From Nevskia sp. (GTDB taxonomy: Bacteria > Pseudomonadota > Gammaproteobacteria > Nevskiales > Nevskiaceae), in contig NZ_JAHFRY010000023.1 in the NCBI RefSeq assembly GCF_023266035.1, positions 1 to 39,262 of the forward strand: 39,262 nt of DNA, given 5' to 3'. Shown in pieces: positions 1 through 39,262 of this stretch (the first letter of the stretch is position 1; each line of letters starts with the position of its first letter). The notes beneath the pieces are model-generated. The model saw only the letters and a program-made list of their open reading frames with translations, was not told the DNA's origin and searched no databases. The position numbers and the translations under genes are program-made.

Positions 1-284
1 AGGCCGGCGTTGTTGACGACGAGATCGAGGCCGCCAAAGCGCACGATGGCCTCGGCGGTCGCCGCTTGCCAATCGGCTTCGTGGGTGACATCGAGCCGGA
101 AGAAGCTGGCCGCCGCGCCGAACTTCGCCGCCAGCGCCTTGCCTTCGTCGACGAGCAGATCGGTGATCAGCACGCGCGCGCCGCCGGCGATCAGCTGCTC
201 GGCCGTTTCGGCACCGATGCCGCGCGCCGCGCCGGTGACCAGCGCGACCTTGCCATCGACACGAAAGGGGTCGGTAGTGCTCAT
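1..284 (-). CDS. SDR family NAD(P)-dependent oxidoreductase, N-terminal part (cut by window edge)
   Basis: The reverse strand reads from an ATG at 284 and is still open at base 1, giving about 94 N-terminal residues of a short-chain dehydrogenase/reductase. Visible family marks are the Rossmann nucleotide-binding motif TGAARGIG near residues 15-22, an acidic residue after the second beta strand (ITDLL), an LDVT segment, and NNAG at the window edge. The catalytic Ser-Tyr-Lys part lies outside the window. It is the last visible gene of a leftward operon behind the FAD hydroxylase (35-bp gap), so oxidation of a dihydrodiol, alcohol or hydroxyacyl intermediate of that pathway is a reasonable inference. 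The substrate cannot be read from the sequence. Confidence 0.9.
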   Translation of the reverse strand, partial: MSTTDPFRVDGKVALVTGAARGIGAETAEQLIAGGARVLITDLLVDEGKALAAKFGAAASFFRLDVTHEADWQAATAEAIVRFGGLDLVVNNAG

Positions 285-319
285 TTGCACTGTGCTCCTG
301 ACGACGTGGAATGGATGAC

Positions 320-2089
320 TCAGGCCTTGCAGAGAATCTGTGCGAGCACGCGGCCCAGCACGTCCGAAGGATTTGTTTCCTTGCCGCTGGAGCGGAAGCC
401 CACATGGGTATCCGGACGAACCAGGATCGCGCCGCCTTCCTCGACCTGTTTCAGCTGCGCCCAGGTGCCAGTCGGATCGGCGTAGTCACCGCCCTCGCCG
501 ATCACATAGGCATCGATGGTCACGCCGTACTTCTTGGCAGCGGCGGCGGCGGCTTCCTTCCAGGCCTTGCCCTTGGCATCGGTCAGCAGCACGAAGCGGC
601 CATGACCGGTGATGTCGTGCGTCGACACTTTGCCGTTTGCGCCCTCCAGCCAGGCATGCGGCAGGCGATGACCGGGACGCGTGGTGACCACGTAGTTGAC
701 GCCCATCGGATCGCGTGCCGGTGCCGGCGTACCGTCGGCCACCACGGCGTTGCCGTCGTAGTGGAAGCCCATTTCCAGATCGTGGGCACAGAACTCCATG
801 CGCTGGGTCTGCAGCACTTCGTGCATGCGCGCGCGGGCCCAGTCGCCTTCGTAGCCTTCGGAGATCAGCGTGTGGAACGCGCCGGCATTGACCTCCGGCG
901 GCGCGCCCGGAATCAGGCCGAAGCCGGCATCAGTGACGAAGTGGTTCATGAACGTGAACAGCGCCCACTTGGTGTTGCGCGCGGCCACCGGGCGGCGCTC
1001 CTGCTCGTAGCTGTCGAGCAGTTTCAGCGATGCTTCGCCCTTGACCAGCGCAGTCAGCTTCCACGCCAGGTTGTGCGCATCCTGGATACCGGAATTCAGA
1101 CCCAGCCCGGTGGTCGGTGGATGGCGATGTGCCGCATCACCGATCACCACGCAGCGACCGCCCTGATACTTGTTGGCGAGGATCGCTTCGACGATCCAGT
1201 GGCTGACCTTGTGCACGTGGATGTCGAGGTCCGGCAGCTTCAGCAACTCGCGGATGCGCGGCACGATCACGCTTTCGTCGAAGTCCGGATCGCCGGGACG
1301 GAATGCGAAGTGGAACACCCATTCTTCCGAGCGCCGGTCGTAGTGCGTCGGGCCCATCGCCACCATCGCGCCACTGCCCCAGCCGCCGCCCCCTTCGGGG
1401 TTGATGAACCAGCGGATCAGTGGCGCATCGTCATCGATGTGCTTCGACAGGTCCGCAGTGAAATGCGTGCTGACCATGTCGATGAGATTGGTCGGGCCTT
1501 CCAGCTCGATGCCCAGCTTGGGGCCGATGGTGCGGCCACGATCGGCGCCGACCAGGAACTGCGAGCGCACCTGATAGGTCTCGCCGCTCTTGAGGTCCTT
1601 GATCAGCGAGGTCACGCCGTCGGCGTCCTGCTCGAAGCTCAGCAGCTCGTTGCCGAAACGCACGTCGCCCGGCGCGCCGCGTTCGGCGAAATCCTTGAGC
1701 ACCGGCTCCAGACGCAGCAGCGGCAGGTTGGCCGACAGCACGGCGCTGTCTCTGGTGTACATGTCATACAGCGCACCACCGCCGAAGGCATCCATGCGGT
1801 AGATGGTCTTCTGGTCGAGGGGGCCGTCGCCGCCCAGCGAGGTGAGCCAATGCACCTGGTGCATGTTCTCGAACTTGGTGCCGCGCTGGTAGATGGTGTC
1901 GGCAACGCCGTACTCGCGGAAAATTTCCATCGTCCGCTGGTTCAGGTAATGCGCCTTCGGTAGATGCGAAGTCGAATCGTGGCGCTCCACCAGCAGCGAC
2001 TTCGTGCCCTGCGCGGACAGGAAGATCGACAGGCTCAGGCCGGAACCACCACCGCCGCAGATCAGGACCGGCGTTTCGAGGGTTTTCAT
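320..2089 (-). CDS. FAD-dependent aromatic hydroxylase (PheA/TfdB-type monooxygenase)
   Basis: A 589-residue flavoprotein of the FAD_binding_3 family, close to the usual length of phenol/dichlorophenol hydroxylases. The N-terminal dinucleotide fold has GGGGSG at residues 12-17, followed by a strand ending in VER. The middle motif is GADRGR at 181-186, where most relatives have GADGGR/GADGAR. The C-terminal FAD ribityl motif is VIGDAAH with G317-D318, followed by GLGLNSGIQDAHNL. The last ~150 residues look like the thioredoxin-like C-terminal domain of this group. The expected reaction is NAD(P)H-dependent ortho-hydroxylation of a phenolic ring in the cytosol, giving a catechol for the divergently encoded extradiol dioxygenase. 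No strong Shine-Dalgarno precedes the ATG, which suggests coupling to the upstream Rieske gene 41 bp away. Confidence 0.9.
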   Translation of the reverse strand: MKTLETPVLICGGGGSGLSLSIFLSAQGTKSLLVERHDSTSHLPKAHYLNQRTMEIFREYGVADTIYQRGTKFENMHQVHWLTSLGGDGPLDQKTIYRMDAFGGGALYDMYTRDSAVLSANLPLLRLEPVLKDFAERGAPGDVRFGNELLSFEQDADGVTSLIKDLKSGETYQVRSQFLVGADRGRTIGPKLGIELEGPTNLIDMVSTHFTADLSKHIDDDAPLIRWFINPEGGGGWGSGAMVAMGPTHYDRRSEEWVFHFAFRPGDPDFDESVIVPRIRELLKLPDLDIHVHKVSHWIVEAILANKYQGGRCVVIGDAAHRHPPTTGLGLNSGIQDAHNLAWKLTALVKGEASLKLLDSYEQERRPVAARNTKWALFTFMNHFVTDAGFGLIPGAPPEVNAGAFHTLISEGYEGDWARARMHEVLQTQRMEFCAHDLEMGFHYDGNAVVADGTPAPARDPMGVNYVVTTRPGHRLPHAWLEGANGKVSTHDITGHGRFVLLTDAKGKAWKEAAAAAAKKYGVTIDAYVIGEGGDYADPTGTWAQLKQVEEGGAILVRPDTHVGFRSSGKETNPSDVLGRVLAQILCKA

Positions 2090-2130
2090 GTTGTTCTGGG
2101 ACGTTTCGTGATGGAGAGCGGGAATGGAGT

Positions 2131-3243
2131 TCAGACCACTGGCAGGATCGGCGAGCGGGACTGACCGTGCTGCTGGCGCAGACTCGACAGCACCGGGTTT
2201 TCAGGCCGGGGCACCGCCTGCTGTTCGCGCAGCCGCGCCAACAGCTTGCGAGCGCGCTGGGCGGCAGCATCGGAGGCGAACATCACCGGATCGACTTCCT
2301 CGAACGAGCGATCGCCGAGCATCCGCTGCTGGGCTTCGATGACCACCTGATCCTGGCCCTCGAACGCACCTTTGATGACCTGCCGCCACAACTCGCCGGC
2401 AGCCGGATCGTTCTGCTTGTAAGCGCGCGTGATGCCCCAGAAGTAGTAGGTGGTAGTCGCGTCCTTCGGTGTCAGGATGTCGGTGCCGTAGATCCAGGCG
2501 CCTTCGCCGCGCGGCCGTCCGGGATGGGCGATACCGACATCGAGCAGCATGTGCGCCGGCGCATCCCAGCGCATGTAGGCCCAGTGATCGACCGGATCAC
2601 CTTCCTTGTGGCCGTCGAAGATCATGTGGAAGGCCGGCATCGCATCACAGTTCGGCGCCCAGCGATTGGCGTAGATCGTCGTGCCCTGTTCGATCGTCTG
2701 CAGCTTGCTGGCGGTGTAGCCGGCACTGGACAGCAGGCCTTCGTGGACGAACTCCGAATGCGCGAGGTCGAGCAGGTTGTCGGTGATCAGTTCGTAGTGG
2801 GCTTTCATCTCGATGACGCCGCCGACGAAGGCCAGTTCCGGATCCTTGTGGCAGCTGAAATCAGGAATCGTCGCCGGATCGGCCTTGTCGACTTCGCCGA
2901 ACCACAGCCAGATCAGATTGTGGCGCTCGATGACCGGATAGCTCGCGGTGCGCATGCGCGTCGGGATCATGCCGTCGCCATGCGGGTTCAGTACGCAGGT
3001 GCCCGCACCGTTAAAACGTAGTCCGTGATACGGACACTGCACGGCGTCGCCGATCAGCTTGCCGAGATGCAGCGGCGCGTGACGATGCGGGCAGGCATTG
3101 CCGATCGCCACCGCATCGCCGTTCTCCTTGCGATAAAGCAGCACCGGCTGCTCGAGGATGGTTCGCTCCAGCAGGCTGCGACTAAGCTCGTTCGACCAGG
3201 CGGCGACATACCAGGCGTTGTTCAGATAGCGCGCAGTGGTCAT
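2131..3243 (-). CDS. Rieske non-haem iron oxygenase, VanA-like (370 aa)
   Basis: A single-component-type Rieske oxygenase terminal subunit. The Rieske [2Fe-2S] ligands are C51-x-H53 and C70-x-x-H73 (CPHRH and CPYHG). The mononuclear iron motif is NLLDLAHSEFVH, with bridging D159 and ligands H162 and H167. Size and motif order fit the vanillate O-demethylase/toluenesulfonate monooxygenase branch, which removes methyl groups or hydroxylates substituted rings. The start lies only 3 bp after the stop of the preceding Rieske gene, so the two are almost certainly translationally coupled. No VanB-type reductase is visible in the window, so electrons must come from a reductase encoded elsewhere. Family assignment is firm; the substrate is unknown. 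Confidence 0.93.
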   Translation of the reverse strand: MTTARYLNNAWYVAAWSNELSRSLLERTILEQPVLLYRKENGDAVAIGNACPHRHAPLHLGKLIGDAVQCPYHGLRFNGAGTCVLNPHGDGMIPTRMRTASYPVIERHNLIWLWFGEVDKADPATIPDFSCHKDPELAFVGGVIEMKAHYELITDNLLDLAHSEFVHEGLLSSAGYTASKLQTIEQGTTIYANRWAPNCDAMPAFHMIFDGHKEGDPVDHWAYMRWDAPAHMLLDVGIAHPGRPRGEGAWIYGTDILTPKDATTTYYFWGITRAYKQNDPAAGELWRQVIKGAFEGQDQVVIEAQQRMLGDRSFEEVDPVMFASDAAAQRARKLLARLREQQAVPRPENPVLSSLRQQHGQSRSPILPVV

Positions 3244-3246
3244 TGG

Positions 3247-4518
3247 CTATTCCGCCAGCGCTTCGCGGACCGTCGCCGAAGCCACCCATTTCTGGATGGT
3301 CTCGATCGAATGGCGGAGCAGGAATTCACCGTCCTGCAGAATGATTTCGGACTTGCCGCCGGACTCCATTGCCTTCTGCTGACGTTCCAGATTGCCGACG
3401 TCCTCGAGGAAGATTTCCGCCATCCGGCAGCTGTAGTGCTCTTGCTGGAAACGCTGGCGAACATCGGCAGCGACCGGCGTGTGCATTCTCGCCACCCAGC
3501 GCGTGGTGTTCACCGACAGCGGCCAGAACTCCAGAGTGAAGAAGCCGCCGGGTGAATAGAAAATCAGGAAGTTGGGAAACAGCCAGCAGATCTCGGTGGC
3601 CCAGTTCGGCACCTTGTTCGGGTTGATTGCCGGATGGTTCTGCAGCGCCTGCATGTCGGCTGCATCGTTGGCGCCCAGGGTGTTGCCGGTATCGATGTTG
3701 CTGTAGGCCAGTCGCTCGATCAGCGACGATTCCGGCGGCAGGTAGTTCGGGTTGCCGAAGGTGGTCATCGTGCGATGGGCGCCGCGCACGTTGCCGCTCA
3801 GCGGCCGCGCGTAGCGATTGCTATCGTTGGCGAAGGTGTCGCCCAGGGTCGACGGGTGCAGCACCGGCACGTGGTAGGACTCGCAGAAGGCATCGATGGT
3901 CACTTTCCAGTTGGCGCGCATGCTGGTCACGTCGACGGTGAACGCCTGCGTGGCGGCCGGGGCCGGCGCATCGCGGAAGGCTTCACCGAAGTTGCCGAGG
4001 AACTCGGTCAGCGTCACTTCCGGCTGCTTCTGCAGGTTGATGAAGATCCAGCCTTCCCAGGTCTCGCAGGCGATCGGCGTCAGGCCGCATTTCTTCATGT
4101 CCAGATCGAAGAAGTTGGCGCGATCGGGCACGCCGATGCAGTCGCCGGTATTGCGGTAAGCCCAGTTGTGATACTTGCAGACGAAGCGGCTGCCCTTGCC
4201 CGAGGTCTCGTGCACGACCAGGTTGGCGCGGTGCGAGCAGACGTTGTGGAAGGCGCGAATCTGGTCCTTGGCATCGCGGGTGATCAGCGCGATGACGCCG
4301 CAGATCTCGATTTCCTTGACCATGAAACTGTCGGCTTCCGGCAGCTGCTCGACCCGGCCCATGCACAGCCAGGCGCGGCCGAAGACGCGATCGCGTTCCT
4401 GCTCGTACCAGGCTTGGGAAATGTAGGGCGCGATCGGGATCGGCCCGGTGCCGAGGCCATTCGGCACGGTCAGCTTCGGGAATTCGGTGTTCGGCTTCGG
4501 CAGGTCAACGACACTCAT
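3247..4518 (-). CDS. Aromatic ring-hydroxylating dioxygenase alpha subunit (Rieske)
   Basis: A 423-residue Rieske oxygenase. An upstream in-frame TTG would add five residues, but the ATG at 4518 has GGGGAG a few bases upstream and is preferred. The [2Fe-2S] ligands are C94-x-H96 and C114-x-x-H117 (CSHR, CKYH). The catalytic-iron motif is FCESYHVPVLH: bridging E213 with H216 and H221. Glu instead of the usual bridging Asp is typical of the GbcA/CntA-like branch. Large alpha subunits often pair with a small beta subunit and a reductase; neither is adjacent. It follows a small unknown gene and overlaps the operon spacing of the VanA-like gene, so two different Rieske oxygenases are co-transcribed. 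Confidence 0.93.
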   Translation of the reverse strand: MSVVDLPKPNTEFPKLTVPNGLGTGPIPIAPYISQAWYEQERDRVFGRAWLCMGRVEQLPEADSFMVKEIEICGVIALITRDAKDQIRAFHNVCSHRANLVVHETSGKGSRFVCKYHNWAYRNTGDCIGVPDRANFFDLDMKKCGLTPIACETWEGWIFINLQKQPEVTLTEFLGNFGEAFRDAPAPAATQAFTVDVTSMRANWKVTIDAFCESYHVPVLHPSTLGDTFANDSNRYARPLSGNVRGAHRTMTTFGNPNYLPPESSLIERLAYSNIDTGNTLGANDAADMQALQNHPAINPNKVPNWATEICWLFPNFLIFYSPGGFFTLEFWPLSVNTTRWVARMHTPVAADVRQRFQQEHYSCRMAEIFLEDVGNLERQQKAMESGGKSEIILQDGEFLLRHSIETIQKWVASATVREALAE

Positions 4519-4572
4519 GGACACTCTCCCCAATCGAGAAACTGCGGCAAACGCGATACAGACGCTGGGCGA

Positions 4573-4947
4573 TCACCAGCCTTGCGGCCAGGGTCCCCGG
4601 CCGATGTGCATGCCGTGTGGAAAGGGCGAAGCGGCGGCGCGCGGCTGACCGTGGAATTCCACCGCCATCGCCGCATGCGGCAGCGACAGCAGCAGGCGCA
4701 GCAGCCGGGTCGCGTCGTCCGGCATCGCAGCTAGCGGAAACTGTTCGAGATACGCCAGGCCTTCATCGGCACGCGGCACGGCCGCTTCGTAGAAGCTGCG
4801 GATCTCGGCCATCGAAGCGCGAGCCCGGCGATCCCAGCGGATGTCGTTGGTCGCGCCCGCCCAGTAGTCGACAAAGGGCTCCAGCGCCTCGAAGCCCGCA
4901 GGCAAGGAATTGGGCAGCGAAGCCGGCAATGAAGTCTGCATCCGCAT
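4573..4947 (-). CDS. Small uncharacterised protein within the oxygenase operon
   Basis: A 124-residue protein that I do not recognise. The ATG at 4947 follows a good Shine-Dalgarno (GAGAGGAG) and is preferred to the longer open frame that would run into the FAH gene. The sequence looks mainly helical, with a run of acidic and aromatic residues (FEALEPFVDYWAG, FYEAAVP) and a Leu-rich helix (LLRLLLSLPHAAMAVEFHG). It ends in a Gly/Pro/His-rich tail (HGMHIGRGPWPQGW). There is no signal peptide or membrane segment. It sits between the FAH-family hydrolase (73-bp gap) and the Rieske alpha subunit (54-bp gap) in the same direction. An accessory or assembly role for the oxygenase is only a guess from position. 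Confidence 0.75.
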   Translation of the reverse strand: MRMQTSLPASLPNSLPAGFEALEPFVDYWAGATNDIRWDRRARASMAEIRSFYEAAVPRADEGLAYLEQFPLAAMPDDATRLLRLLLSLPHAAMAVEFHGQPRAAASPFPHGMHIGRGPWPQGW

Positions 4948-5020
4948 CAGCGTCTCCTCTCTCGCAGGGAACGATCCGCACTCTGTCGGCGCGGTTCGCC
5001 GGTAGCTTTGCCGCTTTGCT

Positions 5021-5881
5021 TCAGCGCGGCTCGGGTTCGACCCGGTTCTCGATCGCGCCCAGGCCTTCGATCTCGATGCGCACCACATCGCCAGCCTTCA
5101 GGTAGCGCGGCGGCTTCGACACGGCGCCGACACCGGCCGGCGTGCCGGTCAGCAACAGATCACCCGGTTCCAGGGTCATCGCCTGCGACAGGTGTTCGAT
5201 CATCGCGTAGACATCGAAAACCATTTCACGAGTATTGGAGTCCTGGCGGACTTCTCCATTCACGGTGGCGCGGATGGCCAGCGCCTGCGGATCGGCGATC
5301 TCGTCGGCGCTGGTGATCCACGGCCCGAACGGGCAATGCGTGTCGAAGGACTTGCCGACCACGAACTGCGAGGTGCGCAACTGCCAGTCACGGACGCTGA
5401 CATCGTTGGCGCAGCAGTAACCGGCGATCGCGGCCTTGGCCTGCTCGCGCGTGGCATGGCGAACCTTCTTGCCGATGACGATGGCCAGCTCGGCTTCGTA
5501 GTCGAGCCTGGTCGAAACACTGGGCAGATCGACGTTGCTGTGAGGACCATTCGCGGAGGTCGTCATCTTCGCGAACCAGGTCTGCACTTCCGGCAGCGCC
5601 ATGTTCGCTTCCAGCGCGTGATCGCGATAGTTCAGGCCCAGCGCCAGAATCTTGCCGGGGCGCGGAATCGGCGCCAGCAGATGCACATCGGTCAATGCGT
5701 GGTCAGGCTGGGCGGCGGCGATCTTGTCCAGATCGGCACGCAGGCCCGGCAGCGCTTCCAGCAGGCCGAGCATCGTCACCGGAGCCTGCGGCAGATGGCG
5801 CGCAATGTCGTGCAAGCCATCACCGACGACCAATCCGATCCGTGCCTTGCCGCCATTCACGGTGTACGTCGCAAGCTTCAT
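5021..5881 (-). CDS. Fumarylacetoacetate hydrolase (FAH) family protein
   Basis: A 286-residue FAH-superfamily enzyme. The start at 5881 is fixed by GGAGGAGAG just upstream; the longer open frame to 6154 would cross the divergent promoter. It has the hallmark GLNYRDHA (residues 82-89) and the metal ligands E129, E131 (in DYEAELAIVIGK) and D160 (in CCANDVSVRDWQ), then the TGTPAGVG loop near the C-terminus. Family members cleave C-C bonds in fumarylpyruvate or acylpyruvates, or isomerise and decarboxylate meta-cleavage products. As first gene of the leftward operon opposite an extradiol-type dioxygenase, it probably processes the ring-cleavage product. The exact reaction (hydrolase, isomerase or decarboxylase) cannot be told from sequence alone. 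Confidence 0.93.
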   Translation of the reverse strand: MKLATYTVNGGKARIGLVVGDGLHDIARHLPQAPVTMLGLLEALPGLRADLDKIAAAQPDHALTDVHLLAPIPRPGKILALGLNYRDHALEANMALPEVQTWFAKMTTSANGPHSNVDLPSVSTRLDYEAELAIVIGKKVRHATREQAKAAIAGYCCANDVSVRDWQLRTSQFVVGKSFDTHCPFGPWITSADEIADPQALAIRATVNGEVRQDSNTREMVFDVYAMIEHLSQAMTLEPGDLLLTGTPAGVGAVSKPPRYLKAGDVVRIEIEGLGAIENRVEPEPR

Positions 5882-5944
5882 CGTCTCTCCTCCAGCGGTC
5901 CACTTTGAAAATGGACTCAAGTCTTGTCTTCGATTGGCGTGCAA

Positions 5945-5959
5945 GCAGTCACTGACTGC
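5945..5959. promoter_or_regulatory. 15-bp inverted repeat in the divergent promoter region
   Basis: GCAGTCACTGACTGC is a perfect 7+1+7 inverted repeat, 64 bp upstream of the FAH start and about 95 bp upstream of the dioxygenase start. Its placement between divergent catabolic promoters makes it a candidate operator. No regulator can be assigned from the sequence. Confidence 0.45.
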
Positions 5960-5977
5960 ACGCCCTCGAAATTTGAA

Positions 5978-6005
5978 TTGACCATATGGTAAGAATGTGC
6001 AGAAT
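5978..6005 (+). promoter_or_regulatory. Candidate promoter with ACCATATGGT palindrome for the rightward operon
   Basis: TTGACC (5978-5983) and CAGAAT (6000-6005) are separated by 16 bp and resemble sigma-70 -35 and -10 boxes. The perfect 10-bp palindrome ACCATATGGT (5981-5990) overlaps the -35 box, so a bound dimer could block or position polymerase. The half-site ACC/GGT resembles the centre of the palindrome in front of the marR gene, but with a different spacing, so control by that MarR protein is only a possibility. Confidence 0.4.
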
Positions 6006-6053
6006 GCAAGCACCCGCGGCACACACTCGGGATGCGACAGGAGAGGAGAAACC

Positions 6054-6719
6054 ATGAACGCAGACAGTCTGGCGACCACGCCGGCGCGAACCCAGGCAGC
6101 GGCTCCGGCCAAGGCACCGGAAAGCAGGTCGGACGGCACAATCGTGCCGACCAAGCTCGCGCATTACGTCATCCGCGCCAAGCATTTCGAAGCGATGCTC
6201 AGCTGGTACCGCACGGTGTTCCACCTGCGCACCACCTTCGAAGCGCCGGTGATCGCCTTCCTCAGCTATGACGAGGAACATCACCGCATCGCCTTCCTGA
6301 ACACCGCGCATCTGCCCAGCCCGGACACGATGCGCACCGGCATCGACCACGTCGCTTTCACCTATGCCGATCTGCCAGCGCTGCTGCACACCTGGCAGCG
6401 GCTGAAGGCTGAAGGCATCGCGCCGTTCTGGTGCATCAATCACGGCCCGACCACCTCGATGTATTACCGCGATCCGGATGGCAACGAGGTCGAGCTGCAG
6501 GTCGAGAACTTCGACACGCTGGCCGAATCGACAGCCTGGTTCAGCTCGGCGGCATTCGAGGCCAATCCGATCGGTGTCGATTTCGATCCCGAGGCGCTCA
6601 GCGCCAAACTGCACAGCGGTACGCCGATCAACAATCTGCTGCAGCAGGGCGCAGCACCAGTTGCGCCGGGTAAGGCCTATCAGTTCACGACGCTGCCACC
6701 GCCGCCAGGTGCAGCATGA
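6054..6719 (+). CDS. VOC-family (extradiol-type) dioxygenase
   Basis: A 221-residue protein of the vicinal oxygen chelate superfamily. The ATG at 6054 follows GGAGAGGAG and is chosen over the upstream ATG at 5997, which lies in the promoter. One VOC module is clear. H37 (LAHYVIRAK), H99 (GIDHVAFTY) and E147 (in DPDGNEVELQVEN) form the usual 2-His-1-Glu metal site, with H130 (INHG) as a likely active-site acid/base. The Ala/Pro-rich N-terminus (residues 1-28) looks disordered, and residues 155-221 form an extension. The likely reaction is Fe(II)-dependent cleavage of a catecholic ring, matching the hydroxylase and FAH genes in the divergent operon. A glyoxalase-like or other VOC activity remains possible. 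Confidence 0.88.
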   Translation: MNADSLATTPARTQAAAPAKAPESRSDGTIVPTKLAHYVIRAKHFEAMLSWYRTVFHLRTTFEAPVIAFLSYDEEHHRIAFLNTAHLPSPDTMRTGIDHVAFTYADLPALLHTWQRLKAEGIAPFWCINHGPTTSMYYRDPDGNEVELQVENFDTLAESTAWFSSAAFEANPIGVDFDPEALSAKLHSGTPINNLLQQGAAPVAPGKAYQFTTLPPPPGAA

Positions 6720-7120
6720 GTAGCTCGGAAAAGACTGCAGCCATCGAAGCCTGTACTGCGCTGTGCAAGGCCTACGGCACGCTGGCCGATGCCGGCAAGG
6801 CCGATGAGTTCGCCCGCCTCTATGTTGAGGATGGCGTGTTCGATCGCATGGGCCAGCTGATCAGCGGCCACGCCGCGATCCGTGAAGTGATCGCCGGCCG
6901 CCCGGCGGGCACCTGGTCGAAACACGTCTGCAGCAACATCCGCATCACTATCGATGACGATGGCCGCAATGCCTCCGGTGTCGTCGATCTCGACATGCAG
7001 CGCGGCATCGCCGGCAACGACGAGGTGCAGCGCCTGCGCGGCATCTATCACGATCGCTACACGCTGACCGCCGAGGGCTGGCGCATCCAGTTGCGCAAGG
7101 TCGTGCTGGTTCCTTCCTAG
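6716..7120 (+). CDS. NTF2-like (SnoaL-type) protein
   Basis: A 134-residue protein whose ATG overlaps the stop of the dioxygenase gene (ATGA), so the two are translationally coupled. It shows the SnoaL/NTF2-like cone pattern: N-terminal helices with YGTLADAGKADEFARLYVEDGVFD, then GHAAIREVIAGRP and C-terminal strands ending in GWRIQLRKVVLVP. There is no signal peptide. Such folds serve as small hydrolases, isomerases or dehydratases, and are also the fold of ring-hydroxylating dioxygenase beta subunits. The length is shorter than a usual beta subunit. A catalytic step on a ring-cleavage product or a structural partner role are both open. Confidence 0.85.
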   Translation: MSSSEKTAAIEACTALCKAYGTLADAGKADEFARLYVEDGVFDRMGQLISGHAAIREVIAGRPAGTWSKHVCSNIRITIDDDGRNASGVVDLDMQRGIAGNDEVQRLRGIYHDRYTLTAEGWRIQLRKVVLVPS

Positions 7121-7209
7121 CAGCACTCACGCCGCCATCCGTCTCCCGGATCGGCGTAACTTCGTTCGCTGAACCATGGCGGCCGCGCTGCGGCCTCCGG
7201 AGGCTGCTC

Positions 7210-9903
7210 ATGTCCGCAGAAAATCCTCGTGCCCGTGGTCTGTCCACCGTCAGCCTTCCCGATGGCGATCCGCAGGAAACGCGCGAATGGCTGGATGCGC
7301 TGGATTCTGTGCTCGCGGGCGGCGGCGGCGAGCGTGCGCAGTATCTGATCCAGCAGCTCGAAGCACGTCTGCGCGACCGTGGCGCCGTGGCGCTGGCGCA
7401 GCCGTACTCGTCCTATCGCAACAGCGTGCCACTCGATCAGCAGGGCGCCTATCCGGGCGATCTGGCGATCGAGGAACGGATCGTGGCGATCCTGCGCTGG
7501 AATGCGCTGGCGATGGTGATGCGCGCCAACGCCGCGTATGGCGATCTCGGCGGCCATGTCGCGAGCTATGCGTCGGCAGCGGAAATCTTCGAAGTCGGCT
7601 TCCAGCATTTCTTCCATGCCCGCAGCGACAGCCACGGCGGCGATCTCATCTACTTCCAGCCGCATTCGGCGCCTGGCGTCTACGCCCGCGCTTTCCTGGA
7701 AGGCCGCCTGAGCGAAGACCAGCTCGGCCACTACCGGCAGGAACTCGCCGGCGGCGGCCTGTGTTCGTATCCGCATCCCTGGCTGATGCCGGAGTTCTGG
7801 CAGTTCCCCACCGGCTCGATGGGTCTGGGCCCGATCAGCGCCGTCTACCAGGCGCGCTTCCTGCGCTATCTGCGTGATCGCAAGCTCAGCGCCACCGATG
7901 GTCGCCACGTCTGGGGCGTGTTCGGCGATGGCGAAATGGACGAGCCGGAATCGATCGCCGGCCTCACCCTCGCCGCTCGCGAGAAGCTCGACAACCTGAC
8001 GTTCATCGTCAACTGCAATCTGCAGCGCCTCGACGGCCCGGTGCGCGGCAACGGCCAGATCATCCAGGAGCTGGAGGCGCTGTTCACCGGCGCCGGTTGG
8101 AACGTCATCAAGGTGCTCTGGGGTTCGGACTGGGACGCGCTGTTCGCCCGCGACACCGAACACACCCTGCTGCGCATCTTCGCCAACACGCCGGACGGCG
8201 AGTACCAGACGCTGGGTGCCAAGGACGGCGCCTACAACCTCGCCAACTTCTTCCAGCAGGACCCGGCGCTAGCCAAGCTGGTGGCGCACATGTCCGATGC
8301 CGAGATCGATGCGCTGAAGCGCGGCGGTCATGATCTGCGCAAGCTGCACGCGGCATTCGCGGCCGCCAAGGCCCACAAGGGCCGGCCCACGGTGATCCTG
8401 GCGAAGACCAAGAAAGGCTATGGCATGGGCAGCGCCGGTGAATCGCGGATGACGTCGCACCAGGCCAAGAAGCTCGACATCGAAGGCCTGAAGGTATTCC
8501 GCGACCGCTTCCATCTGCCGCTGTCCGACGAGGACTGCGCCAGCCTGCGTTTCTATCGTCCTGCCGAGGACAGCATCGAGCTGCGCTACCTGCGCCAGCG
8601 TCGCGAAGCGCTCGGCGGCTATCTGCCGGCGCGTCGCGCCAAAGCCGATGCCGTGCCGGTGCCGGCCGTCGACAGCTACGCCGCATTCGCGCTGCAGGCC
8701 GACGGCAAGGAGATGTCGACGACGATGGCCGCCGTGCGCATGCTCGGTGGCCTGCTCAAGGACAAGCAGCTGGGCCCGCGCATCGTGCCGATCGTTGCCG
8801 ACGAAGCGCGCACCTTCGGCATGGCCAATCTGTTTAGGCAGGTCGGCATCTATTCGCCGGTCGGCCAGCTGTACGAACCGGAAGATGCGTCATCGATGCT
8901 GTCGTATCGCGAAGCGACCGATGGTCAGTTGCTCGAAGAGGGCATCAACGAAGCCGGTGCCCTCGCCTCGTGGACCGCGGCCGCCACCTCGTACAGCGTC
9001 AGCGGCGTGCCGATGCTGCCGTTCTACATCTACTACTCGATGTTCGGCTTCCAGCGAGTCGGCGATCTGATCTGGGCTGCGGCCGATCAGCGCGCCCGCG
9101 GCTTTCTGCTCGGCGCCACCGCCGGCCGCACCACCTTGGGCGGCGAAGGTCTGCAGCATCAGGACGGCAGCAGCCAGCTGATCGCGTCCACGGTGCCCAA
9201 CTGCCGCAGCTACGACCCGACCTTCGCCGGCGAACTCGCCGTGATCCTCGACCACGGCATGCGGCGCATGCTGGAACAGCAGGTCGACGAGTTCTATTAC
9301 CTCACCGTGATGAACGAGAACTACGCGCAGCCGTCCTTGCCGGCGGATGTGCACGAAGCCGTCATCAAGGGCCTGTATCGCTACGGCGGCCAGGCGCCGA
9401 AAAAGCCAGTCGCCAAGGTCCGCCTGATCGGTTCCGGCACGATCTTCCGCGAAGTGATCGCCGCCGCCGAACTGCTGGCCCAGGACTGGAACATCGGCTC
9501 CGATCTGTACAGCGCCACCAGCTTCAGCGAGCTGTCCCGTGACGCTGCCGACGTACAGCGCTGGAATCGCCTGCATCCGCTGGAGACGCCGCGTCTCAGC
9601 CATCTGGAAACGCTGCTGGCTGGCGACGCGCCGGTGATCGCCGCCACCGATTACGTGCGCGCCTATCCGCAGCTGATCGCACCGTATCTGCAGAGCCGCT
9701 TCGTCACGCTCGGCACCGACGGCTTCGGCCGCAGCGATACGCGGCAGGCGCTGCGCCGCTTCTTCGAGGTGGATCGTCACGGCGTGGTGCTGGCAGCGCT
9801 CGATGCGCTGGTACGCGATGGAAAGATCAAGGCGAGCCTGCTGGCCGAGGCCATCGCCCGCTACGGAATCGAACCCGACAGCAGCGCGCCCTGGACGCGC
9901 TGA
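7210..9903 (+). CDS. aceE: Pyruvate dehydrogenase E1 component, homodimeric type
   Basis: An 897-residue thiamine-diphosphate enzyme that aligns end to end with E. coli AceE (887 aa) from memory. It oxidatively decarboxylates pyruvate (or a related 2-oxo acid) and transfers the acyl group to lipoyl-E2. The ThDP motif starts at GDGEMDEPES (239-248) and ends at NCNLQ (268-272). The active-site loop keeps His in TSHQAKK, and the segments DEARTFGM, FYIYYSMFGFQR and TDGFGRSD are intact. The E2-docking N-terminus (ETREWLDALDSV, ERAQYLIQQL) is also kept. GGAGG lies before the ATG. No E2 or E3 gene is near; it is flanked by catabolic genes instead, so it may be a pathway-specific E1 using the housekeeping E2/E3. 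Confidence 0.96.
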   Translation: MSAENPRARGLSTVSLPDGDPQETREWLDALDSVLAGGGGERAQYLIQQLEARLRDRGAVALAQPYSSYRNSVPLDQQGAYPGDLAIEERIVAILRWNALAMVMRANAAYGDLGGHVASYASAAEIFEVGFQHFFHARSDSHGGDLIYFQPHSAPGVYARAFLEGRLSEDQLGHYRQELAGGGLCSYPHPWLMPEFWQFPTGSMGLGPISAVYQARFLRYLRDRKLSATDGRHVWGVFGDGEMDEPESIAGLTLAAREKLDNLTFIVNCNLQRLDGPVRGNGQIIQELEALFTGAGWNVIKVLWGSDWDALFARDTEHTLLRIFANTPDGEYQTLGAKDGAYNLANFFQQDPALAKLVAHMSDAEIDALKRGGHDLRKLHAAFAAAKAHKGRPTVILAKTKKGYGMGSAGESRMTSHQAKKLDIEGLKVFRDRFHLPLSDEDCASLRFYRPAEDSIELRYLRQRREALGGYLPARRAKADAVPVPAVDSYAAFALQADGKEMSTTMAAVRMLGGLLKDKQLGPRIVPIVADEARTFGMANLFRQVGIYSPVGQLYEPEDASSMLSYREATDGQLLEEGINEAGALASWTAAATSYSVSGVPMLPFYIYYSMFGFQRVGDLIWAAADQRARGFLLGATAGRTTLGGEGLQHQDGSSQLIASTVPNCRSYDPTFAGELAVILDHGMRRMLEQQVDEFYYLTVMNENYAQPSLPADVHEAVIKGLYRYGGQAPKKPVAKVRLIGSGTIFREVIAAAELLAQDWNIGSDLYSATSFSELSRDAADVQRWNRLHPLETPRLSHLETLLAGDAPVIAATDYVRAYPQLIAPYLQSRFVTLGTDGFGRSDTRQALRRFFEVDRHGVVLAALDALVRDGKIKASLLAEAIARYGIEPDSSAPWTR

Positions 9904-9943
9904 GCGGTAGCGGCATCGATAAAAAAACGAGAGGAGAACGAAG

Positions 9944-10702
9944 ATGGCGAAGGTGAACAACAAGGCGATCATCGTCACCGGCGGCGGCAGCGGTGTCGGC
10001 CGGGCCGCGGCGCTGCTGCTGACTGCCGAAGGCGCCCGCGTGATGGTGGCCGATACCAACGAAGCCGGCGGACTTGAAACCATGAAGCTCTGCGAGCAGG
10101 CCGGCGGCGTAGCGCATTTCATCCGCACCGACATCGCCAGCGAAGCCGAGGTGCAGAAGATGGTCGAGGCCACCGTTGCCGCGTTCGGCCGGCTCGACGG
10201 CGCGTTCAACAATGCAGCCATCCCGCAGATCAGCAAGCTGATTCACGAAATGCCGCTGGCCGAATGGCAACGCGCGCTGGACGTGAATCTCACCGGCACT
10301 TTCCTGTGCATCAAGCACGAGGTGAAGGCGATGCTCGCAAACGGCGGCGGCTCGATCGTCAACACCGCCTCTGCTGCCGGCGCGACCGCGTTCCCGATGG
10401 CGGCGGAATACGTGTCGAGCAAGCACGCGGTGGTCGGCCTGACCAAGGCAGCCGCGGTGGACTACGGCAAGCAAGGCATCCGCGTGAACGCGATCCTGCC
10501 CGGCGCGATCCGTACGCCGATGCTGACCGGCAAGTTCGCCGAGGACCCGAACCTGGAGCCCTACCTGAACTCGGTGCACCCGATTGGCCGTTTCTCCGAG
10601 CCGGAGGAAATCGCCGCCGCAGCGGTATGGCTGCTGTCCGACGACGCCTCGTTCGTGCATGGCAGCAGCCTGTCCGTCGACGGCGGCTACATCGCGATGT
10701 AG
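9944..10702 (+). CDS. SDR family oxidoreductase (classical, 252 aa)
   Basis: A complete classical short-chain dehydrogenase of typical length. It has TGGGSGVG near residues 12-19, NNAA at about 90, the catalytic Ser in NTASAAG, and YVSSK (Tyr-x-x-x-Lys) near residue 155. PGAIRTPM and the C-terminal SLSVDGGYIAM also fit. An acidic residue after beta-2 (VADTNEAGG) suggests NAD(H) preference. The start is supported by GAGAGGAG. It lies 40 bp after aceE in the same direction and probably oxidises or reduces a hydroxy or keto intermediate of the degradation route. The substrate cannot be read from the sequence. Confidence 0.95.
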   Translation: MAKVNNKAIIVTGGGSGVGRAAALLLTAEGARVMVADTNEAGGLETMKLCEQAGGVAHFIRTDIASEAEVQKMVEATVAAFGRLDGAFNNAAIPQISKLIHEMPLAEWQRALDVNLTGTFLCIKHEVKAMLANGGGSIVNTASAAGATAFPMAAEYVSSKHAVVGLTKAAAVDYGKQGIRVNAILPGAIRTPMLTGKFAEDPNLEPYLNSVHPIGRFSEPEEIAAAAVWLLSDDASFVHGSSLSVDGGYIAM

Positions 10703-10763
10703 CGAGCGCTTGCAAGGGGCGGCGCTACCCTGCATTGCGCGCAGCATTTCGATGTGCAAGCAT

Positions 10764-10783
10764 ATAGTTCACCGGTAAACTAT
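10764..10783. promoter_or_regulatory. Near-perfect 20-bp palindrome, likely MarR operator
   Basis: ATAGTTCACCGGTAAACTAT is an inverted repeat with a single mismatched pair (C/A), ending 14 bp before the GTG of the marR gene. It overlaps TATAGT (10763-10768), which could be a -10 box. The position, size and symmetry are those of an autoregulatory MarR-dimer site. The only regulator gene adjacent is the MarR protein itself. Confidence 0.65.
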
Positions 10784-10797
10784 CAGGCGATCATCTA

Positions 10798-11325
10798 GTG
10801 AAAGGCATCGAGCGTTTGTCGGCTGTCGAATCGAGCACGCCGCGGATGTCGCGGGCGTTGCCGGACATGCCGATGGCGCCAACCGTGCTGGTCCGCCTGA
10901 TCCGCATCAGCAGCTTTGGCCTCGGCAATTTCTTCGAGCCGGTGTTCCGCGCACTCGGCACCAGCGAGCACGCCTTCCATGCGCTGTGCCTGCTGGTGGC
11001 CAGCGAACAAGGTTCGGCGGCGCCGAGTGAACTCAGCGAAATGATCGGCACCAGCCGCGCCAACACCACGCGCATCGTCGAGGAACTGGTGCAGGCCGAA
11101 CGGGTCACCCGCAGCGTTCACGCCCGCGATGGCCGCCGTCACGAAATCGCGATCACCGCCGCCGGCCGCCAGGCCGTGCGCGACATCGTGCCGAAGATGA
11201 TCGAGCCGCTGGAACGCGCCTTCTCGGGCCTGAGTGCCGAAGAGTTCGCGCTGCTCGACCAGCTGCTGCGCAAGCTGATCGTGTCGCTGGACAACAGTGC
11301 GCGGGCGATGAGCGCCGCCGCCTGA
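10798..11325 (+). CDS. MarR family transcriptional regulator
   Basis: A 175-residue MarR-type winged-helix protein with a GTG start at 10798. The HTH is PSELSEMIGTSRANTTRIVEEL (about residues 79-100). The wing is RDGRRHEIAITAAG, carrying the DxR motif that contacts DNA, and dimerisation helices lie on both sides. The N-terminal ~25 residues look disordered, so a later start (for example a Met near residue 17 or 24) is possible. MarR regulators of aromatic degradation usually repress until an aromatic ligand or its CoA thioester binds. A palindrome directly upstream suggests autoregulation, and control of the flanking catabolic genes is likely by position. Confidence 0.92.
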   Translation: MKGIERLSAVESSTPRMSRALPDMPMAPTVLVRLIRISSFGLGNFFEPVFRALGTSEHAFHALCLLVASEQGSAAPSELSEMIGTSRANTTRIVEELVQAERVTRSVHARDGRRHEIAITAAGRQAVRDIVPKMIEPLERAFSGLSAEEFALLDQLLRKLIVSLDNSARAMSAAA

Positions 11326-11393
11326 TTTCGCTGGAAACAAACGATTTCATCAGTCCGTCGACGACGATCGACACAACGTGGGGGAGCGTGGAA

Positions 11394-12134
11394 ATGGATG
11401 AGAAAACGAGTCTGCGGTATCAGCTGATCAGCGCCTGGTGCGGCCCGGCGTTCGTGGTCACCTTCGTCATCTTCTGGCTGATCCTCGGCCACAACCTGCC
11501 GAATCCCTCGCCTTCCCTGACGGCTGTGGCGCTGAAGGAGCGTTACCTCGGCAACCTCGGCGAGATCCGCCTCGGCTTCATCATCTCGATGATCACCGTC
11601 TGCCTGTACATGCCGTGGAGCTGCGTGCTCGCCGGCCAGATGCAGCGCATCGAAGGCAAGAACATGCCGCTGCTGTCCTACCTGCAGCTGATCGGCGGTG
11701 CGCTCACGGTGATGGTCGTTTCGTTCAGCGCGATGTTCTGGGCGGTTGCCGCATTTCGTCCCGACGCCAGCCCGGAAACTTTCCAGCTGATGACCGATAC
11801 CGGCTGGCTGTGCATCGATCTGCAGTACGCCTGCACCACCTTGCAGATGGTTGCCGCAGCGCTGGTCGGCCTGGCCGACAAGAGCAAGGTGCCGCTGTTC
11901 CCGCGCTGGGTCTGCTACCTGACCATCTGGTGCGGCATCAGCTTCTTCCCGGCCAGCCTCACCGGCGTGATGAAGACCGGCCCGTTCGCCTGGAGCGGCG
12001 TGCTGAGCTTCTACTTCCCGTACTTCTGCTGGCTCTGCTGGTTCTCCACCGCCAGCATTTTCATGATCAAGGAAATCCGTCGCCGGATGGCCGTTGCCGA
12101 GCCGGTTGGCTCCAGCCGTCTCGCGGCTGCCTGA
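11394..12134 (+). CDS. Six-TM membrane protein of unknown function
   Basis: A 246-residue integral membrane protein. The ATG at 11394 is 7 bp after GGGGGAG; an in-frame GTG two codons earlier is too close to that site. Six hydrophobic segments are visible at roughly residues 15-35, 60-82, 95-118, 140-160, 172-192 and 200-224. Cys, Trp and Tyr are unusually frequent (WCGPAFVVTF, FYFPYFCWLCWF), and the C-terminus is basic (IRRRMA). I do not recognise a named family. It precedes the NorE/NorF-like pair in the same direction, so it may form a membrane complex with them. An alternative is an importer or sensor for the aromatic substrate. Confidence 0.85.
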   Translation: MDEKTSLRYQLISAWCGPAFVVTFVIFWLILGHNLPNPSPSLTAVALKERYLGNLGEIRLGFIISMITVCLYMPWSCVLAGQMQRIEGKNMPLLSYLQLIGGALTVMVVSFSAMFWAVAAFRPDASPETFQLMTDTGWLCIDLQYACTTLQMVAAALVGLADKSKVPLFPRWVCYLTIWCGISFFPASLTGVMKTGPFAWSGVLSFYFPYFCWLCWFSTASIFMIKEIRRRMAVAEPVGSSRLAAA

Positions 12135-12150
12135 TCTAGCGTTCCTGCTC

Positions 12151-12234
12151 CTTCCCCCGTTCGCGGGGGAAGCTTGGGATGGGGCGGCTGGCTGCAGCGC
12201 CCTCTCCCCGGCCCTCCCCCGCTCACGGGGAGGG
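12151..12234. repeat. Pair of GC-rich hairpins (REP-like intergenic element)
   Basis: The gap between the 6-TM gene and the NorE-like gene holds two hairpins. The first is CTTCCCCCG (12151-12159) with loop TTCG and CGGGGGAAG (12164-12172). The second is CCCTCCCC (12212-12219) with GGGGAGGG (12227-12234). A CCCTCTCCCCGG segment lies between them. This composition resembles widespread bacterial intergenic C-rich/G-rich palindromes and may attenuate or stabilise the transcript. Confidence 0.6.
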
Positions 12235-12269
12235 AGTTCGCTGTTCCTTATCCCCGAAGACAATCCACC

Positions 12270-12869
12270 ATGCCAGTCGAGCTGACGGCCCCTGCCTCTG
12301 CTGAATCAAAGTCGGTGCTGCGCCTGCCCGGCGATCCCGACATCTGGTTCCTGATCTTTGCCGAGCTGATGACCTTCGGCATGTTCTTCGTCGCCTACGT
12401 GGGCTATCGCGCCCTCGAAGTCGATCTGTTCAACGAGTCCCAGCTGTCGCTGGACCGGACGCTTGGCGTCATCAACACGCTGTTCCTGCTGACCAGTTCC
12501 TGGGCCGTGGTGACCGCGATCGAATCGGCCCGCAAGAACCAGGTCAAGGCAGTGCCTCGCTATCTGGCGCTGGCCATCGCCCTCGGCGTCGGCTTCATGG
12601 TCATCAAGTATTTCGAGTACTCGGCGAAGTTCGCGGTCGGCATCTCGCTGACGACCAACACCTTCTTCAATTTCTATTTCGCGTTGACCATGATCCATCT
12701 GGTCCACGTGATCGGCGGCACCATCGTGCTGATCGTGCTCTGGAGCAATGCCCGAGACGGCAAGTACCACGCCGGCAATACCCGCGGCCTGGAGACGGGT
12801 GCGAGCTTCTGGCACATGGTCGATCTGCTGTGGATCTTCCTGTTCCCGCTGCTGTACCTGCTCCGCTGA
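12270..12869 (+). CDS. Cytochrome c oxidase subunit III-like (NorE-type) membrane protein
   Basis: A 199-residue protein of the haem-copper oxidase subunit III family, in the short NorE-like form with about five membrane helices. Recognisable parts are PGDPDIWFLIFAELMTFGMFF (start of helix 1), LTSSWAVVTAIESAR, a helix with FALTMIHLVHVIGGTIVL, and a C-terminal SFWHMVDLLWIFLFPLLYLL. The helix positions and the H-x-x-H and WHxVD motifs match the family. Subunit III normally stabilises the catalytic core (subunits I and II). Those genes are absent here; only a subunit-IV/NorF-like partner follows 12 bp downstream. The start follows a non-SD leader behind the hairpin repeat. Confidence 0.88.
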   Translation: MPVELTAPASAESKSVLRLPGDPDIWFLIFAELMTFGMFFVAYVGYRALEVDLFNESQLSLDRTLGVINTLFLLTSSWAVVTAIESARKNQVKAVPRYLALAIALGVGFMVIKYFEYSAKFAVGISLTTNTFFNFYFALTMIHLVHVIGGTIVLIVLWSNARDGKYHAGNTRGLETGASFWHMVDLLWIFLFPLLYLLR

Positions 12870-12881
12870 GGACGCCCGACG

Positions 12882-13172
12882 ATGCCCGCCATCCTGCTCA
12901 ATCCACACCGCACCTGGCTGATCCTGGTGATCGCGACCGCGGCCACCTTCTGGGTGCGCGCCGATGGCCTGGTCGGCATCACTGCTGGCGCTGCCACCCT
13001 GGCGATCGCCGCGATCAAGGGCCGCCTGGTGATCCTCGATTTCATGGAACTGCGCCATGCGCCGAACCCCTGGCGCAGCGTCATCAGCGGCTGGCTGATG
13101 CTGGTCACCGTGCTGCTGATGGTGGTCTATGCCTTCGGCCCCAGCCTGCTGGCCGGCGTCGCCAAACCCTGA
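12882..13172 (+). CDS. Cytochrome c oxidase subunit IV-like (NorF-type) small membrane protein
   Basis: A 96-residue protein with three predicted membrane helices (about residues 10-26, 29-45 and 66-89). The family mark is KGRLVILDFMELRHAP followed by a Trp (PWRSVISGW), as in COX4_pro/NorF-like proteins. It follows the NorE-like gene by 12 bp and its stop overlaps the start of the damaged acyl-CoA dehydrogenase gene (TGATG). Together with the NorE-like protein it forms an orphan pair without an oxidase catalytic subunit in the window. In denitrifiers NorEF assist nitric oxide reductase; nothing here points to denitrification. Confidence 0.85.
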   Translation: MPAILLNPHRTWLILVIATAATFWVRADGLVGITAGAATLAIAAIKGRLVILDFMELRHAPNPWRSVISGWLMLVTVLLMVVYAFGPSLLAGVAKP

Positions 13173-13884
13173 TGCTTCCGAACGACGACCAACGTTCCCT
13201 GCAGGAAGCCGCCCGCTGCGTCGCACTCGGGCGGCGGCTGCCGACTTACATGCAGCGGGAGAAGGACGCCGGACAAGACAAACCTACCGATCGTGCACTG
13301 CTGCATGAGATGGGCACGCTGGGCTTGCTGGGCGTCGATAGCGTCACCACCGGCCTGATCGTCGAGGAACTGGCCTACGGCGATTTCAACATCAGCGCCA
13401 TCGTGCTGGTGATCTCGCTGTGTGGCGCGATCATCGCGAAGAACGCACAGCCGGCAGTCGCAGCGGTTGGGCTGCCGCGCATCCGGCGCGGCGATGCGAT
13501 CCTGGCGCTGTCGATCACCGAACCTGGTGTTGGTTCGGATGCCGGCGCACTGAAGCTGCAGGCCACACGCGACCGCGACGCCTATGTGCTGAACGGCAAG
13601 AAAGCCTCGACCACTTACTGCGACTACGCGATGCCGGCCAGGCGCATACGGTCGAGGCCGCAATGGTCAAATGGCTGGCGCCGCGTGCCGCCTTCGATGT
13701 CATCCACCAGTGCCTGCTGACCTTCGGCCATTGCGGCTGGACCATGGACCTGCCGCATCAGCAGCGGATGCGCGATGTCATGGGTCTGGAAATCGGCGAT
13801 GGCATGGCTGGCATCATGAAGATGATCGTCGCCCACGCTCGCGCCGGACGGGCCACGACCGAAGAACGAGGCACTGCCGCATGA
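13172..13884 (+). pseudogene. Acyl-CoA dehydrogenase, broken by internal deletion and frameshift
   Basis: The N-terminal half reads from ATG 13172 (MLPNDDQRSLQEAA) through LSITEPGVGSDA and VLNGKKAS, the flavin/substrate-contact part of acyl-CoA dehydrogenases. After YCDYAMPA (about 13635) the frame turns to nonsense. The family C-terminus then appears in another frame from about 13639 (QAHTVEAAMVKWLAP, FGHCGWTMDLPHQQRMRDVMG, GDGMAGIMKMIVA), ending at TGA 13882-13884. About 155 and 81 residues remain against a normal ~380, so about 150 central residues are missing, including part of the FAD-binding region. The start overlaps the NorF-like stop, so it was part of the rightward operon. An intact acyl-CoA dehydrogenase at 30.6-31.8 kb is not a close copy. 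Confidence 0.88.
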
Positions 13885-14325
13885 GCGATGGTTTTCACTG
13901 CTCCACTGATCACGCAGGAAGCTGTACCGAATAGCAGGGTGCCGTGGACCAAGCCCGCATAGTCGGGCGCGTTCGCGGGAGGAGAAGTGCCCCATGTCAT
14001 CGACGGCGAAGGATTCGCCATTGATGACAGGTTTTCAGGGGCCAAGGCTGAGGGGAGTGTCTAGGATGGCGCGCCGATCCCGGTGGCCGCGCAAGCGGTC
14101 ACCGGGCATCCGGTGCCAGTCTCAGGCACGAAGCTGCAAGCCGAAAATCAATCATCGGCCGCACGTCGAGCAGCACGAACCGGAGGCATCAGCATGTCGA
14201 ACCAGATGCTGTACGGGACGCAGGGCGAAGTCGCCACCCTGTACTCGGGATCGATGACTTCGATCACCACGGACTCAGCGGATGAGACGGTGACCCGCAA
14301 GATCTTCTGCGGCGTCTGCGGATGA
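13885..14325 (+). pseudogene. Decayed coding sequence, possibly a thiolase C-terminus
   Basis: There is no intact gene between the broken dehydrogenase and the enoyl-CoA hydratase. One forward frame carries protein-like sequence interrupted by TAG codons: VPWTKPA*, then GGEVPHVIDGEGFAIDDRF..., then *DGAPIPVAAQAVTGHPVPVSGTK, and a final part with MLYGTQGEVATLY. The order GHPxxxSGTK, then AARxGxxxM, then GxQGxxATLY resembles the C-terminal active-site segment of thiolases (GHPxGxSG ... GGGQG). The similarity is weak. A small ORF at 14194-14325 with a good Shine-Dalgarno (CCGGAGG) and a C-terminal CGVC could be read, but is more likely part of the same remnant. 14326-14418 shows nothing further. 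Confidence 0.4.
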
Positions 14326-14418
14326 ACGCTGCACAAGCTGCAGACGCGCGCGTGATCGAAGCTGCCACGCCATGAACCGTCTCTTCCCTGCCAACAATCC
14401 CAGCACCAACCGCAAACC

Positions 14419-15231
14419 ATGAACGCCAAGATCCTCTACGAAAAAGACGGCGCGATCGCGCGGATCACGTTCAATCGCCCTGAGCGCAAGAACGCCATCG
14501 ACCTCGAGATGCATCACCGGCTCGGCGAGATCTGGCGTGATTTCCGTGATGACCCGGAACTGAGAGTCGCGATCATCACCGGCACCGGCGATGCCTTCTG
14601 CGCCGGCGCCGATCTGAAAACCCACGTGCCGGAATGGGACGGCGTCGGCCCCAGCCTCGGCCGCGACAAGTTGCTCGACGGCTTCGCCGGCGGCATCACC
14701 CGCGGCGTCCACCGCATCTACAAGCCGATCATCGCGGCCTGCAATGGCTGGGTACTTGGCGGCGGCCTGGAACTGGCGATGGCCTGCGACATCCGCATCG
14801 CCTCCGAGCGCGCCCAGTTCGGTTCCTTCGAATTGCGCCGCGGCATGCATCCGGCTGATGGCGGCATCGTCCGTCTGGTCAACACCTGCGGCGTCGGCAT
14901 CGCGCTGGAAATGGAATTGACCGGCGAGCCGATCGATGCCCAACGCGCGCTGGCCTGCAACATGGTGTCGAAGGTCGTGCCGCACGATCAGCTGATGGCG
15001 GCCGTCGAGGACATGGTTGCCAAGATCCTGCGCAACGATCGCCGCGCGGTGGAATCGGCGAAGGAAACCATCTTCGAGGTGATCGGCCGCACGCTCGACG
15101 AGCAGCTGAAAGTGGAATGCCTGTACGGCTACGCGCTGTGCGGCGGCAATCAGGAACTGAACCGGCGCTCTCAGGAATTCCTCGACAAGAAGGACAAGGG
15201 CCGGGTCGGCGTCAACGCCAACTCGCTCTGA
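14419..15231 (+). CDS. Enoyl-CoA hydratase/isomerase family protein
   Basis: A 270-residue crotonase-fold enzyme. The two oxyanion-hole segments are CAGADLK (61-67) and GWVLGGGLELA (110-120). Both catalytic glutamates are present at the right 20-residue spacing, E118 (GGGLELAMACD) and E138 (GSFELRRG), matching E144 and E164 of rat mitochondrial hydratase. It is therefore likely to be an active hydratase. It would add water to an enoyl-CoA in side-chain or ring-derived acyl-CoA degradation, in the cytosol. It lies just behind the decayed acyl-CoA dehydrogenase and is coupled to a thioesterase gene 2 bp downstream. No strong Shine-Dalgarno is seen before the ATG. Confidence 0.95.
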   Translation: MNAKILYEKDGAIARITFNRPERKNAIDLEMHHRLGEIWRDFRDDPELRVAIITGTGDAFCAGADLKTHVPEWDGVGPSLGRDKLLDGFAGGITRGVHRIYKPIIAACNGWVLGGGLELAMACDIRIASERAQFGSFELRRGMHPADGGIVRLVNTCGVGIALEMELTGEPIDAQRALACNMVSKVVPHDQLMAAVEDMVAKILRNDRRAVESAKETIFEVIGRTLDEQLKVECLYGYALCGGNQELNRRSQEFLDKKDKGRVGVNANSL

Positions 15232-15233
15232 AG

Positions 15234-15713
15234 ATGACTTCGAACCCGCCCGCCGACACCGTGAACGACCCGCTCAACGAGCCACGTCTGAAACAGCGCG
15301 CCGCCTACGGCCACTGGATCCACGAGCACGTGCGCTGGTCCGACACCGACATGGCCGGCCATGCCAACAACCTGGCCTTCGCCGCCTTCGCCGAAACCGG
15401 CCGCGCCATCCTGCTGCGCCGCTTCATGGCGCCGGATGCCGATCCGCGGGCGTTGCTGGTGCTCGCCGAATTCCGCATCAAGTATCTGAGCGAAGCCTAC
15501 TGGCCGTCCGCGGTCGAGGTCGGCACTGGCGTGTCGACCATCGGTACCCGCTCCTGCCGCATGGTCCAAGGCCTGTTCATCGCCGAGCAGTGCATCGCGG
15601 TCGCCGAATCGGTGCTGGTGATGATCGACGAAAGCACGCGCCGTTCCGCCGACATTCCCCCGGCAGTCCGCAGCCTGCTGGAGACGTTCCGGATCGGGGA
15701 TTCCGTGGCCTGA
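15234..15713 (+). CDS. Acyl-CoA thioesterase, 4HBT hot-dog family
   Basis: A 159-residue hot-dog-fold protein starting 2 bp after the enoyl-CoA hydratase stop. The 4-hydroxybenzoyl-CoA thioesterase signature is RWSDTDMAGHANN (D-x-D-x-x-G-H-x-N), followed by a helix (FAAFAETGRAILLRRF) and strands with EFRIKYLSEAYWPS. Residues 1-25 look like a flexible extension. It would hydrolyse an acyl-CoA, releasing CoA from an intermediate or a dead-end thioester. The motif Asp is present, so activity is likely. It is the last gene of the rightward catabolic series. Confidence 0.9.
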   Translation: MTSNPPADTVNDPLNEPRLKQRAAYGHWIHEHVRWSDTDMAGHANNLAFAAFAETGRAILLRRFMAPDADPRALLVLAEFRIKYLSEAYWPSAVEVGTGVSTIGTRSCRMVQGLFIAEQCIAVAESVLVMIDESTRRSADIPPAVRSLLETFRIGDSVA

Positions 15714-15976
15714 TGCATTGAAACTCCATTCGATACTCGCAGGCGAATGACTCCAGTACCGCAACTGCAGGCTGGTAATCTGGACTACATCCGCTGTTCA
15801 AGGCGGGGTGTCGATACTCTGTCGCAAATGAGCGGATCTTCATTTTTCGGCCTGGCCGATAGACTAGTTTCCGTCTCATGACGGCGGGCTTCCCGGAGCG
15901 TGCCGCAGAGAGCGCCAGATTGTCGGTAAGCTCGCAGGGATGCATTGATCAGCAGATCATCTGGGGAGGGATACCC

Positions 15977-17798
15977 GTGTCAATTCGCTTCGTGTTCGCA
16001 TGTGTCGTTGCGGCTGTTCTGGCTGCCTGTGGTGGCGGTGGCGGAACCAGCATTTCCGTGAGTCCGCGGGCGATCACCTTTTAGGCAATACAGGGCGATG
16101 CGGCGCCCCTGCCTGTCGATATCACTGTCTCGTTTTCGGGTGATGGCGTGTTGGTGGGTTACGCGCCGGGCGTGCCTCAGCCCAATTAGCTGACCATCAC
16201 CGACTCGGTGTCGGGGGGATCGCAGGTTCTGCCAGTGACTCTGAGCACGCAGGCCGCAAGGCTGGTCGTGAGTCCGTCGACCGTCTCTTTCAGCATCAAC
16301 TCGACAACGCCAGCATCGGCACTGCAGACCAGCGTCACGGTCAGCGACGAGCTCGGCGGGTCGACGGCCTCGCAGTCGGTGCAATGGTCACTGGCCTCGA
16401 TCGACGTGCCGTGGCTGCAGTGGACTCCAGCCGCGGGGCGTATCGTCGCCATTCGCACAGGCGGTGCTGAGCATCGTTCCGGCGCAGATCTCATCCCTTC
16501 CCGCCGGCAGCTACTCCGGCAACGTGACCCTGAACTACCGCAATTCGGACACCAGCAGCGGTACGTTGACTGTGCCGGTGACGATGAACCTGCAGCTGCC
16601 GCTGATGCAGACGGTGAGCTACTACGTGGCGACCGCGAATGTGGCTGGGCGGGTCAAGCTGCGCGGCCAGAATCTCGATCTCGCCAGTGGCAGCCCGGCC
16701 TTGTTCGGAGCCACGGCGGCCACGCGCACGGCAGTGGATGATCCAACTCAGGCCAGCGTCTCCTTCCCGGGCCTGGCTGCCGGCACCTATCACGTCCAGT
16801 TCCAGAATACGGCGGGCGTGTCGCGTGGCTCGGCCAACTTGCTGGTGCAGGCCGCGCAGACCATGAGCTACCAGGCAATCAACGCACCGAGCCTGCGCAA
16901 GCGCCTGATCGTCGACGCGGAACGCCAGGCGCTCTACGCCGTGAACACGACTGACCAGGAGCTCGAGATCTATCGCTATTCCGGCGGCACCTGGACAACG
17001 GATTCGCCTCTGGTCACTCCGAACTTCGAGGATGCGACACTCTCGCCGGATGGCAAGGTGCTGGTCGGAGCTTCCGATAACTCGATGCTGGAGATCGATC
17101 TGACTCAGGCCAGCCTGCGCGCGCAGTTGACGGCGGCGAATCCCGACGCCTTCTGCGGCGGGTACCTGAATCATGTGGAAATGGGCAATGACGGCAAGTA
17201 CTTCGTCATCTACAACTACAAGCAGTGCAGTGGCTTTTCGCCTTCGTACCTCTATGACTTCCAGCTCAAGACGCTGGACGGCGCGGGCGCCTATCCGAGC
17301 AACTACTTCTACAACGGCTTGACTGGTGGCGCAGCCGACGGCAGCCGGATCTATATCGGCAGTAACGGCGTATCGCCTGCGCAGCCGGTCTCGTTCTTCA
17401 ACACCTTTGGCGGCACGCTGGCTGCGACCGGAACCAATAACAATCTGTTCGCGGTATCGGTGAGCCGAGACGCCAGCCGCGTGATCCTGCAGCAGACGTC
17501 GGTCTACAGTGCCGGCCTGATCCTGCTCGGCAATATTCCGACCACCGGCTCGTCCGTGGTCTCGCCGGATGGCACGCGCGCTTATGCCTTCGCCAACGCG
17601 AGCGGGTCCACTCTGGAGATCTACGACCTGACTGCGCCGCTGGCAGCCGGCGCGAACTACCCTCTGCTGCGCTCGATTGCGCTTGCCGACGATCCCGGCA
17701 GCACCTCCCTGCCCGGCGTGGTGCTCGCCGTATCGGCCGATGGCAAAACCGTGTTCATTTCGGGATCGAACAAGATTCTAGTGGTGCCGGTGCCCTAG
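15977..17798 (+). pseudogene. Outer-surface lipoprotein with Ig-like and beta-propeller domains, disrupted
   Basis: A GTG at 15977 behind GGGGAGGG starts a lipoprotein signal (FVFACVVAAVLAAC, lipobox LAAC, then GGGGG). The frame is then cut by TAG at 16082-16084 and again by TAG at 16186-16188. Between and after them the same frame continues as BACON/Ig-like beta sequence (LVVSPSTVSFSINST). Around 16435-16440 one extra base shifts the frame, and coding resumes as VSSPFAQAVLSIVPAQIS and runs to the stop at 17798. The last ~300 residues look like a YVTN/WD40-type propeller (SPDGKVLVGASD, SPDGTRAYAFA, SADGKTVFISG). Restored length would be about 606 residues. The long intact C-terminal frame suggests recent inactivation. 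Confidence 0.8.
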
Positions 17799-17811
17799 CC
17801 TTCAAGCCTGC

Positions 17812-17852
17812 CTTGATCGTCGGCACCACAAGCGATACTGCCGACGATCAAG
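17812..17852. terminator. Perfect 14-bp hairpin downstream of the lipoprotein pseudogene
   Basis: CTTGATCGTCGGCA (17812-17825) is exactly inverted by TGCCGACGATCAAG (17839-17852) with a 13-nt loop. It lies 13 bp after the lipoprotein stop. There is no T-run, so it is either a factor-assisted terminator or a structural repeat. Confidence 0.6.
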
Positions 17853-18208
17853 ACTCTCAGATCAAGGCGAAACGCTGCGCTGCCGGGCAAGCACTTCGAG
17901 CAGCCACTGCCGGCTGGGAACGCCCGCCTTGTACGGGCAGCGAACCCGGTACGGTTCGCCGGTGGGGCTGCTGTGGCTGGCCGCGAGTTCGATCTTGCGG
18001 CGCAGATGCGCCTGCGCTGTAGCCGCGTCGTGCCAGCTGCCGTTAGCGGTAAAGCTCGCAGCCCGAATTGCCGACCTCGGCTATCAAGCGACCTAGCCCG
18101 GTTCCGCGAACACGGAACCGGGTGCGATGGTGCAGAGAACCCCGGCTCGTCGCAACAGCACGGCGAACCAGGCTACCCGCTATGCCGAGCGCAGACCGGC
18201 GACGGCGA
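17853..18208. other. Intergenic stretch with an open reverse frame lacking a start codon
   Basis: No convincing complete gene is present. On the reverse strand a 73-codon frame is open from 18080 down to a TGA at 17862-17864. It reads like real protein (SWHDAATAQAHLRRKIELAA, EPYRVRCPYKAG, SRQWLLEVLARQR) but has no ATG, GTG or TTG and is preceded by an in-frame TAG (18081-18083). It may be the 3' remnant of a lost gene. The right part contains a separate hairpin. Confidence 0.35.
18097..18122 (-). terminator. 10-bp perfect hairpin downstream of pbpG
   Basis: CCCGGTTCCG (18097-18106) pairs perfectly with CGGAACCGGG (18113-18122) around a 6-nt loop. It lies 87 bp beyond the end of the leftward pbpG gene, a plausible place for a terminator, but no T-run follows. 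Confidence 0.45.
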
Positions 18209-19276
18209 TCAGGACGACGAGGCCGCCACCGAGGTGGCGATCGGTCCCGGCTGATTGGACGCCTTGGCTTCGAGTGCCAGCCGGCGGCGGACGCGCGCGG
18301 CATCGGCATAGCGCGTCAGGGTGCCGTCGGAATCGAGGAAGATCATCGCCAGACGGCGGCCTTCGACGGTGACGTGCATCACCAGGCAGCGGCCGGCCTC
18401 GTTGGTGAAGCCGGTTTTCTGCAGATCGATGTTCCAGTCGCCCGCGGCGCGCACCAGGCGATTGGTATTGCCGAAAGTCAGGGTACGACCATGGGTGTGC
18501 ACGGTGCTTTCCAGCTGCGTCGTGTGGCTACGCATCAGCGGCTGGGCGCGGGCGGCGATCAGCAGGCGATGCAAGTCACGCGCGGTCGACACGCTGCGGT
18601 TGGACAGGCCAGCCGGATCGGCGAAATGGGTCGAGGCCATGCCCAAGGTCTTGGCCTTCAGGTTCATCGCCGCGATGAAGGCTTCACGGCCGCCCGGATA
18701 GTTGCGGCTCAGCGCCATCGCCGCGCGATTCTCGGACGACATCAGCGCCAGCAGCAGCATCTCGTCGCGGGTCAGCTGGGAGCCGACAGCGAGCCGCGAA
18801 TAGGTGTGCTTTTCAGTATCGACGTCGGCGCTGCTGATCTCCAGCACCTCATCCATCGGCAGCTTAGCGTCGATCACCACCAGGCCGGTCATCAGCTTGG
18901 TCAGCGATGCGATCGGCAGCACCATGTCCGGATTCTTCAGCGCCACTGCTTCGCCGCTGTCTTCGTCGATGACCAGCGCTGCGTTCGACTTCAACACCAG
19001 ATCGCTAGTCGCGGCCCTGGCCTTGGCTTTGGCAACGGCCTTGCGCTTGGCGGGAGCGACGGTCGGGCGGCCTTTCGCAGCAGGCTTCGACGAAACCTTG
19101 GCCGAAGCTTTTGCTGGAGCCTTCGATTGAGCCTTCGACTGCGGCGCTTTCGCGCGCTCTGCGGCGGTAGCGGCCTGGGCCGGAATCGCGCAGGCAGCCC
19201 AGATCAGCGGCAGGACCAGAATGAGCCCGAGAGCAAGCTTGCGCGGCGCCGGCCGGGCGGAGGAAAGAGTGTTCAC
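18209..19276 (-). CDS. pbpG: D-alanyl-D-alanine endopeptidase (PBP7-type)
   Basis: A low-molecular-weight penicillin-binding protein of about 355 residues counted from the GTG at 19276, which gives a clean signal peptide (RKLALGLILVLPLIWAACAIPAQA). A TTG at 19315 would add 13 residues. The serine-peptidase motifs are S-L-T-K at 124-127 (catalytic Ser124), S-E-N at 181-183 and K-T-G at 287-289. The surrounding sequence (SSENRAAMALSRNYPGG, KTGFTNEAGRCLVM) closely matches E. coli PbpG from memory. It cleaves D-Ala-mDAP cross-links in the periplasm. Unusual is a ~50-residue Lys/Ala/Pro linker (about 37-90) between the signal peptide and the catalytic domain, which may bind or cross the cell wall. 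Confidence 0.93.
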   Translation of the reverse strand: MNTLSSARPAPRKLALGLILVLPLIWAACAIPAQAATAAERAKAPQSKAQSKAPAKASAKVSSKPAAKGRPTVAPAKRKAVAKAKARAATSDLVLKSNAALVIDEDSGEAVALKNPDMVLPIASLTKLMTGLVVIDAKLPMDEVLEISSADVDTEKHTYSRLAVGSQLTRDEMLLLALMSSENRAAMALSRNYPGGREAFIAAMNLKAKTLGMASTHFADPAGLSNRSVSTARDLHRLLIAARAQPLMRSHTTQLESTVHTHGRTLTFGNTNRLVRAAGDWNIDLQKTGFTNEAGRCLVMHVTVEGRRLAMIFLDSDGTLTRYADAARVRRRLALEAKASNQPGPIATSVAASSS

Positions 19277-19377
19277 TAGGGGATTAAGACCTGAGCCTAG
19301 GTTGATGATTCGCAAACCTTATCAACTTGAGAGGCTGCTTGTCTTTTACGTTGGTGCGCCGATCGCTGCCGTGTGTC

Positions 19378-19408
19378 GGCCGCCAGCCCCGTGAAGATGC
19401 TGGCGGCC
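19378..19408 (-). terminator. 10-bp perfect hairpin downstream of the PQQ dehydrogenase
   Basis: GGCCGCCAGC (19378-19387) pairs with GCTGGCGGCC (19399-19408) around an 11-nt loop, 26 bp past the stop of the leftward dehydrogenase gene. The position fits a terminator; the T-run is missing. Confidence 0.5.
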
Positions 19409-19434
19409 TTGCGGCAGAGCAATTTCGAATAGGC

Positions 19435-21627
19435 CTACTTGGCGCTGGCAGCACCCTCGACCGAGCTGCCGAGCGCCTGTTTCAGGTCGTGCGAGCGCTC
19501 GATGATGTACTGGTGGATCGCCTCGACCTCTTCCGGATTGAAGCGGCCGGCGAACGACGGCATACCGCGATCCGACTTCGCACCGGCGACGATGCCGGCG
19601 AAGATCGCGTGCTTTTCAGGCGTCAGGTAGCGCAGATCGGGAATGATGCCGCCGCCGACGGCGTTGAGGCCGTGGCACTGCGCGCAGTTGCCAATGAACA
19701 GCTCGGCGCCACGGGCCAGCGTCTTCGCGTCGGCTTTCAATTCCTGCAGTTCCGGCAAGGGCACGGCTTCGTTCTTCGGCGCCGGCAGGCTCGCGGTACC
19801 GCCGATCTTGAAGGTCAGCACCCGCGCTTCCGGACGAACCTTGGCGTAGTTCGAGATGGCGCCGCCGATCAGCGGGAACACGCCGCCCCAGCCAGCCATC
19901 ACGGTGACGTACTGCTCGCCATCGACTTCATAGCTCATCGGCCCGGCCATGACGCCGGAATTGGCCGGCGATTCCCAGAGCTTCTCGCCCTTGTCCGCCG
20001 AGTAGGCAACGACGCGGCCATCGGCCGTGCCCTGGAACACCAGATTGCCAGCCGTCGCCAGCGTGCCGCCGTTCCAGATGTTGGTGTAGGGCTGGCTCCA
20101 GACCTGCTTCTGGGCAACCGGATCCCAGGCGATCAACCGGCCCTTCAGCGACGCGGCGATCTGCTCGACGACCTTGGGATCGGCCGGGATCGGCAGATCG
20201 CCACCGATGTTCCAGACGCCTTCGCGGTTGTCGAAGCCGGCCCCGTCGGCAACCACCTTGTGCGGCGCCATCATCGAAGCCACTTCCTGCGCCGGGATGT
20301 AGACCAGGCCGGTCTTCGGGCTGAACGACATCGGCTGCCAGTTGTGCGCGCCGAACGGGCCCGGGGCGACGACCTTCGCCTCCTTGCTCCAGTCAGCAAC
20401 CTTCTGATCGACCACCGGCCGGCCGGTCTTCAGATCGACGTGCGTGGCCCAAGTGGTGGGCGCGAATTTCTCGGCCGACAGCAGCTTGCCGTCCTTGCGA
20501 TCAAGCACATAGAAGAAGCCGTTCTTCGGCGCATGCAGCAGCACTTTGCGCAGCTGGCCGTCGAGGGTGATATCGGCCAGGATGATGTTGGCGCAGGCGT
20601 CGTAGTCCCAGTTGTCATTCGGCGTTTCCTGGTAGTGCCAGGCGTACTCGCCGGTCTCGGCCTTGACCGCGACGATCGACGAGATGAACAGGTTGTCGCC
20701 GTTCGGCTCGTCGCGTTCCAGCTTGTTCCAGGACACGCCGTTGCCGGTGCCGAAATAGATCAGATCGGTCTCCGGGTCATAGGCGATGGTGTTCCAGACG
20801 GTGCCGCCGCCTCCCTGCTTCCAGTACTGCTTGCCGGTCCAGGTCTTGCGCGCCAGGGTGAGCGCCGGGCTTTCGTCCGGCTTCGCCGGATCACCCGGCA
20901 CGGTGTAGAAGCGCCAGGCCAGCTTGCCGGTGGCAGTGTCGAAGGCGGAGATGTAGCCGCGGGCGTTGTACTCGGCACCACCGCTGCCGACCAGCACCAG
21001 GTTCTTGACCAGCAGCGGCGCGCCGGTCAGCGCGAAGGTGCGGCCGGAACCGTCCTTGGCATCGACTTCCCAGGCCTTGGTGCCGTCCTTGGCGTTGATC
21101 GCGATGACTCTGCCATCGAAGGCAGCGACATAGACCTTGCCCTGACCGATCGCCACACCACGATTGACCACGTCGCAGCAGGCATTGCCGGACTTCGAGC
21201 GCTGCACCTCGGGGTCGTACTTCCACAGCTGCTCACCGGTCTTGGCGTTGATCGCGTAGACGATGCTGTAGGCGCCGGTGGTGTACATCACGCCGTCGAC
21301 GACCACGGGCGTGGCTTCGGCGCCACGGTCGATATCGACCTTGTAGCTCCAGGCCAGACCCAGCTTGGCGACGTTGCCGGCGTTGACCTTCTCCAGCGGG
21401 CTGTAGCGCTGTTCGTTGTAGGTGCGGCCGGTGCTCAGCCAGTTGCCGGGCTCGCTGTCGCCTGCGGCGATGCGTGCAGTGTCGACCAGCTTCGGCTCCG
21501 CTGCAGGCGCGGCTGCCGGCGCCGATGTGTTGCGCTGGCAGCCAACGTTGAATGCGACGAGGCCGACGAGGGCCAGCTTCGGCAAGGCCAGTTTCAGCAA
21601 AAGATTGCGCAGGAAGATGTTGTTCAT
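19435..21627 (-). CDS. PQQ-dependent quinohaemoprotein alcohol dehydrogenase
   Basis: A 730-residue enzyme from ATG 21627; the open frame extends upstream without a better start. The N-terminus is an export signal ending in FNVGC30, possibly a lipoprotein with an atypical -3 residue. The eight-bladed PQQ propeller carries the vicinal disulfide pair C150-C151 (GNACCDVV), the catalytic-Asp region NDNWDYD (339-343) and repeated W-docking motifs (GEQLWKYDPE, GTKAWEVDA). The C-terminal cytochrome c domain has CAQCH (C648, C651, H652) and the likely axial Met689 (GMPSF). It oxidises alcohols or aldehydes in the periplasm and passes electrons through its own haem. No PQQ-synthesis gene is near. The opposite strand stays open over the whole gene; that is a GC-bias shadow. 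Confidence 0.94.
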   Translation of the reverse strand: MNNIFLRNLLLKLALPKLALVGLVAFNVGCQRNTSAPAAAPAAEPKLVDTARIAAGDSEPGNWLSTGRTYNEQRYSPLEKVNAGNVAKLGLAWSYKVDIDRGAEATPVVVDGVMYTTGAYSIVYAINAKTGEQLWKYDPEVQRSKSGNACCDVVNRGVAIGQGKVYVAAFDGRVIAINAKDGTKAWEVDAKDGSGRTFALTGAPLLVKNLVLVGSGGAEYNARGYISAFDTATGKLAWRFYTVPGDPAKPDESPALTLARKTWTGKQYWKQGGGGTVWNTIAYDPETDLIYFGTGNGVSWNKLERDEPNGDNLFISSIVAVKAETGEYAWHYQETPNDNWDYDACANIILADITLDGQLRKVLLHAPKNGFFYVLDRKDGKLLSAEKFAPTTWATHVDLKTGRPVVDQKVADWSKEAKVVAPGPFGAHNWQPMSFSPKTGLVYIPAQEVASMMAPHKVVADGAGFDNREGVWNIGGDLPIPADPKVVEQIAASLKGRLIAWDPVAQKQVWSQPYTNIWNGGTLATAGNLVFQGTADGRVVAYSADKGEKLWESPANSGVMAGPMSYEVDGEQYVTVMAGWGGVFPLIGGAISNYAKVRPEARVLTFKIGGTASLPAPKNEAVPLPELQELKADAKTLARGAELFIGNCAQCHGLNAVGGGIIPDLRYLTPEKHAIFAGIVAGAKSDRGMPSFAGRFNPEEVEAIHQYIIERSHDLKQALGSSVEGAASAK

Positions 21628-21762
21628 CGTGAGGCGAGTTTGGGTCCGAGGAGATCGAGCGGCAGGGCCGCGAGCAACGAGATTATCGCAGTGCGGAACA
21701 GCGGGCCCAAGGCGGACGCGCACCTATCATCCTTGACGAAACAGCAAGAGAATTCAGTGACC

Positions 21763-24009
21763 TCAGGCGATCGAAGCGCGCCTGGCGCGCTCCCTGCCCG
21801 ACCCGTACAACACCGCCACCAGCAGCGCATACGGCAGCACCGACAACAGGTCCGCGTGGCTGCCTTCGAAGAACGGATTGTGGGCTGTCGACCAGTCGGT
21901 GATGAAGGTATCGAAGTCGCTCAGCACGCCGGCGGTGAAGGCGATGATGATGCCGGCCAGGGCACCGCCGGCGATGTAGCCGGAGGCCATCAGCACACCC
22001 GGGCTGCGGTCCCCCGCTGCGCTCTGTTCCTCGGCGGTGGCGTTGCGGTGTTCGGCCTGCCGGTTGCGGCGGCGATCGACCGCCCAGCGAACCAGACCGC
22101 CGACGAAGATCGGCATCGACGACGACAGCGGCAGATAGACGCCGACCGCGAACGCCAGCGACGGCACGCCGGACATTTCCAGTACCAGGGCAATCATCAC
22201 CCCGAACAGCACCAGCGCCCAGGGCAGCTGCCGATTGAGAATGCCCTTGATGATGTAGGACATCAGCACTGCTTTCGGCGCGTCGTACTTGCGCACTTCG
22301 CTGCCATCCGGCCGCTGCTTGTAGGCGCCGTTGATGCCCGGATCGACCAGGTAAACGACCTTGCCGTCGTCATCGACCAAGTACTTGCCGGCTGGGCCGC
22401 CGGCGAGATCGGTCTTGTGCCAGACCCGATAGCGATGGTCATCCTGCGCGGCCTGCGGGCCTTGCAGGATCGCGGTCTCGGTGAGCTTTGCAGCGTCGGT
22501 GCTCAAGCCCGGCGCCACCTGCGCGATCGGCACGTAGACGGTAGCGGCATCGTTGAGCTTGATCAGGATCGGCCCGAGCATCAGCGCCGAAGCCAGCGCG
22601 CCGAACAGGATCGCGTACTGCTGCAGGCGCGGCGTGCCGCCGACCAGATAGCCGGTCTTCAGATCCTGCGAGGTGGTGCCGGCGTTGCTGGACGCGATGC
22701 AGACGATCGCACCGACCGAAAGTGCTGTGACGTAGTACGGGCCGCCGGTCCAGCCGACCAGCAGGAAGATCAGGCAGGTGAACAGCAGGGTCGCCACGGT
22801 CATTCCGGAAATCGGATTGCTCGACGAACCGATCTCGCCGGTCAGCTGCGAGGACACGGTGGAGAACAGGAAGCCGAACACCAGGATCAGCAGCGCGCCG
22901 AGCAGGTTCATCTGCAGCGGCGTGGCCAGCATGATGGCGACGACCAGCAGCAGCGAGCCGATCAGCACCCATTTCATCGGGATGTCCTGATCGGTGCGCT
23001 TGCCGTTCTGGCCGACACCGGCGCCGCTGAAGCTCCGCAGCGCGTCGTGCAGGCTGTGCCAGATCATCGGCAGCGCCCTGATCAGGCTGACGATGCCACC
23101 GGCCGCCACCGCGCCGGCGCCGATGTACAGCACGTAGGCCCCGCGGATGTCGTCCGGGCTCATGTCCCGGATCAGCTTGACGCCAGGGGCCAGCGGCACG
23201 GTCAGCGCATCGCCGAAGAAGGCGATCATCGGGATCAGCAGCAGATAGGCCAGCACACCGCCGGCACACATCAGCGCAGCGATCCGCGGCCCGATGATGT
23301 AGCCGACGCCGAGCAATTCAGGGGAGATCTCGCAGCTGATCGAGCCCGCCTTCAGCGGCGCGCCGAAGACCTGCTCCGGCACATCCTTCCAGCCCTTGAA
23401 GGCGACGTTCAGCGCCTTGTACAGCAGGCCGATGCCGAAGCCCGCGAAGATGATTCCGGCTCGGCTGGCGTTGGCGCTGCTGTCATCAATGCTGCCCTTC
23501 GATAACTCTGCAGCCTTCAGCACTTCGGCGCAGGCGGTGCCTTCTGGATACTTCAGCGTCTCGTGCTGGGAGACGATCAAGCTGCGCCGCAGCGGGATCA
23601 TCATCAGGATGCCGAGCAGCCCGCCGAGCACGCCGACCAACAGGACGCGCAGGATGTCGAGATCGAAGCCGAGGATCAGGATCGCCGGCAGGGTCACGCC
23701 CAGACCGAAAGCGATCGATTCGCCGGCCGAGCCGGCGGTCTGGACGATGTTGTTTTCGAGGATCGTCGAATCACGGCCGCCGGCTTTCGAAACCAGGCGG
23801 AACAGGGTGATCGCGATCACCGCCACCGGGATCGAGGCACTGACCGTCAGCCCGACCTTGAGCACCAGATACAGCGAGGAAGCGCCGAAAACCATGCCGA
23901 GCAAGGTGCCGAGCACCACGGCGCGCACCGTGAACTCGGCGATCTGCCGGTCTGCCGCGATGAAAGGCTCGGGGGCTGTCGCTGGAACCTTGTCGGGCAG
24001 GCTGGACAC
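21763..24009 (-). CDS. OPT family oligopeptide/metal-complex transporter
   Basis: A polytopic membrane protein of 748 residues from the GTG at 24009, which has GGAG about 10 nt upstream. The longer open frame overlaps the divergent helicase gene and is rejected. OPT marks include a first helix after EFTVRAVVLGTLLGMVFGASSLYLVLKVG..., PVAVIAI, NNIVQTAGSAGESIA, LKYPEGTACAEVL and GYIAGGALAGIII. Many TM segments are visible (about 14-16). A soluble loop with DPGINGAYKQRPDG lies in the C-terminal half. OPT proteins import oligopeptides or metal chelates using the proton gradient; the specificity cannot be read here. It shares an 82-bp divergent gap with the helicase gene. Confidence 0.93.
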   Translation of the reverse strand: MSSLPDKVPATAPEPFIAADRQIAEFTVRAVVLGTLLGMVFGASSLYLVLKVGLTVSASIPVAVIAITLFRLVSKAGGRDSTILENNIVQTAGSAGESIAFGLGVTLPAILILGFDLDILRVLLVGVLGGLLGILMMIPLRRSLIVSQHETLKYPEGTACAEVLKAAELSKGSIDDSSANASRAGIIFAGFGIGLLYKALNVAFKGWKDVPEQVFGAPLKAGSISCEISPELLGVGYIIGPRIAALMCAGGVLAYLLLIPMIAFFGDALTVPLAPGVKLIRDMSPDDIRGAYVLYIGAGAVAAGGIVSLIRALPMIWHSLHDALRSFSGAGVGQNGKRTDQDIPMKWVLIGSLLLVVAIMLATPLQMNLLGALLILVFGFLFSTVSSQLTGEIGSSSNPISGMTVATLLFTCLIFLLVGWTGGPYYVTALSVGAIVCIASSNAGTTSQDLKTGYLVGGTPRLQQYAILFGALASALMLGPILIKLNDAATVYVPIAQVAPGLSTDAAKLTETAILQGPQAAQDDHRYRVWHKTDLAGGPAGKYLVDDDGKVVYLVDPGINGAYKQRPDGSEVRKYDAPKAVLMSYIIKGILNRQLPWALVLFGVMIALVLEMSGVPSLAFAVGVYLPLSSSMPIFVGGLVRWAVDRRRNRQAEHRNATAEEQSAAGDRSPGVLMASGYIAGGALAGIIIAFTAGVLSDFDTFITDWSTAHNPFFEGSHADLLSVLPYALLVAVLYGSGRERARRASIA

Positions 24010-24091
24010 TGAATGGAACTCCGATTCTGGGGGCGAGACCGGGTGAGCAAATGACGCGCCATCCGATCCATCCCGGCAGAATGCCGCAGCC

Positions 24092-26449
24092 GTGACCACC
24101 GCATCCACAACTGGCAAGCCAGCCCGCCCCGCGAAGCCCCGAGCCAAGGCAGCGGCCAAGCCTGTGGCAGCAACCGAGCAGGGCGTGGCGACGATCATCG
24201 TGCCGGTGCGCGAGCTGGTCGAGTTCACTGCCAAGCGCGGCGATCTCGATCGCCGCTTCACGCCGGCACCGACCAGCCAGCAAGGCATTGCCGGCCACGC
24301 CACGGTCACCGGACGGCGTCCGGACGGCTACGAGCGTGAAGTCACACTCGAAGGCCGGCACGAGGAACTACGGGTGCGCGGCCGGGCCGATGGCTATGAC
24401 GCCGCCAGCAACGACCTCGAGGAGATCAAGACCCATCGTGGCGACAGCGCGCGCATTCCCGATAACCATCGCGCGCTGCACTGGGCGCAGCTGAAGGTCT
24501 ACGGCGCACTGCTGTGCCGGGCACGCGGGCTGGAGTCAGTCACGCTGACCCTGGTCTATTTCCGCATCGACGACGAAACCGAAACCTCGATCAGTGAAAC
24601 CCACGAGGCGGCAGCGCTGTTCGAGTACTTCGAGCAGCAGGCGGCGAGCTATCTGGCCTGGGCGCGCCAGCAGCAGGCGCATCGGCTGGCGCGCAATCAG
24701 GCGATCGAAGGCCTGACTTTCCCGCACCTCGAGTTCAACGCCGGCCAGCGCGCCCTCGCCGCCGCGGTGTATCGAGCGACCCTGAACAAGCAGCCGCTGC
24801 TCGCCCAGGCACCAACCGGCATCGGCAAGACGCTCGGCACGCTGTTCCCGGCGCTGAAGGCCTGCACCCGCGCACCGATCGACAAGCTGTTCTTTCTCAC
24901 CGCGAAGACGCCCGGCCGGCAAGTGGCGCTGGACGCGCTGGCTTTGATCCAGGGCGATCAGCCGGCGCTGCGCGTGCTGGAACTGGTGTCGCGCGACAAG
25001 AGCTGCGTGCATCCGGACAAGGAATGCCACGGCGCGTCCTGCCCGCTGGCGCAAGGCTTCTACGATCGATTGCCGGCCGCGCGAGCTGCGGCGGTGAGCA
25101 GCGCGAAACTCGATCAGCGCAGCGTGCAGACGGTTGCCGCCGAGCATGTCGTCTGCCCGTACTACCTGAGCCAGGAGCTGGTCCGCTGGGCCGATGTCGT
25201 GGTCGGCGATTACAACTATTACTTCGATGCCCACGCGCTGCTGCATGGCCTGACCGTGCTCAATGACTGGAAGATCGGCCTGCTGGTCGACGAGGCCCAC
25301 AACCTCGTCGATCGCGCTCGCGACATGTACTCGGCAACGCTCGATCAGCGCGCCCTGCAGCGCGCGCGCAAGGCTGCACCCGACGAACTACGCGCTTCAC
25401 TGAATCGCGTACAGCGCCGCTGGCCAGCGGCCAATCCCGATGCCTCGGATGGCTATCAAGCGCTGGAGGCTTTGCCCGCTGCGCTGATCGATGCGCTCTC
25501 GGATTTCATCGCCGCCGCCAGCAGGCTGCTCGGTGAAACCGGCGAACGCCTGCCGTTCGACCTGCAGCAGTTCTTCTTCGATGCGATCGGCCTGGTGAGG
25601 CTGGCGGAAAGCTTCGGTCCGCATTCGATGGTCGATCTAAGTCGTCATGCACCGGATGCCTTCAGCACCAAGCCCGGTTCGACCCTGTGTGTCCGCAACA
25701 TCGTGCCGGCGCCGTTCCTCGGTCCCCGATTCACCGCTGCTCATGGCGCGGTGCTGTTCTCGGCCACGCTCAACCCGCCGGACTACTACCGCCAGCTGCT
25801 CGGGCTGGCCGATGACACGCCCTGGCTCGACATCGCGTCACCGTTCTCGGCCGATCAGCTGTCAGTGCAGATCGCCAGCCGCATCTCGACCCGCTTCGAT
25901 GCCCGCGAAGCTTCGCTGGCACCGATCGTCGCTTTGATCGCCGCGCAGTACCGCAAGCAGCCGGGCAACTATCTGGCCTTCTTCAGCAGCTTCGATTACC
26001 TCGATCGCGTGCTCGCCCGGCTGATCGAAACCCATCCGGATCTGCCGGTCTGGGCCCAGCAGCGGCGCATGGACGAACCGGCGCGTCTCGCCTTCATTGA
26101 ACGCTTCCATGCAGAAAATCAGGGCATCGGCTTCGCGGTGCTCGGCGGCGTGTTTTCCGAAGGCATCGACCTGCCCGGCGCGCGGCTGATCGGCGCCTTC
26201 GTGGTGACGCTCGGCATTCCGCAGATCAACCCGGTCAACGAAGCGATGCGGGCGCGGCTGGAAACGCTGTTCGGCGCCGGCTACGAATACGCCTACCTGT
26301 ATCCCGGCCTGCGCAAGGTCGTGCAGGCCGCCGGCCGGGTGATCCGCCATCACAGCGATCGCGGCACCGTGGTGCTGGTCGATCGCCGTTATGCGCGGCA
26401 AGACGTGCAGGCCTTGCTGCCGGCCTGGTGGGCGATCACGCGCTCGTAG
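24092..26449 (+). CDS. PD-(D/E)XK nuclease-XPD/DinG-type helicase fusion
   Basis: A 785-residue protein with a GTG start. After a Lys/Ala/Pro tail (1-30) comes a RecB/Cas4-like nuclease domain: D100 (GRADGYD), E111-I-K113 and Q133xxxY137 (QLKVYGAL) form the PD-(D/E)XK and QxxxY motifs. The superfamily-2 XPD-type helicase follows. Walker A is APTGIGKT (240-247), four cysteines C305, C312, C317 and C355 are placed for a 4Fe-4S cluster, and the DEAH box is at 400-403. Motif VI is QAAGRVIRH near the C-terminus. It likely unwinds 5'-3' and may cut branched or damaged DNA. Its stop TAG lies inside a REP element shared with the convergent gene. All visible catalytic residues are intact. Confidence 0.92.
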   Translation: MTTASTTGKPARPAKPRAKAAAKPVAATEQGVATIIVPVRELVEFTAKRGDLDRRFTPAPTSQQGIAGHATVTGRRPDGYEREVTLEGRHEELRVRGRADGYDAASNDLEEIKTHRGDSARIPDNHRALHWAQLKVYGALLCRARGLESVTLTLVYFRIDDETETSISETHEAAALFEYFEQQAASYLAWARQQQAHRLARNQAIEGLTFPHLEFNAGQRALAAAVYRATLNKQPLLAQAPTGIGKTLGTLFPALKACTRAPIDKLFFLTAKTPGRQVALDALALIQGDQPALRVLELVSRDKSCVHPDKECHGASCPLAQGFYDRLPAARAAAVSSAKLDQRSVQTVAAEHVVCPYYLSQELVRWADVVVGDYNYYFDAHALLHGLTVLNDWKIGLLVDEAHNLVDRARDMYSATLDQRALQRARKAAPDELRASLNRVQRRWPAANPDASDGYQALEALPAALIDALSDFIAAASRLLGETGERLPFDLQQFFFDAIGLVRLAESFGPHSMVDLSRHAPDAFSTKPGSTLCVRNIVPAPFLGPRFTAAHGAVLFSATLNPPDYYRQLLGLADDTPWLDIASPFSADQLSVQIASRISTRFDAREASLAPIVALIAAQYRKQPGNYLAFFSSFDYLDRVLARLIETHPDLPVWAQQRRMDEPARLAFIERFHAENQGIGFAVLGGVFSEGIDLPGARLIGAFVVTLGIPQINPVNEAMRARLETLFGAGYEYAYLYPGLRKVVQAAGRVIRHHSDRGTVVLVDRRYARQDVQALLPAWWAITRS

Positions 26450-26507
26450 GTCGCCCCTCGGGCGACGCGGCGCCGAAGCCGGAAGCGTCGGGCGCGGCCC
26501 GACCTAC
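26446..26507. repeat. Symmetric GTAG-type REP pair (REPIN-like)
   Basis: Left unit: GTAG (26446-26449), GTCGCCC, loop CTC, GGGCGAC (to 26466). Right unit, inverted: GTCGGGC (26487-26493), loop GCG, GCCCGAC, CTAC (26504-26507). Each is a head tetranucleotide plus a 7-bp hairpin, the layout of REP elements mobilised by RAYT transposases. The TAG of each GTAG is the stop codon of the gene running into it. Confidence 0.75.
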
Positions 26508-28051
26508 GCGAACCTTTTCCGCAACTCGGTCTTGACGATCTTGCCGTTCGGGTTGCGCGGCATCGTCTCGATCACATGCAGCGCTTTCGGCAGCTTGTAG
26601 CGCGCCAGCCGCGGCGCGACGAAGGCGAGCAGCGTCTCCAGATCGAGTCCTTGTCCAGCCTTCAGCACCGCGATCACGACCACGGTTTCGCCCCAGCGAG
26701 CGTCCGCTGCGCCGATCACCGCGACTTCGGCGATCGCCGGATGCTCGTAGAGCAGGCTTTCGATCTCGGCTGGATAGATGTTCTCGCCGCCGCTGATGAT
26801 CATGTCCTTGATGCGATCGCACATCGTGTAGAAACCGTCGGCATCGACCCAGGCACCGTCGCCGCTGTGCATCCAGCCGTCGGCATCGAGCGCGGCCGCG
26901 GTCTCCGCCGGCCGGTTCCAGTAGCCCTGGGTGATGTTGCCGCCGCGCATGCAGATTTCGCCGCGCTCGCCGGGCGTGGTGATGGTGTTGCCGTCGCGGT
27001 CGATGAGCTTGACCTCGGTGAGCAAACCGGGCCGGCCGCAAGAGCCGAGCTTGGTGATTGCCCGCTCGGTTTCCAGGAAAGTGACGCCGGCCGTCGCTTC
27101 GGTCATGCCGTAGCACTGGCTGACCGGAATGCCGCGGGCGTTGTAGGTGTGCAGTAGTGGTTCCGGCACCGGCGCGCCACCGGCGACGATCAGGCGCATC
27201 GCCGACAGATCAGCGCTCAGGTAACGCTCGTGCTGAGACGCGAACAGCATCATCGCCGGCACTGCGAAGGTCACCGTGACCTTGTAGCGTTCCAGATCGT
27301 TCAGGAACTGCAGCGGATCGAAGCTCTGCTGCAGCACCACGTGACCGCCGACCAACAGGGTCGGCAGCAGCACCACGCAGATACCGCCGACATGGAATAG
27401 CGGCGCACAGTTCAAGGTCACGTCCTGCGAGGTGTAATCGCTGGCCAGCAGCCAGTTGATGTTGTTGGTCCACAGGTTGCCGTTGCTCAGCATCACACCC
27501 TTCGGCCGGCCGGTGGTGCCGGAGGTGTAGATCAGCAACGCCACATCGTCGGGCAAGCCGTTGACCGCAGCCGGCACTGGCAACTCGTCGGACATGCCAG
27601 CGCTCAGCGAACCCCAGCCAAGCTCGGCTTCGTCGAGCAACAGATAGCGCCGGCAAGGCAGCTCGGCACGCGCCGGTTCGATCACTGCGGCGTGCTGCGT
27701 ATCGGCAACCAGCGTATGTGCGCCGGCATCGTTGATGATGTCGGCCAGTTCTGGCCGCGACAGGCGGAAGTTCAGCGGCACGAAGATCGCGCCGATCCGC
27801 GCACAGGCGAACAGCGCGACCATGATCAGCGAGTGATTGAGGCTGAGCCAGGCGACTCGATCGCCGGCCCGCACGCCGCCGCTGACGAACACCGCCGCCA
27901 TCCGCTCGATGCTTTTCTGCATCTCGCCGTAGCTCAAGGTGTGATCCTTGAAACTCAGCGCTGCCCGCTCCGGCGCCCGCAGCGCGCGGCGGCGAAACCA
28001 TTCGGCAAGGCCTTGGGGATCGATCGAGCGATTGTGCATTTCAGTCAACAT
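26504..28051 (-). CDS. Acyl-CoA synthetase (AMP-forming, long/medium-chain type)
   Basis: A 515-residue ANL-superfamily ligase. ATG 28051 is chosen over a TTG two codons upstream; an ATG four codons later is also possible. Signature motifs are the P-loop YTSGTTGRPKG (about residues 175-185), YGMTEA, DGWMHSGD, the hinge DRIKDMIISGGENIYPAEIE and the catalytic Lys region PRNPNGKIVKTEL. It activates a carboxylic acid to acyl-AMP and then acyl-CoA in the cytosol; an aliphatic, aromatic or terpenoid acid cannot be excluded. It is divergent from a Nudix hydrolase gene and convergent with the helicase. Its stop codon is supplied by the REP unit. No clear Shine-Dalgarno is seen. Confidence 0.95.
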   Translation of the reverse strand: MLTEMHNRSIDPQGLAEWFRRRALRAPERAALSFKDHTLSYGEMQKSIERMAAVFVSGGVRAGDRVAWLSLNHSLIMVALFACARIGAIFVPLNFRLSRPELADIINDAGAHTLVADTQHAAVIEPARAELPCRRYLLLDEAELGWGSLSAGMSDELPVPAAVNGLPDDVALLIYTSGTTGRPKGVMLSNGNLWTNNINWLLASDYTSQDVTLNCAPLFHVGGICVVLLPTLLVGGHVVLQQSFDPLQFLNDLERYKVTVTFAVPAMMLFASQHERYLSADLSAMRLIVAGGAPVPEPLLHTYNARGIPVSQCYGMTEATAGVTFLETERAITKLGSCGRPGLLTEVKLIDRDGNTITTPGERGEICMRGGNITQGYWNRPAETAAALDADGWMHSGDGAWVDADGFYTMCDRIKDMIISGGENIYPAEIESLLYEHPAIAEVAVIGAADARWGETVVVIAVLKAGQGLDLETLLAFVAPRLARYKLPKALHVIETMPRNPNGKIVKTELRKRFA

Positions 28052-28128
28052 GGGCAACTGGCGGACCGCAAAAAATAGTAGCGTACCGTATCAATTTCTC
28101 TCCAATCTGCCCGTCCCCGGAAACCGAA

Positions 28129-28956
28129 ATGTCCGAAGCCGCCATCGCCCCTGCCCGCCTCGCGGCGACCATCCTGCTGCTGCGCGACGATCCCGCCGCT
28201 ACGGAGGCAAAGGTTGAAGCCCAGATGGAAGTGTTCATGGTGGTGCGCCATCAGCAGATCGACTTCGCATCCGGCGCGCTGGTGTTTCCGGGCGGCAAGC
28301 TTGCCGCCGGCGACAGCGATCCGCGTCTTACCCAACTGTGCTCAGGCGCCGATGGCCTGTCGACCGAGCAACTGGCGCTGAGAGTCGCGGCGATTCGCGA
28401 AGCCTTCGAGGAAAGCGGCGTGCTGCTGGCGCGCAAGCGTGGCGCGTCCAAGCTCATTGGCGCTGAGGTGCTCGATGCGCTCGATCGTTACCGCAAGCCG
28501 CTCGACTCCGGCGCGATTGGCATCGTCGAGATGCTCGAAAGTGAAAGCCTGGAACTGGCCTGCGAAGCGCTGGTGCCGTTCGCGCACTGGGTCACGCCGA
28601 CCTTCATGCCGAAGCGCTTCGATACCTATTTCTTCCTTGCCGTGGCGCCGTCCGAACAGGTGGCCGGTCATGACGGCCGGGAGATGGTCGACTCGGTCTG
28701 GCTGCGCCCGGCGGCGGTGCTCGCCGAAGCAGCGGCGGGCACTCGCACCTTGGTGCCAGCCACCTTGTTGAACGTCGAGAAGCTCGGCGAGCAGACCACC
28801 GTCGCCGGCGCGCTGGCCGCAGCCCGCAAGCAGCCGCCAGTGATGGTGCTGCCGGAAGTCGTCGAGCAGGCCCCTGGCGTTGAGAGCGCTCAAGGCACGC
28901 GGACGCTGCGGATTCCGAGCAACGCCGGCTACAAGGTCACCGAGTTCAGTTTCTGA
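28129..28956 (+). CDS. Nudix hydrolase, NUDT19-like extended form
   Basis: A 275-residue Nudix protein. The Nudix box is split: GG at 55-56 (VFPGGKL) and REAFEESGVLL at 90-100 (R90-E91 ... E94-E95 ... G97), with a ~30-residue insertion between them. That arrangement is typical of the CoA-diphosphatase-like NUDT7/NUDT19 group rather than MutT. A C-terminal domain of about 170 residues follows, with HWVTPTFMPKRFDTYFF as a conserved patch. The likely reaction is hydrolysis of CoA or acyl-CoA to phosphopantetheine derivatives. That fits its divergent neighbour, an acyl-CoA synthetase, across a 77-bp gap. The assignment to CoA is inference; the fold is certain. Confidence 0.9.
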   Translation: MSEAAIAPARLAATILLLRDDPAATEAKVEAQMEVFMVVRHQQIDFASGALVFPGGKLAAGDSDPRLTQLCSGADGLSTEQLALRVAAIREAFEESGVLLARKRGASKLIGAEVLDALDRYRKPLDSGAIGIVEMLESESLELACEALVPFAHWVTPTFMPKRFDTYFFLAVAPSEQVAGHDGREMVDSVWLRPAAVLAEAAAGTRTLVPATLLNVEKLGEQTTVAGALAAARKQPPVMVLPEVVEQAPGVESAQGTRTLRIPSNAGYKVTEFSF

Positions 28957-28969
28957 GAATCCTTCTGCT

Positions 28970-29026
28970 GGGCCGGGCTGTCCCTCGCTTTACAGCGCAG
29001 CGCAGCAATCGGGACAGTAGCGGCCC
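28970..29026 (+). terminator. Structured hairpin between the Nudix and BASS genes
   Basis: CTGTCCC (28978-28984) pairs with GGGACAG (29011-29017), and outside it GGGCCG (28970-28975) pairs with CGGCCC (29021-29026). It starts 14 bp after the Nudix stop and could terminate transcription or shield the next gene. No T-run follows. Confidence 0.4.
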
Positions 29027-29050
29027 TTGCTTCACCGGTCTCCCGATCCA

Positions 29051-29935
29051 ATGCTGGCGACGATCTCCTCCACCTATCTGCCGATCGCGCTGGCCGTGAT
29101 CATGCTCGGCCTCGGTCTGTCGCTGACCACGGCGGACTTCCGTCGCGTGCTGACCCAGCCGCGCGCTGTCGCCGTGGCGCTGGTCGTGCAGGTGCTGATC
29201 CTGCCGGCGATCGCATTCGGGCTGTGCCTCGCCTTTGCGCTGCCGCCGGAACTGGCCGTCGGCCTGATGGTGCTCGCCGCTTCACCCGGTGGCACCAGCG
29301 CCAATCTGTTCAGCCATCTGGCACATGGCGACGTGGCGCTCAACATCACGCTGACGGCGGTGAACTCGGTGCTGGCGATCATCAGCCTGCCGCTGATCAT
29401 CAACCTGGCGCTGGTGCACTTCATCGGCGAGGCGCGCAGCGTGCCGCTGCAATTCTCGAAGGTGGCGCAGGTGGTGGCGATCGTCATCGTGCCGGTGCTG
29501 GTCGGCATGCTGCTGCGCAATCGTCGGCCGGCGCTGGCGATCCGCTTCGAGACCCCCGTGAAGCTGTTTTCGGTCCTGTTCCTGATTCTGCTGGTGGTGC
29601 TGATCATGGTCAGCGGCTGGAAGACCATTGCCCAACACATGGCCAGCGTCGGCAGTGCTGCGCTGCTGTTCAACCTGATCAGTCTGGCAATCGGCTACAA
29701 GCTGCCACGACTGCTCGGCCTCGGCCGCCCGCAGGCGATCGCCATCGGCATGGAGATCGGCGTCCACAACTCGGCACTGGCCATCGCCATCGCACTGTCG
29801 CCGCTGCTGCTGAACCAGCCGACGATGGCGATCCCGGCAACGCTGTACAGCCCGATCATGATGGCAACCGCCGGCCTGTTCGCGTTCTGGCTGACACGGG
29901 GCCATCGCAACAGCACCGCTCACCACGATGAATAA
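29051..29935 (+). CDS. Bile acid:sodium symporter (BASS) family transporter
   Basis: A 294-residue membrane protein with about nine to ten TM segments. Family marks are MLGLGLSLTTADFRRVLTQP at the N-terminus, LMVLAASPGGTSANLFSHLAHGD (sodium-site region with the crossover helix) and MEIGVHNSALAIAIA in the second repeat. ATG 29051 is preferred to a TTG at 29027. BASS proteins import organic anions such as bile acids, steroid conjugates or small acids with sodium. Next to an acyl-CoA synthetase and an acyl-CoA dehydrogenase it could import an organic acid for degradation (inference). The stop overlaps the start of the DUF599 gene by 8 nt. Confidence 0.92.
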   Translation: MLATISSTYLPIALAVIMLGLGLSLTTADFRRVLTQPRAVAVALVVQVLILPAIAFGLCLAFALPPELAVGLMVLAASPGGTSANLFSHLAHGDVALNITLTAVNSVLAIISLPLIINLALVHFIGEARSVPLQFSKVAQVVAIVIVPVLVGMLLRNRRPALAIRFETPVKLFSVLFLILLVVLIMVSGWKTIAQHMASVGSAALLFNLISLAIGYKLPRLLGLGRPQAIAIGMEIGVHNSALAIAIALSPLLLNQPTMAIPATLYSPIMMATAGLFAFWLTRGHRNSTAHHDE

Positions 29936-30590
29936 CTCGCACACCTGGATCGCGGCACTGGCGACGATCGCGGTGCTGATCGCCTACGAAGCCGTGCAGG
30001 CGCTGATGCGCTGGCGCACGCCGGAGCGCGTTGCCCGCACCTCGCACATGCGGCTGCGCGAGGAATGGTTCGCGGCCGTGTCCGGCCATCCGGGTTCGGA
30101 ACTGCTCGCCGTGCAGACGCTGCGCAACTCGCTGATGTCGGCAACGATGACCGCCTCGACCGCCGTGCTCGGCCTGGTGGCCACGGTGAGCCTCGCGGCA
30201 CCGTCACTGCACGCTCGTTTCAACGACCCGGATGGCCTGGTCCTGATCACGCCCAGCCTGATGCTCGAGCTGGTCCTGCTGAGCCTGCTGTTCGCGTCAC
30301 TGGTTTGCTCGGCGATGGCCGTGCGCTACTACAACCATGCCGGTTTCATCATCGGCATGCCCAGCGAATCGCCGGCCCGGCAGCGCTGGAACGATGCCGG
30401 ACGAGTCTGCGTGCGGCGTGGTGGCGTGCTGTACAGCTGGGGTCTGCGCTATCTGGTGCTGGTCGCGCCGATCCTGGCCGCGGCCCTGCACCCCTACGCC
30501 GGACCACCTGCAGCGCTGCTGGTGATCTGCGTGCTGTATGGCTTCGATCGCAGCGAGACGCCGGTTTCGGTATCGGTATCGCTGCGCTAA
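29928..30590 (+). CDS. DUF599 family membrane protein
   Basis: A 220-residue protein starting inside the end of the BASS gene, so translation is coupled. It has a TM segment at residues 8-26, a cytosolic part with RTPERVARTSHMRLREEWFAAVSG, and then TM segments near 75-93, 107-131 and 170-205. Conserved DUF599 parts are VQTLRNSLMSATMTAS, RYYNHAGFIIGMP and the late GLRYLVLVAP. The function of the family is unknown; the overlap suggests a role connected with the transporter. The gene runs into a hairpin that fills the whole 32-bp gap to the convergent dehydrogenase. Confidence 0.85.
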   Translation: MNNSHTWIAALATIAVLIAYEAVQALMRWRTPERVARTSHMRLREEWFAAVSGHPGSELLAVQTLRNSLMSATMTASTAVLGLVATVSLAAPSLHARFNDPDGLVLITPSLMLELVLLSLLFASLVCSAMAVRYYNHAGFIIGMPSESPARQRWNDAGRVCVRRGGVLYSWGLRYLVLVAPILAAALHPYAGPPAALLVICVLYGFDRSETPVSVSVSLR

Positions 30591-30622
30591 GGATCAAGCG
30601 GCCAGGCTGCGGCCGATGATCC
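30591..30622. terminator. Bidirectional hairpin filling a convergent gap
   Basis: GGATCA (30591-30596) is inverted by TGATCC (30617-30622), with inner GGCC/GGCC pairing. The element occupies exactly the 32 bp between the stops of the DUF599 gene and the convergent acyl-CoA dehydrogenase gene, so it can serve both directions. Confidence 0.5.
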
Positions 30623-31756
30623 TCAAGCAGCCGACAGGCTGCGCCCAATAATAATTTTCTGGATGTCCGAGGTGCCTTCGTAGATCTGGCAGACGCGGAC
30701 ATCGCGATAGATGCGCTCGACCGGGAAATCCTCGACATAGCCGTAGCCGCCGAAGGTCTGGATCGCCACCGAGCAGACCGCTTCCGCGGTTTCCGATGCG
30801 AACAGCTTGGCCATGCAGGCCTGTTCCAGACAGGGCATACCGGCGTCCTTCATCCGCGCTGCCGACAGCACCAGCTGGCGCGCCGCTTCGAGGCGAGTCT
30901 TGGCATCGACGAGGCGGAAGCTGACCGCCTGATGATCAACCAAGCGCTTGCCGAACGAGGTGCGTTCGCCGGCGTAGCGGATCGCCGCTTCAAGTGCAGC
31001 CTGCGCCATGCCGACGCTCTGCGCGGCGATGCCGATGCGGCCTGATTCCAGGCTCGAGAGCGCGATCCTGTAGCCCTCGCCTTCGCCGCCGATCATTGCG
31101 TCGAGCGGCAGTTCCAGGTCATCGAACTGCAGGCTGCAGGTGTCGGAAGCCTTCTGGCCAAGCTTGTGCTCGATCTTCGACACGCTGTAGCCGGTGGTTT
31201 CCGTCGGCACCAGGAACGCCGAGATGCCGCGCTTGGGATTGGCCGGATCGGTGACCGCGAAGACGATCGTGTAGCGGCCGATCTTGCCACTGGTGATGAA
31301 CTGCTTGGCGCCGTTGATGACGTAGCGATCGCCATGACGCACGGCGCGGGTGCGCAATGCAGAGGCATCGGAGCCGGCCTGGCTTTCGGTCAGCGCAAAC
31401 GCACCGATGAACTCGCCGCGCGCGGCCGGGCGCAGCACGTCGGCTTTTTGCGCGTCCGAGCCATAGCGTTCGAGGATCGCGCAGAACGGCGCGTTGTGGA
31501 CCGACATCACCGTCGACACCGCACCATCGCCTTCGGCCACGGCCATCAACGCCAGCGCGTAGGAAACGTAATCGGCGCCTGCACCGTCCCAGTCCGGCGA
31601 CACGGTCATGCCGAGCAGGCCGATGCTGGCCAGGCCTTCGAATACTGCCGGCTCGATCGCCAGCGCCTTCTCGCGCGCGGCAGCGCCGGGGGCCAGCACT
31701 TCCCGCGAGTAGCGGCGCGCGGCGTCGTCGACCAGTCTTTGTTCTTCAGTCAGCAT
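30623..31756 (-). CDS. Acyl-CoA dehydrogenase
   Basis: A complete 377-residue flavoenzyme from ATG 31756. N-terminal helices start with LTEEQRLVDDAARRYSREVLAP. The flavin and substrate motif is ALTESQAGSDAS, then YVINGAKQFITSG and the middle beta domain. The C-terminal bundle carries TFGGYGYVEDFPVERIYRDVR and the catalytic base E360 in IYEGTSDIQ. The position of that Glu is typical of short/branched- or medium-chain enzymes. It oxidises an acyl-CoA to the 2-enoyl-CoA, passing electrons to ETF. It is intact, unlike the broken homologue at 13.2-13.9 kb, and the two sequences differ clearly. It is convergent with the BASS-DUF599 pair. Confidence 0.95.
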   Translation of the reverse strand: MLTEEQRLVDDAARRYSREVLAPGAAAREKALAIEPAVFEGLASIGLLGMTVSPDWDGAGADYVSYALALMAVAEGDGAVSTVMSVHNAPFCAILERYGSDAQKADVLRPAARGEFIGAFALTESQAGSDASALRTRAVRHGDRYVINGAKQFITSGKIGRYTIVFAVTDPANPKRGISAFLVPTETTGYSVSKIEHKLGQKASDTCSLQFDDLELPLDAMIGGEGEGYRIALSSLESGRIGIAAQSVGMAQAALEAAIRYAGERTSFGKRLVDHQAVSFRLVDAKTRLEAARQLVLSAARMKDAGMPCLEQACMAKLFASETAEAVCSVAIQTFGGYGYVEDFPVERIYRDVRVCQIYEGTSDIQKIIIGRSLSAA

Positions 31757-32111
31757 TGAGTTCGGAGGTTCGGTTCGAGGGAGATTCAAGCGTTGACGGG
31801 CCTGTACAAGCTTGCTGCAGCGCTTGCGCGCCATCGCAGCCCATTGTGAAAGCTGGATTGTGGCGGGTCTGATAGCCGCTCACCCCAGCCATTTGGCCGG
31901 GGTTCGCACTCCGTTGACCGGAGCCCGTTGCGGCTTGATGCTGGGCGTTCTCGGTAACTCTGCGATCAACGGATAAGCTACGCCGACAAGCAGAATGAGG
32001 AATTCGGCGCGCAAGCACCTATACTCGCGTGCCGGCGGTAGTCGTGAGCTTGCAACAAGCTTGCAGCACTGGCGCAATCACACAATCACATCTAAAGACA
32101 TCAGGAGCCCC
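31757..32111. promoter_or_regulatory. Divergent promoter region of acyl-CoA dehydrogenase and HU-like genes
   Basis: 355 bp without a gene. ACAAGCTTGC occurs twice (31806-31815 and 32055-32064), each about 50 bp upstream of one of the divergent starts, with the palindrome CAAGCTTG inside it. A -10-like TATACT lies at 32020-32025. AGGAG precedes the HU-like ATG. A hairpin CCCCAGCC-ATTT-GGCCGGGG near 31883 has one mismatch. No RNA gene is recognised. Confidence 0.35.
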
Positions 32112-32555
32112 ATGGCCAAAGTAGCCTCGAAGACCACGACCAAGACCGCCCCGACCAAGGCCGCTGCCAAGCCGGCCGCGACCAAGGCTGCTGCGACCAA
32201 AGCAGCCGCCAAGCCGAAGGCCGCTGAACCGGCAGCGCTGAAGCCGATCAAGGAAACGCTGAACAAGACCGGGCTGATCGCCCACCTCGTCACCCATAGC
32301 GGCATCGAAGCGAAGGGCGTCAAGAAGGTGCTCGAAGCGCTGGAAGGCGCGATCGCTTCGTCGGTCAGCAAGAAGGGCGCAGGCTCGTTCGTGCTGCCGG
32401 GCTACCTGAAGATCTCGGCGGTCAAGGTTCCGGCCAAGCCGAAGCGCAAGGGCATCAACCGCTTCACCGGCCAGGAGCAGACCTTCGCCGCCAAGCCGGC
32501 CTCGCTGAAGATCCGCGTGCGTCCGCTGAAGAAGCTGAAGGACGCGGTGGCCTGA
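32112..32555 (+). CDS. HU/IHF-like DNA-binding protein with histone-like N-terminal tail
   Basis: A 147-residue protein. Residues 1-45 are a Lys/Ala/Thr/Pro-rich tail with repeated AATKAA/AAAKP units, like eukaryotic H1 tails or bacterial AlgP-type proteins. Residues 46-147 are an HU-fold domain: helices (IKETLNKTGLIAHLVTHSG, KGVKKVLEALEGAIASSV), the core GAGSFVLPGYLKIS, and a DNA-wrapping arm with INRFTGQEQTFAAKPASLKIRVRP, close to HU's GRNPxTGxx arm. AGGAG precedes the ATG. It probably compacts DNA in the nucleoid, with the tail adding non-specific binding. It is followed by a very strong hairpin terminator, consistent with a monocistronic, highly expressed gene. Confidence 0.92.
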   Translation: MAKVASKTTTKTAPTKAAAKPAATKAAATKAAAKPKAAEPAALKPIKETLNKTGLIAHLVTHSGIEAKGVKKVLEALEGAIASSVSKKGAGSFVLPGYLKISAVKVPAKPKRKGINRFTGQEQTFAAKPASLKIRVRPLKKLKDAVA

Positions 32556-32606
32556 TCGGCCATTGCTGAAGTCTTGACCGCCAGCCTTCACGCCGGGCGG
32601 TCCTGA

Positions 32607-32642
32607 ACAAAGGGCGGCGACCGCGAGGTCGCCGCCCTTTGT
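32607..32642 (+). terminator. Rho-independent-type terminator of the HU-like gene
   Basis: A 16-bp perfect stem (32607-32622 with 32627-32642) around the loop GCGA, containing AAAGGGCGGCGACC and its inverse. A short T-containing tail (GTCGTTTCC) overlaps its 3' end. It lies 52 bp past the stop. Confidence 0.85.
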
Positions 32643-32920
32643 CGTTTCCGAAGACAGTCGGCCAACGTCTATTCCCGCGATCGCCGGCGATCTTCCATCA
32701 GAGCAGCCGTGCTGCTTGATGGGGCGCCTTATTCCGGCGCGAAACCTGCTTATGCAATTATCAACCAGTAGATTCAGACAAGGGTTAAAGGCCATTTTCT
32801 GCGCATCAGCCTTGCTCGATATAACTCGATCGCAGGTGCCTAGCGGCAACATTTAATTATTAGGTCATACCGATATAACAAGCGGCCTCGCATACTTCCT
32901 CATCTGCAGATTGGAATCCC
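32643..32920 (+). promoter_or_regulatory. Upstream region of the FAD-protein gene, partly AT-rich
   Basis: A hairpin CATCAGAGCAGC-CGT-GCTGCTTGATG (one bulged base) lies near 32696-32721. TTATTCC at 32729-32735 and the AT-rich run around 32848-32880 (TTTAATTATTAGG) follow. The AT-rich character, rare in this window, recurs before the molbindin gene. No gene is seen here. Confidence 0.35.
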
Positions 32921-34384
32921 ATGTCGACCTCGAACACTGACGCACGCTGTCCAGCAGTCGCCATCATCGGGGCCGGCTTCAGCGGCACGATGGTCGCCGT
33001 CAACCTGCTTCGCGAAGCGACTGGCCCGCTGAGAGTCATCCTGATCGAACGCGCCGACGCGGCCGGTCTTGGCGTGGCCTATCGCGAGCAGCCGGACTGT
33101 CATCTGCTCAACGTGCGTGCCGAAGGCATGAGCGCGTTCCCGGATCAGCCTTCGCACTTTCTGAAGTGGCTCGCCGAACATCGCGGCGACGAAGCCCTGG
33201 TCAACCCGGCCGCGTTCCTGCCGCGTCGTCTCTATGGCGTCTACCTGCGTTCGATCCTCGCCGAAGCCGCTGCCACCTCGCGGCGCGACGTGCGCCTGGA
33301 ACTGGTGCATGACGAGGTGCTCGGCGTTGCCGCCAGCGAGCGTGAAATCCGCCTGCGCTTGGCCAAGGGCAACCCGATCACCGCGCAGCGCGTGGTGCTG
33401 GCGATGGGCAACCCCGGCCCGGCTGATCCGCCGGCCGATGATCCATCCTTCTATTCGAGTCCGCTGTACCAGAGCCACGCCTGGTCCACGCATGGTTTGA
33501 TCTCGGTGCGTCACGACGATGCCGTGCTGCTGATCGGCTCCGGCCTGACCACCTTGGACTGGCTGGCCGCTCTGCATGAGCGCGGCCACCGCGGGCCGAT
33601 CCATGTCGTCTCGCGGCGCGGCCTGCTGCCGCGCGCGCATGCGGTGGCGCCCCGGCATGTGCTGAGCTTCGATCTGTTCGCGGTGCCGCCGACGGTGCGC
33701 CAGCTGATGCGCGTGATCCGCCACGAGATCGATACGGTGATCGCCGAAGGCGGCGACTGGCGCTCGGTGATGGATGCGCTGCGCCCGCACGGCCAGCGCC
33801 TGTGGCAGCGTCTGTCGCGCCCGGAGCAGCAGCGCTTCCTGCGCCATGCCCGCACCTACTGGGACATCCACCGCCATCGCGCGGCGCCGCGCATCGTCGA
33901 GACCGTCAACCGGCTGACCGAGCGCGGTCAGCTCGAAGTGCTGGCCGCTCGGCCGGTCAGCTACGCGGACAACGGCGATGCTGTCGAGGTGCAACTGCGC
34001 ACCCGCGGCGGCAAACAGACGATCACCCTCACCGTGCAGAGAGTCGTCAACTGCACCGGCCCGGACAGCAACTACCGGCGCCTGAACCATCCACTGCTGC
34101 AGTCACTGCGCGAACAGGGACTGGCGACCGTCGACACGCTGGGCCTGGGCCTGGAAACCGACGCTGCCGGCGGTCTGGTCGAGCGCGATGGCCGCGCCTC
34201 GGCACGCATCTTCACCTTGGGCCCGACCCGCAAGGGCGAGCTTTGGGAAACTACCGCCGTGCCGGAGATCCGCGGCCAGGCACAGAGCCTGGCGCGGCAT
34301 CTGCTGAGCGTCATCGACGCCGCACAACCTTCTCGTCGCGAACCCGCGAACGAGCCGCTGCTGGCGGTGCTGCACGCCGGCTGA
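32921..34384 (+). CDS. FAD/NAD(P)-binding protein (NAD_binding_9-type)
   Basis: A 487-residue flavoprotein-like protein. The N-terminal dinucleotide motif is GAGFSG (17-22) in AIIGAGFSGTMVAVNLL, followed by LIERADAAGLGVAY and HLLNVRAEGMSAFPDQPSHFLKWL, features of the PF13454 group. A second nucleotide-binding segment is LLIGSGLTTLDWLAALH near residue 205. A late motif, VVNCTGPDSNY, ends the FAD fold. Members are related to flavin monooxygenases and HpnW/YdhS-like oxidoreductases, but few have known reactions. It is followed by a T-rich terminator, so it is a single-gene unit upstream of the molbindin-CysB group. A role in sulfur metabolism is inferred only from neighbours. Confidence 0.88.
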   Translation: MSTSNTDARCPAVAIIGAGFSGTMVAVNLLREATGPLRVILIERADAAGLGVAYREQPDCHLLNVRAEGMSAFPDQPSHFLKWLAEHRGDEALVNPAAFLPRRLYGVYLRSILAEAAATSRRDVRLELVHDEVLGVAASEREIRLRLAKGNPITAQRVVLAMGNPGPADPPADDPSFYSSPLYQSHAWSTHGLISVRHDDAVLLIGSGLTTLDWLAALHERGHRGPIHVVSRRGLLPRAHAVAPRHVLSFDLFAVPPTVRQLMRVIRHEIDTVIAEGGDWRSVMDALRPHGQRLWQRLSRPEQQRFLRHARTYWDIHRHRAAPRIVETVNRLTERGQLEVLAARPVSYADNGDAVEVQLRTRGGKQTITLTVQRVVNCTGPDSNYRRLNHPLLQSLREQGLATVDTLGLGLETDAAGGLVERDGRASARIFTLGPTRKGELWETTAVPEIRGQAQSLARHLLSVIDAAQPSRREPANEPLLAVLHAG

Positions 34385-34452
34385 AGCTGCTGGCTGCCGC
34401 CTTTCCACAGACTCGGGAAGGCTGCAGCACACCTTGCTGATTGTGAACAACG

Positions 34453-34485
34453 ACGCCCGGCGCGAAATCTCGCCCGGGCGTTTTT
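34453..34485 (+). terminator. Intrinsic terminator after the FAD-protein gene
   Basis: ACGCCCGG (34453-34460) pairs with CCGGGCGT (34474-34481), with an inner GCGA/TCGC extension, and is followed by five T residues. A classical rho-independent layout 69 bp past the stop. Confidence 0.85.
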
Positions 34486-34493
34486 CGCCGCCC

Positions 34494-34549
34494 TTATTCC
34501 ATAAATTGATATATAAAAATTCCTTTATATTTCTTTATTGAATATCAAT
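34494..34549 (+). promoter_or_regulatory. AT-rich promoter/operator region of the molbindin gene
   Basis: The most AT-rich stretch of the window, beginning with TTATTCC (34494-34500) and flanked by the inverted repeat ATTGATAT (34505-34512) / ATATCAAT (34542-34549). CysB-activated sulfur-starvation promoters are often AT-rich, and cysB lies 1 kb downstream, so CysB control is a reasonable but untested idea. No exact -35/-10 pair is assigned. Confidence 0.45.
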
Positions 34550-34601
34550 CGCCCCGTACAGTCTCGTTCCGTTATCAACCACCGCGTTGCAGGAGCGAGT
34601 C

Positions 34602-34817
34602 ATGGTCATCCACGCGATCAATAGCAGAAACCAAATTCCCGGCCGGATCGTCGAGATCGTGCTCGGCCCAGTGGTGTCCGAAGTCGATGTCGAGACCGAG
34701 TCCGGCATCGTCACCTCGATCGTCACCACCCGTTCGATCAAGAGCCTGAACCTGCAGGTGGGCACCGAAGTGCTGGCTGTGTTCAAGGCCACGGAAGTGA
34801 TGCTCGCGAAGATCTGA
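34602..34817 (+). CDS. Molbindin (Mop/TOBE domain) protein, SsuF-like
   Basis: A 71-residue single-TOBE molbindin, the usual length for Mop proteins. Marks are INSRNQIPGRIVEIVLGPVVSEVDVE, IVTTRSIKSLNLQVGTEVLAVFKATEVMLA. ATG 34602 follows AGGAG; an earlier start is rejected. Mop proteins bind molybdate as hexamers. In Pseudomonas putida a molbindin of this kind (SsuF) belongs to the ssu operon and is needed for organosulfur use. Here it is 47 bp ahead of an amidotransferase-like gene and near cysB, with no molybdate transporter in view. So a sulfur-linked role is more likely than plain molybdate storage, by context. Confidence 0.92.
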   Translation: MVIHAINSRNQIPGRIVEIVLGPVVSEVDVETESGIVTSIVTTRSIKSLNLQVGTEVLAVFKATEVMLAKI

Positions 34818-34863
34818 GCCCGTCTTAATCGGCCTTCTTCCCTCGCTACCGAGCACCGCGCCC

Positions 34864-35475
34864 ATGTGCCTGATCATCCACCAGCCTGAAGAACATACGA
34901 CGCCCATCGAGCTGCTGCGCTCGGCGGCCGAGTACAACCCGGACGGTTTCGGCTTCATGGGTTTCGACGCCTTCGGCAAGCTGCGCATCGAGCGCAGCGC
35001 CAATGCCGATGTGGCGCTCGCCACCCGGCTGGCCGAGGAATTCGCCGGGCGCAACTGCGCGTTCCACTTCCGGCGGCGCACGCGCGGTTCTTCACATGTC
35101 GAGAACCTGCATCCGTTCAAGATCGCGCCCGGTCTTTATCTGATGCACAACGGCACCGCGAAGGTCGAGATCCGCCAGGCCGGGCGCTCGGACACCTGGC
35201 ATCTGGTGCACGACTACCTGGCGCCGTTCCTGAGCAGCCGGCGGAAGCTGATCTACGACCGCGCCTTCCGCCACATCCTCGATGCCTGGCTGGGGCCGCA
35301 GAACCGCATCGTCTTTCTCGATGAAGCCGAAGGCCGCATCGAGCTGCTGCATCGCGCCGATGGCTACGACTGGAACGGCCTGTGGCTCAGCAACACGCGC
35401 TGGGTCGATCGCAGCCTGCTGTCGCTGGCCGGCCATGACGGCGTCTATCGCGCGACCGAGGCTTCGTTCTGCTGA
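34864..35475 (+). CDS. Class II glutamine amidotransferase-like (Ntn) protein
   Basis: A 203-residue protein beginning Met-Cys (MCLIIHQP), so removal of Met would expose Cys as the N-terminal nucleophile; this supports the chosen start. Class-II GATase features are YNPDGFGFMGF (residues 20-30), HFRRRTRGS and ENLHPF, and LYLMHNGTAKVEI (the glutamine-site region). Compared with YafJ-like proteins (~255 aa) it is short and carries no synthetase domain. The nitrogen or peptide substrate is unknown. It lies between the molbindin gene (46 bp upstream) and cysB (78 bp downstream) in the same direction, pointing to a shared operon. Confidence 0.83.
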   Translation: MCLIIHQPEEHTTPIELLRSAAEYNPDGFGFMGFDAFGKLRIERSANADVALATRLAEEFAGRNCAFHFRRRTRGSSHVENLHPFKIAPGLYLMHNGTAKVEIRQAGRSDTWHLVHDYLAPFLSSRRKLIYDRAFRHILDAWLGPQNRIVFLDEAEGRIELLHRADGYDWNGLWLSNTRWVDRSLLSLAGHDGVYRATEASFC

Positions 35476-35553
35476 ACGAGAAATCGACGTTCTGCTGAAG
35501 GGCAAGCAAGCCCTGCTGAAAAACCATAACGATCAAGAATCAAGGGAAGCGTC

Positions 35554-36549
35554 ATGAAACTCCGTCAACTGCATTACGTGCAGGAAATCTCCAAGCGCGG
35601 CCTGAGCGTCACCGCCGCCGCCGATGCACTGTTCACTTCGCAGCCAGGCGTATCGAAACAGGTGCGCCTGCTCGAAGACGAGCTGGGCGTCGACATCTTC
35701 GTGCGCAATGGCAAGCACATCTCCGAGATCACGCCGGCCGGCAAGCGCATCCTCGAATACACGGCACGCCTGCTGCTGGAAGCCGACAACATCCGCAACA
35801 TCGCCGCCGAATTCCGGACCGCCGACCGCGGCGATCTGAGTGTGGCCACCACGCACACGCAGGCGCGCTATGCGCTGCCGCCGGTGATCAGCGGCTTCCG
35901 CCAGGCCTGGTCGCAGGTGGCCCTGCATCTGCATCAGGGCAGCCCGCCGCAGATCGCCAAGATGGCCGTTGAAGGCACTGCCGATTTCGCCATCGCCACC
36001 GAAGCGCTGGAGCACTTCGACGAGCTGGTGATGCTGCCCTGCTACCACTGGAATCGCAGCATCCTGGTGCCGCCGACCCACGCGCTCGCACTGCGTTATC
36101 GCGACAAGCCGCAAGAGCTGACCTTGGAAGCGATCGCCGAACATCCGGTGATCACCTACACCTTCGGCTTCACCGGCCGCTCGAAGCTCGACCAGGCCTT
36201 TGCCGCCCAGGGCCTGAAGCCCGACGTGGTGCTGACGGCGGTCGATGCCGACGTCATCAAGACCTATGTCCGGCTCGGGCTGGGCATCGGCATCGTTGCT
36301 TCGATGTCGTATGACGAAACGCTTGATGCCGATCTGGTCAGCCTGCCGGTCGATCATCTGTTCGAGCCGAGCACCACGCACATCGGCTTCCGCCAGGGCA
36401 TGTTCCTGCGCGGCTTCATGTTCGATTTCATCCAGCGCTTCGCACCGCACCTGACCCGCGAACTGGTCGAGGCGGTTGCCGCTATCCCCGATGCCGAGAC
36501 GCGCCGCCGTCTCGTGCAGGAACGCATTCCCAAACTCCAGCAACGTTAA
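35554..36549 (+). CDS. cysB: LysR-type regulator CysB
   Basis: A 331-residue LysR-type activator that matches E. coli CysB almost motif by motif from memory. The N-terminal HTH is MKLRQLHYVQEISKRGLSVT with TSQPGVSKQVRLLEDELGVDIF. The effector domain has ATTHTQARYALPPVI, LHLHQGSPPQIA, MLPCYHWNRSI, TYTFGFTGRS and TDADVIKTYVRLGLG-like DADVIKTYVRLGLGIGIVASM, then FLRGFMFDFIQRFAPHLTREL. CysB activates sulfate assimilation and sulfur-starvation genes with N-acetylserine as inducer; the threonines of the HTQARY loop that contact the ligand are kept. The upstream small genes and the TonB receptor 6 bp downstream are probable co-transcribed or target genes. Confidence 0.96.
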   Translation: MKLRQLHYVQEISKRGLSVTAAADALFTSQPGVSKQVRLLEDELGVDIFVRNGKHISEITPAGKRILEYTARLLLEADNIRNIAAEFRTADRGDLSVATTHTQARYALPPVISGFRQAWSQVALHLHQGSPPQIAKMAVEGTADFAIATEALEHFDELVMLPCYHWNRSILVPPTHALALRYRDKPQELTLEAIAEHPVITYTFGFTGRSKLDQAFAAQGLKPDVVLTAVDADVIKTYVRLGLGIGIVASMSYDETLDADLVSLPVDHLFEPSTTHIGFRQGMFLRGFMFDFIQRFAPHLTRELVEAVAAIPDAETRRRLVQERIPKLQQR

Positions 36550-36555
36550 AGCGCG

Positions 36556-39009
36556 ATGAACACCCTTCGAACCCTTGTTTCCGCTGCCACGCTTGGCAGC
36601 TTCGTCGCCCCCTGGGTCCCGTCGCTGGCGCAGGAGCCTGTCGATCCGGTCACGGCCGCCCCAGCAGCTGATGCAGCACCCGCTGCAGAACCAGTCCCAG
36701 CCGTGACCGCAACGGCAAGCCCGACTACCGTCGCGCCGGACGTTGCCCGCATCGAAGAGATCGTGGTCACCGCCACTCGCCGCAACGGCTACATCGATGA
36801 CATCCCGGCTTCGATCAGCGCTTATGGCGGCGAAGATCTCAAGGCCGTCGGCGTGCGCGATACCCGTGATCTGTCGAAGCTGGTGGCCGGCTTCACGGCG
36901 GCGGATTCCGGCTTCAACACGCCGATCTACACCTTGCGTGGCGTCGGTTTCGCCGATTCCAGCTTCGCCAACCAGTCGACCGTCGGCGTCTATCTCGACG
37001 AAGTCGCCCTGCCCTATCCGGTGATGACCAAGGGCCCGAATCTCGACCTGCGCCGGGTCGAAGTGCTGAAGGGGCCGCAGGGCACCTTGTACGGCCGCAA
37101 CTCCACGGGCGGCACGATCAACTACATCGCCAACAAGCCGACCAAGGACTTCGCGGCCGGTATCGAAGCAACCGGCAGCAGCTACGGCCGATTCGATACC
37201 GAAGGCTTTGTCAGCGGCCCGATCACCGACAAGCTGCGGGTCCGCCTCGCCGGCTCCTTGAGCGAATCGCAGACCGGCTGGCAGACCAGCAACACGCGGC
37301 CGGATGACCGGCTCGGCAAGATCTCCAAGCGTGCTGCGCGCGGTATCGCCGACTGGGATGTGATCGAGGACGTCTCGGTGCGCCTGGCCGTGTCCGGCTG
37401 GATCGACAAGAGCGAGCCGCAGGCGCCGTACGCAGTCGACATTCGGCCGCAGAACCCGCTGGTGCCCGGCAATGCCTCGATCTCGCCACGCCTGCGCGAT
37501 TACCCGCTGATCCCGAACAACAACAGCAACAAGGTCGGCGACTGGAATCCCGATGGCGGCTTCGGCCTCAACGATAACTTCTGGAACGCCACCCTGCGGC
37601 CGCAGTGGAACATCAACGAGGACCTCAAGCTGATCGGCCTGTTCGCCTACTCGCAGGTGCGTTCCGATGGCTCGGCGCTGCCGCAGGGCGGCACCGATCT
37701 GGAGAACATCGATCAGTTCCTGACCGGCAACATCCGCACCGTCTCCGGTGAAGTGCGACTGGAAGGCACCATCGGCAGCAGCGCCGACTGGCTGGTCGGC
37801 GTCAATTCCAACTACGACGAATACGGCATCGTCAGCGAAGGCCGTGGCTCGGAAAACAGTCTGAACTTCCCGCTGTTCGGCTTGACGCCGCCGCTGTTCA
37901 CGCCGCTGGTGCTGAACCGCGGCTCGGCACGCGGCGATGGCCAGATCCGTTCCAACGGCGCCTTCGCCGATGCTTCCTGGGCGTTCATCGAAACGCTGAA
38001 GCTCACCGCCGGCGTCCGTTACTCGCGTGAAGCGCAGGCCTACAGCGGCTGTACTTACGAGAACGCCGACAACGATTCGATCATTCCACTGTCGACGCTA
38101 TTCACCGTCGCCAGCCTCGCCCGTGGCGGCAATTCCATCGTTCGAGCTGGCGAGTGCGGCAGCGTCGACGCCGACGGCAACACCGGCCTGTACAGCGATC
38201 ATCTGAAGCAGGACAACATCTCCTATCGCGGCGTGCTCAGCTGGACACCGATCAAGGACACGCTGTTCTACGGCTCGTACACGCGCGGCTTCAAGTCCGG
38301 CGGCTTCCCGACCGTGTTCTCGGTCGATCAGGCCAGCCTGGCGCCGGTGGTCCAGGAGCGGCTCGATGCCTATGAAGTCGGCGCCAAGCTCGGCCTGTTC
38401 GACAACCGGGTGCAGATCAACAGCGCGGCGTTCTATTACGACTACAAGAACAAGCAGCTGCTGACCTATTTCAGCGACCCGATCTTCGGCAACCTGCAGT
38501 ATCTGCAGAACGTACCGAAGTCCCGCGTCGAAGGCGGCGAGATCACCGCCACCTGGCTGCCGATCAAGAACCTGAACCTGACCGCCCTCGGTTCCTATGT
38601 CCGCACCAAGGTCATCGAGTTCGTCGGCCAGACCGCCACCGGCGACGACTTCGATTTCGCCGGCCGGCCGTTCAACTACGCACCGCATCTGCAAGGCAGC
38701 CTGCTGGCGAACTACACGTTCACCATCGACAACTCGCTGAACGTGTCGCCCGGTGTGGTCTGGACCCACACCGGCGAAACCAACTCGACGCTGGAAGGCG
38801 ATCCGGTCTTCAAGCTCAACGAACACCAGATCATCGACCTGCGCCTCGGCTTCTCGGCTCCGGGCCAGCAATGGCAGGTCACCGCCTTTGTCCGCAACCT
38901 GACCAACGAGTTCTACCGCGCCTCGGTGGTCAACCTCGGCGACACGGCCTTTGCTTACGCCGGTCAGCCGCGCATCGTTGGGGTGACCTTCAGCTACGAC
39001 ATTCGCTGA
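36556..39009 (+). CDS. TonB-dependent outer-membrane receptor
   Basis: An 817-residue receptor. A signal peptide ends near residue 25 (SLAQEP), followed by an Ala/Pro linker, the TonB box EEIVVTATRR (67-76), a plug domain (IPASISAYGGEDL, LRGVGF, DEVALPYPVM, EVLKGPQGTLYGRNSTGGTINY) and a 22-strand barrel with FYGSYTRGFKSGGFP and ending VTFSYDIR. The plug motif GPQGTLYGRNSTGG is of the type common in sphingomonad-like and oligotroph receptors. It starts 6 bp after cysB, so both are probably one transcript. By context it may import an organosulfur compound rather than an iron chelate. No iron-related genes are nearby; the ligand is unknown. Confidence 0.95.
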   Translation: MNTLRTLVSAATLGSFVAPWVPSLAQEPVDPVTAAPAADAAPAAEPVPAVTATASPTTVAPDVARIEEIVVTATRRNGYIDDIPASISAYGGEDLKAVGVRDTRDLSKLVAGFTAADSGFNTPIYTLRGVGFADSSFANQSTVGVYLDEVALPYPVMTKGPNLDLRRVEVLKGPQGTLYGRNSTGGTINYIANKPTKDFAAGIEATGSSYGRFDTEGFVSGPITDKLRVRLAGSLSESQTGWQTSNTRPDDRLGKISKRAARGIADWDVIEDVSVRLAVSGWIDKSEPQAPYAVDIRPQNPLVPGNASISPRLRDYPLIPNNNSNKVGDWNPDGGFGLNDNFWNATLRPQWNINEDLKLIGLFAYSQVRSDGSALPQGGTDLENIDQFLTGNIRTVSGEVRLEGTIGSSADWLVGVNSNYDEYGIVSEGRGSENSLNFPLFGLTPPLFTPLVLNRGSARGDGQIRSNGAFADASWAFIETLKLTAGVRYSREAQAYSGCTYENADNDSIIPLSTLFTVASLARGGNSIVRAGECGSVDADGNTGLYSDHLKQDNISYRGVLSWTPIKDTLFYGSYTRGFKSGGFPTVFSVDQASLAPVVQERLDAYEVGAKLGLFDNRVQINSAAFYYDYKNKQLLTYFSDPIFGNLQYLQNVPKSRVEGGEITATWLPIKNLNLTALGSYVRTKVIEFVGQTATGDDFDFAGRPFNYAPHLQGSLLANYTFTIDNSLNVSPGVVWTHTGETNSTLEGDPVFKLNEHQIIDLRLGFSAPGQQWQVTAFVRNLTNEFYRASVVNLGDTAFAYAGQPRIVGVTFSYDIR

Positions 39010-39019
39010 ACGCTGGCGC

Positions 39020-39116
39020 TGTTATTGATGCGGCCCCTTGATGTTGAACGTGGACCGGGCGCTCGATTCAGCATCCGCCTTGCCTGCGAAGTTCCGAAGG
39101 TGCCGCATCAATAACA
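39020..39116. repeat. 15-bp perfect inverted repeat spanning 97 bp
   Basis: TGTTATTGATGCGGC (39020-39034) is exactly inverted by GCCGCATCAATAACA (39102-39116). Inside it GATGTTGAA and TTCAGCATC can form a nested stem with one mismatch. It starts 11 bp past the TonB receptor stop and is followed by AAAAACAA. It may be a large terminator or a small inverted-repeat element. Confidence 0.65.
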
Positions 39117-39229
39117 AAAACAATGGTTTCTGCTTGAATCGACGTGACCCCATCTATTTGTTCGCTCACCGCTCAAGCAGCTCGCAAGTCATCAGGTCCA
39201 GTTACTCTCGAGACGGCTTTGTGCCAGTT

Positions 39230-39262
39230 ATGGCCATTACCATTCGGGATATACGGCCTCAA
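39230..39262 (+). CDS. Possible start of a further gene (cut by window edge)
   Basis: From ATG 39230 eleven codons are open to the window end, reading MAITIRDIRPQ, which resembles the beginning of GNAT acetyltransferases. No clear Shine-Dalgarno is seen. The reverse strand is also open here (ending LRAA* at about 39176), so the strand is uncertain. Confidence 0.25.
   Translation, partial: MAITIRDIRPQ

Follow-up and report, generated by a model that had tools for sequence, protein, structure and literature searches.

The window, a 39,262-nucleotide stretch of Nevskia sp. DNA that forms one entire contig, contains an aromatic-ring catabolic locus unlike any standard pathway, as the first-pass annotation had proposed. 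Neither a paper on such a gene combination nor a characterized counterpart of the cluster was found among the open-access papers searched. Genes for a VOC protein, an FAH-superfamily protein and a flavin hydroxylase recur together as a module. That the cluster forms the central part of a larger locus for breaking down a substituted aromatic compound, with its steps in the order proposed below, is in our judgement an evenly balanced proposition.

The gene content was established directly. On the minus strand, the N-terminal part of an SDR (positions 1–290) is truncated by the contig edge; its start matches SDR3 of the related genome G002, where that gene comes after the FAD monooxygenase. It is followed by FADMO (320–2089; PF01494, E 2e-87; PF21274, E 9e-20), a group-A FAD monooxygenase of the aromatic-ring hydroxylase type, by Rieske1 (2131–3243; PF19112, E 1e-43; PF00355), a VanA-type Rieske monooxygenase, and by Rieske2 (3247–4533; PF00848, E 2e-26), a Ring_hydroxyl_A-type Rieske oxygenase alpha subunit. 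Next to Rieske2 lies p124 (4573–4947), a protein of about 124 residues with no annotated family and a putative small partner of Rieske2, and then an FAH-superfamily protein (5021–5887; PF01557, E 2e-74), a probable acylpyruvate-type C–C hydrolase. The divergent plus strand begins with a single-domain VOC protein (6054–6719; PF00903), a probable ring-cleaving dioxygenase, and a SnoaL_4/NTF2-like protein (6716–7120; PF13577, E 2e-22) that is a possible isomerase or cyclase. It continues with an AceE-like homodimeric PDH-type E1 of the MdeB subgroup of 2-oxo acid dehydrogenases (7210–9903; TIGR03186), an SDR oxidoreductase (9944–10,702; PF13561), a MarR-family regulator (10,798–11,325; PF01047) and a membrane protein (11,388–12,134) that has no Pfam or NCBIfam match and is 99% identical in G002 and G010. 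Genes for a COX3-like protein of the cytochrome c oxidase subunit III family (12,210–12,869; PF00510) and a prokaryotic COX subunit IV family protein (COX4_pro; 12,882–13,172; PF03626) precede a broken acyl-CoA dehydrogenase with a molybdopterin oxidoreductase remnant (13,175–14,320), recognized by comparison with G010. The final genes encode an enoyl-CoA hydratase/isomerase (ECH; 14,419–15,231; PF00378) and a 4HBT-type thioesterase (15,237–15,713; PF13279; 88% in G002).

Every gene named in the first-pass annotation is present in the window; its list had overlooked the SnoaL_4 gene, the disrupted stretch and the edge SDR. Its treatment of 320–15,713 as a complete locus does not stand, the left end being cut by the contig edge and the right end damaged. 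The cluster carries on in contig C105, at the end of which the rest of the edge SDR apparently lies, judging from the unbroken G002 locus. An assignment of two C105 proteins to 'DUF6285' was discarded: Pfam was empty for one, and NCBIfam was empty for one and gave a weak unrelated match for the other.

The iron ligands of the oxygenases are intact, as had been claimed. Both Rieske proteins contain the CxH...CxxH and [D/E]xxHxxxxH motifs, the iron motif of Rieske2 being Glu218-His221-His226. Rieske1 has the VanA_C and Rieske domains of vanillate O-demethylase (VanAB); a family scan of the proteins of the window's first 16 kb and of 10 C105 proteins found no VanB-type reductase. The nearest solved relatives of Rieske2 are phthalate, biphenyl and carnitine oxygenases, and the NTF2-like beta subunit (PF00866) of standard alpha–beta ring-hydroxylating dioxygenases was not found beside it. 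FADMO residues 4–583 match 2,4-dichlorophenol 6-monooxygenase (6u0p, E 1e-111), and the protein also matches 2-hydroxybiphenyl 3-monooxygenase. In the VOC protein H37, H99 and E147, which we take to be the 2-His-1-carboxylate ligands, are invariant in all 27 aligned rows (the window and 26 of the 41 VOC loci described below). Its AF2 model (pLDDT 86) has a VOC-type fold, and the best PDB match is 9u42 (22% identity), titled homogentisate 1,2-dioxygenase from Acinetobacter. FosA-type chains score almost equal to 9u42, and because FosA/FosB and glyoxalases are about equally close in fold, ring cleavage is a candidate activity; taken with family, ligands and partners, the VOC protein is probably a ring-cleaving dioxygenase.

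The nearest solved structure to the FAH protein is L-2,4-diketo-3-deoxyrhamnonate hydrolase (8gsr, E 5e-58), a diketo-acid hydrolase, which supports a step releasing a 2-oxo acid. The protein also matches the isomerase/decarboxylase 1gtt and maleylpyruvate hydrolase 6jvv; against a hydrolytic role, the FAH family includes isomerases and decarboxylases, and these too match the window protein.

The E1 had been annotated as an ordinary AceE, and profile score and tree correct this to an MdeB-type protein, an affiliation that is observed directly. It scores 1580.3 bits against TIGR03186, above the curated cut-off of 1408.3, and in the midpoint-rooted AceE/MdeB tree it falls within an 18-row MdeB-side group (support 100/99). 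The second AceE of the genome, on contig C30, is separate from the window E1 and the MdeB proteins. A housekeeping pyruvate dehydrogenase was thus rejected, as the tree places the window protein with MdeB and apart from the C30 AceE. MdeB-type E1 enzymes act on 2-oxobutyrate, an activity on which nothing was found in the open-access papers searched. The type also has methionine gamma-lyase (mdeA) as a neighbour gene; no such gene was found among the annotated window neighbours, and the window E1 differs from the MdeB type in lying instead beside VOC and FAH genes. Against the pathway proposed below, a lipoyl E2 gene was not found adjoining the E1, and the entire genome gave only one PF00198 match.

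The order of the genes is shared by G002, G010 and Panacagrimonas perspica (G021), with 61–99% identity per gene, which indicates that the cluster is more than chance. In both G002 and G010 a second FAD monooxygenase occupies the place of Rieske1. Relatives of Rieske1 (71–81%) are found in three Nevskiaceae loci. A neighbourhood check proposed earlier, for genomes keeping the FAH, p124, both Rieske and VOC genes together, gave a divided answer: FAH, VOC and FAD monooxygenase genes are widely found together, but the full set is rare, occurring in one other locus among those examined, that of Panacagrimonas perspica (DSM 26377), which in addition carries both kinds of FAD monooxygenase gene and the E1.

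Loci were then collected by VOC alone, giving 41, and partners were counted within 10 kb or less. A flavin hydroxylase is present in 30 of the 41 and an FAH gene in 27. A 2-oxo-acid-oxidizing ThDP enzyme occurs in 18 (8 MdeB/AceE-type E1, 9 IOR-type and 1 divergent E1), and 17 of these 18 also have FAH. NTF2-like genes were counted in 8/41 loci and E2 genes in 6/41; in Paraburkholderia D15 the E1 and E2 genes immediately precede VOC and FAH. With the queries used, 23/41 loci are without a 2-oxo-acid enzyme, some being cut by contig ends, and 8/41 are without any counted partner. These counts are not independent, since 8 of the 9 IOR loci are from Streptomyces or Rhodococcus, the loci L064 and L068 come from the same genome, and L058 and L060 are relatives used before. 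The genome holds two AceE-type genes in 4.5 Mb, so that about 1% of random 20-kb stretches are estimated to contain one. The VOC-linked E1 genes occupy distinct regions of the AceE/MdeB tree. AACS or BKACE genes lie near VOC/FAH in Rhodococcus, Sphingobium, Cupriavidus, Mycolicibacterium and Novosphingobium, which indicates a beta-keto acid product, although at 40% identity or more they are found in only 2/41 VOC loci.

The pairing of p124 with Rieske2 was likewise observed directly: across 100 genomes a p124-type gene adjoins all 25 Rieske2-type genes, and on plasmids 14 of 19. Relatives of p124 above chance level were found in none of Pfam, NCBIfam and the PDB; the window protein has no Pfam match at E ≤ 1, and among 24 members there are 8 weak unrelated matches (best E 0.019). 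An NTF2-like beta subunit was rejected: there was no family match, and a helical, low-confidence model (a single chain built from an alignment of three rows) resembled no PDB fold at E ≤ 0.001. According to passages of PMC12633357, IadE of the auxin iadDE system supplies the small subunit in an alpha3beta3 complex of the canonical kind; an IadE-like role was also dismissed, as the p124 profile matched no alpha3beta3 small-subunit PDB chain. The open-access papers searched gave no description of a small, helical protein partnering Rieske oxygenases. The tree does not support monophyly of the p124-linked Rieske proteins: two changes are needed, a single change being found in only 6% of bootstrap trees, and long branches meet. 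As a partner, p124 may be a small subunit of a new type or an assembly factor, distinct from the usual beta subunit, and the p124-linked Rieske subfamily would extend over alpha-, beta- and gammaproteobacteria and Rhodococcus.

In the proposed pathway, Rieske2 with p124, and Rieske1, would strip or oxidize ring substituents such as O-methyl groups, after which the FAD monooxygenase, by its family, would add a ring hydroxyl. The VOC protein would cleave the dihydroxylated ring, giving a 1,3-dioxo acid, as family, ligands and partners suggest, and FAH would split this product, releasing a 2-oxo acid together with another acid, probably a beta-keto acid in some relatives. Working with a lipoyl E2, the MdeB-type E1 would then convert the 2-oxo acid to an acyl-CoA by oxidative decarboxylation, a role suggested by the family and by the repeated replacement of E1 by other 2-oxo-acid oxidoreductases. 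The E2 is encoded next to E1 in some relatives, unlike here. A precedent for such a step is EdcC of estrogen degradation, described below. The SDR, ECH, thioesterase and C105 enzymes might handle the remainder. Genes for acetoacetate-CoA ligase and for beta-keto acid cleavage, together with a single lichen isolate, prompted the guess of a resorcinol-type or C-methylated substrate (orcinol, lichen compounds).

Gentisate/homogentisate-type pathways likewise combine a hydroxylase, a ring-cleaving dioxygenase and an FAH-superfamily hydrolase, and 9u42 is the best match of the VOC model; the window differs in adding two Rieske oxygenases, p124 and the MdeB-type dehydrogenase. In the fde (naringenin) and ifc (isoflavone) clusters, too, a ring dioxygenase of the glyoxalase family acts after an FAD monooxygenase (passages of PMC11069340), ifc differing in its cupin IfcD enzymes. 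FdeE is reported to work with the Rieske electron carrier FdeD (passages of PMC8552027). Compared by description only, those passages of the two sources do not name a Rieske alpha subunit with p124, or E1. The edc/oec estrogen 4,5-seco cluster of Novosphingobium tardaugens and Sphingomonas KC8 is alike in its divergent operons and in hydroxylation, ring cleavage and oxidative decarboxylation to an acyl-CoA by a 2-oxo-acid oxidoreductase (passages of PMC7793797 and PMC12507874). In the window a PDH-type E1 stands where that cluster has the IOR EdcC, and there is an FAH-family gene as well; an IOR-type EdcC was not found in its first 16 kb, and a whole-genome search, run without a positive control, was empty.

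This likeness raises the alternative, which we consider unlikely, that the E1 complex acts directly on the VOC ring-cleavage product to give an acyl-CoA before hydrolysis, FAH serving later or in a branch. In estrogen degradation the IOR EdcC works on the product of meta-cleavage (passages of PMC7793797), and with EdcB it offers a precedent, a small VOC gene lying between edcB and edcC in a system of two divergent operons (passages of PMC7793797 and PMC12507874); IOR and VOC genes also occur together in Streptomyces and Bradyrhizobium. Against this, FAH in 17/18 loci with a 2-oxo-acid enzyme fits a main-line hydrolytic step, and the term 'fumarylacetoacetate' is absent from the main text of PMC7793797. 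A polycyclic or terpenoid phenol would be a possible substrate of such a route.

The E1 might instead be a passenger that oxidizes pyruvate or 2-oxobutyrate of general metabolism and is merely close to the aromatic genes, as MdeB genes of other plasmids stand in different contexts, with E2/Lpd or carboxylase genes. We regard this as quite unlikely: E1 and VOC remain neighbours in Nevskia, Panacagrimonas and a groundwater gammaproteobacterium as well as in a separate Burkholderiales/Pseudomonas clade, and in Streptomyces, Rhodococcus and Mycolicibacterium the place of E1 is held by IOR-type enzymes. It is also quite unlikely, finally, that the locus is decaying in this strain and the pathway no longer complete. 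The acyl-CoA dehydrogenase is disrupted (at 13,624–13,629 the match skips about 425 bp in G010, and it stops at 14,320), and the window is without a molybdoenzyme/ferredoxin/reductase block that G010 has, G010 keeping both the dehydrogenase and the molybdoenzyme genes intact. However, the ring-attack genes are intact with their ligands retained, and G002, in which ECH was not found in the interval between COX4 and the thioesterase, is likewise without the block there, although its copies of the shared core genes remain at about 90–99%.

Returning to the hydrolytic pathway, there is about an even chance that p124 represents a new family of obligate partners of a Rieske subfamily, and that PDH-type complexes were recruited more than once after VOC/FAH cleavage. 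If so, p124 would be the missing component for Rieske oxygenases annotated as a lone alpha subunit beside a 'hypothetical protein', and an uncharacterized ring-cleavage module would span Nevskia to Streptomyces, its last step being carried out by three kinds of ThDP enzyme.

The cluster in the window is a real catabolic cluster that is so far uncharacterised. Every gene listed for it in the first-pass annotation was found, and the iron ligands described there as intact are borne out by conserved motifs in the two Rieske proteins and in VOC; a SnoaL_4 gene (6716-7120) was absent from that list. The observation is confirmed, and its interpretation as a non-standard locus for aromatic-ring degradation is partly supported. 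No description of this gene combination was recognised in searches of the open-access literature.

The genome assembly (4.5 Mb) is fragmented into 243 contigs, of which the window is one. At its left edge an SDR gene starting at about 290 is cut off at base 1, and its apparent remainder forms the end of another contig, C105. Beyond the SDR gene C105 contains a second Rieske2-p124 pair, SDR2, SnoaL2 and a zinc-type dehydrogenase, as well as two TetR genes, two APH-type kinases and two DUF7064 proteins. On this contig, at 966-6551 of locus L043, each kinase is paired with a protein of about 180 residues without clear family, and the two DUF7064 proteins lie in the same stretch. In the related genome G002 one uninterrupted stretch of about 26 kb holds both the C105 gene run and the window core. 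On the right side, a second related genome, G010, which is listed under the same genus as the window genome, retains an undamaged acyl-CoA dehydrogenase gene together with genes for a molybdopterin oxidoreductase and a 4Fe-4S ferredoxin, and its contig breaks off inside a reductase gene of which the start is present. In the window the dehydrogenase is disrupted and the molybdoenzyme is reduced to its first part. The enoyl-CoA hydratase gene lies beyond this break, and none is found at the corresponding position of G002. The genes for a membrane protein and for COX3-like and COX4_pro-like proteins (11388-13172) are 94-99% identical in G002 and G010. Further along, a 762-residue open reading frame (19435-21723; 95% in G002) resembles, by eye, a PQQ-type dehydrogenase carrying a haem c motif at its C-terminus.

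A distant counterpart is found on plasmid pSA1 of Novosphingobium resinovorum. Between about 80 and 145 kb this plasmid carries two Rieske2-p124 pairs, FAD monooxygenases, FAH and VOC, together with SnoaL2, TetR2, APH, DUF7064-type, zinc-type dehydrogenase, SDR and BKACE (beta-keto acid cleavage) genes, sharing roughly 31-78% identity with the proteins used as queries. No Rieske1, E1 or IOR (another type of ThDP 2-oxo-acid oxidoreductase) was among the matches in this stretch. This gene content is an argument for treating C105 and the window as parts of a single pathway.

The nearest solved relatives of the group-A FAD monooxygenase (FADMO, 320-2089) are 2,4-dichlorophenol 6-monooxygenase and 2-hydroxybiphenyl 3-monooxygenase. 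The model of the VOC protein (6054-6719; pLDDT 86) has as its top PDB match 9u42, titled homogentisate 1,2-dioxygenase, at E 5e-9 and 22% identity; FosA/FosB and glyoxalase chains follow closely, and 9u42 is likewise first for the sequence profile (E 3e-15). FAH (5021-5887) comes closest to L-2,4-diketo-3-deoxyrhamnonate hydrolase; its lower-ranking matches include an isomerase/decarboxylase, maleylpyruvate hydrolase and the acylpyruvase FAHD1. Taken together, these relatives suit a predicted sequence in which FADMO would hydroxylate the ring, VOC would open it and FAH would hydrolyse the resulting 1,3-dioxo acid.

The dehydrogenase E1 (7210-9903) passes TIGR03186, the exception model for MdeB-type proteins, and in a tree of 22 proteins it clusters with its Nevskiaceae and groundwater relatives, within the MdeB-side group and separately from the other AceE of the genome (contig C30). 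MdeB acts on 2-oxobutyrate. Among the VOC/FAH-linked E1 genes in this tree, those from Burkholderiales and Pseudomonas jinjuensis make up a separate clade, and the deltaproteobacterial gene sits on a long branch on the AceE side. Streptomyces, Rhodococcus sp. IEGM 1409, Mycolicibacterium and Bradyrhizobium carry an IOR-type enzyme in place of E1, and a divergent PDH-type E1 is encoded on R. rhodochrous pNit. It is chiefly on the strength of these repeated exchanges that the pathway is proposed to include oxidation of a 2-oxo acid. Such a step after ring cleavage has a genetically tested precedent in edc, the cluster for estrogen degradation (PMC7793797).

A five-row VOC alignment, scanned against species genomes, found 41 loci, whose genes were annotated by tblastn using proteins from the window, related genomes and plasmid records. 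Several of these loci stop at a contig edge and several come from closely related organisms; the counts therefore do not represent independent events. FAH occurs in 27 of the 41 and a hydroxylase in 30 (a group-A FAD monooxygenase in 27, an ACAD-like two-component monooxygenase in three). A 2-oxo-acid-oxidising ThDP enzyme occurs in 18 (eight MdeB/AceE-type, nine IOR-type, one divergent E1), in 17 of them together with FAH. The lipoyl partner E2 was found in 6/41, Rieske1 relatives in 4/41 and acetoacetate-CoA ligase (AACS) or BKACE at 40% identity or more in 2/41; eight loci (L064, L065, L073, L083, L087, L091, L095, L096) had none of the counted partners. A VOC match was also present in 22 plasmid records, from which nine regions were taken, two partly for a known E1 match on the same record: FAH is in all nine, a FAD monooxygenase in eight, a 2-oxo-acid enzyme in five, and AACS or BKACE in five, one of the latter lying in an extended stretch, some 26 kb away from VOC. 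On a Martelella mediterranea plasmid (L141, 4965-12646) mdeB, E2, lpdA, a longer VOC gene and FAH are lined up consecutively. On a peanut Bradyrhizobium plasmid (L111, 2688-11203) a carotenoid-oxygenase-family gene accompanies IOR, VOC, NTF2 and FAH genes; this family includes stilbene-cleaving enzymes.

The position of the VanA-type Rieske1 (2131-3243) is occupied in G002 and G010 by a second FAD monooxygenase, about 51% identical to FADMO; Panacagrimonas perspica, listed in the same family as the window genome, has both. A search of these three genomes and the window's own gave no Rieske1 orthologue in G002 or G010, the best match (38-39%) being a gene with a counterpart in the window genome too, and no orthologue of the second monooxygenase in the window genome, where the only match (52%) is FADMO; both absences are provisional because the assemblies are incomplete.

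Beside the Ring_hydroxyl_A-type Rieske2 (3247-4533) lies the gene for the 124-residue protein p124 (4573-4947), which has no Pfam or NCBIfam match. Its 24-member family gives only scattered unrelated matches to these collections at E≤1 (best E 0.019) and none of note to the PDB (best E 0.18); the AF2 model, built on three rows, is helical with low confidence. A p124-type gene adjoins all 25 Rieske2-type hits on the same strand (from 12 of 100 genomes, counting that of the window; one hit contains a stop codon), as judged with a profile from three seeds iterated over these same loci. Eight more distant Rieske proteins encoded in the retrieved loci lack such a neighbour. Among 58 family genomes, 12 hold 25 p124 matches; a Rieske gene is adjacent to 24, and the last is at a contig end. 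In these 24, p124 lies upstream in 14 and downstream in ten, the profile matches being -6 to 108 bp apart. Across a sample of 398 genomes from the phylum p124 was seen only in the window's own, although for many genomes at most 11 candidates from a first look were scored and some may be missed.

On plasmids, 17 records match p124 and 19 match Rieske2. The two are side by side by coordinates in nine (N. resinovorum twice), and in five further Rieske2 records the adjoining 'hypothetical protein' matches the p124 profile, giving 14/19. All six proteins missed by tblastn (one record contributes a second) match at E≤2e-19, as do three tblastn-found p124 proteins; six neighbouring proteins taken as controls fail to match, at E 0.64 or worse. 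The other five are three Sphingobium records and AB244976, each with a truncated Rieske copy, and Sphingobium V4, left out of the check. In seven of the 17 p124 records (sphingomonads MM-1, TKS, MI1205, B90A) p124 stands without an intact Rieske2 match next to it, NBWT7 being left out of the examination. In the one of these seven that was retrieved, pSRL1 of the HCH degrader Sphingobium indicum B90A, the p124 homologue (L155, 4968-5330) is flanked by linC/EthD genes and IS6100, and the 10 kb covered there have no annotated Rieske gene.

Since the adjacency survives changes in gene order, it argues for a working partnership of p124 and Rieske2, in which p124 may act as a subunit, as a chaperone or in some other way. 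No description of p124 was recognised in searches of the open-access literature, and it is probably a new small protein family and the most novel element of the cluster.
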